Below, piece by piece: positions 1 through 64,000 of a DNA stretch of 64,000 nt. The stretch covers positions 4,340,001 to 4,404,000 of the forward strand of contig OX638134.1 of the NCBI GenBank assembly GCA_951804985.1, written 5' to 3'. The notes beneath the pieces are model-generated. The model made no database searches and was not told where the DNA came from. It saw only the letters and a program-made list of their open reading frames with translations. Within the stretch, counting starts at the first letter, position 1. Each line of letters begins with the position of its first letter. This DNA is from Dryomyza anilis (lineage: Eukaryota; Arthropoda; Insecta; Diptera; Dryomyzidae). Both the position numbers and the translations under genes were made by a program.

Positions 1-993
1 CAAATGATTCAAAATGATTTGTCAGAATTTTGTTGCCAAATAATGGCGCACTACCGCATGACATACTTGTGGCGGCGCTGTATGTCTGTCGTCTTCTGTA
101 ACGCTGTCGTCTTTTTCTCACTCTTTTTAGTTCTTATTTCAACAAACTTGAACTTGTGGTTTTTTTTTATAATATTTTTTTCAACAATTAATTGTTGTTT
201 TGGCTATTTTTTTAAAAAAGTACAAAAAAAAGAACCGAAAAAAAATTGCTAACCCCGCTGGAATTTTGTTTATTTGGGACAGGCTTTAAAGCGACGCTTG
301 ACGCGCCATTCAGAATCTAGAATTTTTCATTTTCCTTTTAACTCTTATTTGTTTACAACTTTTGATTTTTTTTTGTATTTTTTTTTTTTTTTTTTTTAGT
401 AATTTGTCTCTAATTTTTTCAGCCTTTAGAACTTTAGACAGTCTAAAGAAATAAAAAAAAATATATAAAAGTATTACGAAAGCTTCATAATAGAAGATGT
501 TCTTCTTCTTTTTTTCTGCTTGTCGCCGCATAATAGAACTTTTGTAATTTGTTGTTGTTATTTTTTTAAGCCAAATTGTTGTTTTGAATTTTTGTTATTC
601 ACGGAAATAATTAAGAGCTACGAAACAGAGAGTGAAAGAATCACGCAGATGATGTAATTTCTACAACTTTGAATGGCGACTGAGACCTGAGACGAGTGGA
701 ACAATTTACCAAAAATATTTGTAAACAAAACTTATTGTTGTTTACGGATTTTTGGGTTTATTATGATTTCCAGGAAAAATAAACAAATAGACAGTCTTAA
801 ATTAAAGTCACAAAAAAACATTAATTAAAATGTAACAAAAAAACATATCAAAAAAAGCTTTACGTCATAAAACATTGAATGGTTTTGTAAAGTACATAAT
901 TTTTAATAAATTTATTTACTTTTCATTATTTATATAAATCAATAATTTTTTAATTTAGCTGTAGAAATAGTATTCCAAATATAATACAAATAA
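1..993. other. AT-rich single-copy DNA, no gene seen
   Basis: This stretch has a poly-T run near 367-399 and scattered A/T runs. Short reading frames occur on both strands, but none has coding-like codon use or bounding splice signals. I see no repeat unit and no RNA gene. Confidence 0.6.
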
Positions 994-1947
994 TTTAGGT
1001 ACGAAAAATTTAGTATTAAAAATTTAGTACTTTAATGGTGTATTAAAAATTAAGTACTAAAAATGTAATACTAAAAAAAATGGAGCTTATAAAGTTTAGT
1101 ATTAAAAATTTAGTACTGAAAAGTTTGTACTAAAAATTTGGAACTAAAAATTTAGTACTAAAAATTTAGTACTAAAAATTAAGTACTAAAAATTTAGTAC
1201 TAAAAATTTAGTACTAAAAATTTAGTACTAAAAATTTAGTACTAAAAATTTAGTACTAAAAATTTAGTACTAAAAATTTAGTACTAAAACTATAGTACTA
1301 AAAATTTAGTACTAAAAATTTAGTACTAAAAATTTAGTATTAAAAATTTAGTACTAAAAATTTAGTACTAAAACTATAGTACTAAAAATTTAGTACTAAA
1401 AATTTAATACTAAAAATTAAGTACTAAAAATGTAGTACTATAAATTTAGTACTAAAATTTGTGTACTAAAAATCTAGAACTATAAATTTAGTTCTCAAAA
1501 TTTAGTACTCGAAATTTAGTTCTCCAAATTTAGTACTCAAAATTTAGTACTCAAAATGTAGTACTCAAAATTTATTACTAATATGTGGTACTCAAAATGT
1601 AGTACTAAAAATGTAGTAAATAGAAACGATCTCAAAAATTAGTACAACAAATTTAAAACTAATATTTATTACTTAAAATTTAATATCTAAAATGTAGTAC
1701 TCAAAATTTAGAACTAAAAATGTAGTACTAAAATTAATACTAAAAATTGAGTACTAAAAATTAAGTACCAAAAATTTAACTAAAAATTTATTACTAAAAA
1801 TTTAGTACTAAAAATTTAGTACTAATTTTTTTTTACTAAATTTTTCTAATAAATAATCGTACTCATGATTTTATACTAAAAATAAAGTACTAGAGTTTAG
1901 TACTAAAAAATTATCCCAACATTTAGTTCTATAAAGTGTACTATTTT
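994..1947. repeat. 14-bp tandem satellite array, copy 1
   Basis: The unit is AAAAATTTAGTACT, which contains the palindrome AGTACT. The centre (about 1130-1430) is nearly perfect. Towards 1500-1900 the array decays into the AAAATTTAGTACTC variant and loses phase. A second array of the same unit lies at 3684-4816. Confidence 0.95.
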
Positions 1948-2228
1948 ATCTTTTTAATAAGTGTAAAATTGAATGATCCGTTTTCACAGCATCTACGAAT
2001 TTCAAGTTCATTCAATTTTAACCTATTTTTCGCTTGAATACTTAAAATGCGATAAAAACGAGGAAGACACAAACGTATTTAAAAAAAATAATAAAAAGTA
2101 CTTATGACATACAATAAAAATTGATAACAATAAAAAGTGCAGCGCTGGCACATAAATAACAGGAACAGACTTTAAATAATTAAATGAAAAAAGAATGAAA
2201 AAAAATAATAAAAAAAAATTAAAAATAT

Positions 2229-2229
<1 letters not shown>

Positions 2230-2288
<59 letters not shown>

Positions 2289-2289
2289 A
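2230..2289. repeat. (AAAT)n microsatellite
   Basis: About fifteen uninterrupted tetranucleotide units. A shorter run of the same repeat lies at 3344-3367. The minus-strand reading frame across it is only the repeat translated. Confidence 0.97.
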
Positions 2290-2389
2290 GTTATAAATCC
2301 ATAACAAAAATAACATTATGATAAAATAATAAAATAAATCAGAAACAAAAATAAAAAATACTTCTTTACATAAAAAAATTATTTAAAGC

Positions 2390-3240
2390 GAATCAAAAAC
2401 CATTCAAAGTGAATGCACTCTTGCTCAAACGCACTCTCGCTTACTCTCGCGCCTGTCGCATAACAATTGCCAACTCTTTGCACACATTTTTGAAGAAACA
2501 AAAGATGCTTAAAGTTATACATACTGTCAATGAATAAAATGCCAAGTTTCAATTTAAAATATAAAATTCATTTTCACGGACATTTTGCGGTTAAATTTAA
2601 ACCAGCTGACAGAATTTCGAAATAGGACCAAACATCATTTAAAATCAGTGGGTGGCAATAAAAGAGCAACTGTCTGTGAGCGCTGATCAAACGACTCTCT
2701 TGCTCTTTACGCAATCTACAATTTGAGTTGTTGCTCTTGCGCTCACGACTTACATATGCAAGCAAATAATAACAACAACGGCGAACTGTTGCGCATTTCT
2801 CACGAACATTGCATCCGAACTGCAAGCGAATCGTTGTTGCGATCATTGTGAACATTGCTCAAGCACTCGGGTGGGTGGGGTGAGGTGGTGTGTAGTGGTG
2901 GCCATATGACTGACTGCATGCAGCCGACGACGACGATGTTGCAACGACAACGACGAAGAAGACAACAACGACGATGATGATGATGTAGACGACGGTGCCG
3001 CCGCCGACTGCAGGCAGCGCAACGAATTGGGGTGAATGTCATCAGAACGTTGAATCAGCTCTCGGTCAATGGCTTTGCACAAATAACAACAACAACAGCA
3101 CTCGGTTGACTCGATTCAGTTGACGATTGTATAATAATTATACGAACGAACAATAACGAACCAACAAAAAAAAAAACGAAACACATACATAATACATACG
3201 GTCGGTCGGTGGGTTGCACAGCGAAATTTCATTATCAGCG
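2390..3240. other. GC-richer island, possible regulatory DNA or 5' exon
   Basis: This is a clear rise in GC inside AT-rich DNA. Positions about 2917-3010 are built of GAC/GAT/GCC trinucleotides. Downstream, 3114-3121 reads ATTCAGTT, which fits the fly initiator TCAKTY, followed by an ACGAACGAAC-type stretch that resembles fly 5' leaders. There is no TATA box, and the position for a downstream promoter element matches poorly. The three overlapping minus-strand reading frames here are compositional. Promoter function is inference. Confidence 0.35.
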
Positions 3241-3683
3241 GTTTACTTTTTGTTATATAAATAAAATTTAAATTTGAAAAATAAAAATAAAAAAATTAAA
3301 AAAAAAATATAAAAAGAAATTTAAAACCACATTTTAAGAATGCTAAATAAATAAATAAATAAATAAAAAAATTGCAAAGACCATCATACATATTTTTGTA
3401 AATTCAAAGTATTTCATCAGCTGAGTCATTGACAGCAATATTTTCAGAATTTATTACAAATTAATTTAATTTGTGTAATGAACAATCAGGCTCACAGATA
3501 TTAAGTGAGAAATTAATATTTGTGATTAATAAACTCAATATAGATCAATGTACAAAGAGAGCAAGATGTGAGTCGATTTATTGGGATTAAGTGAAATTGT
3601 TGTAAAGTATGGACAAAATTTTGAGTATTTGGCAAATGTTGATTCATAAGTAAAAGTGTCGAAATTATCCAAATGAAATTTTA
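3241..3683. other. AT-rich DNA between two 14-bp arrays
   Basis: A-rich sequence with the short (AAAT)n run at 3344-3367. Nothing else could be recognised. Confidence 0.6.
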
Positions 3684-4816
3684 TACTTACAAATTTAAGA
3701 CTTAAATTTTTAGTACTAAAAATTTAGTACTAAAAATTTAGAATTAAAAATTTAGTACTTAAAATTTTGTACTAATAATTTAGTACTAAAGATTTAGTAC
3801 TTAAAATTTCGTACTAATAATTTAGTACTAAAAATTTAGAATTAAAAATTTAGTACTCAATATTTAGTACTAAAAATTTAGTACTAAAAATTTAGAATTA
3901 AAAATTTAGTACTAATAATTTAGTACTAAAGATTTAGTAATTCAAATTTCGTACTTAAAATTTCGTACTAAAAATTTAGTACTAAAAATTTAGAACTCAA
4001 AATTTAATACTCAGAATTCAGTACTCAAAAATTAGTACCTATTTGAAATTTTTACTCCAAATTTAATACTCAGAAACTACTAGGTCCTATTCAAAATTTT
4101 GTACCCAAAATTTAGTACCCAAAATTTGTTACTCAAAATTTAGAACTAAAAATGTAATACTCAAAATTTAATACTTAAAATTTAGTACTTAAAATTTACT
4201 GCTCAAATTTTAGTACTCAAAATTTAGTACTTAAAATTTACTGCTCAAATTTTAGTACTCAAAATTTAGTACATAAAATTTAGTACTCAGAATTTAGTAG
4301 TCAAAAAGTAGTACATATTCGAAATATTGTACCCAAAATGTAGTACCCAGAATTTAGTACTCAAAATGTAGTACACAAAATTTATTACTCTATGTTTAGT
4401 ACTCAACTTTTAGTACTCAAGATTTAATACTAAAAATGAGGTACTCAAACTATAATACTCAGGATTTAATACTCAGAATGTAGTACTCAAACTATAATAC
4501 TCAAAATTTAGTACTCAAAATGTAGTACTCAAAAATAAATACTTAAAATTGAGTACTCTAAATTGAATATTCAAAATTGGTACTAAAAATTTAGTACTCA
4601 AAATTTGTACATATTTAAAATATTGTACCCAAAATGTAGTACTCAATTTTTAGTACTTAAAATTTAGTACTTAGAATTTAGTACTCAAATGTAGTATTCA
4701 AAATATCGTACTCGAAGTTGAGTACTCAAAATTTAGTACTCAAAATTTAGTACTCAAAATAAAGTACTCAAAAATTAAAACTTACAATTTAGTACACAAA
4801 ATTGTTTACTTAATAT
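3684..4816. repeat. 14-bp tandem satellite array, copy 2
   Basis: Same family as 994-1947, but most units are the AAAATTTAGTACTC variant and the array is more diverged, with many one-base indels. It is in the same orientation as copy 1, 1.7 kb away. Confidence 0.93.
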
Positions 4817-5040
4817 TGAAAAAATATATTAAAAAAGCAAAATTAAATAAAATAAAAAAATTGCAAAAAATCTAATTTCTGTTGTTGATCTGCGGCTCTG
4901 TATTTTTTTAATAAATTTAATTATTAAGCCCTCTATAAATGCGCAGTATCTACTTAGCAATGAAAAAAAAAAAAAAAAACAGAAAAATTAAAAAATTAAA
5001 GAAAAACAGAAAATTAAAAAAAATACAAAAACATCAAAAC

Positions 5041-5660
5041 TAATCACGTAAGTGCGCATTAAGAAAAATTCCGTCTCAGTACCAAGACTTCATTTTCTAC
5101 CACTTCTTCTGCTTCTACTTGTTCTTCTGGGTCTTTTGGGCCTTCTAAGTTTTTTTTTTGGCTTAAAGCAGTCACCAACACAGGAAGACGACGCAGAGGA
5201 CAACGAAGCATGACTTGTAGTGGTTTAAAAAATATTGAAGAAATAAAAGAACTAAGAAGACTAACAAAAAAAAGAAGAGAAACAAGTAACATAAGCATAA
5301 AATACCTGAAACCACAATTTACCAAAAAAAAAAGAAAAAAACTGAAACGAAAATTTGGCAATGAACTTGAAACACGTGTAAAACGAATGTCAACACATAC
5401 ATAGGGCTTAAAAAGCACAAATACAAAGAAAAAATATTTTGTTATACATATATATTTATTTTTCTCAAAGAAGAGCAAGTAAACCGCAAAAAAATACAAA
5501 AAAGAACCTCAAAAAAGACCTATGAAGCAAAAGTCAACAAATTACCGACGGTAAGTGCGGCAAAGAGGTCTGCCAAAAAATGGTAAGGGAAAAAAACTAC
5601 TTAGCCATGTGGCGCCCTCCACCTCTACCAACCATCACCAATAATCCTCAGGTGTGAGAA
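5041..5660. other. A-rich island with two plus-strand splice-donor-like sites
   Basis: GTAAGTGCG occurs at 5048 and again at 5551, each a near-ideal fly 5' splice site on the plus strand. A 146-codon minus-strand frame (5499-5059) crosses the segment, but it is made of A-rich sequence read backwards (long F/L/V runs) and has no homology that I recognise. The island could be a 5' exon and its surroundings. Confidence 0.25.
5551..5559 (+). other. Candidate 5' splice site (GTAAGTGCG)
   Basis: The sequence is ACG followed by GTAAGTGCG. I could not place a start or an acceptor for an exon ending here, so it is recorded only as a strong isolated donor. Confidence 0.3.
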
Positions 5661-6550
5661 AGAAGTATGAAGAGTCGTCATTATTTGTGGTGCCAGCAGC
5701 CAGCCAGCAAACATTTCGTAATTATTATTCCAACGAATTTTAATTATTTTCGGCGCAATAACCTAGATTTTTTAAGGGTTACACAGACGATTGGCGGACC
5801 GACTATTGTTTGGAGTATTGTTGTTGTTTGGACTGTCATTTGCACTAGCATTTTGACTTATTGTCTGGTTGTCTGTCATATTGTCTGAAAGTTGAAAGCT
5901 TATTATATAAAGCTATAAAGCATAGCACAACCGGGTGATCAGGTTGTAATGCTGATGTTGGTCGTTTTATTGTTTTTTTGGACTCATCATCATCGTATAT
6001 TTTAATGATATTTGTCAGAATTTTGTATTTTTTGTAGTTTCTACAAATTTGCGCACTTTGAAACTTCAATTTTTTTAATATAAGAAATTCCATGTTTTTC
6101 TTCTAAATACTTTAAATACGAAAAATAAGCTCTAAGATATATAATTAAAATTTTCCATTTTTCTTAAAAAATAAATTTACATTTTTCTTCGTAATAATAG
6201 TCATCATATTTTACTCAAACACTTTGTTTAAATTTTTTTTCCTTAATTTATGTTTTTTCTACTGTCTTTGCATGCAATTATTGCCTGTGCCTTGCATGCA
6301 AATTTGTGCCGTGCTTCATGGTTTTTCTGCACTTAATTGAAAACCATTGGACGCAACACTTGGCCAAGTTAATAGCCAATTTTAGTTAGTGCCTCAGTGG
6401 TATTAGTTCTAGACAGTAGCATGTTTAAATTGCCTACATTGTGCAGTTCTTTAAATCACTACAAATGAGCATTACTTCTATATCTGACGTTTTTACGTAC
6501 AATTCATCAGTGATTAAGGAAGTTTCATACGGTTTTCATCCGACTTTTAT
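5661..6550. other. AT-rich single-copy DNA, no gene seen
   Basis: A short TTG-rich segment lies near 5800-5880, and a GCATGCAA motif occurs twice near 6270-6300. No coding, RNA or repeat structure could be supported. Confidence 0.5.
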
Positions 6551-7400
6551 CCGAATCAGTTTTTATATTTTCAATTGAATCGAATTTTTTTGTCATATTT
6601 TACGAAGTAAATTTAGTAAGTCTATTTTTGTACCTATTTAATATATTGCGTTCTTTCTACTGATGCGTTTTAAGTCGTTTCTTTAAGTAATTTCTATATT
6701 TCGTAAAAATACGAAACAATCTCTTGCATTATACAGTAATATTTTGTATTACAATTTATTATTAAGTGCAAAAACTTCAATATCTATTCACTTTAATTAA
6801 TGCCAATTTCCGTTTGTCCTGTTTTTATTAAAATACATCCGTTTTTCATCCGTTTTGTATCCGAATCAGTTGTTCTATTTTCAATTGAATCGAATATTTT
6901 TGTCATATTTTACGAAGTAAATTAAGTAAGTCTATTTTTGTACCTATTTAATATATTGCGTTCTTTCTACTGATGCGTTTTAAGTCGTTTCTTTAAGTAT
7001 TTTCTATATTTCGTAAAAATACGAAACAATATCTTGCATTATACAGTAATATTTTGTATTACAATATATTATTAAGAGTAAAAACTTCAATATCTGTTCA
7101 CTTTAATTAATGCCAATTTCTGTTTGTCCGGTTTTTATTAAAATACATCCGTTTTTCATCCGTTTTGTATCCGAATCAGTTGTAATATGTTTAATTCAAT
7201 GAAATATTAAATCAAATGCAACTAATAAACTTAGTTAAGTCTATTTAAACACTTTATTTTAACTGATTCTTTATTTCAACTGATTCGCTTAAAGCCCTTT
7301 TACAAAAATTTGCTTTATTTCGTAAAAATACGAAAAAAATCATTACGATTTATATGCAACGTCGTATCTACATAATTATTACGTCAAACGCTGTTTAATC
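6551..7400. repeat. 310-bp tandem duplication, two full copies and a decayed third
   Basis: The landmark CCGAATCAGT recurs at 6551, 6861 and 7171, giving a period of 310. Copies 6551-6860 and 6861-7170 are nearly identical. The copy from 7171 shares the start and the AATACGAAA landmark but has diverged strongly. No open reading frame is preserved between copies, so this is a non-coding duplication. Confidence 0.92.
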
Positions 7401-7809
7401 ACGTCATCTGCTTAGTGTTTCTTCTTCACTTACATTGGCCAATAACTTGCATGGTCAATAACATTGCAACCGACAATAAAAACAAAAAAAAAATTACAAA
7501 AAAAGTATTCAAACTACAGGTTTATGCAGATGTTGTTGTATCAAATACGAAAGTTCTACAAAAAAAATTACATAATTCGCATGCAACAGAAAAATTTCCG
7601 GTTTTGCCAAGCGATGGCATGTTATGCGAATATGGTGCTTATTAGGCTCTTCTTTTTCTTCTTCTTCTGCTCAGCTGTGTATTCTGTGGTACATATAGGA
7701 CTCAAATAAATACTACACTTGAAGTATATAATACGAAATTACGAACTTACGTCAGAGAGAACGCATTTCCGGTACGCACAGCGTATGATTTACGCATAAT
7801 ATACGCTAT
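7401..7809. other. Mixed-composition single-copy DNA
   Basis: Two overlapping plus-strand frames of about 80 codons lie at 7415-7709, without coding-like codon use. The segment is probably intronic, directly downstream (in minus-strand sense) of ratchet site A. Confidence 0.4.
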
Positions 7810-7905
7810 ACTTACGCGAATTCAAGGAATTACATATGGTATGCAAGGGCTATACGAGGTAGAGCTGGGACTTACCTGGAAAGATAGAAAAAAATGCAAA
7901 AATTA
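7810..7905 (-). promoter_or_regulatory. Recursive splice site A (ratchet point) with RS-exon
   Basis: Read on the minus strand, a pyrimidine tract ending CTATCTTTCCAG runs directly into GTAAGTCCC, so a 3' splice site and a 5' splice site share one junction at 7876/7875. A branch-point-like CTTAAT lies upstream. A second GTAAGT follows at 7815-7810, defining a 60-nt 'RS-exon' (7875-7816). In flies this layout lets a long intron be removed in steps: the site is used as an acceptor, then at once as a donor. The family knowledge is established. Use in this organism is inference, strengthened by two similar sites on the same strand. Confidence 0.7.
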
Positions 7906-8040
7906 AGAAATACTCAAAATTATAATTAAAAAAATGAAATTTTTATACATAAAACTAATTTTGTATAAAACCTAAATCTTACAAAAAATTAAAATTTAAT
8001 TTTTTACTAAAATTTCCATTTATCATTTCCAAAAAAAAAA

Positions 8041-9600
8041 AACAAATTTTCATTAAATTAAATTTTTTTACTAAAAATTCAATTTTTCACTAAAAATTTG
8101 ATTTTTCACTAAAAATTCAATTTTTCACTAAAAATTCAATTTTTCACTAAAAATTCAATTTTTCACTAAAAATTCAATTTTTCACTAAAAATTCAATTTT
8201 TCACTAAAAATTCAATTTTTCAGTAAAAATTCAATTTTTCACTAAAAATTCAATTTTTTACTAAAAATTCAATTTTTCACTCAAAATTCAATTTTTCACT
8301 AAAATTCAATTTTTCACCAAAAATTCAATTTTTCACTAAAAATTGAATTTTTCACTAAAAACTGAATTTTTCACTAAAAAAATGAATTTTTCACTAAAAA
8401 TTGAATTTTTCACTGAAAATTCAAAGTATCCCTAATAATTTAATTTTTTACGAAAAATTCAAATTTTCACTAAAAATTCAATTTTTCACTAAAAATTAAA
8501 TTTTTCACTATAAATTCAATTTTTCACTAAAAATTCAATTTTTCACTAAAAATTCAATTTTTCACTAAAAATTCAATTTTTCACTAAAAATTAAATTTTT
8601 CACTGAAAATTCAAAATTGCAATAATAATTTAATTTTTTACGAAAATTTCAAATTTTCACTAAAAATTGAATTTTTAACTAAAATTTCAATTTTTCACTA
8701 AATATTGAATTTTTCACTAAAAACTGAATTTTTCACTAAAAAAATGAATTTTTCACTAAAAATTGAATTTTTCACTGAAAATTCCCTAATAATTTAATTT
8801 TTTACGAAAAATTCAAATTTTCACTAAAAATTGAATTTTTCACTAAAAACTGAATGTTTCACTAAAAATTGAATATTTCACTAAAAATTTAATTTTTCAC
8901 TAAAAATTTAATTTTTCACTAAAAATTTAATTTTTCACTAAAAATTGAATTTTTGACTAAAAATTGAATTTTTCACTAAATTTAATTTTTTACTAAAAAT
9001 ACAATTTTTCACTAAAAATTTAATTTTTCACTAAAAATTGAATTTTTGACTAAAAATTGAATTTTTCACTAAATTTAATTTTTTACTAAAAATACAAATT
9101 TTCACTAAAATTCAAATTTTCCGTAATAATTCAATTTTTCACTAAAAATTCAATTTTGCACTAAAAATTTAATTTTTCACTAAAAATTTAATTTTTTACT
9201 AAAAATTGAATTTTTCACTAAAAATTGAATTTTTCACTAAAAATTGAATTTTTCATTAAAAATTGAATTTTTCATTAAAAATTGATTTTTTCACTAAAAA
9301 TTGATTTTTTCACTAAAAATTGAATTTTTCACCAAAAATAGAATTTTTCACTACATATTCAAATTATCACTAAAATTCAAATTTTCCGTAATAATTCAAT
9401 TTTTCACTTAAATTCAATTTTTCACTTAAATTTAAAATTTTCAATAAAATTTCAAATTTTCACCAAAAATTAAAATTTTAACTAAAAATTCAAATTTTCA
9501 CCAAAAATTCAAATTTTACTAAAAATTCAAATTTTCCGTAAAAACTCAATTTTTTACTAAAAAATATCAATTTTTTACTAAAATTTTCATTTTCCATTAA
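8041..9600 (+). repeat. S19 satellite array F1 (19-bp unit, forward)
   Basis: The unit is CAATTTTTCACTAAAAATT (19 bp). The array has local higher-order structure: a block containing CCCTAATAATTTAATTT or a close variant recurs near 8411, 8600 and 8773. Edges are decayed (7990-8040 and 9440-9600). Confidence 0.95.
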
Positions 9601-10340
9601 ACACTTAATTTTACTTAAAACATTTTAATATTTTTGAAATTCATATTTTTCCAAAATCATCCCAACATTTTTGTTTGAATTTTTGTGTCTTGAAAACACA
9701 AAAAAAAAACACAGACACAATCTACAAATTATCTCATCATCGATCATGAGGCCAAAAACACCCACGAAGGTCTTCGAATTAAACCTAATTGGCTGGCGTA
9801 TCGCACGTGAGCATAGGGCACGACCTTAGCCAAGGCCTATTTGGCTTATAAAATACAATAAACGAAAAAAGTTTTTATGTAAGAAGTAATTGACATCATC
9901 GAATTTTGATTATTACAACAAACATAGGGTCTAATATTAAGACATAGCATAAAATACCTAGACAATAAAAAATATTTGAAGTTGAACAATTTTATGACCG
10001 CGAACTAATGAAGGGCTCAACGTCAAAATTAAAAATAAATAATTTTTCAGTTTTATCTATTAACATGGCCAAAACAGTTTTTGTGTGTCTGTATTTAACA
10101 CGTGTTTTTAATAAATAAAAAAAAAAACTTAGGTAGTTGGTTGATGAGGTATTTAAGTTGTTATGGCTGTCGGTCGGTCGATCGTACTTGTTATCGCCGA
10201 CAGCAGCAGCAACCGTAGATATCAAATGATAATACATAACATATATGTAAAATAAAAAAAACGTAGAATATTTTTTTTGTAGATATGAACTTTTTCAAGG
10301 GCTGCCGCCGCGTCGCAGAGGCTACTAATAAAAGCCAAAA
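9601..10340. other. Single-copy segment with a GC-richer core
   Basis: 9715-9850 is distinctly non-repetitive and GC-richer, with motifs such as ATCATCGATCATGA and GTATCGCACGTGAGC (an E-box CACGTG at 9806). 10160-10220 and 10300-10360 are smaller rises in GC. No reading frame of note. Conserved regulatory DNA is possible but not shown. Confidence 0.35.
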
Positions 10341-12629
10341 ATACGCAAAACGCGGAAGTAGATAAAAAATATTTATATAACAATTATGAAGTACATTAAA
10401 CTGAGGGCTATATAGACATAATTAGCAACATATACCTAGTGTCATTGATCCAACAAATGGTTACAAAATTTATTTTTTTATAACAGTTTTTTGTAACTAA
10501 ATGAATTGAATATTCAAAAATCAGAAATGAATTTAAAAAGATTCTCTTTCATATTACATCAATATTCGCCATTTCTACTTTAAAATATTTTTCTGGTTCT
10601 TTCTATTCGTGTGGTATACCTCAATTTTCCCTATCACTAGGGTACTGCTCGAATATTGAACATTCACCATTTTTCTTGTCAAAACTCGTTCTACATGAAC
10701 AATATGTTATTTTATAAAAAATGTCTACTTTAAGAGGGAAGATTTCTACTAAGGATATTGATCATTTCACTGATCGGGATATAAAGAGGAAGAATTCTAT
10801 TATCATTATCTGCTAATTACCGTTACTAATTCTAATAGAGTAAATACATTATATATTTATTTTTTAATATATATAAAATTCAAAAATAGTCTTTAAAAAA
10901 CTTTTTTTAGAGCTATGAGTTAAATTACTATTAAATTAGAATATTAGCAATACTTTTTAAATTAAAATTTGATTTGACAATTATGAAGATAATCCTTTTT
11001 CACATTTTTAAAAAAACTGATTTTGTAACGTTCTGTATTTTTTTTATAAAAGTCTCTAAAATGTTTCAAAATTGCGATAACAATTTTTGTTAAAAACGTT
11101 ATATGCTAGACAAAAACAGAGTACGCAGTAAAAATATATATCTTCGAATTATATAGAAAGGATGTATACAATTCTCATAGAAGTAGATTTTTTCAGTAGC
11201 CATCCTATTTCTCTATTATAATTTGATGTTGCTGATTTTGATTACATTACATAGGGAATATTTTGAAAAATAGAACCGATAACAGAAAGTTAGTAATTTC
11301 TAGATAACCGTGAACAATTATTTTTTTTACATAAAATCTAAAGTACTAAATAAATTAATCAAAAATAGTATGAAAAAATAAAATGTTTGGAATTCAAATC
11401 AAAAGTTCTAAAAAGTTTTTTATATTATTTTTTTTTTTATATATTAAAATTTGACTTAAAAGTTAAAAGAAAAATTACATTTCAAATTACTTAAAATTTT
11501 TTTTTTTTTGTAAAGGTCAGTAATTTAAATAAGGCTAAAATTGTTAAAAAGTAAGTATTAGCAACCCAAAACATATCGACTACACTTTTTTAAATAACTT
11601 ATATATTTGTTCTGAAATATTTGTTTGTTAATAACAAAAAGACCCTTAAAAAACCAAAAAAACCTTAAAAAACCACAATTAATAAAATCTTCATACAAAA
11701 TGATCTCATCCAGCTGTTTAAGCTGTTCACAAACGCGTTTCTAATTAGATGCATATCACGTTTAATTTTTTTTTATGTTTTATTAATGTTTGCTGGGTCA
11801 ATATTATATTCAGTTTCTAGTTTAAATTTTTGTATCTGTCTATTTTGTGTATTTTTAGCATTTTTTCGGCACAAAAACGCGTTTTTGCGTTACTCGTTCA
11901 TCATCATTTAAATACGCACAACAGCAACAATAGAACTTTACGCACAAGATTTTTCAGTTTTATGCTGAGTTGGGCTAATTTTAAATACACAATTAGAACT
12001 ACAAAAAAATGGTGTAGACAGACATCGTAGTTCCAGTGCGTGCGGTACAAAGATGCGCAGGTCAGGGTCGGTTAAAGTGTGTGGAATTTTTCGTCACGAG
12101 TGCTTGATTTAATAAAACAATTAAAAAAATATAATACAAAACATTGAAATTGTAAAAAAATAATTATAAAAAAAATAATTATAAAGTTTTTTCCAAAAAA
12201 ATTTTCAAATTATGTACGATATTTATTAAAAAATGTAATTTAACCTTATTTATACTTGATTTTTTCATATCTAATGTTTTTAAAAATAGTTTTATTTTAG
12301 TACTAAATTTTTAATATGCTAATTTTATATTTAGACAATCGTTTAGTAATAAAATAAAACCAAGCAAGCATTGTAATGAATCCCAAGAGACCACCCATAA
12401 TCCGAAAAATCATGCAGACTATCATTGAAGTCATAAAAATTCAAAGAAACTCTCATAAATATAACAAAAATAGAAAGATTCTAAAAAAAGACTAGTATAA
12501 AAAAGATTAAGAGTATTAAAAAAAAATATATAAAGTAGCTAAATTACACAAAAATATAGATTAAAGAAAATAATATCGAAACATTACAGAAATGATATAG
12601 ACAATATTATAATAACAGTATAAATGGTA
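10341..12629. other. AT-rich single-copy DNA, no gene seen
   Basis: I see no tandem repeat, transposon ends or splice-bounded frames. Around 12025-12095 there is a short GC-richer patch after a weak 66-codon plus-strand frame. Confidence 0.55.
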
Positions 12630-14650
12630 TTAAAATAATAGTTTAGAAAAAAGATAGAAAACTGTATAGAAAATAGTACAGAAAATAGTATAGAAAAAAA
12701 TACAGAAAATAGTATAGACAAAAGTATAGAAAATAGTATAGAAAACAGTATAGAAAACTGCAACAAATAGTACAGAAAATATTATAGAAAATAATGCATA
12801 AAATAGTACAGAAAATAGTAAAAAAAATGCACAAAACAAAGTATAGATAATTGTCGATAAAATAGTATAGAAAACAATATGGTAAATAATGCAGAAAATA
12901 GTATAGAAAATAAAATAGAAAATAGATTAGGAAATAGTTTAGGAAATCGTTTAGAAAAAGGTATAGAAAATAGTGCCGACATTAGAATTGGAAATAGTAT
13001 AAAAAATATTATATAAACTATTACAGGAAGTTATAATATATAGGAAATAGGAATTAAGTAAGGAATATTATTTCAGAAAATAGTGAAGAAAATAGTGCAG
13101 GCATATATGGTATAGAAAACGGTATAGAAAATGGTATAGAAAACAGAATAGAAAATGGTATAGAAAATAGTATAACAAATAGTATAGGAAATAGGATAGA
13201 AAATAGTATAGAAAATGGTATAGAAAACGGTATAGAAAATGGTATAGAAAATAGTATAAAAAATAGTATAGGAAATAGGATAGAAAATAGTGCAGGTATT
13301 ACTATAGGACATAGTAGAAAAAATAGTATAGAAAATATTATCGGAATTAATAATATTTAAGATATAGGAATTAAGTAAAGAAAATTGTTTAGAAAATATT
13401 ATAGAAAATAGTACAGGAAGTAGTATATAAAATAATATATAAAAGAGTATAGAAAAGAGTATAGAAAATGGTATAGAAAATGGTAATTAGAATAGTAGAG
13501 AAAATAGTAAAGGAAAAAGTACAGATTATAATATAAAAAATATTATAGGAAATGGTATAGAAAATAGTATATAAAATAGTAAATATACTATTTACAATAC
13601 TATATTATAGAAAAAAGCTATAGGAAATAGTAAAGAAAATAGTATAGAAAATAGTATAGAAAATAGTATAGAAAATAGTATAGAAAATAATGCATAAAAT
13701 AGTACAGAAAATAGTAAAAAAATTGCACAAAACAAAGTATAGGTAATTGTAGATAAAATAATATAGAAAATAATATGGTAAGTAATGCAGAAAATAGTAT
13801 AGAAAATAAAATAGAAAATAGTTTAGGAAATAGTTTAGGAAATCGTTTAGAAAAAGGTTTAGTATTGGAAATAGTATAAAAAATATTATATAAACTATTA
13901 CAGGAAGTTATAATATATAGGAAATAGGAATTAAGTAAGGAATATTATTTCAGAAAATAGTGAAGAAAATAGTGCAGGCATATATGGTATAGAAAACGGT
14001 ATAGAAAATGGTATAGAAAACAGTATAGAAATTGGTATAGAAAATAGTATAACAAATAGTATAGGAAATAGGATAGAAAATAGTATAGAAAATGGTATAG
14101 AAAACGGTATAGAAAATGGTATAGAAAATAGTATAAAAAATAGTATAGGAAATAGGATAGAAAATAGTGCAGGTATTACTATAGGACATAGTAGAAAAAA
14201 TAGTATAGACAATATTATCGGAAATAATAATAATATTTAAGATATAGGAATTAAGTAAAGAAATTTGTTTAGAAAATATTATAGAAAATAGTATAGGAAG
14301 TAGTATATAAAATAATATATAATAGAGTATCGAAAAGTGTATAAAAAATTGTATAGAAAATGGTAATGAGAATAGTAGAGAAAATAGTAAAGGAAATAGT
14401 ATAGAAAATAGTATATAAAATAGTAAAAAAAATATAGTATTGTATACTATATTATAGAAAATAGCTATAGGAAATAATAAAGAAAATAGTATAGAAAATA
14501 GTATAGAAAATAGTATATAAAATAGTATAGAAAATAGTATAGAAAATAGTATAGAAAATAGTATAGAAAATAGTATTGAAAATAGTATAGGAACAAAATA
14601 TTATAGAAAATTCCATAGAAAATAGTACAGAATAATAGAAAAGTCTAGAA
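12630..14650. repeat. 12-bp tandem array (GTATAGAAAATA) with 877-bp higher-order repeat
   Basis: The unit is GTATAGAAAATA with many point variants. A long block is duplicated: the landmark TTACAGGAAGTTATAATATA occurs at 13021 and 13898 (offset 877), and ATAATGCATA at 12791 and 13687 (offset 896). A third block begins near 14440. Reading frames here are repeats of the translated unit (FYTIFYTI...) and are not genes. Confidence 0.94.
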
Positions 14651-15575
14651 ATCCAACTAAAAAATAAAGAATATGTTAAGAAAATAGGGTAAAAGAATTT
14701 CTCCAAATATAAAAATAAAATCCAAATCGTAGGTCTCATCAATAATTTTCTCATATCTCTCTTTAACTATTGCCTGTATATCGATCGATCTTATTACGCA
14801 TCATCTTCGTGTGCGAGTGACTGCGTGAGTGAGTGCGTGAGTTCGTTTGCATGTGCGTGAGTGTGACAATTGAAAAATATATATTTTCGAAATTTAACGA
14901 AGTTCAAGGTCAGTAAATAATCTACAGACGTGCACATACACAAAACGCCTAAAACACACACGCACTTTAAATATAAACATGATGAAAAAAAGGAAAAAAA
15001 AAAGAAAAAGCAAGAACAAGAACTATAAGAATTACCCAAAACAAATATAATTTTATGCGATCTGTGTTGGCAGCCCAAAGACCCAGAAAAATAACGACGC
15101 ACACACAATATTTGGATAGTTTTCGAGTAAACAAAAGAAAATAAAAATTAAATAAAATAAAAAAAAAAAAACAAATCCAAATGAAAAATTAGAACATTTC
15201 ATTTCTAGAACTCTATATACAAAGTTTAATGAGGACATGATGACGATGTAGGCAAAACCAATAGCATAAACATTAAAATTACATATAATTGAGGAAGGAA
15301 AAACAATAAAAGATGAGTGAAGAAAGAAAAAAAATCTAAATTGAGGATTACCAAAAAATTAGGGAATTATATAATGGGAAGTAATAATGATCGCTATAAA
15401 GTGTAGAAATTGAAACAAATAAATAAGAAAAGAAGTTTTTAAAAAAGAGGGATTTTTAATATCTTTTGGAGAAGTTACTCAAATATCTATGTTCACTATT
15501 ATTTAATATATAAATAAAAATAAAATTCACAATAAACTTTTCAATCAAATTTAAATTATTCATTTAATTAAATAT
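14651..15575. other. Single-copy DNA with a small GT/GC-rich island
   Basis: 14780-14960 contains GTGAGTG-type repeats and ATCGATCGATC, then A-rich DNA. Two short minus-strand frames (15108-14794, 15238-15053) are A-rich shadows. No gene supported. Confidence 0.4.
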
Positions 15576-16790
15576 TTAACTAAAAATTCAATTTTTCACT
15601 AAGAATTCAATTTTTCACTAAAAATTCAAATTAACACTAAAAATTCAATTTTTCATTTAAATTTTTTTCTATAAATTCAAATTTTCACTGAAAAATTCAA
15701 ATTTTCACTAAAAATTATTTTTTTTACTATAAATTCAATTTTTCACTAAAAATTCAATTTTTCATTATAAATTCAATTTTTCACTAAAAATTCAATTTTT
15801 CACTAAAAATTCAATTTTTCACTAAAAATTTAATTTTTCACTAAAAATTTAATTTTACACTAAAAATTTAATTTTTCACTAAAAATTCAAATTTTCACTT
15901 AAAATTCAAATTTTCACTAAAAATTCAATTTTTCACTAAAAATTTAATTGTTCACTATAAAATTCAATTTTTCACTAAAAATTCAATTTTTCACTAAAAA
16001 TTCAAATTTTCACCAAAAATTCAATTTTTCAATAAAAATTCAATTTTTCACTAAAAATTCAATTTTTCACTAAAAATTCAATTTTTCACTAAAAATTCAA
16101 TTTTTCACTAAAAATTCAATTTTTTCACTAAAAATTCAATTTTTTCACTAAAAATTCAATTTTTTCACTAAAAATTCAATTTTTCACTAAAAATTAAATT
16201 TTTCGCTATATATTCAATTTTTCACTAAAAATTCAATTTTTCACTAAAAATTCAATTTTTCACTAAAAATTCAATTTTTCACTAAAAATTCAATTTTTCA
16301 CTAAAAATTCAATTTTTCACTAAAAATTCAATTTTTCACTAAAAATTCAATTTTTCACTAAAAATTCAATTTTTCACTAAAAATTCAATTTTTCACTAAA
16401 AATTCAATTTTTCACTAAAAATTCAATTTTTCACTAAAAATTCAATTTTTCACTAAAAATTCAATTTTTCACTAAAAATTCAATTTTTCACTAAAAATTC
16501 AATTTTTCACTAAAAATTCAATTTTTCACTAAAAATTCAATTTTTCACTAAAAATTCAATTTTTCACTAAAAATTCAATTTTTCACTAAAAATTCAATTT
16601 TTCAATAAAAATTCAATTTATCACTAAAAATTCAATTTTTCACTAAAAATTCAATTTTTCACTAAAAATTCAATTTTTCACTAAAAATTCAATTTTTCAC
16701 TAAAAATTCAATTTCTCACTAAAAATTCAATTTTTCACCTAAAATTCAATTTTTCACTAAAAATTCTATTTTTCACTAAAATTCACGTTT
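15576..16790 (+). repeat. S19 satellite array F2 (forward)
   Basis: The most homogeneous S19 array: from about 16220 to 16600 the 19-bp unit CAATTTTTCACTAAAAATT repeats with almost no changes, implying recent homogenisation. Decay increases towards 15576. Confidence 0.97.
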
Positions 16791-18092
16791 TTACTATAAA
16801 AATTGATTGCTTCATTACATCATCCCATAATTTGTTTTCATTTTTAAAATATTCTAACTCGTTTGCGCATGCGTAGCCCGTTCGTCATCTTATCTAATGG
16901 ATTTACATACAAAATTAATCAACGTCACCGTCGATCATCGTTCGTTGATCATTCTACTATTCTGGTTGTATAGTATTTTTCCGCTACCTATGTCCGACAT
17001 GATTTGCCTCAAAATTTTGATATGTTGTTGTTGCTTTCAATTTTATTCTAGGTAAATACCACAAAAATTACACCTTTTTCAATTTCGTTTGCCGTTTATT
17101 TTATTTATTTTGTGTTACATTAATTTGTTTTTTTTTATTTCTTTTTTTTCTAGTTCTATCTACGAAACAGAAAGTCGTTAGGCGACTTTTTAGGCTATAC
17201 CATTTTTTGTGTTACACCTATGTTTTGCTTTCTTTCTTACCTTTTTTTTTGTAACTTCGAAAAGTATGTTTTTGAGTTTTTGTTTTGCTGATCTTGTAAT
17301 ATGTTTTTTTTTTGTTTTATTTTTCGGTTATTTATTTTTGTTTTTGTAAGTTCTGAAATCAAAAGTCATATCGTAGAACAAAAAAGAAGGCCTACACTTA
17401 AAAAGGCTTCGCCGTTGTGTTGGTCATGATCGATGTAACGTTTTTTTTTTTTTGAGCCAAGCTACGGGTTCTATTTTTTATGTATTTCTTTCGTTTAGAT
17501 AGCTGTTTTGTTCTGCTTTCTTTTGCTTCTTTTCAAATAATTTAATTGTGTAGAACCCATTGAGAATGCAGTCAAGTTGTGGGTTGACTCGAAATTTGAT
17601 GTTAGCCAAATGAGAAATGGGTTAATAGGTTTATGTCAGGTTGTTGTTGCTTTTAATATGTTTTTTTTATCTTTTTTGTTTTTTTTTTGTAGCATAAAAA
17701 GGTTCCAAAAGCCGCTTTAAATAAAGAAAGTGGAAAATTTTCAAGGTTGCTGCTTGTTTGGGTCATAAATACACGAAGAAGATCAGTTTGAAATAGAATT
17801 TAAAAGATGTGGATTATAGAGGAAATGGTATACAAAAGTTATACAATTTAGAAGAGTTGTAAAATGCTGCATTTAAAATGTTTGTAGTGCTAGAAAAAGT
17901 TATTCACGTACTTTTTAAACTAGTTGCTACTTAAAAGAACAATTATTGAATGAAAAAGGGTTGATTTTCAAGTGTACACAGATAGGACTATTTTTATTTT
18001 AACTCGAGAACCAATGGGGGTAAAGCATATTACTTTGAACACTAAGAAACCACTTGACATTTATTAATATACTCTAGAAAATTATAGAAATT
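16791..18092. other. T-rich single-copy DNA
   Basis: Contains a GC-richer patch at 16855-16990 and long T runs at 17100-17700. A plus-strand TTCTAG/GTAAAT at 17046-17057 resembles a ratchet point but has a weak donor. No gene found. Confidence 0.5.
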
Positions 18093-18632
18093 TACACCAT
18101 TTCGGGAAGTCATGATCATGGCCACATGATCACACATGATCATGATCACCTATCAGTGACATGATCATTAATGTCACTGGTAGGATTTTTAGAGAAATTT
18201 CGAAATATCGAAAATTTTGAAAGGGTTTATTCGAATTTCAAATATATTTTGTACCTTCACTAGTTTAAATCTTTAAAATCAGAATTTGTAAAATATATTA
18301 TGCACCATTTAGGGTAGTCATGATTATGACCACATAATGATCATGTCACTGGTAGGATTTTCAGAGAAATATCTAAAATTTTCAAAGGGTTTATTCGAAT
18401 TTAAAATAAATTTTGTACTTTCTCAAGTTTAAATCTTTAAAATCAGAATTTGTAAAATATATTATGCACCATTTGGGGTAGTCATGATTATGACCACATA
18501 ATGATCATGTCACTGGTTGGATTTTTAGGGATATATCAAAATTTTCAAAGGGGTTATTCGAATTTAAAATACATTTTGTACCTTCACTAGTTTAAATCTT
18601 TAAAATCAGAATTTGTAAAATATATTATGCAC
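18093..18632. repeat. About 164-bp tandem repeat with ATGATCATG palindromes
   Basis: The landmark TGCACCATTT (or TTACACCATTT) recurs at 18093, 18301, 18465 and, truncated, 18628: intervals of 208, 164 and 163. The first copy is expanded by a cluster of ATGATCATG-type palindromes at 18110-18180. The copies share AATCAGAATTTGTAAAATA at their ends. Confidence 0.88.
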
Positions 18633-20035
18633 TTAGTTTTGTTTGTAATTTTAAACTTGAAAAGTAAAATACTACATTCTTCAAAATCTCTTCAATGCCT
18701 AATAAATCGTCTGGTTGACACTTATTCTTGACATTTAGCTACGACATGTTTTAAATCTAAACAGTGTTTTAAAAAAGGTTTCCAATTCGAACTAAGGTAT
18801 CGAATTTTTAATTGCACATTATAATTTAAGAATAGACACTAAACAAAAAAAAAAGCTCTATGTTGAGACGGAAATTATAAATGCCAGTAACGTCGCTGAA
18901 CTGCTGTAATGATTAACCAAAAAAAAATTATATACTAAAAATATATATTTGAATTATTTACAACACAAACAAGAATTTACAAAAATCATGAATTCAAAGT
19001 CAAGGTGTTTGTAAAAGGGCGCCGTGGCACGTGTTTGGGAATTTTAATTGCTGCTAAAAAAAATTAAATTAAATACACATGTTTAAATAAAAACGTGTTT
19101 GAAATTTTAAAAACTATTAAAATAAATTAAATTTATAATATTTGATTCTTTAAAAAATATATATTTGTTAAAATTAAAATATCGAATTCTAAAACTTTTC
19201 TTTAACAGCCAAAGTACTAGATCGCTTTGATATTGTGATATCGTTGTGAAAAATGTTTGAATATCATATTTTGTCATACAATTTCCCCTAGCAAAATCTT
19301 TCAACCTCTCTACAACCCACAGCTGGACGCCGCCATCTTTGCCAAAAATGTAGACTTTTCGCGTTCATAAAAAAAGCGCGTGCGAATTTTTTTTCGCACT
19401 TTTTCACCCTCTTTTTCGTACACTTCTTATGTATATTATTTACCTTCTTTTGTTAGGTATTTTTGGCGCTTGATTTTGTGATTAACATTTTTTGCTTTGG
19501 CGGGTTTTCATTACCAATGCCAGCAGCGCCGCAGCTTGGTTTATGCTGTGCCGCCGCAGAACGCACAAAAACCAAACCATTTAAAATATGCGGGTAAAAT
19601 AAATAAAAATAATGCGAATATGTACCAGAAGAAGCAGAGCAAGAAGCAGAATAAGAAGCAGATGAAGAAGACGAAGCAGAGGACGTATGTATGAGAAAAA
19701 GGTGGCTAAGTAAATGACGAAAATGTCAATGTCCCAACAACCTTGAAAGAACCCAAAAATTATTCGAAAACGAAAAAGCACCGCACCGATAAAAAAAGAA
19801 TACCTACCAACTGCTTGAACAAAAGATTTAAAAAAAACCTCACACAAAAATGGTAGCGTAATTTTATGCGTGCCATACAAAGATTTAAATCGCAAATGTT
19901 ATTGGGCTGAGGAGGTTCTATACATCGATACAGTATTTATGTAAATTGGTATATAAAAGGAACTTATTTAAATTACTTAACATTGAAATAAATATAATTA
20001 ATTTAAAAACTACATAGTAAATTGCAATTAAAAAA
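18633..20035. other. Single-copy DNA with two small GC-richer patches
   Basis: 18870-18910 carries the motif AACGTCGCTGAACTG, which is repeated exactly at 31479. 19310-19700 is a mixed patch with CAG/AAG codon-like runs, and weak frames on both strands (19497-19694 plus, 19895-19581 minus). No splice boundaries or known domains. Confidence 0.4.
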
Positions 20036-21028
20036 TTCATTTTTTCAATAAAACTAAAAATTTTTACTAAAAATGTAATTTTTCACTAAAAATTCAATTT
20101 TTCACTAAAAATTCAATTTTTCACTAAAAATTCAATTTTTCACTAAAAATTCAATTTTTCACTAAAAATTCAATTTTTCACTAAAAATTCAATTTTTCAC
20201 TAAAAATTCAATTTTTCACTAAAAATTCAATTTTTCACTAAAAATTCAATTTTTCACTAAAAATTCAATTTTTCACTAAAAATTCAATTTTTCACTAAAA
20301 ATTTAATTTTTCACTAAAAATTCAATTATTCACTAAAAATTCAATTTTTCACTAAAAATTCAACTTTTCAATAAAAATTCAATTTTTTACTAAAAATTAA
20401 AATTTTCACTAAAAATTCAACTTTTCACTTAAAATTCAACTTTTCACTAAAATCTCAATTTTTCACTAAAAATTCAAATTTTCACTAAAACACAATTTTC
20501 CACTAAAAACTCAATTTTTTACTAAAAAATTCAAATTTTCACTAAAAATTCAATTTTTCACTAAAAATTCTATTTTCACTAAAAATTCTATTTTCACTAA
20601 AATTTCAATTTTTCACTAAAAATTCAATTTTTCACTAAAAATTCAATTTTTCACCAAAAATTCAATTTTTCACTAAAAATTCAATTTTTCACTAAAAATT
20701 CAATATTTTACTAAAAACACAATGTTTCAGGATATACAATTTTTACTAAAATTTCTAATTTTCACTAAAAATTCAAATTTTCACTTAAAATTCAATTTAT
20801 CACTAAAAATTCAATTTTTCACTAAAAATTTAATTTTTCACTAAAAATTCAATTTTTCACAAAAAATTCATTTTTTCACTAAAAACTAAATATTTCACTA
20901 AAAATTCAATTTATCACTAAAAATTCAATTTTTTACTAAAAATTCAATTTGTCACTAAAAATTCAATTTTTTACTAAAAATTCAATTTATCACTAAAAAT
21001 TCAATTTCTCACTAAAATTTCAATTTTG
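20036..21028 (+). repeat. S19 satellite array F3 (forward)
   Basis: 19-bp S19 units, regular at 20080-20300 and more diverged afterwards. The array ends abruptly at a GC-richer single-copy island. Confidence 0.95.
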
Positions 21029-21299
21029 GTGGCAGCACAAAAAGACACCACGCAGAAAAGCTTTTAGTAAAGCTTTCATCTGACATCGAAACTCGTAGCT
21101 TGTACAACAACCAGCTAGAAAACAGCTTTTTGCCAAGTTCGTCGCTACCTTCATCGCCGCTACAAATCACTAGATGGCGCGTAAAGCACATAAAAACATA
21201 TCAGTGCATCATTGAAGCTTGCGCCTATACTTGTAAAATATACTTTGAAATTTTTAATTCGAAATTTTTATTGAATATTAATAAAAAATTAAAATATGA
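21029..21299. other. Single-copy island between inverted S19 arrays
   Basis: A GC-richer segment (GGTGGCAGCAC, AAAAGCTTTTAGTAAAGCTTT, CATCGCCGCTAC) lying between forward array F3 and reverse array R1. A 67-codon plus-strand frame (21100-21303) has no recognisable domain. Confidence 0.45.
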
Positions 21300-21722
21300 G
21301 TAAAAAATTTAATTTAACGTAAAAAATTAATTTTTAGTGGAAAATTATATTATTATCAAAAAAATTATTTTTTTTAGTGAAAAATTGAACTTTATTGAAA
21401 AAAAATAAATTTTAAGTAAAATTTTTAGAGAAAATTTCATTTTTTAGTGGAAAATTGAATTTTTAGTGAAAAATGTTATTTTTAGTGATTAATTGAATTT
21501 TTCTTTAAAAACTTAATTTTTAGTTAAAAATTGAATTTTTAGTGAAAAATTGAATTTTTAGTGAAAAATTAAATTTTAAGTAATTAATTGAATTTTTATT
21601 TAAAAATTTAATTTTTAATGAAAAATTAATATTTATCGAAAATTTTATTTTATTGTGAAAATTTTAATGTTTACTGAAACATTTATATTTTTAGTGAAAA
21701 ATTGAATTTTAGTGAAAAAGTT
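21300..21722 (-). repeat. S19 satellite array R1 (reverse, decayed)
   Basis: Units read AATTTTTAGTGAAAAATTG, the reverse complement of S19, strongly diverged. It faces F3 across the 21.03-21.30 kb island. Confidence 0.85.
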
Positions 21723-21769
21723 ACATACTTCATTATCTTTCATTTGTGCTTTTAAAAAGCTTCTCAATG

Positions 21770-22020
21770 CATTTTTAAATAGTGCATTCACTAGCGAGCG
21801 ACGACTACAACACCAGCCAGCCAACCAACTGCATACAAAATGCAACAATCATAAAAATTTTCTTAGCCAAGGTTAACGCTAGCCGTGACGTGCGTTGCGT
21901 TCGCTCGCTCGCGCCGTAAGTTCGTACAACACACAACACAGGCGAACGAACTGAATTGACCCGGTTTAGAGTAACCTTAAAAAATTTATTCAAACACACA
22001 CTAGGTAGCAACACAAACAA
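21770..22020 (-). promoter_or_regulatory. GC-richer island with minus-strand initiator-like motif
   Basis: Contains CGCTCGCTCGCGCC and CGTGACGTGCG. On the minus strand TCAGTTCGTTCG (about 21952-21941) matches the fly initiator TCAKTY. The same TCAGTTCG motif occurs on the minus strand in the islands near 35005 and 41840. No TATA box. Promoter role is inference. Confidence 0.3.
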
Positions 22021-22533
22021 TGTTCTTTATAAATATTTGTGTGCAATACAAAGACATTTTCTACTTTTTGATTCAAGTGTATATGTTTTTTTGTGTGAAT
22101 CAGTGCAACTTTTATTTCTAGTTTAGATACCTATAGTACATGTGAAATGTAATTTTTATTGGCATTAATTTTGCATACACTAAAAATTAACACAAATATA
22201 TGCATATTAATTGTTTGCAATTGCTTGTGATATGCCTTGAAAATTCCACTGACGAATAATCAGTCAGTGTATGCATAAAAAAAACTGATTTTAATGTATT
22301 TAATTTTTATTATATTTTTCTTTAGATAATATTAAAACAGATAAAATATGTAAATAAATAATTTAGTCATATTTTCTTCAAATGTCTAACATTTTTAATA
22401 TAGTACATCAAAATTTAATATTGTTTGCAATATAAAAATGGTTTATAAGCTAAAATTATATATTCTAACTCCTGATTTACATATAGTCAATTAATCGAAT
22501 ATTTTTTTATATATAATTAAATATGTTGCTGTA
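22021..22533. other. AT-rich DNA, no gene seen
   Basis: Nothing recognisable beyond a (TA)-rich patch before the SINE head. Confidence 0.55.
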
Positions 22534-22622
22534 GCCGCGGTAGCTCAATGGTTAGTGCGTTGAATTGCCGGCCGAAAGGTCCCCTATTCAAGAACTGTAT
22601 TGCCAAACTATATATATATATA
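22534..22622 (+). mobile_element. Short tRNA-derived SINE head or tRNA pseudogene
   Basis: GCCGCGGTAGCTCAATGG with GTTAGTGCG forms the D-arm/box A part, and CGAAAGGTCCCC with TATTCAAG the variable region and a degenerate box B. A (TA)n tail follows at 22609-22622. It matches the head of the longer element at 33321-33007 almost base for base. The box B is damaged and no acceptor stem closes, so it is not a working tRNA. Confidence 0.75.
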
Positions 22623-24188
22623 TTTCATTGCAGTAGAAGTTAAAACTATAATCCACATTTTAAAAATGTCAATAATTGGTTTACAAAAATCTTTATCTTA
22701 TTTGACAATGTCCAATCGAAGACATCAATCTTTATATTAACTGATGAGAATTTGTTCATCTTTCAAGAATATTAAATATATTCCATATGTTATATAAAAT
22801 AAATAATTAATTTTGAATTTTTTGTAATAAATACTTTATTTGGTAATTTTTAATCTAACGTTAGCTGGAAAAAATCTATAATGATTAATTCAAATAATAT
22901 TCCAAGCAAGAATAAAAATAAATATGACACACATTTCTGACACTAACAAAACATTATTTTTAAAGAAATATAATGAAATTAATCTTAACTCAGTGCATTT
23001 GAAAAACTAACATGTTGCCATAAAGTGCAGCTGTGCAATAAATATTCGCGTGCATTACTCAGAGAGCAGAGAGTGAGTAAGAGCTGCTGAGCAGCGTTGC
23101 CAGAAAATATATATAAAAAAAAGTTTTAACAATGTTGTAATTTTGAAAGAACATTAAATGAACTTCAAACGCTAGCAAACCTAATATAAAAATCGAATTT
23201 GATTTTTTGAAATATACCTATTTAAAAATATTTGTATTTCGAAATGCCAAGAACGGACATCGCTATTTTAGTGGTTGTAGATAACACATGAATATCGAAA
23301 AAAGACAAATTTAATTCAGAAATTGCTAATATTTGAGTGGAAATTTAGTTCCGGATAAGAATAGTACCTGTTAAAGAAATCGTGAAAATTAATTAGGTTG
23401 AGATCAGCTACGGTTATCAGGAACTGATTTCGAACGTGACGCACTTTTAAATGTATTTTCTGATCAGGTATCCTGATAAGGAGGCCTGAAGCCTGTTTTT
23501 ATTTACAATGAATTAGCTTCTAATATCGATTTTCAATGTATTTTGATACGGCTACGTAAATATAACATAACATTCGTAAAATTGCAGAAATGTTTTTTAA
23601 ATATTATTTTTAACAATTATCTCTTGTGCAGTGTCAAACTTTTTGACATATTGAAATTGATTTTGTATTCAAAGAAAAAATAAGAATTATTTTCAGATTT
23701 TGTTATTATATAAAAAAAAAATTGGAACATTTTTATATAATTCAGTACACCTCTATATTTATTTTTCATTTTTACATGAAATATTTTCGAATATTCTATA
23801 TGGTTTTGGTTTTTAAATTAAAAAATGTGTCTAGTGTCCAAAATATAAACAATGCTATAAATTAGACCGGCGGTCTTAGCTATAATTATTTGTAGTACTT
23901 GAAATACTTTTCAAACATAAAATGTTCACATTTTCTTCCATAATGCGTTTTGGTGAACTATTAACTATAAGAGTAAATTTGTAAACAAATCAATGTATCT
24001 GGATCCGAATGCAGTTCGGTTACCATATTTTAGGATAGAGCATTACCGTTATTATAAATCACCGATCGGGAATGCATAAGGTTTTCTTATGTAGGAAAAC
24101 CTTAACTTGACACTATCCTAATACTAAATTACAAATTTTCACTCGCGATAGCTGATTTTAAATTTTAATTTTTTATTGAATGTGTAAT
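22623..24188. other. AT-rich single-copy DNA, no gene seen
   Basis: Small GC-richer patches lie at 23010-23100 (AGAGAGCAGAGAGTGAG) and 23370-23500. No repeats, transposon ends or coding frames supported. Confidence 0.5.
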
Positions 24189-24458
24189 TTGCCATTTCTC
24201 TTCAGTAAGGTTTGCCATTTCATGATGGAAAGATATACGAATTCGAATTTCGGTAGTAAATTTTAATAATTTCGACTCGATGTTGGCTCGTATATCTCCC
24301 CATCATGAAATGGCAAACCTTACTGAAGAGAAATGTCAAAAGAGCGGTAAGAAATATGGCGTCGTTTGCTGCCCCTGTCGCTCTACTTTTGTAGCGTCCC
24401 TGTTGAAAAACCCTTGAAAAAAAAAACATTTGTAGCGCTCTTATTGAAAAACCTTTTA
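24189..24458 (-). mobile_element. Foldback MITE, truncated copy
   Basis: Inverted arms 24195-24240 and 24289-24336 (about 46 bp, two or three mismatches) carry the same sequence as the perfect arms of the copy at 40176-40441. The asymmetric flank with GTAGCGTCCCTGTTG lies on the right, so this copy is in the opposite orientation. The left outer terminal repeat is missing, the right end is duplicated (GTAGCG twice). The 69-codon minus frame is a by-product of the arms. Confidence 0.88.
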
Positions 24459-24469
24459 CTTTGAATTTT

Positions 24470-24605
24470 CAAAATTTACTTTTTAGTGTAAATTGATATA
24501 TATCATTTTTTTGAAGTAGGATTGAATTTTCTTGTGAAAAATGTAATATTTAGTGATAAATTTAATTTTTATTGAAAAATTAAATTTTAGTGGAATTTAT
24601 TAGAC
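24470..24605 (-). repeat. Remnant of reverse S19 repeats
   Basis: A few decayed units of the form TTTTAGTGTAAATTGA or AATTTTTATTGAAAAATTA. Too short to call an array. Confidence 0.55.
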
Positions 24606-25658
24606 AATTTTATATCTTTTTTATTTTTGAATAATTTAATGTGGATTTCCTAATATTTAAATTTTTACTATTGTAATATATGATAGAAAAATTATAATTT
24701 TGAAAAAAAAAAAAAAAGGAATTATTTACTGACACAGAAAGTTGGTTAAACTTACTTTAAAATTTAAATTACAATTTATGATAAATAGATAAATGTAAAT
24801 ACTTTATTTTGATTTAAATTAAATGGTTTGTTTTTTTGTATACGTTTTTAAACCGATATAAAATCGCATCGTTCTATTCTAATTTTTCAATCACAATTTT
24901 AAAGGTTATTTTCACTCCCTTTTGTTTTATTTGACAATTATGAATAATTACTCTAGTCATTACATGTACCGATTTCTTTTTTTATTGATTCAGCATTATC
25001 AGAAACTAATATTTTGCTTATTTTTGGTTGAATTAATTTTAAATCTGAAAACAGTTAAATCATAATTTGCATAGATAAGAAAAACACACAACGTGGCAAC
25101 ACTGTTTCTGAATAAAGAGAGCAACGTGACAAAAAAAGCATCTCGTGGTGTAGAACAATAATGTGGTGTATAACAGTAATGTGTTGAGTTTTCTTGTTGG
25201 TGTAAAACAAAATGTTGCATTTCCGCGCGCAAAGTAAAATTTGAAAATCAAAAAATTAAAACAAAAAGCTCTACTATATGTAAAAAAAGAATAAAAGCTC
25301 TCGTTGCATTTTCAAATGCAAGTTCAAATGTGTATGAAAATGTGTTAGTATTTTAGTTTTTTTTTATAATTTGGCTGAGTATATGTGAGTGTATGCGTGA
25401 GTATGTGTATTAGTAATTGTGAATTTGGATCGAGGTTGATGTTTGCAATGCTGCGAGTTTGTTGCACTTTCATTTGTGCGCTGTTCTTGTTGTTGTAATT
25501 GTATCACGATAGTTGTAGTGGTTTTAGTTGTTGTTTAAATTTGTCTACTAAATGCAAATTTTAAATTATTTATATTTTATATAAAACAAATTTGATAAAT
25601 TTTAAAACTATTGTCGAGTAAATTAATTTAGAAAAAAAATCGTAAAAATTATTCAAAA
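24606..25658. other. AT-rich DNA with a GT-rich patch
   Basis: 25370-25560 is G/T-rich (GAGTATATGTGAGTG, GTTGTTGT). Overlapping minus frames at 25251-24999 have no recognisable domain. The segment lies just downstream, in minus-strand sense, of ratchet site B. Confidence 0.45.
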
Positions 25659-25735
25659 ACTTACATAAATTCTGTGCCATTAATGAAAATTTGAGACTTA
25701 CCTAAAAAGAGAAAAGTTAGAAAAATTAGTAAAGA
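25659..25735 (-). promoter_or_regulatory. Recursive splice site B (ratchet point) with RS-exon
   Basis: On the minus strand the tract TTCTCTTTTTAG is fused to GTAAGTCTC at junction 25702/25701. Two branch-point-like motifs (TACTAAT and TCTAACT) precede it within 40 nt. A second donor, GTAAGTTTT, lies at 25664-25659, giving an RS-exon of 37 nt (25701-25665). This is the best-formed of the three sites: strong acceptor and strong donor with no exon between them. It lies 17.8 kb from site A and 35.5 kb from site C. Confidence 0.75.
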
Positions 25736-25899
25736 AATATTTAAAAATAATTTAAAAAATAAATTAAATATTTAAATATTTAAACAATATCACATCATAA
25801 TATTGATTGCGCTAGAACCTTCGAACGTTTGCACTGCATTGAACTCTATCGAACTGCAGTTTTCTTGCAACACAAAAAATATATAATATATATAACTCA

Positions 25900-27056
25900 C
25901 CTTCTTCGATTTCAATGAAATTTGGGCAGCTGATAAAGCTTATAGAGATATGCATTGACCAATTTTTTTTTTCGACCTCTACTTCCAGAGATACAGTGCT
26001 TCAAAGTTACAAAAAATTGACCAAAAATCATTTTTGTGTTGTTGTTTATATTTCAATATCTCTTAAAGTAGAAATGTTAGAAACTTCGTTGATGGCTCGT
26101 TTTAAAGGTAATAGAACAGGCTTTAAGAAAAATTGAGTTGTAAATTCTAAACTTTAACATGTGGCTCGTGGTCTTTATCCTTACATTTCAAAATTGATGT
26201 CCTTAAAAAGGACCCTTTAAAAAATTCTTAAAAAAATTTGGTTGATTTAAAATCAATGTTCATGCCAAAATTCACGATGGTATTCTGATAGCATCATATT
26301 TTAAAAATTAATTTTCTAAATTTTCACAAATTTTTTGTATTGAAAAATAAAATATTTTTTTCAAAAGTAAAATTTGCAATAATTTTTTAATGTATTTGAA
26401 ACTCTGATTTCGAAAATGACGTCAGTTTCATCAAACTGTCCCTAGTTTTTGAGATATATATCATTTTTCGAAAAATGTAAAATATATACACCAAAATCAA
26501 TATTTCAAAAACTAGAGACAATATGATAAAACTGCCACCATTTTAGAAATCAGAGTTAGAAAAATACATTCATGAATTATTGCAACTTTTACTGTCGAAA
26601 AAAAAATTTTTTTTTTTCAATGCATAAAATAAATAAAAATTTAGAAAATTTTTTTTTAAAATATCATGCAATCAAAATACCATCTTGAAATTTGTCAAGA
26701 ACATTTGTATTAAATCAACCAAAATATGTGATTTTTTTCAGAATTTTAAAAAGAGTTCTTTTTAAGGACATCAATTTTGAAGTGCTAGGATAACAACGAC
26801 GGGCCACATGTTCAAGTTTAGAAGAAACAACTTAATTTCTCTAAAAGCTTGATCTATTAGCTTTAAAACGAGCCATATCAACTTTAAGAGATATTGAAAT
26901 ATGAACAACCATACAAAAGTGATTTATGGACCATTTTTTGTAACTTTGAAGCACTGTAATTCTGGAAGTAGAGGTCGAAAAAAATAAAAAAAAATTGATC
27001 AATACATAACTCAATAAGCTTTATCAGCTACCCAAATTTCATTGAAATCGAAAAGG
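25900..27056. repeat. 1.16-kb imperfect palindrome (foldback element / hairpin locus)
   Basis: The left arm (25900-26469) and right arm (26470-27056) are diverged reverse complements. Examples: TTCGATTTCAATGAAATTTG at 25905 pairs with CAAATTTCATTGAAATCGAA near 27035; GACCTCTACTTCCAGAGA at 25974 pairs with TCTGGAAGTAGAGGTC near 26962; GGACATCAATTTTGA near 26766 pairs with TCAAAATTGATGTCC near 26190. The centre is the perfect 16-bp palindrome CATTTTTCGAAAAATG (26462-26477), so there is almost no loop; one arm has about 15 extra bases beside it. No coding capacity. It could be a foldback transposon or a hairpin-RNA source. Confidence 0.92.
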
Positions 27057-27639
27057 TAAAATCTCAAAATAAACTTTTTTTGGTCGATTTGGTATGGAAT
27101 GGCCCATATATAAAATCCACCTGAATTTACCCACTCTCACCCTAATTATTGCTCTACGCATTTGCTTTGACTTTAGCTACATTTTTTTTTCAAATCATTT
27201 GCATCTCGAAAATTAGCAGAGCACAAAATCATACTTCGTGCAGCACACTGCTACAGTTAGCTGTAGCCAGGCTCTGTAAAATGTCCTTCATCCTGTGCAA
27301 CAACCTTTCGACGGACGTGCGAAGAGAAACCTTCAAAGTTGTGAAAATTATTCGCATGGAAATGAGTGGAAACAAATGTAGAAAAAAAAAGAAAAATCAA
27401 AGGAAGGAAGAAAGAAAGCAAAAGGAAGCCAATTGTTGTATAGATGGAAAGTTGCAAAAAAAAAAATCGAGACGAAGCGCAAAAAATTATAAAAAAAAGT
27501 TATTGAAAAATTATTGAAAACTGGTGTACTATCTGATGTTGTTATTTTATAATAATTATAATTTCATTTTGCAATTATAAAATAGTCCGTCCAAATTTAA
27601 TTCGTTTAAATTTGATTTTTTTTTTTTACTTCGAATTGG
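27057..27639. other. Single-copy DNA with a weak plus-strand frame
   Basis: A 122-codon plus frame (27149-27517, non-ATG start) has mixed composition at first and then becomes lysine-rich because the DNA is A-rich. No domain is recognised and no splice boundary is evident. Probably non-coding. Confidence 0.35.
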
Positions 27640-27647
27640 GTTTTTGC

Positions 27648-28259
27648 TAGGGCTGTGCGATTAATCGTTTTACCGGAAAGTCTGATTAATCGTAATCACG
27701 ATTAATCAATTATTCGATTAATCGTATTTTTTGATGTACCGAAAATACGATTAATCGGTTAATCAGCTTTTGTGATTAATCAAAATAACGATTAATCGGT
27801 TAATGAGAAATATGATTAATTGAAATACGATTAATTGTTTTTGGCATGAGTACACTCAGAAAACAGTTTCCTTATATTAAGGAAAATTTACTTGAAATGG
27901 CGTCAAGTTAAATTTTACTTATTTTAAGGAAGGTTTTTCCTTAATTGCGATATTTCAAGTTCATTTTCCTTAATATGAGGAAACTTTTTTCTGATTGTAT
28001 AAATAACTTATACTTGCTACGCATTTAATTTGGCATTTGTATATTAAATTAAATATTTTTAAAGAATAACAACAGTTTTTTAGACAGACATTTCTATGTT
28101 CTCAAATAAAAATTATTTGAATTCTGATTAATTGAAAGTTATAATTAACCGATTAATCGTATTTTCGGTTAATTGAAAAATACGATTAATTGGATTATTG
28201 ATTAATCGTGATTGCGATTAATCACAATTTCCGGTAAAACGATTAATCGCACAGCCGTA
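27648..28259. mobile_element. hAT-type MITE with long terminal inverted repeats
   Basis: The element starts TAGGGCTGTGCGATTAATCG and ends with the complement of TACGGCTGTGCGATTAATCG. The inverted arms extend about 140 bp and are filled with CGATTAATCG-like motifs. It is flanked by an 8-bp target duplication, GTTTTTGC (27640-27647) and GTTTATGC (28260-28267), matching at 7 of 8 bases. An 8-bp duplication with a T/CAGGG-type end fits the hAT superfamily. No transposase is encoded (612 bp), so it is non-autonomous. Confidence 0.9.
27851..27999. mobile_element. 149-bp nested foldback element inside the hAT MITE
   Basis: Arms 27853-27898 and 27952-27997 are inverted repeats beginning CACTCAGAAAACAGTTTCCT, flanked by TA on both sides (27851-27852, 27998-27999). 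The TA target and short inverted ends would fit a mariner/Tc1-like MITE. Internal TTAAGGAA motifs add further symmetry. The same start, CACTCAGAAAA, is seen at 58499. Confidence 0.7.
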
Positions 28260-28399
28260 GTTTATGCTCTTTCAGTATTCGATTTTTCAATACAAAATAT
28301 ACATATTTGAAATATGTTTTTTTTTATTGAAAAATCAAATTTTCTTGAACGAATTCAAATAATTGAATTTCTATTGAAATATATTTTAAATTCCTCAAA

Positions 28400-29110
28400 A
28401 AAAAAATATAATTTCAATAATAAATTGAAAAATCAATTTTGAATTTAAAAAAAAACATTACAAACCGATGTCATATTTAAATTTCAAACGAATTTTAGCC
28501 GTTTTAGTTTTGTAAATCAAACTCATTTCGATTTTTGTTGTCAACTATATGAAATACATTATTTAATTATTTAAATATTTAATTGATTTCTGATAAATAT
28601 AATGAAAATAATATTCAAAATAATATAATTTCAATAAAGAATTGAATAATTGAATTTTGAATTAAAAAAAACGAAGAGAAAACCGATGTTGGAATTATTT
28701 TTTCTGTGTCGAAAATAAGTACAGTTGATAATTTTTAGAGTTGATTTTTTTGTGATATATGTAAAGAAAATAATGTTAAAAAAATATAATTTCAATAAAG
28801 AATTGAATAATTATATTTTGAATTTAAAAGAAAAGCAGTAATCTCCGATATGGGAATTATGTTCAAAGCGATTAGGCACAATTGATGATTTTGAAAGTAG
28901 AGTTGATAATTTAATATTTTTGTTTATAAATAGAAAGAAAATAATGTATAAAATACTATAATTTAAAAAAAAAATTGATTAATCATATTTATATTTTTAA
29001 AAAATGGCCGAAAACCAGGTGTCGGAATTACATGCAAAGCCGCTTTTATGTCACATTTACATAGAATTGATGATTTTAAGAGTATTCATTAATTTAATCA
29101 TAACATAAAT
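28400..29110. repeat. Diverged tandem repeat, unit about 160-220 bp
   Basis: The landmark TAATTTCAATAAAGAATTGA or a close variant recurs at 28409, 28626, 28787 and 28959 (intervals 217, 161, 172). Each unit continues with A-rich DNA, a CCGATGT-like motif and GGAATTA, then a TTGATGATTTT-like motif. Copies are strongly diverged, so the expansion is old. Confidence 0.78.
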
Positions 29111-29129
29111 CATAAAATACACCAAAACT

Positions 29130-29570
29130 GGCAACAATTTCGATGCAAAAATCTAGCAACATCGACCTCAGTCAGCAATGCAATAATGAGCTGGTGCTCG
29201 ACATAAATTCAAAAAACACATCGCTGCCAGCACCTACAACAACCTACGATAGTCGACTGTCGGAGACTTGCATCATCAGCCTACTTTGGCCAAACCCTCT
29301 CGACTATGCCTTGAAACTCATGCAGTAGCAGCAGCAGCAACATCAACCAAGTTTTTCAAGTAGAAACAGCGTCTGTGCTGTTGCTTGCTTGGCCTGCAAC
29401 ATCAACAATATTGCATGTTGTTGTTGTTGCTGTTGTTGTTGTTGCTACTGTTGTTGTTGTTGTTGTTGCTGCACTCTAACGTTGAAGGTCGTACATTGGC
29501 CCGGTGCATTTACCCCAGAAAAATTGTGCAGTACGTAGTACGCTTTATGAGTTGTTGTAGTAGTTGACTG
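29130..29570 (+). other. GC-richer island with opa repeats and a 61-codon frame
   Basis: An ATG-initiated frame at 29143-29328 has balanced codon use and is followed, after a TAG, in the same frame by a glutamine-rich run (CAG)n(CAA)n. Then 29416-29472 is a TTG/TGC trinucleotide tract. I do not recognise the peptide, and no splice sites bound it. It may be a 5' leader with an upstream frame, a decayed glutamine-rich exon, or chance. Confidence 0.3.
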
Positions 29571-30098
29571 TGCGACGTTGTCGATGTTTTTATTATTTTT
29601 TTTAATTTTTTTCATAGTCAGTCTGTCTGTCCGTTTAGACTAGTGTGTCTATTTGATTGTTGTTGTTTTTAATATTAATGTTGTTGTAATTTTGCATCTG
29701 ATTCCGCTGCTGTTTGCTGTCTTTGCATTGCATGTGACTTTAATTTGTATTCGATACGATTTAAATTCTATGTTTTTTTTATTTAGTTTTATTGCTTTAT
29801 TGTTTTTGTTGGCATTTTCATGGTCTTGATTCATTGTTGTTGTTTTTGTATTCATCGTCGTCATCATCATCATTGCCAGCGTCTGCTGTTCTTGCTTAGT
29901 TATTGCCGTTTACATTGTTAACGACAGTACCAGCAAGCAGCAGCAACAAATCTCTGTGGACAACACATATTTGCACGTTTTTGACTGTTCGACTCCTTTT
30001 AGCTGGCGCTGGCACAAGGTCGGCCAACCAACCAACCTAGCAGTCAGCGTGCGGAGGATACTTCGACAGTCATTACATGTTTTAAATTTTATTGTCGT
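29571..30098. other. TTG/ATC-rich single-copy DNA
   Basis: Trinucleotide tracts (TTGTTG near 29655, ATCATCATC near 29860) and a GC-richer patch at 29875-30070. The first TTCTATGTTTTT motif of the 30-41 kb family appears at 29766. Confidence 0.45.
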
Positions 30099-31200
30099 TT
30101 GCAAGCAATAATGTCACAGTTAATTTTACAGTCAAACGTGCAAATGTTCTGTCAACAAAAAGTAATGCCAAATGTTGCATATATTGCAAGGATGTTTTAA
30201 TATAATTTAGAATTTAATTTAAGGTATTTTGTTGCGTTATTTAAAATTCTATGTTTTTAATTTTTGAGCGAAAAATTTTAAAAATTTGTTTTAAAAATGT
30301 TTTTTTAATAGTGCTTTTTATTTTTGTTAATTTTAAGATTCTATGTTTTTCTATGTTTTTCTAAACAATGTATAATTACAATTCTTAGTAATAGAAATTG
30401 CTTGAAAACGTCAAAATAAATGATATCTAGAATTAAATTGTCTGATTTTCTATTAGTTCTATGTTTTTTATATATATTTGCAAGCAATAATGTCACAGTT
30501 AATTTTACAGTCAGACGTGCAAATGTTCTGTCAACAAAAAGTATATCCAAATGTTGCATATATTGCAAGGATATTTTAATATAGTTTAAAATTTAATTTA
30601 AGGCATTACGTAGCACTATTTTGAATTCTATGTTTTTAATTTTTGCGAGAAAAATTTTAAAAGGTGGTTTTGAATAGTTCGGTTTAATAGTGCTATTCAT
30701 TTTTGTTAATTTTAAGATTCTATGTTTTTCTATGTTTTTCTAAAAACTGTATATTTGCAATTTTGTATAGTAGAAATTGTTTGGAAACATCAACATAGCT
30801 GATATCAAGTATAAAAGTGTCTGATTTTGTATTTGTTTTAGTTCTATGTTTTTTTTTGTATATTTAAGAACTCTCAATAACTGCAGAATAGTCGCAAATT
30901 ACAAAAAGACTAAAGAACCTTTTTTTAATTTAAAATTTTTGTTTTCGTTATTTTGCAATTCTATGTTTTTGTTATGTATCAAATATATTGATAAACGCAT
31001 TCAGAAATAGCTATTATACATAACACATGAAAATGTAGCTATTTTTAACATTCTATGTTTTACGATGTTTTTCTAAAAAAGGTTTTTCTGCAAAAATTTT
31101 CTTTTAGGAATTGTCTAAAAACGTTAAACTATGCAATTTCTCATTTTATAATGTCCTATTTCAGCTTACTTTTAATTCTATGTTTTATTAATTTTTGTTA
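30099..31200. repeat. 379-bp tandem duplication carrying TTCTATGTTTTT motifs
   Basis: Unit 1 starts at GCAAGCAATAATGTCACAG (30101) and unit 2 at 30480, a period of 379. The two are about 85-90% alike by eye. A decayed continuation runs to about 31200. Within the array TTCTATGTTTT recurs near 30248, 30340, 30460, 30628, 30718, 30841, 30960, 31051 and 31176, roughly every 90-170 bp, and is better conserved than the surrounding sequence. Confidence 0.88.
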
Positions 31201-31435
31201 TTTAATATAATAATTAGTATTTGTTACTAATTGATGCTTGAGCTACTAAAAAAAATAATTTAAAAAAAGCTTTTCTCTCAAACATGCAACATGTTGTTCA
31301 TGCAACCAACCAAACGACACAAATACTAAACAAATGTGTTATCTAAACAAATATAATTAAAAATAAAATCACATCAACTACTTCTAAACATTATTCTAGT
31401 TATTTTGCTATTTTTTTTGTTTTGTTTTTTTTGCA

Positions 31436-31945
31436 TTAAAATATCAAAACGAAAGCTTTCGGCAGTTGATGTTTTGCGAACGTCGCTGAACTGATATCGC
31501 GCGCGTCCTCCCCAACACACCTCAACCCCCCTTTATTTTTTTGCCACCCGTTCACCGCTATGCGATGTTCTATGTCGCTGTCGATGTCTATGTGTTTGCG
31601 TTTGTGTTTGTGTTCGCAATTAGGTCGCAGCTCGCGGCAAATACGAGGGTCAACGTACGATAGAAGCGCTAGCTGCGCACTCAAGGCCAAATTCATTGAA
31701 ACCGACAACGTTGTCGCTCGTGCGTTTAGCCGCCCACCCGGCGTATATACCACCCAACGGTGTGGTGACTCCCCCTTCCCGTTCGTCACCTTCAACTATC
31801 AAAAGCTCTTTGTCTTGCACTCAGTTTTTAATATTAGTTGTCTTTTTTTATCACTTTCTCTCTCTCTCTAACACTCGTATGTTAAAATGTTCGCACCCTC
31901 ACCTCCGGCACTCCCTCCCTGTTCGTTTTCATCGAAAGTGACTGG
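31436..31945. promoter_or_regulatory. GC-rich island with TATA-like, initiator-like and (CT)n motifs
   Basis: One of the most GC-rich single-copy stretches in the window. It holds ATATCGCGCGCG (31495), a TATATA at 31743, CACTCAGTTTTT (31818, initiator-like) and a CTCTCTCTCTC tract (31857-31870) of the GAGA-factor type. It also carries AACGTCGCTGAACTG (31479-31493). The 119-codon minus frame (31795-31436) and 103-codon plus frame overlap each other and look compositional. Confidence 0.4.
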
Positions 31946-32457
31946 ATTTTTCGATGTTTCACTTTTTATCGTTTATTTATCTATTATTGCTATTATTTTA
32001 TATTATTTGGTTAATTATATTGCTGTTTGTTTTTTTTTTTTTTGTTAGAAACATTTCGAAAATACGAAATTTCTATTTCTTTCACTTTTTCTTCTTATGG
32101 CGTGGCATTAACCTATGTTGTGGTTTCTATGTTTTGTAGTAACTGGCTCTACGTGCAATTGAAACTTGAAGTTAGTGAAAGTCAATGAGCAATATTTTTG
32201 TTGTTCTATGCTAATTGACTCAAAACGGGTGTCTTTTCTAGAATTTATAAATTCTATATTTTCTATTTTTTTATTAATGTTTTTATATATTTTTTTTGAA
32301 ATTTTTGTGTTTTTAGGATTCGATCTTTTGTACAAATTATTGTATGCATTTCATTGTTAACATTATTATATTTTTTGGACGAAAAAATAATTCTATGTTT
32401 TTTTGTTCATATGTTAATCATCATTTTTTTAACACGTCTGCAACTAGTGATGATCAT
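31946..32457. other. T-rich DNA, no gene seen
   Basis: Dominated by T runs. Two further TTCTATGTTTT motifs lie near 32127 and 32391. No gene supported. Confidence 0.5.
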
Positions 32458-32570
32458 TTGCAAGAACAAGCCAAGAAATGGTAATCTTGTTCTTGCTCTT
32501 GTTCTTGCACCCTTTCTTGGTCTTGTTCTTGCAATACCTTTCTTGCTCTTGCTTGCAAGAATCTTGCAAA
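32458..32570. repeat. CTTGYT hexamer repeat between short inverted ends
   Basis: CTTGTT/CTTGCT units fill 32483-32570. The left edge TTTGCAAGAACAAGCCAAGA (32458) is the near reverse complement of the right edge TTTCTTGCTCTTGCTTGCAA (about 32540-32562), so the block is a short hairpin-capable element, possibly a MITE remnant. Confidence 0.7.
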
Positions 32571-33006
32571 ATTTTACTTCTTAAATTTAAAATTAAAGAT
32601 GGTAGACAATATTTTAAACTGAATATTAATTATGAAAACGAATAGAATTTGAACACTAACTGTATTTAAGTTACTTATTTTCAATTTATTCAACAAAATT
32701 CTTCAATAAAAATAATTGTATAAATCAAGTGATGTAGACGAGACAATCAAAATCTCAAGGCCATAATAAAATGAACATATGCGTTCATAATAAATATAAG
32801 GAATATTTCGTATAGGCATAAAAAAAATTAAAAAAAAAAAATTTCGTACCATTTTTTTTTCGAATTTTTTTTTTTTTTTTAATTTTTAAATAAAAAATTT
32901 TTGAATTATTTTGTATTTTTTTTTTTTTTTTTGTAAATTCGTAAAAATTTCCATCAATTAATTTATTTTGAAAAAAAAATATTAGTTCAACATTATTCAT
33001 CATATT
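32571..33006. other. AT-rich DNA with long homopolymer runs
   Basis: Long A and T runs at 32820-32940. No gene. Confidence 0.55.
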
Positions 33007-33321
33007 AAATAATAATAATAATAATAGTTTGGCACTACAGCTCTATAAGAACTAGGGGCCGAGCTCTCTCACCATTTTGAGCCGTGCGTGTTATATTTGT
33101 ACTCAAAGTGGTGGGACCTACAGTTTATTGCCGAATCCGAACGGCGGGTGAGAGCTTTTCATAGGCAATGTTTTACTCTCGTAGGTTTGCCATTTACTGC
33201 CGAGAGATAGCGCGGTATAGAAAAATGTTTCTATGAAAAGATGTTGTTAGCCCCAGTCCAGACTTGAACCGGGGACCTTTCGGGTCGCAGTCCAACGCAC
33301 TAACCACTGAGTTACCGCGGC
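33007..33321 (-). mobile_element. tRNA-derived SINE with (TTA)n tail
   Basis: On the minus strand the element begins GCCGCGGTAACTCAGTGG and GTTAGTGCG (box A, 33321 leftwards), then CGAAAGGTCCCC and GGTTCAAGTCT (box B near 33258). A body of about 220 bp includes CATAGAAACATTTTTC, and a (TTA)n tail lies at 33025-33007. Box A and box B are well preserved, so it may still be transcribable by RNA polymerase III. The tRNA-like part lacks a proper acceptor stem, so it is a SINE and not a tRNA gene. Confidence 0.85.
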
Positions 33322-33564
33322 TATTATATTCATAAATATTATTAACAAATTCATCAATATGACGATTCAAATTCATTGTATTGAATATTTCGTTCTTCAC
33401 TTTGATGAACTTCATTTAATGAATTCATAATATTTAAGAATAAATTCATCATATTGATGAATTTTTTTCCGCGTATATTTTATTTTTAATAGCACTGATT
33501 GTTATATAAATCATTTCTTCATCAATTATAAAAGTAATTATGATATTCTGAGCTTTAAGTTGAA
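33322..33564. other. AT-rich spacer
   Basis: Short AT-rich DNA with ATTCATAATATT-like motifs. No gene. Confidence 0.5.
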
Positions 33565-34190
33565 TTCTATGTTTTTAATGGTTTATTGTAACAGCGTCAA
33601 AGTTCATTTTCATCATTTGTCCAACATTCAAAAAGGAAATTGTGCTATTCTATGTTTTCTATGTTATATTTTTAATAGCGTCAATCTTCATTTTCAACAT
33701 TTCTGCATCATTTATAAAAGAAATTATGCCATTTTGAACATTAGGCTTCATTCTACGTGTTATTTTGGATGGCGCAAGTCTTTATTTAAAACATGTTTTC
33801 ATTATTTCCAAAAGTAATTATGCTCTTTTGTGTTTTAGGTTTTCTATGTTTTATTTCTGATAGCATAAATCTTCAACTTCAACCCTTTTCTATAATTTAA
33901 AAAGGAAATTATGATTATTTGTGCATTCTATGTTTTTATTATAGCGTTCATTTTCATTTTTAACATTTCTCCGTTATTTAAAAGAGGAATTATCATTTTT
34001 GAACATAAAGCTTCATTCTATGTTTTCCATGTTTTATATTAAAATGCGGCAATTTTCTTCTAACACATTTCTTTATCATTTTTAATGACATTATGCTAAT
34101 TTCTGCTTTAAGTTGAATTCTTTTTTTTATTTTTCATAGCTCTAAATTTTATTTTTAATATTTCTACATCATTTTAAAAATTTTATAATA
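33565..34190. repeat. About 90-bp diverged tandem repeat built on TTCTATGTTTT
   Basis: Unit starts at 33565, 33648, 33751 (TTCTACG), 33842, 33926 and 34016 give intervals of 83, 103, 91, 84 and 90. Each unit carries TTCTATGTTTT, an AATAGCGT-like motif, TTCATTTTCAACATTTCT, and AAAGGAAATTATG. Same core motif as the 379-bp family at 30099-31200. Confidence 0.88.
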
Positions 34191-34600
34191 CATATTTGTG
34201 ATTTAACAAAATTATATTTTTTTATAAAAAAAAAAAACTTTAAAAAATAACGTGGACATATATTTTTTTAAAAATATCTAAATAACAAAAATCTGCAAAT
34301 ATATGAAAAATATAAATAAAATTGGCTAAAATCTAAATCAAAAATTTAAAATATTGTTGCCCTAAATACCACAGCTAAACAATGAGCTTAAGTTGCTGCA
34401 CAAATATTTATTGTCTCTAATGTGAGTCTATAATGTGAATTACAAAAAAAAACTACAAAATCTACAACAATTGCTATACCAATTCCAATAAATAACAATC
34501 TATGTAATTAAATTAAAAGAATAAAATGAAAATTTATTAGCTACATTCAAAAGTCAAGCCATTTAACGTTTACTTGACTTTAAAAATATAGTTTTTACAG
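34191..34600. other. AT-rich DNA, no gene seen
   Basis: No repeat or coding structure recognised. Confidence 0.5.
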
Positions 34601-35050
34601 TTCGACTCAAAAGCCGCCGAAATTTATGACAACCTGCAGCCAGCCGAAAAAAAAAAACAAATAATTGCAATTAATTTCGTAACAAATCAATGAAACAAAC
34701 GCAAACGTTGCTGAAAATCGTTGTTAACTGCAGCCACGCGTTGTAGGCCCACGCGTGCTTTCAAAGCTGTTTAGAATTCTCGCATACAAAAGAGACACAC
34801 ACCACACAACACATACACACGCTCTTTATTGTTGTTCGCCTAATTTATGGCGCGCTGTCACTCTGACGTTTTCGGTTTTCATATCGAAAACGAAACTGAA
34901 ACCAAAACCGAGCGACGTTGAGTTCAATGACCGCGCAAATCCATGGCCTAGTTAACAGGAAACGCGCACAAGTCGTGTGTGTCGCTCGGCTGTCGACGAA
35001 GTTATTACGAACTGAGTCGGTTTGCTGTTGTCAGGGTTCGCTTGCAAAAT
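34601..35050. promoter_or_regulatory. GC-richer island with minus-strand initiator-like motif
   Basis: Contains AACGTTGCTGAA (34704), GAGCGACGTTGAGTTCAATG (34908) and CACACGCTC tracts. On the minus strand, TCAGTTCGTAAT near 35010 fits the fly initiator, with GTCGACAGCCGAGCGAC downstream. A 66-codon plus frame (34755-34955) is not recognised. Either an alternative promoter or an enhancer is possible; function is inference. Confidence 0.33.
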
Positions 35051-35888
35051 GAAGTACACAGTTAAAATGTACTTTTTTAATACCATTTTATTTGAGTAAT
35101 TCAAATGTTTGACAATCAAAATTCATTTATAATGAATTCAAGTCGTTTAATATACGTTAAATTTTATTAAAACATCGAACTCTAAGATCCAGTTTTCTGT
35201 CACATTTTCAAATTAAACTTAGTTTAAACCAGATGTCATTTCGTTTATAATCAACATATTACAAGAAATCGTTTGAACTGATTTCTAATTGTCATTTCGT
35301 ATGTAAAATTTAGAAATATTCCGCCGTTTGGTTTAGGAACTATAGAAATTTTAAAAAAATTAAAAAGTTTAAACTAAGTTCAAACTTTTACTGAATAACT
35401 GGACCTAAAATAAGTAAAAACCATATCGCTTGAATAGAAATTTTTATAAGATTTGAGATTTGCCTCAAAATGTAGTTAATTTTATAATTTTCTAATAATA
35501 TAAAAAATAATAATAAAATATATATCTTAAAATATATGTCAAATATATGAAAAATATATGTCAAATATATGACCATATCGAATTTTATTATTTCAAAAAT
35601 GCTACAATTTTAAAACTTTTCTACAATAATACAATTCATTTATAAAATATAAAAACGTTCAGTGGTTAATTAAGTGATATATCAGACACTACTTTAACGA
35701 TAATTCTTTTCTGATAAATTTATTTAAATGTTTTCTAAGAAAACATTTCCGACACAAAACTTTCTTTTCAAAACTCCTTGTGTGTTTTGTAAGGTTTGTT
35801 GTCTGAATAAAAACTTATATTCAGACAACAAAGCTAAGACAAATAGTTTATTCCTTACCTTATCTAACATTGTTCAAGTCTTTCATTA
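35051..35888. other. AT-rich DNA with two small hairpins
   Basis: 35726-35748 is an 11-bp-stem hairpin (AAATGTTTTCT and AGAAAACATTT around one base). 35795-35832 is a hairpin with a perfect 15-bp stem (TTTGTTGTCTGAATA) and an 8-base loop. No gene. Confidence 0.55.
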
Positions 35889-36199
35889 TACCCAGCAAGC
35901 AAAACGATAATTTTACGATATCGAAACGATATCATTTACAGGCTAAAATTGTCATTTTCGATAATCAATAATGCTACGAAAACGATAGAGTTTTCGATAA
36001 AAACGAACCTGTCTAAAACGATATCGTTGTTTTTGTCGTTAAAGATATCGAGATAAGATCATAAATGGATTTATTTTCGATAAACAAATTTTATTTGTTC
36101 AGAAATGTTTATTTTTTGACAAAAATTATGTCTGTTTTATATCTGAAATTTATCATTATTTTATCGAATTTAAAAATTATCGTCAAATGGTTTGTAGGG
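35889..36199 (+). mobile_element. CGATATCG-rich MITE, copy 1
   Basis: Begins TACCCAGCAAGCAAAACGAT and ends TTTGTAGGG. Rich in ACGATATCG and TTTCGATAA motifs. It matches 38370-38698 over its whole length in the same orientation. The ends of copy 2 (TACCCAGCAAA and the complement of TACCCTACAAA) form short terminal inverted repeats; those of copy 1 are slightly damaged. Confidence 0.82.
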
Positions 36200-37180
36200 A
36201 TAGTGTAGATTTCTATTAGGGTTTTCAGTAATTAAAAAATATTTATTAAAAATATTTGACTGATATAAAATTAAAAGAGGTATTAAGAAATATTTTCAGA
36301 AATAATTGTAAAATATATTCTTTACTTCATTTACAATTGTAAATGAAGTTTGTATCCCAAACAATTGAAATAATGTAAATAAGTGTACCATAGAATAATT
36401 GAAATAGAAGAATTACGGAAATTTGTATCTTGAACATTTAAAAACGAAAACTTCTTATGAGGAAAACTGAAATAGTCGAAAATTTGTGTCGAGGAAAAAC
36501 AGAAAAAGTCGAAATCTTTTGTTTTTGAAAAATATATTGTTCGAACATAAAGTCTTCATTTCCCTAAAAAAAACATGTATATAAAAATGTAAATGTGGGC
36601 CTAAGAAAAACTGAAAAAATCAAAAATATGTACCGAAAAAAGATAAAACGGATTTCACACATGTTTCAGCATGAAGAAAACTCAAATTATTAAAAATATA
36701 TTTTTGGGAAAACTATTTCCATAATAATAAATATAATATACGCTAAAAAGAGAGAAAACGGAATGTGTAAATTAATTAAGTAAGTACATTAAAATTCCAA
36801 AAAAATTAAATAAATCCAAAATTTGTGGGTAAAAAAAATAGTCATAGTATTCGGTTAAAAATGTACTTGGTTAAGTGAATAATTGTCTGGTAATACTTAG
36901 AATTGAACAATACCTAAAAAATTCAAAACGGTATTTATAAAAATTGAATTCGTTTAAAAAGTATTATGGAGAAACAAAAATATAGGGAAGTATTGCATTT
37001 GAAAGAATTTTTTTGTATTTGAAGTATTAATCTGATTCAAAAAATGTTGTAAACTTGTGTCTGCAAAAAACTGTCATATCAAGAATTGATTTCGATTAAA
37101 AGATTTTTGCATGATACTACGAAAAACTGTATGTGAAGAATTTTCTGGTAATAAAATTTAAGTACATTTGTTGAATACAA
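36200..37180. other. AT-rich DNA with a 26-bp palindrome and a degenerate repeat
   Basis: 36324-36349 is a perfect 26-bp palindrome centred on CAATTG. At 36400-36760 a loosely repeated pattern GAAAAACTGAAA...TCGAAAATTTGTR recurs about every 60 bp. No coding frame supported. Confidence 0.55.
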
Positions 37181-37620
37181 AAAATAGTAGCAAAGTAGCA
37201 TTTGACACTCAACACTGACTTCATTCGCAAAGCATTCGTTTGACCAATCAAAACGTTCGGCGCACACGATGTACTAAGTACTGCAATTCGTTAGAATTTA
37301 ACGAATACGATTTAACGTTGTCTTCGGTTTTACGGTGAGTCAAATAACTGTCGCTGTGACAGTTTGACGTTCGGCGTTAGTCTGTTTGTCGTTTTGTTTA
37401 TTTGTTGCATACATCGCGACGTATGTAGTAGTTCGATGTTGTTTTAGGCAGCAAATTAGTTTGGTTTTGAGGTGCGTCGTATGTTCGTTGATAGAAGGTA
37501 GCAGTTTTAGGTAATAAGAGTGAGGTAGCGCAAAGTGATAGTGGGTGGTAATTGTGCGAATTGTAAAAGGGGTTAAGGTGTCCTTAAGGGTAGGAAGTGC
37601 GTTAAAATTGGCGTTGTTTT
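37181..37620 (+). other. GC-richer island with a strong plus-strand donor
   Basis: TTTTACG is followed by GTGAGTCAAAT, with GTGAGT at 37335-37340, a good 5' splice site after a GC-richer segment (CGTTCGGCGCACACG). It could be the end of a first exon, but no TATA box or acceptor could be paired with it. Confidence 0.28.
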
Positions 37621-38369
37621 GATAAGACTTTTGTTATTTGACAGTTTTCGATAAAAATATATTATCTACATTTTTTTTCGATATTTATTAATGATAAGAA
37701 TGCTGATTAAAAAACTACAACTTATTTAGAAATTTAATTATGATGATTTGGACGTCGCAAAAATGAAAGTAGATTATTATGTTTATTACAAAATTTGAAA
37801 TATAAAATTAGGAAAACTTTAAAAATAAAATAAAATTAGTTACATTAAATGTTTGATTTAAATAAATTAATTTGTTCTGTAGTTAATGTGCTTTGCAAAT
37901 AAATACCTTCACACCTGTATAAATGAATATATTGTGTTTTTTATTTTATTTATTTGTTCTATGTTTATTTACATTAAACCAAATTATAAACCAATTTAAA
38001 AAATATATAAATAAATATTATCGCTGTACCGCAAATAATGAGCATGCAAAATAAAATAAAACAACATAAAAATTGGGTTAATGAGTTCAATGACCGTCAA
38101 ATAAGCTTTTTCCGTCTTCGTTCGGTCGTAAATAGATAAAATTTGTTTTTGCCATTTCTACGTAAATCTTATGAAAATATTTTGTAGTTTTTTTATTGAA
38201 AGTGAGAGTAGGTTAGTTTATTTGTGTGAGATTTGCATGCATTAGTATGTGTGCTTTTACTTGTTAGTTCTACTGTGTAAAAGATGCGTGAGATACACGT
38301 GCCACGTTTTGCAGAAAAATAAAATTAACAGAAAGACTAGTTTTTCCTGATAATGGAAAATTTTGTCAA
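37621..38369. other. AT-rich DNA, no gene seen
   Basis: Contains one TTCTATGTTTA motif (37967) and GAGTTCAATGACCG (38080), the latter shared with the island at 34917. No gene. Confidence 0.5.
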
Positions 38370-38698
38370 TACCCAGCAAACTAAACGATAATTTACGATA
38401 TCGTTTATAGACTGAAATAGTCGTTTTCGATAATCTATAATGATACGAAAACGATAGGGTTTTGGATATAAAAGAACCTATCTAAAATGATATCGTTGTT
38501 TTTGTCGTTATAGATATCGAGATGATATCATAAATGGCTTTATTTTCGATAAACAAATTTTATTTGTTCAGAAAATTTTATTTTTTGACAAAAAGTCTAA
38601 AGAAAACGCAATTAAATTTTCAAATCCTTTCAGTTTTATATCTAAAATTTATCATTATTATATCGAATTTAAAAATTATCTTCGAATAGTTTGTAGGG
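38370..38698 (+). mobile_element. CGATATCG-rich MITE, copy 2
   Basis: Direct repeat of 35889-36199, 329 bp against 311 bp. The difference is mainly a short insertion near 38595-38635. Terminal inverted repeats are TACCCAGCAAA and the complement of TACCCTACAAA. No coding capacity. Confidence 0.84.
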
Positions 38699-38832
38699 TA
38701 GGGACATTTTGATAGTAGACAAATTATATTCGGTCAAAACCGGACCACATTATGTGAAAATGTTGTAAAGAGGTCACCTCCTTTTTTGGAGTACCCATAT
38801 GTTGTATAAGTCGGTGTACCGAATTTATATAT

Positions 38833-39300
38833 AACTAGCAGGAACCCTTGCTTCGCTGTGTACGTTTTTTATAGGTACTTATTGTAAATGTTGTAACAAA
38901 AACAAAAATAATTCTCCGCTAAAACAACTTTTTTCAAAGGCGATTCTTCCTTGGACTGTTCTTCCCCGTAGAATTCTTCTCTGTAGTATTCGTCTCCGTA
39001 GTATTCTTCCCAGTAGATTTCATTCCCGTGAAATTCTTCCCCGTAGAAAGCTTTTCCGTTAAATTCTTCTCCGTCGAGTTTTTCCCAGTAGAAGTTTTAG
39101 TGTGGTGAGTTTCAGTGTGGTGAGTTTTAGTGTGGTGAGTTTTAGTATGATGACATTAGGTGTGATGAGTTTAGGTGTGGTGAATTTCGGTGTGGTCAGT
39201 TTAGGTGTGGTGAATTTCGGTGTGGTTAATTTTTCGTAGTGGTGAGTTTGAAGTTTTTTGGGGTAGTTAGTACCCTGGTGTGAAATATCTTGGAAATACA
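38833..39300. repeat. Element with 18-bp and 15-bp minisatellites
   Basis: Starts ACTAGCAGGAACCCTTGCTT and CGCTGTG, which resembles the ACTAGCAGACCCG..CTTCGCTG signature of dispersed repeats in many animals (my recollection, not checked). It is followed by an 18-bp minisatellite (TTCTTCCCCGTAGAATTC type, 38945-39090) and then a 15-bp one (TTTAGTGTGGTGAGT type, 39095-39238). The minus frame 39304-39059 is the translated 15-bp repeat. Confidence 0.8.
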
Positions 39301-39589
39301 CCATATTTCAAATGTACCTTCTATGGTAAACATTTTTGGGGAACCATTAATGAATTAGCACAAACATGTTTAACGTAAAGAGATTGTTAGAAAAATAATT
39401 GCAAACTTCTCACCTAAAAGTAACCCATAGATATTAGTATTACTTATATGAGGTATATGTACAAAAATTGCGAATAACAGGCCACAGACCCACTGATCAA
39501 GTTCCTTTTCAATACCAGACAGTGTAGGCGAACAAATAATATAAATTCTAAGTTCCATTGATCTAGCTATTTTCTTTTTATTGTAATCA

Positions 39590-39778
39590 TGATTTCGACA
39601 TGCAAATAGACCGCCGGATATCACTAAATAGACGCAAATACTGTCGTACGAAAAATGTTTTCTATGAAAATATGTTGACAATCGATGGAATCGAACACGG
39701 AATCTTTCGGTTTGTAATACTATTCAACAACGAATTGTGGTTCAATGCACTAACCAATCGAGCTACCGAAAGTAACCA
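39590..39778 (-). mobile_element. tRNA-derived SINE, diverged copy
   Basis: On the minus strand GGTAGCTCGATTGGTTAGTG (box A, near 39768-39749) and GTGTTCGATTCCA (box B, 39698-39686) frame a tRNA-like head. It continues into CATAGAAAACATTTTTCG, the body motif also present in the SINE at 33321-33007. The 3' end is not clear. A 103-codon minus frame (39681-39370) starts in it and is not recognised. Confidence 0.75.
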
Positions 39779-40175
39779 CACATACCACTACTTTTTTATT
39801 GAAAACTTTAGTTTTGTGTTTAAAATTATCAGATAAAAATATTAATTAGTTGGATCCGTACGAAAAAATGTAGAAACCTAAAAACATCGAATATTAAAAA
39901 GCCTTAGCAAAAATTTATGGCCGCAAAAATAAATATTGAAAAGCAAGAATATGTCGAAAAATTTTGCAACGTATGAGGGACAATACTTGTTTTTCAAAAG
40001 GAACAAACTAAACAGGACCAAAATGATGAGGTCATGATCTACTCTATTTATCAATCTTTGCCTGTCTATAATTAAGGTCGAATCACGATTACAGGAAAAC
40101 CAGACTAACTATATAAGTAAAAACTAGATAAATATAAACTGTATAAATAAAAACTAGATAAATAAAAATTACTTG
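39779..40175. other. AT-rich DNA, no gene seen
   Basis: Short direct repeats AACTAGATAAATA near 40120-40165, next to the MITE. No gene. Confidence 0.5.
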
Positions 40176-40441
40176 TAAAGGTTTTTCAACAGGGACGCTA
40201 CAAAAGTAGAGCGACAGTGACAGTAAACGACGCCATATTTCTTGCCGCTCTTTTGACATTTCTCTTCAGTAAGGTTTGCCATTTCATGATGGAAAGATAT
40301 ACGAATTCGAATTTCAGTAGTAAATTTTAATAATTTCGACTCGTTGTTTCGACTCGTATATCTTTCCATCATGAAATGGCAAACCTTACTGAAGAGAAAT
40401 GTCAAAAGACTTTTGTAGCGCTCTTATTGAAAACCCCTTTA
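40176..40441 (+). mobile_element. Foldback MITE with a perfect 55-bp inverted repeat
   Basis: Inner arms 40250-40304 and 40354-40408 are perfect reverse complements over 55 bp, around a 49-bp spacer. Outer terminal repeats (40178-40206 and 40410-40439; AAGGxGTTTTCAAxAxGGxCGCTACAAAAG type) are imperfect. TA dinucleotides flank the element, which would fit a TA-target MITE. A truncated copy in the opposite orientation is at 24189-24458. The 78-codon minus frame here is a by-product of the arms. Confidence 0.92.
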
Positions 40442-40726
40442 TAAGTTCTCTTACTGTTATTATAAATTGGCGTGATCGGTTGAGTAGTAACCTGTGGTTC
40501 TAGCACTTTTCTACTTAAACCGCATATAATTCTGAAATATGTAGGATAATTTTGATGACATTTTTTATAAATTATTACAAATTTAATATATTCTAAAACT
40601 AGATGTTTTTATTAGAATTCGTAATATATTAGTAGATTTATTTTAAATTATCAAAAAAAAATTCTATGTTTTATCTCTTGCCCTACATTTACTCCACAAC
40701 GGTATCTACCATCTATACGAACTCAC

Positions 40727-40843
40727 CCGCCAAAACACGACCAATCAGACGCTCTGTATCGTCGATATGCTTCGCATTCGCGAACAGATCCTCGCGACTG
40801 CCGACTGTCATTTCGATGGCTGCAATGATGTGTTCAGCACTTG
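40727..40843 (-). CDS. Candidate internal coding exon (117 nt) of a long minus-strand gene
   Basis: On the minus strand, TTTACTAAG precedes the segment (acceptor, AG at 40845-40844) and CGG/GTGAGT follows it (donor at 40726-40721). Within it one frame is open for 39 codons with codon use typical of fly genes (GTC, ATC, CTG, GAG, AAG, TTC preferred). The predicted peptide starts S-A-E-H-I-I-A-A-I-E-M-T-V-G and continues with a charged, helix-like stretch containing REDLF, HIDDTERLIG and RVLA. The frame is closed by TAA just upstream and by TAG 3-4 codons past the donor, so it is open only between the splice sites. Length is a multiple of three, phase 1-1. The acceptor has a mediocre pyrimidine tract. 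I do not recognise the protein. A decayed retrocopy is the main alternative. The three ratchet sites on the same strand support a real exon. Confidence 0.5.
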
Positions 40844-41469
40844 CTTAGTAAACGAAGGTTTAACGAAACTTTTGACAGTATTGCTGGTTGATTTGACAAA
40901 TAATTTGTAAAACGGCTGCAGCACTTTAATGTTTTAAACACTTTCAAGTGGATTTTTGCTAATTTCACTAATGTTTTTTTGTATTAATTTTTGACTAAAA
41001 TGTTTTTGTTATTAATTGGCAGCTGTGGAGATAACAGTTTTTCAAATATATGGCACCATAGAACATACAGATTATTTTACTCAATAATTTGACTAAATTT
41101 TATATTTTTAATTAATAAATTTTCACTAATTTATTTGCTAAAATAAACATAGAATTATTTTTTTTTTTAATTATCACAAAATCAGCTCAGTGTTTTTTTG
41201 TTAGCTGCTGCAAGTTTCTTTCGGGTTTTATTTTTTTGTAGACTTTTATGCATTTTCACGTTGAGTGCGTTGTAGATTTAAGCATGGTTTTTCAGGTTGC
41301 TAACTTGAAAACTGCGTTATTATTTTAAGCATAAAAAAATGCATAAAATTTTGAAAATTTATTTCAATTTTTTACGAGTCTTTTTGTTCTCACTATGGCA
41401 ACAAATAACTAGTATTTTTTTAAATAAATTTTTAATTTTTTTTTTGAAAAAAATGTTTTTGAAAAATTC
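40844..41469. other. AT-rich DNA upstream (minus sense) of the candidate exon
   Basis: Presumed intron. A GCTGCAGCAC patch at 40914-40926. A plus frame at 41339-41557 is not coding-like. Confidence 0.5.
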
Positions 41470-42140
41470 GCAAAATTATTTAGAATTTTATGCGGCCGCA
41501 CACAACAAATCTGATGCTTCTGTCAAGCGAAACCAACCAAAGTTGAATAAACGCTGAACAACATGTGCTCGCAACAAAGCTCTTTGCTGCTAGACGCGAG
41601 CTTTCGCAGCGACTGTACAACAACAACAACCAAAAGAACAACAGCGCAGCAACTGCAAAAAGCGCTTCCTTCAAACAACAATTTGCAAAAATGCTTTTCA
41701 TACATGTTTCATACCAAAAGCTTACAACGCAACATGTTGTAGTGCTGAGACTAAAAAAAAAGCTTTAGCTGGCCGACTTGGCCCACTTTTTGTTTACAAG
41801 TTCAAATCTTTTGCTGCGCTTTGCACGACGACAAACGAACTGAGTTGATTGAACTTGTTGTTGAGTTTTTGTTGTTGCCGCTGTTGCTGCTGCTTGTTTT
41901 GCATTGAAACTAGCAGTAACAACAAACGCGGCAAAAAAGCTTTATTTTTTTTGCATATTAGAAAAGCGCTTTTTATTTGGCATCTAGCATTTCACAGTAT
42001 AAAAAAGCTTTTTTTGACAACTGTCACTTTTAAAAAGCTAACTTTTAATTTGTTTGAAATGTAAGCTTTCATATAAAATTAGAAAGCTTTTGCAATTTGC
42101 ATATGCAACGTGCTAAATTTGTTGTCAAATAAAAGGTTTT
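41470..42140. other. Island with CAA/TTG tracts and clustered AAAGCTTT motifs
   Basis: 41475-41900 is GC-richer with GCGGCCGC (41492), CAACAACAAC tracts and, on the minus strand, TCAGTTCGTTTG near 41843. From 41595 to 42090 the palindrome AAAGCTTT or its parts occurs many times (for example near 41720, 41935, 42006, 42085). Overlapping frames on both strands do not look coding. Confidence 0.4.
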
Positions 42141-42644
42141 GAAAAGTTTAGCAACTTCAATTGTTCAAAATTGCTGACGTTTGTTGCTGCTGCCTTTGTG
42201 TTGTCCCTGAACTAGTGCAACGACATAGTACAATTGCTGTTGCACTCCAACAACCACCCACCCAACCTAAGTTTGGTTTTGTCTTCATTCACCACCTTCA
42301 CAACACCTGTGACAGTATTTTGTTGTTGTTTGATAGCGTTGGCAACATTGGTAGGGAAGGCCAAAAGTGGCACCAACCAAATACCTAGAACAACAACTGC
42401 CAACGGGCAGTTGCAACAACAATATCGCAACTAAAAATAACCCGCACTAGCAACAGCAACATTCATGAAGTGCCGTGACATGTTTTTTTTTCAGTGTGAC
42501 GGGTCTTGGGGGGTACTTCGAAGGTACAACGAGAGTTCAATGACGTTCAGCGACATTTTGCACTACAAGTGATGGAAGCCAAAACTTCCAAGGCACCAAA
42601 TGAGATACGTATTATTAAAATATTTGATAAAAAAAACTAAAATC
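42141..42644. other. GC-richer island with TTG/CAA tracts
   Basis: Frames on both strands at 42161-42434 overlap and cancel as coding evidence. TTCAATGACGTTCAGCGAC at 42536 shares GTCGCTGAA (complement) and TTCAATGAC with the islands near 31480, 34910 and 38080. Confidence 0.4.
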
Positions 42645-43790
42645 TGACTTTTTAGTTAAAAATAGAATTTTTAATGACAAATTTAATTTTGAGGTAGAAA
42701 ATTGAATTTTTAGTGAAAAATTGAATTTCGATTGAAAAATATTTGAAGTAAAATAATTTTAACTAATTTTTAGTGAAAAATTTAATTTAGTATAAAAAAA
42801 TGATTTAGTGAAAAATTTAATTTTTTAAGACATTTGGGTTCAGTTTCAGTTTAATTCAGTTTAAAGTGAAAATTTTCATTTTTAGTGAAAAATTAAATTT
42901 TGGTTGTAAAAATTATTTTTGTATTAAAATTTAGTTTTGAGTGGTTGGTTTTGAGTCAAAAATAATATTTTGAGTGAAAATTTTGGTTTTGATTGAAAAA
43001 ATAATATTTTTAGAATACATTGAATTTTGAGTAAAAATTTGAATTTTGAATGAAAATTTCAATTTTTAGTGAAAATTTAATTTTGAGTGAAAAATTTAGT
43101 TTTAAGTGAAAATTTTAATTTTGAGTGAAAAATTTAGTTTTGAGTGAAAATTTTAATTTTGGGTGAGAAATTAAATTTTGTGTTTAAAATTATTTTTAAA
43201 TTAAATGTTGAGTGAACATTGGAATTTTGAGTGATATGTTAAATTTTGAGTGAAAAGTTAATATTTAAAAAAAAAAATTTAATCTTGAGTGAAAAACTTT
43301 TTTTTTAACGAAAATTTGAATCTTGAGTGAAAATTTGAATCTTGAGTAAAAAATTGAATTTTGAGTGAAAAATTGAAATTCGAGTGAAAAATTGAATTTG
43401 AGTGTAAAATTGAAATTTGAGTGAAAAATTAAATTTTGAATGAAATATTTAATTTTATGTTAAATTTCTGTCAAAATTGAATGAGTGATAAATTAAATTA
43501 TGAGTGAAAAATTTAATTTTAAATGAAAAATTTAATCTTGAGTGAAAAACATTATTTTGAGTGAATAATTTAATTTTGAGTAAAATTTTGTGGATTATGA
43601 GTGAAAATGGAAATTTGGGTGAAATATTAATTTTGAGTGGTATATTTTAAAATTTATAAAAATGGAATTTTGAGTGAATTTAAATTATGAGTGATACATT
43701 TAATTTGGGTAAAGCATTTTTTGTATTTAATAAAAATGAAACTTTTTCTTCTTCATTCATTGTGAAATATTAAATTATGAGTGAAATATT
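42645..43790 (-). repeat. S19 satellite array R2 (reverse, GAGTG variant)
   Basis: Reverse-orientation S19 in which many units read TTTTGAGTGAAAAATT, i.e. the CACTCAAAA variant of the forward unit. Diverged, with indels. The same variant dominates forward array F4. Confidence 0.9.
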
Positions 43791-43849
43791 TTTTTTTTTT
43801 CAATCATTTTAAACAATTTAATTATAAACAATTTGTATAATTTAAAATT

Positions 43850-44110
43850 ATCTGCAGTATTAGCCTTTGAGCTGTGTTTTTCATTCGCTTGAACTTTTCA
43901 ATAACTTTTGAGTTCACCAACTTCGATCAACAGCAATCAGTAGTCAGCGTCGATATGTGTTCAATGCTGCCAAATCGCGTGAATGGCTTTTTGCAAAACA
44001 TTGACTAATCTTGGTCGATGTTGGAATTGCGCCTGCGCTGCACACCCACTGTAGCTTTAACACTTTGATGCCCATTGTACCCAAAACGGGATTGCTTTGT
44101 TTAAATAAAT
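43850..44110. other. Single-copy island between arrays R2 and F4
   Basis: GC-richer, for example GTCAGCGTCGATATG and TTGCGCCTGCGCTGC (44026). No frame recognised. Confidence 0.4.
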
Positions 44111-44439
44111 GACTAAGTTCGTTGTATAAATTAAGAACGTATTCATCGGAACGATGCTATTTTTGTATATATCAGGGTTATTATTATTTACAAATTCTTG
44201 ATATTTTATATTTTAAGAGAATACACATTTTTGGGCATTAATGGGTTAATTTTTTATTTGAATAAATTGACTCGAATCACTTTGAATCTATTGTTTTAGA
44301 CAGACCTCGTCGTTATCGTGTGGCACAAATGCTGCGAAGGTGGCCACATGTTAAAAAAAATTAAAAATGTGGCAATAATTAATATGCAATTTGTTTTTCT
44401 ATTTGTTGTTGTAAAGTGGGTGTGAATTATGAAACAGAT
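44111..44439. other. AT-rich spacer
   Basis: No feature beyond a GC-richer patch at 44300-44350. Confidence 0.5.
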
Positions 44440-44870
44440 TAATTGAAGAGTGGGCGTAAAGTGGTGCCTGGTCGCGTTATTGAGGCGCTGAACCTGTCGC
44501 TCAGCAAAACTCTCCGATTTGTCGCCTGCAACGAGTTAAACGAACTGCGTCAATTTCTTGCCTCATTTTCAAGGACACCACGCGGCACGAGACCCACACA
44601 GTCCCACAAACAGATATGTTTTTCATATATATATGAGTCGTACAAACCGCCGCGTGGTCCCCGGCTTAAATGCAGAGCTCTGCTCTGAGTCGTCGTTTGT
44701 ATTTGACTCGTTCGTTGCCTTGTCCCTCTTTTGAATGCATTCAGTTTTTAATTTTGTATCGCTCACTTTTTCATGTTTTGTTCTGTAGAAACAACAAAAA
44801 TAAAATAAAGTGGCACAAACGTCGTTGCCACTTTGCCCCCAGCGGCATCATAAGTCATGTGTAATCATTG
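44440..44870 (+). other. GC-rich island with an 81-codon plus frame
   Basis: A frame at 44443-44688 has balanced codon use (for example a stretch reading VVPGRVIEALNLSLSK and later ELNELRQFLASF) but no domain I know. The ATATATATGAG and GCAGAGCTCTGC (perfect 12-bp palindrome, 44671-44682) follow. No convincing splice sites. Could be a 5' exon or regulatory DNA. Confidence 0.28.
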
Positions 44871-44994
44871 AACCTTTCGTAGAAAAATTAAAAAGAACTT
44901 TGAAGCAATTCTGATGGTTTTTGTTAATTGAAATGGAAAAGTTTTTTTTTTTTGATTTTTTAAACGATTAATATTTTTTTTTTAAATTGTTTTC

Positions 44995-46215
44995 ATTCAA
45001 AATTCAATTTTATACAAAAAATTATACTTTCATTATATTTTTCACTACAAATTAAATAATTCACTCAAAATTCAAATTTTCTCTAAACAATAAATTTCTC
45101 ACTAAAAATTAAAATGTTCACTCTAAATTCATATTTTCACTCAATATTCAATTTTTCACTCAAAATTCACTTTTTCTCTCAAAATTCAATTTTTCACTCA
45201 GAAGTCAATTTTTCACTCAAAATTCAATTTTTCACTCTAAATTCAAACTTTCACTCAAAATTCAAATTTTCACTCAAAATTCAATTTTTCACTCTAAATT
45301 CAAATTTTCACTCAAAATTCAATTTTTCACTAAAAATTCAATTTTTCACTCTAAATTCAATTTTTCACTCAAAATTCAATTTTTCACTCAAATTCAATTT
45401 TTCACTAAAAATTCAAATTTTCACTAAAAATTCAAATTTTCACCAATAATTCAATTTGTCCACTAAAAATCGATTTTTCACTAAAAATTCAATTTTTCAC
45501 TAAAAATTCAATTTTTCACTAAAAATTCAATTTTTCACTAAAAATTCAATTTTTCACTAATAATTCAAATTTTCACTAAAAATTCAATTATTCACTCAAA
45601 ATTTAAATTTTCACTCAAAATTAAATTTTTCACTCAAATTCACTTTTTCTCTCAAATTTCAATTTATCACAAAAAATTCAATTTCTTACTAAAAATTCAA
45701 TTTTTCACTCAGAATTAAATTTTTCACTCAGAATTAAATTTTTCACTATAATTTCAAATTTTTTACTAAATGTTCACTAAAATTTCAATTTTTCACTAAA
45801 AATTCAAATTATTCATCAAAATTCAATTTTTTTTTTCTCAAAAGTCACACAAAATTCAATTTACACTCAAAGTACTATTTTTCTCTCAAAACTCAATTTT
45901 TTCACTAAAAAAAACAATTTTCACTAAAATTCAAATTTTTCACTCAAAATTAAATTTTTCACTAAATTTTTTTTTTCTCTAAAAATTCAAATTTTAATTA
46001 AAAATTAACATTTTAAGTAAAAATTAAAATTTCAAGTAAAAATTAAAATTTTAAGTAAAAAATTCTAATTTTAACATCAAAATCAATTTTTACATGAAAG
46101 AGAATTTTTCAATAAAACTTTAAATTTTAACTAAAAATACAATTTGCAACTAAAAATTCAAATAATTACTAAAATTTCAATTATGCACTTAAAATACAAA
46201 TTTTAATAACTTCTT
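44995..46215 (+). repeat. S19 satellite array F4 (forward, CACTC variant)
   Basis: Forward S19 with many CACTCAAAATTCAATTTTT units (45130-45400), then standard CACTAAAAATTC units (45470-45580), then decay. The 111-codon plus frame at 45114-45449 is the 57-nt translation cycle of the satellite and not a gene. Confidence 0.95.
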
Positions 46216-46867
46216 TTTTATCTACACTTGCATTTTGTTGCTCTAAAATCCATAGAACTTAAAAGCTCTTTTCCGACCTTGCAACGTTTGTTCAACTCTT
46301 TCGCAATGCACACAAGTGCAACCAACAGCATCAGAAACAAACCCAGTCAGTCAGCAACATGAAGGACACACGTTGCTAGCAAAAACCCCCTTGGCAACAA
46401 CAAAAATCATTTGGTTATTTGAAGCAACAACAATCGCAACAACAAAGCTGCATCAATTGTTCATTTTTTCAACAATAAACATTCAATCAAATTTAATTTT
46501 TAGAACAATAGCAACAACAATAAAAGTTAATGCTTGACATTTGGAAGCAACAATTGCAACAACAGTCATTGACAACAATAAACGAACAACATATTGCTCG
46601 CCACTGTGCGCACAGTGGGCAGCAGTTGCTACAACTCGATCGCATGTCATTGTACTGAAAATAGTTCAACGACACGAGCAGCAATAGTTGCTACAACAAC
46701 AGCAACAACTAACCCGACAACTACATACAGAACAACAACTGCAGTGCATTGTTGCTGCAGCAATTCTTATTGCTGTTTGGTGCTTGCAAATCAATTCAGT
46801 TTTGAAAATATCATAACTTGTGACTCAATTGAATAGAATGCAATGAAGGTGCTGGATTTTATGATAA
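46216..46867. other. Single-copy island between inverted arrays F4 and R3
   Basis: CAACAA-rich with GC-richer patches. Contains the perfect 18-bp palindrome CCACTGTGCGCACAGTGG at 46601-46618. Frames on both strands overlap (46316-46537, 46594-46836 plus; 46684-46493 minus) and are compositional. Its position between a forward and a reverse S19 array matches the islands at 21.0 and 56.4 kb. Confidence 0.5.
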
Positions 46868-48915
46868 AATGAATTTTTATTGAAATTTTTAATAAAAAAT
46901 TGAATTAAGTGAAAATTTGCATTTTTAGTGAAAAATTGAATTTTTAGTAAAAATTTAAATTTTAGTGAAAATTTTAATTTTTAGTGGAAAATTGAATTTT
47001 TAGTGAAAATTTGAATTTTAAGTGAAAATTTGAATTTTAAGTGAAAATTTGAATTTTAAGTGAAAAATTGAATTTTTGGTGAAAAATTGAATTTTTAGTG
47101 AAAAATTGAATTTTTAGTGAAAAATTGAATTTTTAGTAAAAAATTGAATTTTTAGTGAAAAATTGAATTTTTAGTGAAAAATTGAATTTTTAGTGAAAAA
47201 TTGAATTTTTAGTGAAAAATTGAATTTTTAGTGAAAAATTGAATTTTTAGTGAAAAATTGAATTTTTAGTGAAAAATTCAATTTTTAGTGAAAAATTGAA
47301 TTTTTAGTGAAAAATTGAATTTTTAGTGAAAAATTGAATTTTTAGTGAAAAATTGAAGTTTTAGTAAAAAATTGAATATTTAGTGAAAATTGAATTTTTA
47401 GTGAAAATTTAAATTTTTAGTGAAAATTTGAATTTTTAGTGAAAAATTTAATTTTTAGTGAAAAATTGAATTTTTAGTGAATAATTTTATTTTCAGTGAA
47501 AAATTGAAGTTTTAGTGAAAAATTGAATTTTTAGTGAAAAATTGAATTTTTAGTGAAAAATTGAATTTTTAGTGAAAAATTGAATTTTTACTGAAAAATT
47601 GAATTTTTACTGAAAAATTGAATTTTTAGTGAAAAATTGAATTTTTAGTGAAAAATTGAATTTTTAGTGACAAATTGAATTTTTACTGAAAAATTGAATT
47701 TTTAGTGAAAAATTTAATTTTTAGTGAAAAATTGAATTTTTAGTGAAAAATTGAATTTTTGGTGAAAAATTGAATTTTTAGTGAAAAATTGAATTTTTAG
47801 TGAAAAATTGAATTTTTAGTGAAAAATTGAATTTTTAGTGAAAAATTGAATTTTTAGTGAAAAATTGAATTTTTAGTGAAAAATTGAATTTTTACTGAAA
47901 AATTGAATTTTTACTGAAAAATTGAATTTTTAGTGAAAAATTGAATTTTTAGTGAAAAATTGAATTTTTAGTGACAAATTGAATTTTTACTGAAAAATTG
48001 AATTTTTAGTGAAAAATTTAATTTTTAGTGAATAATTTTATTTTCAGTGAAAAATTGAAGTTTTAGTGAAAAATTGAATTTTTAGTGAAAAATTGAATTT
48101 TTAGTGAAAAATTGAATTTTTAGTGAAAAATTGAATTTTTAGTGAAAAATTGAATTTTTAGTGAAAAATTCAATTTTTAGTGAAAAATTGAATTTTTAGT
48201 GAAAAATTGAATTTTTAGTGAAAAATTGAATTTTTAGTGAAAAATTGAAGTTTTAGTAAAAAATTGAATATTTAGTGAAAATTGAATTTTTAGTGAAAAT
48301 TTAAATTTTTAGTGAAAATTTGAATTTTTAGTGAAAAATTTAATTTTTAGTGAAAAATTGAATTTTTAGTGAATAATTTTATTTTCAGTGAAAAATTGAA
48401 GTTTTAGTGAAAAATTGAATTTTTAGTGAAAAATTGAATTTTTAGTGAAAAATTGAATTTTTACTGAAAAATTGAAGTTTTAGTGAAAAATTGAATTTTT
48501 AGTGAAAAATTGAATTTTTTTACTGAAAAATTGAATTTTTAGTGAAAAATTGAATTTTAAGTAAAAAATTGAATTTTTAGTGAAAAATTGAATTTTTAGT
48601 GAATAATTTTATTTTCAGTGAAAAATTGAAGTTTTAGTGAAAAATTGAATTTTTAGTGAAAAATTGAATTTTTTAGTGAAAAATTTAATTTTTATTGAAA
48701 ATTTGAATTTTTAGTGAAAAGTAGAATTCCTAGTAACAAAATTGCAATATGAGTGAAAAATGGAATTTTTAAATTTAATTTTTAGTAAAATATTTTTTTT
48801 TCTTTTAAATTTTTTTATTAAAAATTTGAAATTTTTGTGAAAAATTGAATTTTTAGTGAATAATTGAATTTTTAATTAAAAATAAATTTTTAGTGAAAAT
48901 TTTAATTTATCTCGT
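46868..48915 (-). repeat. S19 satellite array R3 (reverse, 2 kb) with 892-bp higher-order repeat
   Basis: The longest S19 array, unit GAATTTTTAGTGAAAAATT. Diagnostic variant blocks recur: AAGTTTTAGTAAAAAATTG at 47356 and 48248 (offset 892), and GTGAATAATTTTATTTTCAG at 47478, 48029, 48369 and 48599 (47478 to 48369 is 891). So a block of about 47 units has been duplicated as one piece. Confidence 0.96.
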
Positions 48916-49256
48916 TAGAAGAAGTTAAAAATAACCTATTTGTCAGAATTGTCGTCATGACCTTCAAATCTTCCAACAGCCATTTTTTTTTTGTTGCCTT
49001 TGGTCATTTCCATAGATAGAGTTATCTCTCCTTCTTCACATTGCTGCAATTTTCTCAGTATTTTACGTCAATTTACGCTCGCTTCATTAAGTTATCGGCG
49101 AATTATATTTCTTGGCTTCATTTACATTGTCGCTGATAAGTCAATGATTTGTTATAATATGTTTCTTAAAAGATGTCCTAAGGTTTAATAACATTGTTTA
49201 ACATAGATGTTAAAATAGCTGTGGACATGACTTAGGCATTTAAACTGAGAAAAAAA
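48916..49256. other. Single-copy spacer
   Basis: Mixed AT DNA with a weak 65-codon plus frame (48991-49188). No gene supported. Confidence 0.45.
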
Positions 49257-49450
49257 AGTATTTATAAAAGTATTTATAAAAGTATTAATGAAAGTATTTA
49301 TAAAAGTATTTATTAAAGTATTTATTAAAGTATTTATAAAAGTATTTATTAAAGTATTTATAAAAGTATTTATAAAAGTTTTTATAAATGAATTTTTCAA
49401 ACTATTTTTAAAAGTATTTATAAAAGTATTTTTTAAAGTATTTATACAAG
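49257..49450. repeat. 12-bp tandem array (AAAGTATTTATA), left copy
   Basis: About sixteen units of AAAGTATTTATA. The array ends exactly at the 16-bp motif GTACCCATGTAGGAAA. A longer array of the same unit lies at 50915-51240, on the other side of the composite block. Confidence 0.93.
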
Positions 49451-49915
49451 TACCCATGTAGGAAAAAACGATGGGCCCAAGGTTCGCCCAGTCTTGCGCC
49501 AAGAATGCATTGCTCTGGGCCAGGTCTGGTACCCAGAACTGGCTGAACACTGGTTAAGCCTTGGAATGATTTGAAGGGCGCAAGACTGGCTCTAAGTATT
49601 CGGCCAAGACTGGTAAACAATACTTGGACAATATAATATAACAATAAAAAAATATTTTTTTTTTACTTTCTTTTTCTTCCATTCCTATTTAATTTATTTT
49701 ATACAATTTCTAATTTTAAGTAATTTAATTGTAGAAAAATTTAGTTGTGAGTTAACGTCCACTGCTCCCGCTCTTTGGCTACGCATCTGACTTATATTGG
49801 CTGAGATTTTTGCTTCAAAATCAAAATTTATATATATTTTTTTAATTTGAAATTTTTTTTCTCAGACATTTTCAAATTATAAAGTTCAAGATTTTGAAAA
49901 AATGCTCTGAAACAA

Positions 49916-49998
49916 GTGAGCTTGATAGCGTAACAGGTAGAGCTCCGGCCTTGCTCGTAGGAAATTCGGGATCGAGTCCCATCCGGATTTTTTTTTAT
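49916..49998 (+). mobile_element. tRNA-like SINE head with poly-T terminator
   Basis: GATAGCGTAACAGGTAGAGC (box A-like) and GGGATCGAGTCCC (box B with intact TpsiC stem, 49969-49981) are followed by nine or more T at 49988, the form of a polymerase III terminator. The 5' and 3' ends do not pair as an acceptor stem, so it is a SINE or tRNA pseudogene of a family different from that at 33321. Confidence 0.65.
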
Positions 49999-50280
49999 TT
50001 TAATTAAAGTATGGTTTTGCCGCTTGGTTCTGGCTAAATTTCCATTAATGAAGACATATTCAATAAGTCTTGGGTGACTTTTGGAATAATATCAGTTATC
50101 CAAGATTGGTAATCCAATCATGGCTGGGACTATTAAAGTCTAATGGACGGCCAAGATTGGATATTCCTTACGCCCGTTGTCAAGCCTGGCGTTTCCTACA
50201 TGGGTACCCAAGCATATGTCTGTTAGTTCTGGCTGAGTCTTGGGCGAGAACTACCCTACCAGACCTGCATTTGTCACTTC

Positions 50281-50708
50281 CCCTAGTAGAAATTTGCCCG
50301 ATGCGTCATCGGGAAATGATCGGGTTTTCGTTGGGTAAGCCCTATTAGAGAAAATATGATCATTGCCTTTGCATGCCCTTATCGTGCTTACAATAGCAGG
50401 GTTTACATTATCTAAACAGTCAATGTTTCCGATCATAGCTACATTATTTGTTCCTCATAACGAAATTAGCATCAGGCAATGATCGAGATAATGAGAGAAA
50501 CCCTATTATGCTCGGACTCAGACAAGAAAATTGTCGGGTAAATATTAAAATGGGGAATTGCCCGATCAGTACATGATCATGGCCTGAGGTCAATACATGA
50601 TCAGGACACTGCGTTACAAGGACATTATGGGCCTCGTCATATCCCGATCATCTCAAATAATGACATGATCACTTCATGACCATGGCCCTACCAAAATGTC
50701 TACTAGGA
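50281..50708. mobile_element. 428-bp insertion with terminal inverted repeats, nested in a 50-bp repeat
   Basis: Ends are CCCTAGTAGAAATTT and the complement of TCCTAGTAGACATTTT. TC dinucleotides flank it (50279-50280 and 50709-50710). Removing it restores the 50-bp repeat in phase: CACTTC joins TGGCTGAG, as in the intact copy at 50805. Internal ATGATC/CCCGATCA palindromic motifs. No reading frame, so non-autonomous. Confidence 0.85.
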
Positions 50709-50914
50709 TCTGGCTGAGTCTTGGGCAAAGGTGTTTTAACCAAGCATTGGTTTGTCAATTCTGGCTGAGTATAGGGCGAGAACTTCTTTACCAAGCTTTC
50801 ATTTGTCAGTTCTGGCAGTCTTGGGCGAAGGTTTATTAACCAAGCATTGGTCTGCCAGTGCTGGTTGAGTATTCAGCCAGTCGCATTTCTTATATGGGTA
50901 TTTCAAAAGCACTT

Positions 50915-51240
50915 AAAAGTTTTAATAAAAGTATTTATAAAAGTATTTAAAAGTAAGCATGAAAGTATTTATAAGAGTAATTATAAAAGTATTTATAAAA
51001 AGTATTGTAAAAGAATTTAAAAGTATTTATTAAAGTATTTATAAAAGTATTTATAAAAGTATTTATAAAAGATGTTTTTAAATGCATTTATAAAATATTT
51101 ATAAAAGTATTTATAAAAGTACTTATAAAAGTATTTATGAAAGTATTTATGAAAGTATTTATAAAAGTAATTTTTAAATTATATATAAAAGAGTTTATAA
51201 AAGTATTTAAAAACAATTTTGAAAAAGTATTTAAAAAATT
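50915..51240. repeat. 12-bp tandem array (AAAGTATTTATA), right copy
   Basis: Same 12-bp unit and orientation as 49257-49450, less regular. Confidence 0.9.
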
Positions 51241-51855
51241 AAAAAAGTAACCTAAAATTTTTCAAAGTGTTGCGCATAGTTGCGTCTTTTTCCTCGTCAC
51301 AAACTTTTTCATTTTTTTTGCATGTTTTTTCTGTTTCTCTCCTCTATATTATTATATTTTTTTCATCAAGTGTGTTGTGCACGCGCAACCATCTGATTAA
51401 ACAGAACACATACACCGTAGTGCCCACCGTCCGTCCTAAATGCGCCTCGCAAATCCATATACAGCCTATATGCTTCGTCCGCGTGTAGGTATCTGTGTGC
51501 CTTCGGAACTAGGTGAACGACCGTCGATAAGGCGCGACCTTCAAAATAATCTGGGCCAAGTGGAATTTAGTTGTTTGAGGATATCGCTCATTCACTCTTT
51601 CACTGACAACTCGACTAGGCGTGCTAGTCTCTCATTCTCTCTCTCACTCTCTGCGAACCTACCATCCTCCCTCTTTCTACCGTACACTCTTTCTTAAGTT
51701 ATGAAGCTGTGTTTCATGCTGTTTTCTTCGATTCCTTCTATTTATTTGTATTATTTACTTAATTTTCGGTGAAACATTCGCACATTAAGTGAGTCTCTGC
51801 TATATGTGTTTTAAATTGTATTTGTACTGTGGTGTCTTGACTGCGCTCTAGCGCC
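51241..51855 (+). promoter_or_regulatory. GC-richer island upstream of a TATA box
   Basis: Contains TGTGCACGCGCAACC, GAACGACCGTCGATAAGG and a CT-rich tract (CTCTCATTCTCTCTCTCACT, 51628) of GAGA-factor type. Short plus frames (51267-51488, 51440-51697) overlap and are not recognised. Leads directly into the TATA box at 51856, so promoter-proximal DNA is plausible. Confidence 0.4.
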
Positions 51856-51862
51856 TATAAAA
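51856..51862 (+). promoter_or_regulatory. TATA box (TATAAAA)
   Basis: CTATAAAAT in a GC-richer context (TCTAGCGCCTATAAAATAA). A start is expected about 30 nt downstream, near 51886, in ATCGACGGACGAAC; no strong initiator there. A donor 40 nt further on makes a short first exon. Confidence 0.4.
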
Positions 51863-51885
51863 TAATTCGCCACCATCATCGACGG

Positions 51886-51925
51886 ACGAACTCTATTATT
51901 TTGATTGGATTATGTTGATGAAGAG
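51886..51925 (+). other. Possible short first exon ending at GTAAGG donor
   Basis: Begins about 30 nt after the TATA box and ends GAAGAG before GTAAGGTAG (51926). Start not fixed. If joined to the exon at 53485, an ATG at 51911 would open a frame of about 18 codons only, so the exons would be mostly leader. Confidence 0.3.
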
Positions 51926-52184
51926 GTAAGGTAGGGGTATGGGTAGGGAGGAACACGAAAATTGTTAAGGCGCTGATTTTGGCAAAAAGTGGGGCATTTT
52001 TTGAGTGTTGTGGTTAGCCAAAGTTTTGGTTAGTTTGGGAGGGGGCAGGAATGCCTATAGAGGATTCGAGGTTTTCTTTTACTTTTTATGTAATTGTTAA
52101 TTGTTTGATATCTGGATAAAAATTTATTTTGTTAATTTCCAAATATTTCAAAACAGTGTTTTTATGTAAACCAATTTTTTGTGA
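51926..52184. other. Single-copy DNA after the donor
   Basis: G-rich patch (GGTAGGGGTATGGGTAGGGA) then AT-rich DNA leading into array R4. Confidence 0.4.
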
Positions 52185-53320
52185 AAATTTGATTTTAGTG
52201 AAATTTTCAATATTTAGTGAAAAATTCAAATTTTAATGAATACTTAGTTAAAAAAATAATTTTTAATGAAAAATTGATTTTTAAATGAAAAATTTAATTT
52301 TTAGTTAAAAATTGAATTTTTAGTTAAAAATTGAATTTTTAGTTAAAAATTGAATTTTTAGTTAAAAATTGAATTTTTAGTTAAAAATTGAATTTTTAGT
52401 TAAAAATTGAATTTTTAGTTAAAAATTGAATTTTTAGTTAAAAATTGAATTTTTAGTTTAAAATTTAATTTTAGTTTCAAATGGAATTTTTAGTTTCAAA
52501 TGGAATTTTTAGTTAAAAATTGAATTTGTTTAGTGAAAAGTTTTAATTTTGAGTGGTATAATATTTAATTCTTAGTGAATAATTTAATTTTAGTTAAAAA
52601 GTGAATTTTTAGTTAATAATTGTATTAATAGTGCAAAATTTAATTTTTAGTTAAAAATTTAATTTTTAGTTAAAAATTTAATTTTTAGTTAAAAATTTAA
52701 TTTTTAGTTAAAAATTTAATTTTTAATTAAAAATTTAATTTTTAGTTAATAATTGAATTTTTAATTATAATAAATTTTTAGATAAAATTTAACTATTAGT
52801 TAAAAATTTAACTTTTAGTTAAAAATTGAATTTTTAGTGAAAATTTGAATTTTTAATTAAAAATTTAATTTTTAGTTAAAAATTGAATTTTTAGTTAATA
52901 ATTGAATTTTTAATTAAAAAAAAATTTTAGATAAAATTTAACTTTTAGTTAAAAATTTAATTTTTAGTTAAAAATTAAATTTTGAGTAAAAAATTGAATT
53001 TTTAGGTAAAAAATTGAATTTTTAGTTAAAAATTGAATTTTTAGTTAAAGATTGGAATTTTAGTGAAAAATTGAATTTTTAGTGAAAAATTAAGTTTTAA
53101 GTGAAAAATTGAATTTTTAGTGAAAAATGGAATTTTAGTGAAAAATTAAATTTTTAGTGAAAATTTGATTTTTTAGTGAAAATTTGATTTTTTAGTGAAA
53201 AATTGAATTTTTAGTGAAAAATTGAATTTTTAGTGAAAAATTGAATTTTTAGTAAAAAATATAATTTTTAGTAAAAAATATAATTTTTAGTGAAAATTCA
53301 ATTTTTAGTGAAATCTTAAT
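52185..53320 (-). repeat. S19 satellite array R4 (reverse, TTAGTTAAAAATT variant)
   Basis: Left two thirds consist of GAATTTTTAGTTAAAAATT units, with T for G at one position; the right third returns to the standard AGTGAAAAATT form. So two homogenised sub-arrays meet near 53050. Confidence 0.94.
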
Positions 53321-53484
53321 TTTTTTTATAATATTTTTAACTATATCAATATCAATTGGAATAATCTCATATCATCCCAAATGTGCTCCATCTGTAGCAG
53401 AACTTTTGACCTTTATTTTAGTGCAAATCCTCTTTTTATTTAGTTACTTATTTATTTATATATTTATTTGTTTCTCTTTTGCAG

Positions 53485-53528
53485 GATATGCGACACCTAC
53501 GCAGTATTTGACATTATTGATTTTTGAG
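53485..53528 (+). other. Candidate 44-nt exon with strong splice sites
   Basis: TTTCTCTTTTGCAG precedes it and GTAAGTTGCC follows, both close to the fly consensus, and the 44 nt between are GC-richer than either flank. Three readings: one frame is fully open (Y-A-T-P-T-Q-Y-L-T-L-L-I-F-E), the others stop inside. Spliced to the acceptor at 56698, the open frame would continue N-I-N-N-S-Q-A-L-S-A-S-F for about 31 codons to a TAG. Joined upstream to 51925 that frame meets stops. Coding status is therefore open. Confidence 0.5.
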
Positions 53529-53579
53529 GTAAGTTGCCAATTCATTGTATAGATAAAACCCACCTCCCCACTACACGCA

Positions 53580-53790
53580 AAAACTTTTGGCATGCTCAAG
53601 GCGGTTTAGAAACATGTTAAGCAATATTTTAAGCAGCCAAGGACATATTGTTTTTATAAAAGACTGTCTATTTTCTGCTTGTCCCCAAAATATACCGAAA
53701 TGTTGTCTTAAAAATTCCATACATTTTGATAACTTGCAATACGATTCCCACAAATGACATTCCAAATATTACCAAAAAATTTAAAATTTC
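53580..53790. repeat. Isolated relative of the 61.2-62.8 kb repeat
   Basis: Shares TTTAGAAACATGTT, GTCCCCAAAATATACCGAAA and AATTCCATACATTTTGAT with units of the array at 61228-62780. One unit only. Confidence 0.55.
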
Positions 53791-54779
53791 TTTTAATAAT
53801 ATTCAAAAATCTTGAACAAAATAAAATATACAAAATAATAAAAATAAATGAAGAATAATTAAGTTAAAAACATTATTACTAAATTTATAACGTGATATAA
53901 ATTCTAAATTTCTGCAAATAATGTAGATTCCCAAATAAAGTTGAATTTACAATTTGAAGTAGGTACCATTTAAAGTTAAACATTAACTGCCACAATAAGT
54001 TTCAGTCAGCCATACAATAAATTATATTAAACCACCTAATAAGTGCATAATTATAAAAAGGGTTCAAAGAATACAAGAAAAAAGTATATAAAACGTGCTT
54101 AAATTATAAACAGAAATAAATGACGTAGATTTAGAAAAGTTTTGCTCGATCACTCAACGATGCCACGTGCGGCAAATATTCAAAACTTTGCAATGGCCAG
54201 CGAAATCTACCCAAACCAAGCAACATCGCTGTGATAATGAAAAAAGGACTAAGGCAATATTGAGGCAGAAAACTTCAGGGTCAACAACAGTAATAAAAAG
54301 AATATAAAAATACAAAAGAGGAATATAAAAATACAAAACTAAAAGGAATATAAAAAAACAAAAAAAAAGAACATAAACAATAATACAAAACAAATGTGAA
54401 AAAAACCTCCCTTAAAACAAATGTAGGCTTTAGTGTTAACGTCTGACAACTGCCTCCAGCAAGCGCTGCCTTAATAACAGGGATGCCAAATACTGCTTTT
54501 GGTAGAGCTACTTTGAGTGGGAGGTTTATTAAGTGGGCGACTTTTTGAGGGAGTAGTTGAATGTTTGAGGTAGGTGCTTTTTTATGTATTTCAGTTGACC
54601 CACAAACATAAACGCGAAATGATAACTACCATTTTTGTGGTTTTCCAATAAAACAAAGAAGCAGGACAATATCTAGGTTGACTTTTCAGGGAACATTTTT
54701 ATTTTTTAATAATTGAAATTTAAAGAATTTTAAATAAAAGCATTTTCTAAAAATTAAATCTTTACTAATTAAATTCGAA
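53791..54779. other. AT-rich single-copy DNA
   Basis: A GC-richer patch at 54145-54290 and another at 54430-54560. The minus frame 54393-54154 has a hydrophobic, F/L-rich part from A-rich DNA and is not convincing. No splice sites stand out. Confidence 0.45.
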
Positions 54780-56335
54780 TTCAATTCACTAAAATTTTAA
54801 TTTTGCGCTAATAATTAAATTTTCAATAAAAATTCAAATTTTCAATAAAAATTCAAATTTTCACTAAAAATTCACTAAAAATTCAATTTTTCATTTAAAA
54901 TTCAATTTTTCACTAAATATTCAATTTTTCACTAAAAAATTCAATTTTTCACTAAAAAATTCAATTTTTCACTAAAAATTCAATTTTTCACTAAAAATTT
55001 AATTTTTCACTAAAAATTAAATTTTTCACTAAAAATTAAAATCACTAAAAATTCAATTTATCACTAAAATGCAATTTTTCACTAAAAATTAAAAATTTTC
55101 CACTAAAATACAATTTTCCACTAAATATTCAATTTTTCACTAAAAATTCAAATTTTCACTAAAAATTCAATTTTTCACTAAAAATTCAATTTTTCACTAA
55201 AAAATTCAATTTTTCACTAAAAATTTAATTTTTCACTAAAAATTCAAATTTTCACTAAAAATTCAAATTTTCACTAAAAATTGAATTTTTCACTAAAAAT
55301 TCAATTTTTCACTAAAAATTAAATTTTTCACTAAAAATTAAATTTTTCACTAAAAATTCAATTTTTCACTAAAAATTCAATTTTTCACTAAAAATTCAAT
55401 TTTTCACTAAAAATTCAATTTTTCACTAAAAATTCAATTTTTCACTAAAAATTCAATTTTTCACTAAAAAATCAAATTTTCACTAAAAATTCTATTTTTC
55501 ACTAAAAATTCAATTTTTCACTAAAAATTTAATTTTTCACTAAAAATTCAATTTTTCAATAAAATTTTTATATTTCACTAAAAATTCACTTTGTCACTAA
55601 AATTTCTATTTTTTCACTAAAAATTCAATTTGTCACTAAAATTTCAATTTTTTACTAAAAATTCAATTTTTCACTAAAAATTCAAATTTTCACTAAAAAT
55701 TCAAATTTTCACTAAAAGTTCAATTTTTCACTAAAAATTCAATTTTTCACTAAAAATTCAATTTTTCACTAAAAATTCAATTTTTCACTAAAAATTCAAT
55801 TTTTCACTAAAAAAATCAAATTTTCACTAAAAATTCAATTTTTCACTAAAAATTCAATTTTTCAATAAAATTTTTATATATCACTAAAAATTCAATTTCT
55901 CACTAAAATTTAAATTTTTTACTAAAAATTCAATTTTTCACTAAAAATTCAAATTTTCACTAATATTTCAATTTTTCACTAAAAATTCAATTTTTCACTA
56001 AAAATTCAATTTTTCACTAAAAATTCAAATTTTCACTAAAAATTCAATTTTTTGACTAAAAATTCAATTTTTCACTAAAAATTCAATTTTTCACTAAAAA
56101 TTCAATTTTTCACTAAAAATTCAATTTTTCACCAAAAATTTAATTTTTCACTAAAAATTCAGTTTTTAACTAAAAATTAATTTTTCATTAAAAAGTAAAT
56201 TGTTCACTAAAAATTCAATTTTTCACTAAAAATTCAACGTTTTTATTAAAAATTAGATTTTTTATTAAATATTTAATGTTTCACTTAAAATTAAATTGTT
56301 CACTAAAAAATCAATTTTTTACTAAACATTTTTTT
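54780..56335 (+). repeat. S19 satellite array F5 (forward)
   Basis: 19-bp S19 units, well kept at 55340-55470 and 55720-55800. A block with AATTTTTATATTTCACT or AATTTTTATATATCACT repeats near 55562 and 55867, indicating a local higher-order duplication of about 305 bp. Confidence 0.95.
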
Positions 56336-56698
56336 TTTTTTTTACATTTAAAAATTTCTTTATTAAAACCATTTGTAAAATTTGAAGCGCATTGAAATCT
56401 TGAGCACAGTAAAACCCAACAGCTGCTGACAGGGCGAAGACACCTAAAAGTAGGCAATGCTATTTTTAGCACATACTATATGAAAGAGAGTGAGCACTAA
56501 AGAGAGCGTGTGAAATGAGAAACGCGTATTATGTGACAGTTTAGGCAATTCGCAACGTTTATAACTTAATTTTGCCACACTTTCTTAATTTTTCTAATTT
56601 CTTTCCATTTTTTTTTTTGTTTTACCTTTCTGACTTTTGCTATATCAAATATTCACTCTTTTTATTACTCTTCCCTCTCACACTTTTCTTTTTGGCAG
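56336..56698 (+). other. Single-copy DNA ending in a strong 3' splice site
   Basis: A long pyrimidine tract (CTCTTCCCTCTCACACTTTT) ends at TTTTTGGCAG (AG at 56697-56698), with TTTCTGAC as a possible branch site upstream. Best plus-strand acceptor in the window besides the one at 53484. Confidence 0.45.
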
Positions 56699-57260
56699 AA
56701 CATTAACAACTCGCAGGCGTTAAGTGCGTCCTTCCGGTGGCGCCCTCTACCACGCCACTACCCTGTCGTCGCCCACAGTGTTGCCACCCCTTAGAAACAG
56801 CAGCAGCAACAACATCCACATTAATGACTTCTTGTGGCCAACTTTATGTTTGTTTTTGCTTTTGTTGTACGCTTTTTGTGTACGCAGCGTTTATATATAT
56901 GAAGCACCCAAAAAATAGAGAGAATGATAAAAAAAACTTATCGTGTTGCTGTTGTTACTTTGTATATGTTGCTGCTCGATGACGTTGCTACTGCTTTTGT
57001 TGTTGTCTTATTTTCTCTCTTGCTTATTGTTGTTGCTTGTTGGCCTTGACTTAGAGTAAACCTATTTTGTATGGTTTTATTGTTTTTTTTTTATTCTATT
57101 TTATTTATTGTTGACATCTCAGCAGTGGCAACAGCAAAAACTGAAAGGATCTGCGACGCAAGAAATTTGTTTTCTGTTGTTGCCCTTAAATTATGTTGTT
57201 GTTATTGTAATTTTTTACACAACAACAAAATCAAAATCATAAAAACAATAATATGATGAA
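56699..57260 (+). other. Possible exon start and GC-richer island between arrays F5 and R5
   Basis: 56699-56830 is GC-rich (GGTGGCGCCCTCTACC, CAGCAGCAGCAACAACA). A short open frame follows the acceptor to a TAG near 56792. No donor or polyadenylation signal could be assigned. The rest is TTG-rich. Frames at 56724-56982 overlap and are not recognised. Confidence 0.35.
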
Positions 57261-57317
57261 TGGAAAGAAAACGTATATGTTAAAAATTAAAAAAAAAAAA
57301 AATTGTAATTGTTAAAA

Positions 57318-57530
57318 TTTTTAGTGAAAAATTGAGTTTTAAGTGAAGAATTGAATTTTTAGTGAAAAAAATAATGTTTAGTAAAGAATTGAATTTTTAG
57401 TGAAAAATTAAATTTTTTGGTGAAAAATTGAATTTTTATTGAAAATTGAGTTTTGAGTGAAAATTCAAATTTTAGTGAAAAAATGAATTTTTAGTGAAAA
57501 TTTGAATTTTTAGTGAACATTTAAATTTTT
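57318..57530 (-). repeat. S19 satellite array R5 (reverse, short)
   Basis: Ten or so diverged reverse units (GAATTTTTAGTGAAAAA). It faces F5 across the 56.4-57.3 kb island. Confidence 0.85.
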
Positions 57531-58497
57531 TGCTTCAGTGTTTCTTTTTTGCTTCAGGTTCAATATACAAATTTATCAAAATATTTTAATACCTTCAAGG
57601 ATACGCAGCTTATCCTTGAGTAATCGATATCAATAAAATGAAATTATGCCCACGTGTGTGAGGTAAACAAAACGACAGTAATATTAATGATTACTATTTT
57701 GACACAAATTTCCGCACAACTGCGTGTCAAAGACAACTTATAATATACATATTCGATAGGGTGTATTTTTTACAACTACGATTTATTTTATCAACAAATG
57801 AAATTCAATAGAAATCCATAGAAACAGCAACCCATAATTATTTGAAATCAGTATTCTATGCACAATGTCAAGGTTAACAAGTCACCAATGTGTCAGCAAT
57901 TTAAAAACAATTAACATAATGATTCCATTAATTTCAGATCAGTTAATTAGATGAAATTGATTGAAAAAGCGTGCATTAAATAGCTTTCATTAATGACGCC
58001 TACAGATATGCTACACCTTAGCAAAATCAATTTAAAAATGCGCGCCAAATTTATTTCAAATGCATTTCTAATGCCAACTGCTGGCGCCATCTGTTGTGCA
58101 TTAGCTTAAGTTCATAGATGAGCTTTTGCATTGTTGTTGTATCTTGTTGTGCAAGTAGCTTTTTTGTGTTTACAGCTGCAACGCCAAGCTTTTGGTGGTG
58201 GCTGCAGTTTGCAACTTAGTGCAACATATGCAAATGACGCTGCAAGCTTTTGGAAGCTTTGCCAGATTTTGCCAGATGTTGCCAGATTTTGAAGAAATTA
58301 ATAATACATTTGAAATTATATTTGTTATAGGAAATTTTTGGAGTATTTATTTTTGGCTATACGACTCTATTGCTTTTCGATAACAATTACTATATATTGT
58401 CACTGTCTAACAATCTTCCATTTTCCAGTAAAAATATAGTTATTTAATCTCCGTAACGTTTTCTTTACACATCATCATTTCAGAGAAAAGACTTCTC
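57531..58497. other. Single-copy DNA with a GC-richer patch
   Basis: 58030-58290 has GCTGGCGCCATCTGTTG, AAGCTTTTGG repeats and a TTGCCAGATTTTGCCAGATG short tandem (58259-58290). A 63-codon plus frame (58192-58383) is not recognised. Confidence 0.4.
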
Positions 58498-58700
58498 CCA
58501 CTCAGAAAAAAATACCATAGAATCAATAGTTTCTTGCTATTTAAACTAGTCAATAGAATAAACTATTATTTTAATAGTTTAATACCATTAAATACTAGAA
58601 AATACTATTATATTATTTTTTAGTTTATATGCAATTTTTATTTTTTTGTAAACTATTGAAACAATAACTGTCCTATTGACTAATTATTACTACATTATTA
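58498..58700. mobile_element. Possible MITE remnant (CACTCAGAAAA end)
   Basis: Starts CACTCAGAAAAAAATACC, the same first 11 bases as the nested element at 27853. Interior is rich in AAACTATTA/TAATAGTTT inverted motifs. No matching right end found. Confidence 0.4.
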
Positions 58701-60279
58701 AAATTTCAATTTTTACTTAGTTTAGACAACTCTTTATATTTTCAACAATTTAGACTTGAAAAGGCCAATATAATTTCTTCACCGATTATGATAAACAAAA
58801 GATATTAAAAAGAAAATTTTCGAAAATTTTCAATTGGTTGCTAATTCAACTCTTCGAATCAAAAACATTTATTATTCATTTTTAAATACCCCAAAATTCG
58901 GTTTTTCGAACCAATATTCGCATTTATTTTTTGATACTTCTGGAACTTAAAAGCTATGGATCATTGTCGAAAATTGTGAAAAATGTACGACACTTTACAA
59001 GTTTAAATTAGTACATCACAAAAAGGATATCGTCGTTGTAGAAGTAAACGTCACTAACTACATTTTCAAAATGCCGATTATTGATTTACAAACATCTTTA
59101 TACATCTGTCAATGAACTCGATCGATAAGCTCAATATTTGTACCAAATGATAAGAAAATATGATTCTATCAATTGGTATTTCAACATTAAAAATGTACAA
59201 ATAACTTTTTATAATAATAATCAAGAAACTCGAAATTTAAGATTTTCATAAAAATGTATTTGATGACTTTTAGTTGTACAACGACGATATATTCCCCAAA
59301 ATCAATGCTGTTGGGAGAACAGGTTCCCAGTCCCACCCTGCAAGCCAACGAGTCTACAGAGTGATGAGACTTTTAATTTTTTGTACGAAAAGAAACAATA
59401 TTTTCAAATAGAGTTGAAATTAAGTGGTAACTAACAGAGTAATACAATGTTTAGTGAAAGACTTATTGATGTTACCATAAACAATAAAGTCAATAAGTAT
59501 GTTTTTTTATATAGTCAATTATTACCACGAATTTTACTTCTTTCAATCAAGAATAATATTTCTGAATACTTTTTCTATTCACTTCGAAACAAGACGAATA
59601 GTTCTAATAACTTCTTTTTCGAAAATAACGAACGATTATCAACAAAGTCACTAAGTATATTTGCCATTAATTTTCTAGAGTAAACTATTGTCACGAATTT
59701 TACTTCTCTCAATCAAGAAGAATATTTCTAATTACTTTTCTTATAATCTACATTTTTTATAGAATATATTTTCTGCAGTCTTGGAAAAAAGAAAAATCTT
59801 TATGAGTATTTCTTTTTCGAAAATTACGAACTTATTTTCTGCAACTTAAGAAGGTATTCAACGATTACTTTTTTTGATGGCCCCAGTTGTTTTAGTTTTG
59901 ATTTTCTAGTAGCAATTTTCTGGAAACTTCCAAGTAAATATATAGATAAATGAAGGACATTCTGTCAAATTCATTTATCTATATTGTTACAAAAATATGT
60001 AATTTGCCCCATAGTGCTAGCATTTTACAATAATAAATAAGCGCATTAAGCAATGTGTTAGAAAAAGACGGAAGATCATTTAGCGTACTGAGCAATGTGC
60101 GAGAAAGAGATAGAAGATCAGCACATTAAAACACATGAGTGCGAACAATATGTTACTCGGAAGTTTCCAGAAAGTTCCAGAAATTATTTCACGATATATA
60201 ATTTATATTAAGCTGTAAAAATGTCTGTAATTCTGTCGTTAAGTTAAATGCATTTTAATTAAACTAATTTTTTTAAATT
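58701..60279. other. AT-rich single-copy DNA, no gene seen
   Basis: 59300-59370 is a small GC-richer patch (GGGAGAACAGGTTCCCAGTC). AATTTTACTTCT/TCAATCAAGAA motifs repeat near 59530 and 59697, suggesting an old duplication of about 165 bp. The plus frame 59447-59683 lies in it and is not coding-like. Confidence 0.45.
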
Positions 60280-60570
60280 ATGTGGCAACACTTTCAGAGA
60301 GCACAATAAGCAAGTGAGAAGCTATTTATCCCGTTATGAATAACGGAAGAGCATGAGTCGGTGCAGCGCTTCCGTTTTCGTTTGTGTTGCGTCGTCAGTT
60401 AGAGAAAATATTCCATTGCCAACAAGTTGCAATTTTTGCCGGCAATTGTTGCAGTTGCAGCAACTTCTCTTCACCTGCTACCGCTGCTCTACACGACGCA
60501 TCTACTCTTTCGACCCATTCTACTCTCTGTCAATAAAACAACCCACACTCTCTCTCTTTCTTTAGAGAAA
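60280..60570. other. GC-richer island with CT tract and acceptor-like end
   Basis: Contains GTGCAGCGCTTCCG and TTGCAGTTGCAGCAAC, ending in CACACTCTCTCTCTTTCTTT and AG (60564-60565), which reads as a plus-strand 3' splice site or as a GAGA-type tract. No partner donor. Confidence 0.35.
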
Positions 60571-61128
60571 CTGTAATTCAGCGCCTGACATTGTGCAGTA
60601 GAGCAAAATCCTTGAATGCAACCGGAAACTCAGACATATGCATTTGTTTTTTTCGGAATATTAGGTTCTCATTGCCTGTAAAGCTTTACAGCGTAGGCAA
60701 CTATTTATGTCCTTGGCAGCGCAGAGGCAACTCTGAGTAGGCAGTAGGAGGGCGGCAGCGCAGTCATTGGCAAAAGGACATCAGCTGTTTTGCGGTGGTT
60801 AAAGGTCAGGTTTCTGCTGAATTTTTTTATTATTGTTGTTGTTGAAATTTTTGGTAGGTAATAAAGTCTAGCATGGGGTAGGTTTTGTAATGTGTCATAT
60901 ATTTGGAGGATGTATTTGAATTTTTGCGAAGAGCCTCGTCGTCGAAGTCGCCTAGACAAAGCAGCACATTGACGGAGGCTGCAAGCGGAGAAGCGGAAGG
61001 CAACAAGGCTCAGGGACATGCCAAGGATAGCGCCAGAGCGTTACATGGCCAAGGGCAGAGCACTTGATTGACAATGACCTCCAATAGCAGCAGTTTAAAT
61101 TCTATTAAAAGCAATTTACGTAGCTACT
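60571..61128. other. GC-richer island just downstream (minus sense) of ratchet site C
   Basis: 60700-61080 is GC-rich with a 104-codon minus frame (61019-60705) that is arginine/serine-rich and unrecognised. Lying within the 500 nt after a ratchet point, it is probably conserved intronic DNA; an exon cannot be excluded. Confidence 0.35.
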
Positions 61129-61225
61129 ACTTACATGGCAATGCATTGCATGGGGGTAAATGTGATGCAAAGAATATACGTACCTGAAAGAAAAAGAGAA
61201 TAAAGAGAAATTAGATAAAATTTTA
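61129..61225 (-). promoter_or_regulatory. Recursive splice site C (ratchet point) with RS-exon
   Basis: On the minus strand, CTAAT (branch) is followed by a pyrimidine tract ending CTCTTTTTCTTTCAG, fused to GTACGTATA at junction 61184/61183. A further donor, GTAAGTAGT, lies at 61134-61129, so the RS-exon is 49 nt (61183-61135). The acceptor half is excellent. The donor half is GTACGT and not GTAAGT but still fits GTRNGT. With sites A and B it forms a one-strand series consistent with stepwise removal of very long introns. Confidence 0.7.
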
Positions 61226-61227
61226 AA

Positions 61228-62780
61228 TTATTCAAGAAAATCATAGTAATACGAAGTCATAACTAACCATAGACAATATTTTGGGCAGCGACGAGGTTGT
61301 ATGGAAAGATTTTGAGCAGAGTTTGCATTGACAGCTACCGTTTTCTGCACGTCCCAAATCGAGTGAATTTGCTTTAAAACTCCACCAAATTTTATCATCT
61401 GCTTTACTCTACCCATATTCTTCCATTTATGTGTGTGTTTTTCGTATATATGCCCGAAATAATCCGGAAAATGGCAGACATGTTGCCTTGGAAAAGTTTT
61501 TCGCAGACTCAAAGCTGTTTAAAAACAGTTTTTCGTATGATTTTAAGCAGAGAGCAGTTATTTTAATTTCAAAAACTCCCTAAAAACAGTCCGTTTCCAA
61601 AATATGCCGAGAATCTACCTTTGAAATACCATAAAACTTGATCAACTGCTTTAAGCTTTCTACGAACTTTCATTTATTCCATTTATTCAGATATTTTCTT
61701 TCGGGACGGCCCAAAATTTATGGCAGGTTCAAGACAGTATCAACTGTTTTTGTAGAGAGAAAAGCTGAATTTGTATTCATAGCTTCATATTTTCTACCCG
61801 TGTCCGTGAACCTGCCCTAAATTTATGATAAACTGTCATTCACTTCACAAAAGCTTCCATGAACCTCCGGAAGTAGAAATTGTTTTCATAAAATTTTGAG
61901 CACACAGTGAAGGAGTTTGCATGAAAATCTGTCTATTTTCAGCATATTCCCAAAATATGCTGGAAAACTGCATTTAAAATTCTACAAAATTTGATATCCT
62001 ACTTTTACATTACCCGCTTTTACCTATTTATCTGTGTTTTTGCCGAAAATATGCCAGAAATATTTAAAAAAAAATGGCAGTTTGGGAAGACAAGACAAGA
62101 TTATTGGTAGACTAAGACAAATTATAACAATTTTTCGACATATTTCATACAGAATACCAAAAATACGCTGGGAATCTGCCTTTAAAATTTCATAAAATTT
62201 GACAAACTTCTATATACCTCCCAAAATCTTCCATTTATCTCTGTTTTACCCGAATTATACCCAAAATATTCCTGAAAAATACTTGATATACCTCGGGAAA
62301 ATGAAATTTTTAGCAGTTTCGAAAGAATTCGAACAGTTCGAATGATTTGCAGTAGACAAATGCTGAGTTTTGTATCAAAATCTACCATTTTTCTACCAGT
62401 ACCCAGAATATACTGAGAGAATCTGACTTTAAAAATATCCAAAAATTTGACAAACTACCCAATACAAAATATTTGGCATTTTTCAGTAATATTTTCGGCA
62501 TATATCATTGGAGTATTATAAAAAGTGTATAGCAGGTTGTAAAATTTTGTGGAATTAGAATCGGAGATTTACGGCATATATTAGGAACGGTCACAAAACA
62601 GACAGCATGTGATACAAACTCCGTCTCTGTCTGTTTGAAATATGTCGGAAAAATGTTTCTAAACTGCCTCGACACTGCAAACAATTTTGTCTGTGCGTAC
62701 TTTACGATTTCCACAAACTTCAATTTATCTAATTTTTCTCTGCCCAAATATTTCTGCAAAATGCCAAAAATTATTGTCAT
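61228..62780. repeat. Diverged long-unit tandem repeat (about 200-350 bp)
   Basis: The landmark (C)ATAAAATTTGATCAACT or close variants recurs at about 61384, 61629, 61983, 62190 and 62440. Each is followed by a CTTCCATTTATCTGTGTTTT-like motif and a CCGAAATATGCC-like motif, and preceded by GAATCTGCCTTTAAAATT. Intervals vary (245, 354, 207, 250), so units carry indels. Reading frames here (61512-61228, 62442-62182, 62780-62505 minus; 62635-63010 plus) run across repeat units and are not accepted as genes. Confidence 0.8.
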
Positions 62781-64000
62781 CCCTAAAATTACAAAACGTT
62801 CCTTTGAATTATTATTTATTTACAATAATTTATATGTCCTTATTATGTGTCCTTTATCTGTTTGTATATCAATCAAAGCAAACCAACATTCATTCCATCC
62901 ATCCACACGCAATCAGTAGCAAATTTTCAACGAATCTCATAATGACAACACACAGCAGTAGTCAACTCACAAAATCGACAGCATGTCACAAGGTTTATCC
63001 TGATTCGTGAATGCCTCATGCCGCTCTAGCACTATATATGATGCTGAACTATTGGCGCCGCCCGCCATTAGTCTCCTGATAAATCAAGGACATTGCGTAG
63101 CCTCGAGAAGGTCACACATGGCACCAAAACAACTACATATATGGTCGGTATTTTTATTATTATTTTTTGTATAAGTTATAGTTACTGTTTTGTTTTCGTG
63201 GAATTTACGATAATCATTAAAACACTTCGTTGAATTGCTGGTGAAAATAGCCTCACAAAATCTACGAGTTAATAAAATAATTTCATCTTAGTTTCTGAGC
63301 AAATGGAAAGCTCTTTAAACCATGACCTAGACGTGATATGTTCTTGGGAGGGGGAACACAATATTGCATTATTATGTTCGGTAAAGTATTTTCTTGGAAG
63401 ATGTACATCAAAGTTTTTAGATGTAAATAGAAAATTCTAGTTAAAATATATCACGGATGTGTAGAGAAGATATGCGCAGAATTTCATGTTTTACAATATA
63501 ACAAAGGGATGCATATTTTCTGTAGGACATAGTATTAAAAAGAGTATTAAAAATTCAAATGGAAACATCATATTTCGTCATGAAAGGACGAACATTTTGG
63601 TTATGGGTTATATGTGGTTATGGGTTATAACCAAATTCGTACTGTTAAAATGAAATTTGTACAAATTCGTTGCAATATCAAATAATATCAATGACACAAA
63701 CCAAAAATAGTATCATATACAATTCGATTTCTGAGCAATTAACTAGCTACAAAAATATCAACAAGAGTTTGAAGTAATATCAAATTTCAAAGTTTGTATA
63801 TGGTTTTAAATTTTGGTGGATTGAATTCGATAATTCGTTTGTAATTAAATATTTACAATTTGATTACTAGAACTATCGTAGTTGGTTGACACTTGAAATG
63901 ATATTATATACAAACACCAAATTATTCTAAAACCCTTATACAGCCCTTTTCGTTTTGGCTATAGAAATCGACTTAGCAGTCGAGAGAATTGAATTAGTTG
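62781..64000. other. Single-copy DNA to the end of the window
   Basis: A GC-richer patch at 62880-63130 (ACTATTGGCGCCGCCCGCC at 63048) then AT-rich DNA. 63597-63634 is a small tandem of GGTTATGGGTTATA. No gene could be supported. By position it would lie in the intron upstream of ratchet site C. Confidence 0.45.

Follow-up and report, generated by a model that had tools for sequence, protein, structure and literature searches.

Candidate recursive-splicing ratchet points in a 145-kb intron of the E75 gene of the fly Dryomyza anilis

In Drosophila, the ratchet points (RPs) of long introns (kuz, Bx, Ten-m and others) consist of a strong 3' splice site fused to a strong 5' splice site at an AG|GT junction; they occupy very long introns, in sense orientation, and each is followed by a short, frame-breaking RS-exon (some 50 nt) that ends at a donor of its own (PMC8605326, PMC6110457). 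Large fruit-fly introns contain 2.196 RP-sites per 100 kb, versus 0.101 on the complement (PMC2773006), and the recursive pieces are typically 9-15 kb long, with a mean of 9.1 kb (PMC6110457). The three sites described here, in the gene E75, are reminiscent of these ratchet points in junction, strand, intron size and RS-exon. They differ from them in that the pieces of the intron are mostly longer (17.8-51.6 kb), the intron is satellite-rich, and one site has GTACGT as its recursive donor together with a stronger RS-exon donor. Ubx, with its RS-exons m1 and m2, also combines several recursive sites with one very long intron in a regulatory gene, but m1 and m2 are 51 nt long, conserved from end to end and retained in some mRNAs, whereas the three predicted RS-exons of E75 would each break the frame. 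Vertebrate RS-exons, which are regulated by the exon junction complex, similarly have competing donors; unlike the predicted RS-exons of E75, mammalian ones are mostly expressed exons, few of them being fully suppressed in long introns (PMC8605326).

The window, i.e., the whole 64,000-nt stretch of DNA analysed (positions 1..64000), contains three minus-strand junctions, 61184/61183, 25702/25701 and 7876/7875, for which a preliminary description had claimed a full 3' splice site fused to GTAAGT or GTACGT and another GTAAGT following after 49, 37 and 60 nt. Read directly from the DNA, the claim is exact to the base, and so are all three distances. Ratchet point 1 (61129..61214, minus strand; genome position C5:4401183) has a candidate branch point CTAAT at 61214-61210 (branch A at 61211, -28), a pyrimidine tract followed by AG at 61185-61184, the recursive donor GTACGT at 61183-61178, and a 49-nt RS-exon (61183-61135) closed by the donor GTAAGT at 61134-61129. 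Ratchet point 2 (25659..25729, minus strand; C5:4365701) has two branch-point candidates, CTAAT (branch A at 25726, -25) and CTAAC (branch A at 25717, -16), a pyrimidine tract and AG at 25703-25702, the recursive donor GTAAGT at 25701-25696, and a 37-nt RS-exon (25701-25665) closed by GTAAGT at 25664-25659. Ratchet point 3 (7810..7906, minus strand; C5:4347875) has AG at 7877-7876 after its pyrimidine tract, the recursive donor GTAAGT at 7875-7870, and a 60-nt RS-exon (7875-7816) closed by GTAAGT at 7815-7810. Its branch-point candidate is TTAAT (branch A at 7903, -28) and an extra AG lies 37 nt upstream of the junction, both of which count against recursive splicing at this site.

The three junctions stand apart from the rest of the window. 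AGGT[AG][AC]GT occurs at only six sites on its two strands, and a pyrimidine fraction of at least 0.86 is found at exactly 61183, 25701 and 7875; the other three sites have no GTRAGT within 130 nt. With splice matrices entered by hand from fly consensus values, on which all bit scores depend, these junctions reach 22.1, 22.1 and 19.4 bits, respectively, and the next best of the 222 AGGT sites on both strands of the window reaches 12.3. Over 237 kb of the E75 locus, both strands included, the best other AGGT site is a sense-strand one at C5:4337790 (15.8 bits), which lacks a downstream donor.

Could such sites arise by luck, from AT-rich, T-rich DNA making acceptor-like tracts, three of them next to a GTAAGT? 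Long AT-rich DNA is indeed rich in splice-like words, and a weaker antisense site in the same E75 intron (C5:4434863, 15.3 bits) is followed 42 nt on by a donor-like word. Sites of at least 19.4 bits are, however, expected only 0.010 and 0.013 times per strand according to 300 dinucleotide shuffles made block by block, and 0.02 times per 64 kb according to 400 sequences from an order-3 Markov model, and none of the sites reaching this score in either null set has a downstream donor. Of random minus-strand positions, 1.3% have a GTAAGT beginning 20-100 nt downstream, versus all three junctions, and the word shows no minus-strand excess in the window (11 minus, 10 plus). The bias of poly(A) signals is uninformative as to strand, with 149 AATAAA on the minus and 173 on the plus strand of the window. 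Three sites of this strength, all with downstream donors and all in sense orientation within a single intron whose position was established independently (see below), make chance an extremely improbable explanation.

The genome-wide pattern bears on the same question. TTTCAGGTAAGT followed by GTAAGT 25-55 nt on is found at 21 sites of the whole genome, versus none in the mirrored control, while the 12-mer alone is not enriched (124 occurrences in total versus 115 for its mirror). These 21 strict sites share features lying outside the pattern, 20 of them being AG-free for 40 nt upstream and 16 having YTAAY 16-45 nt upstream. A relaxed pattern gives 49 sites in the whole genome, part of which may be due to chance given the 18 matches of its mirrored control, a number that by itself speaks for splice-like words arising at random. 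Nevertheless, all ten pairs of relaxed sites within 200 kb of each other are on the same strand, and three same-strand triples exist genome-wide, including the E75 one, against a chance expectation of 0.00035. Random placement of 49 sites would yield 0.0001 same-strand triples spanning no more than 54 kb, which again argues against chance. The genome-wide counts provide sequence evidence, in this non-Drosophila fly genome, that ratchet-type sites have a downstream donor far more often than chance would give.

We also considered whether the ratchet points could be copies of a repeat. BLAST of the 601-base stretches around the junctions within the window reveals overlaps with satellite and short repeats in the flanks, and a junction recurs in none of the matches listed (for 7875 the first 6 of 364, for 25701 the first 6 of 8 and for 61183 both of 2). 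Elsewhere in the genome, the stretch 7770-7990 is matched weakly at one place (72%, E 3.1e-6, C5:69938441), and only in its part upstream of the junction. Among 24 ratchet loci (the 21 strict sites plus 61183, 25701 and 7875), 15 weak alignments are found, none of them involving an E75 site; 14 span the splice junction, over up to 108 nt at 72%, and one lies elsewhere. No repeat family is thus seen among the 24 loci, old relationships being possible. Viral contigs, scanned for the satellite unit and for two of the junctions, gave no match.

On coding-exon homology, the host gene of the three junctions is Eip75B/E75, a nuclear-receptor gene; the preliminary description had left it unnamed. An open reading frame with coding-like base periodicity, spotted on reading 40500-41000, corresponds to the first coding exon of one Eip75B/E75 isoform (40727..40811, minus strand), which encodes the 28 residues MTVGSREDLFANAKHIDDTERLIGRVLA plus one base (phase 1) and is followed by the donor GTGAGT at 40726-40721. 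Its peptide is identical to hoverfly E75 at 27 of 28 residues, and a protein search with it gave six matches at E<=10, all fly E75 (E 4.5e-8 to 1.6e-6). A PDB search with a 29-residue peptide from this exon gave no match, and the Pfam scans did not flag it. Further E75 exons lie in order on the minus strand on either side of the window in the same 657-Mb assembly, those of the DNA- and ligand-binding domains being ordered around it as expected of an E75 locus. The best-scoring E75 relatives are those of house-fly and fruit-pest-fly kin. The upstream exon (ending in SIPDL) has its donor at C5:4441465 and the first zinc-finger exon begins at C5:4296309, thereby bounding a minus-strand intron of 145,156 nt that contains the whole window, with 40811-40727 as an alternative first exon inside it. 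The exon joint fits, TTA-G|GTGAGT upstream and AG|AA-TTC next giving DL-EFDG. The giant minus-strand intron that had been predicted from the motifs is borne out, as coding-exon homology, independent of these motifs, places 61183, 25701 and 7875 in this intron, the longest mapped in E75, and in sense orientation.

We are therefore highly confident that the three sites are ratchet points in the long intron of the upstream Eip75B/E75 isoform; their use in RNA, the order of the steps and the role of the RS-exons are what we infer. The upstream exon would first be joined to 61183, where the short RS-exon would help to define the acceptor, and this splice would regenerate a donor at the junction. 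The regenerated donor would then be joined to 25701, then to 7875 and finally to the first zinc-finger exon, the intron being removed as four pieces of 40.3, 35.5, 17.8 and 51.6 kb. For the isoform starting at 40811-40727, only 25701 and 7875 would be used, giving pieces of 15.0, 17.8 and 51.6 kb. Pieces of 35-52 kb exceed the lengths reported in Drosophila (PMC6110457), which counts against recursive splicing.

The RS-exons would define the acceptors and then be left out, and they must be omitted since any of them would bring a stop or a shift into the E75 frame. After the upstream exon, the frame is kept when all are omitted, and inclusion of any single one leads to a stop in three of three cases, as does the one double inclusion tested. 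Two RS-exons, of 49 and 37 nt, have lengths not divisible by 3, and the third, of 60 nt, holds an in-frame TAG. These frame effects argue against the possibility that at least one RS-exon, most likely the 49-nt one at 61183, is present in mature E75 RNA as an ordinary or poison cassette, recursion being secondary. Such a micro-exon would fit the donor strengths at 61183, where, with the hand-entered matrix, the RS-exon donor outscores the regenerated one (9.9 versus 8.5), in departure from the model; at 25701 and 7875 the ratchet donor (11.6) exceeds the RS-exon donor (8.3 and 6.0), the order that is the general tendency of the class. It would also fit the inclusion of cryptic Drosophila RS-exons when RP donors are weakened, but inclusion is not decided by donor strength alone (PMC8605326), and we regard expressed micro-exons as unlikely.

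It is very unlikely that 61183 serves another transcript, for instance through an exon of a 5' UTR or as part of a different gene lying upstream of 40.8 kb, instead of the intron following the SIPDL exon. The site does lie upstream of the 40811-40727 exon, and an exon missing from the annotation might sit in the relatively GC-rich stretch at 60-61 kb; 61183 is nevertheless located between two same-strand E75 exons, 40.3 kb from the upstream donor, and no Pfam family reached the cut-off in the frames scanned. These six-frame scans covered, on the minus strand, three frames of 9601-12600, 14601-20100 and 21701-64000 and two of the three frames of 1-8060, and, on the plus strand, three frames of 1-8060, 21701-41700, 49401-52200 and 56301-64000; the lowest E-value was 0.028 (DUF4131, 14.6 bits versus a cut-off of 31.6). 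Rfam and tRNA searches found nothing, and no promoter is claimed for the minus-strand initiator-like words near 41.8 and 31.5 kb, which lack a supporting downstream promoter element.

A further reading, conceivable but improbable, combines (i) an isoform switch, in which only the upstream transcript would have to go through 61183 with its stronger RS-exon donor and weaker regenerated donor, so that this transcript could be diverted to a frame-shifted, stop-containing RNA unless the choice is regulated, e.g., during an ecdysone pulse, and (ii) satellite folding, in which inverted 19-bp arrays between ratchet points would pair the ends of the 35-kb piece, as a ratchet plus intron-stem model. Intron stems have been proposed for mammals (PMC2773006).

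E75 is an early ecdysone-response gene, one of a group whose long introns have been considered as timing devices for the hormone cascade. With three putative ratchet points in 145 kb, in a satellite-rich genome of 657 Mb, its intron offers a place to test recursive splicing against intron growth, and whether recursive splicing times or filters the isoforms of a hormone receptor. The mechanism is very likely the ordinary recursive splicing already known in flies, the novelty being its probable occurrence in this gene and genome. Our literature search, which covered main texts, returned no earlier report of recursive splicing of E75, although the gene may already figure on the Drosophila lists of Burnette 2005 and Duff 2015. 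Eip75B/E75 is absent from the main texts of PMC6110457, PMC8605326 and PMC8906543, and in PMC13276073 both eip75b and 'recursive splic' occur only in the reference list. Among the papers listed, only PMC13149111 and PMC11040157 contain 'recursive splicing' together with E75, which occurs once in each.

Eip75B/E75, a nuclear receptor gene, can be named from exon homology as the host of the three probable ratchet points found in this window, at positions 61183, 25701 and 7875 of the minus strand. Reading of the window reveals, at 40811-40727 on this strand, a GC-rich, coding-like stretch followed by the donor GTGAGT, whose peptide MTVGSREDLFANAKHIDDTERLIGRVLA is 96% identical to the N-terminus of E75 proteins. 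All six matches of this peptide are E75, from two hoverflies, two Musca species, Stomoxys and Lucilia, and 27 of the exon's 28 residues are shared with hoverflies and with relatives of the house fly. When a set of proteins (P0001-P0130) was compared to the window by tblastn (E 0.01), seven were placed here, and all else that matched was glutamine-rich and lay near 29.4 kb.

A search of the genome (656,607,178 bases in 69 contigs, the window lying at C5:4340001-4404000, where C5 is contig OX638134.1) shows that E75 exons flank the window in order, all on the same strand as the window exon. On C5, these are a long upstream N-terminal exon (~4442915-4441466), an exon of another isoform (~4309207-4308404), the first zinc-finger exon (4296309-4296221), an exon of the isoform without the first zinc finger (~4258318-4257608), the second zinc-finger exon (~4257128-4256979) and two further exons (~4236975-4236736 and ~4229963-4227417). 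The upstream exon ends with GAT-TTA-G/GTGAGT and the first zinc-finger exon starts with AG/AA-TTC-GAT; their joining gives the DL-EFDG junction, as in known E75 proteins. The intron thus delimited is 145,156 nt long when counted from the upstream exon and 84,417 nt when counted from the window exon, so that the giant intron suggested by the preliminary description was correct in kind and strand. Among the 24 best-scoring of the compared proteins (1020-1067 aligned positions, first zinc finger left out), E75 identity is 69.8% to Musca autumnalis, 69.0% to the screwworm fly Cochliomyia hominivorax and 65.6-68.5% to tephritids.

The three junctions had been described exactly: AG is directly followed by GTACGT at 61183 and by GTAAGT at 25701 and 7875, and the second GTAAGT announced downstream is indeed present, 49, 37 and 60 nt further, respectively. 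Branch-point candidates lie at near-equal distances from the three junctions, CTAAT with its A at -28 for 61183, CTAAT at -25 for 25701 and TTAAT with its A at -28 for 7875. With hand-entered splice-site matrices based on fly consensus values, which define all bit scores given here, the junctions reach 22.1, 22.1 and 19.4 bits, respectively, and the runner-up among the 222 AGGT sites on both strands of the window 12.3 bits. Block-wise dinucleotide shuffling (300 shuffles) yields 0.010 and 0.013 sites this strong per strand, and order-3 Markov modelling of the minus strand (400 sequences) yields 0.02. Among minus-strand acceptors of at least 10 bits, 3 of 23 are followed by a strong donor (0.06 expected), as are none of the 24 such plus-strand acceptors of the window. 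A GTAAGT 20-100 nt downstream, expected in 1.3% of cases, is observed at all three ratchet junctions.

Over 237 kb of the E75 locus, both strands included, no other AGGT site exceeds 15.8 bits. The two runners-up also belong to this intron: a sense-strand site at C5:4337790 (15.8 bits), which lacks a downstream donor, and an antisense one at C5:4434863 (15.3 bits), which has a donor-like word 42 nt further. The ratchet points divide the 145-kb intron into pieces of 40,282, 35,482, 17,826 and 51,566 nt, or of 15,025, 17,826 and 51,566 nt for the isoform starting at the window exon; Drosophila recursive pieces are given a mean of 9.1 kb and a typical size of 9-15 kb (PMC6110457). Three sites in 145 kb correspond to 2.1 per 100 kb, and fruit-fly large introns hold 2.196 RP-sites per 100 kb vs. 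0.101 on the complement (PMC2773006), the scoring being different in the two cases.

The E75 frame is intact when all three RS-exons, the short cryptic exons running from each junction to the second donor, are left out. Inclusion of the 49-nt or the 37-nt RS-exon causes a frameshift with a stop within the next exon, the two together (the sole combination tested after the upstream exon) also lead to a stop, and the 60-nt one contains an in-frame TAG. With the same hand-entered matrices, the donors regenerated after the upstream exon score 8.5 (61183), 11.6 (25701) and 11.6 (7875), compared to 9.9, 8.3 and 6.0 for the respective RS-exon donors. At 25701 and 7875, though not at 61183, donor competition would thus favour skipping. 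These features fit the published model in which short cryptic RS-exons of ~50 nt are recognised and then removed (PMC8605326); 61183 would be the one to watch.

The architecture recurs genome-wide. The assembly holds 21 matches to the strict pattern, in which TTTCAGGTAAGT has a GTAAGT 25-55 nt further on, and 0 to the mirrored pattern. TTTCAGGTAAGT alone occurs 124 times vs. 115 for its mirror, showing that the 12-mer itself is not enriched, and 21 of these 124 sites have the second donor, where ~0.7 would be expected by arithmetic from the window GTAAGT density. Although AG-freeness upstream is not built into the strict pattern, 20 of the 21 loci lack AG for 40 nt and 16 for 60 nt, compared to 12% and 5% of the 583 TTTYAG sites of the window and to 27% and 18% of random stretches; in E75, 61183 and 25701 lack AG for 60 nt and 7875 has one even within 40. 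The strict loci (L033-L053), whose RS-exons measure 34-61 nt (mean 45.6, a range partly fixed by the pattern), provide a ready catalogue of such sites for this fly. The relaxed pattern TTYYAGGTAMGT with a second donor gives 49 sites, all three E75 ones included, vs. 18 for its mirror, so that part of the 49 may be due to chance. Each of the 10 pairs of relaxed sites closer than 200 kb is a same-strand one, and together they make up three triples, E75 among them, and one pair; 0.00035 same-strand triples within 104 kb would be expected for 49 sites placed at random. The motifs of the other two triples, at C2:29240389-29319274 (minus strand) and C5:53065103-53168644 (plus strand), probably mark other giant introns. 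Loci L041, L042 and L050 of the strict catalogue belong with these two triples.

From sequence, position, frame and genome-wide statistics, we infer stepwise splicing at 61183, 25701 and 7875. The mechanism is the already known one, and no report of E75 as a recursively spliced gene was found in the literature searched; the gene may already figure in published Drosophila lists of such genes. The case is of moderate interest, as a well-defined candidate in a hormone-response gene of a large, satellite-rich genome.

Arrays of a 19-bp satellite run through the E75 intron in both orientations, forming inverted pairs at window positions 47090-48673 with 54749-56330, 15673-16770 with 52235-53322 and 20057-21007 with 42640-43589. 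In the best pair, 1.6-kb arrays with 89.8% identity enclose a 6-kb loop, and for 700-nt arms the duplex is predicted at -676 kcal/mol. Such stems are nearly absent from fruit-fly large introns (0.03 per 50 kb, PMC2773006), and, the arrays being also found outside the E75 intron, their inverted arrangement need not be selected. On the plus strand, ~49917-49997 looks tRNA-derived by eye, with A- and B-box-like words, near a diverged ~51-bp repeat; ARAGORN calls no tRNA there, and the element is perhaps a SINE. An inverted pair of 230 bp, 88% identical (24188-24415 and 40177-40406), probably represents a short transposable element; a similar acceptor-like site lies on the minus strand in each copy (24322 and 40388). 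Finally, two GC-richer islands of this AT-rich intron, 31400-31950 and 60340-61060, could possibly be unannotated E75 promoters, 5' UTR exons or enhancers.
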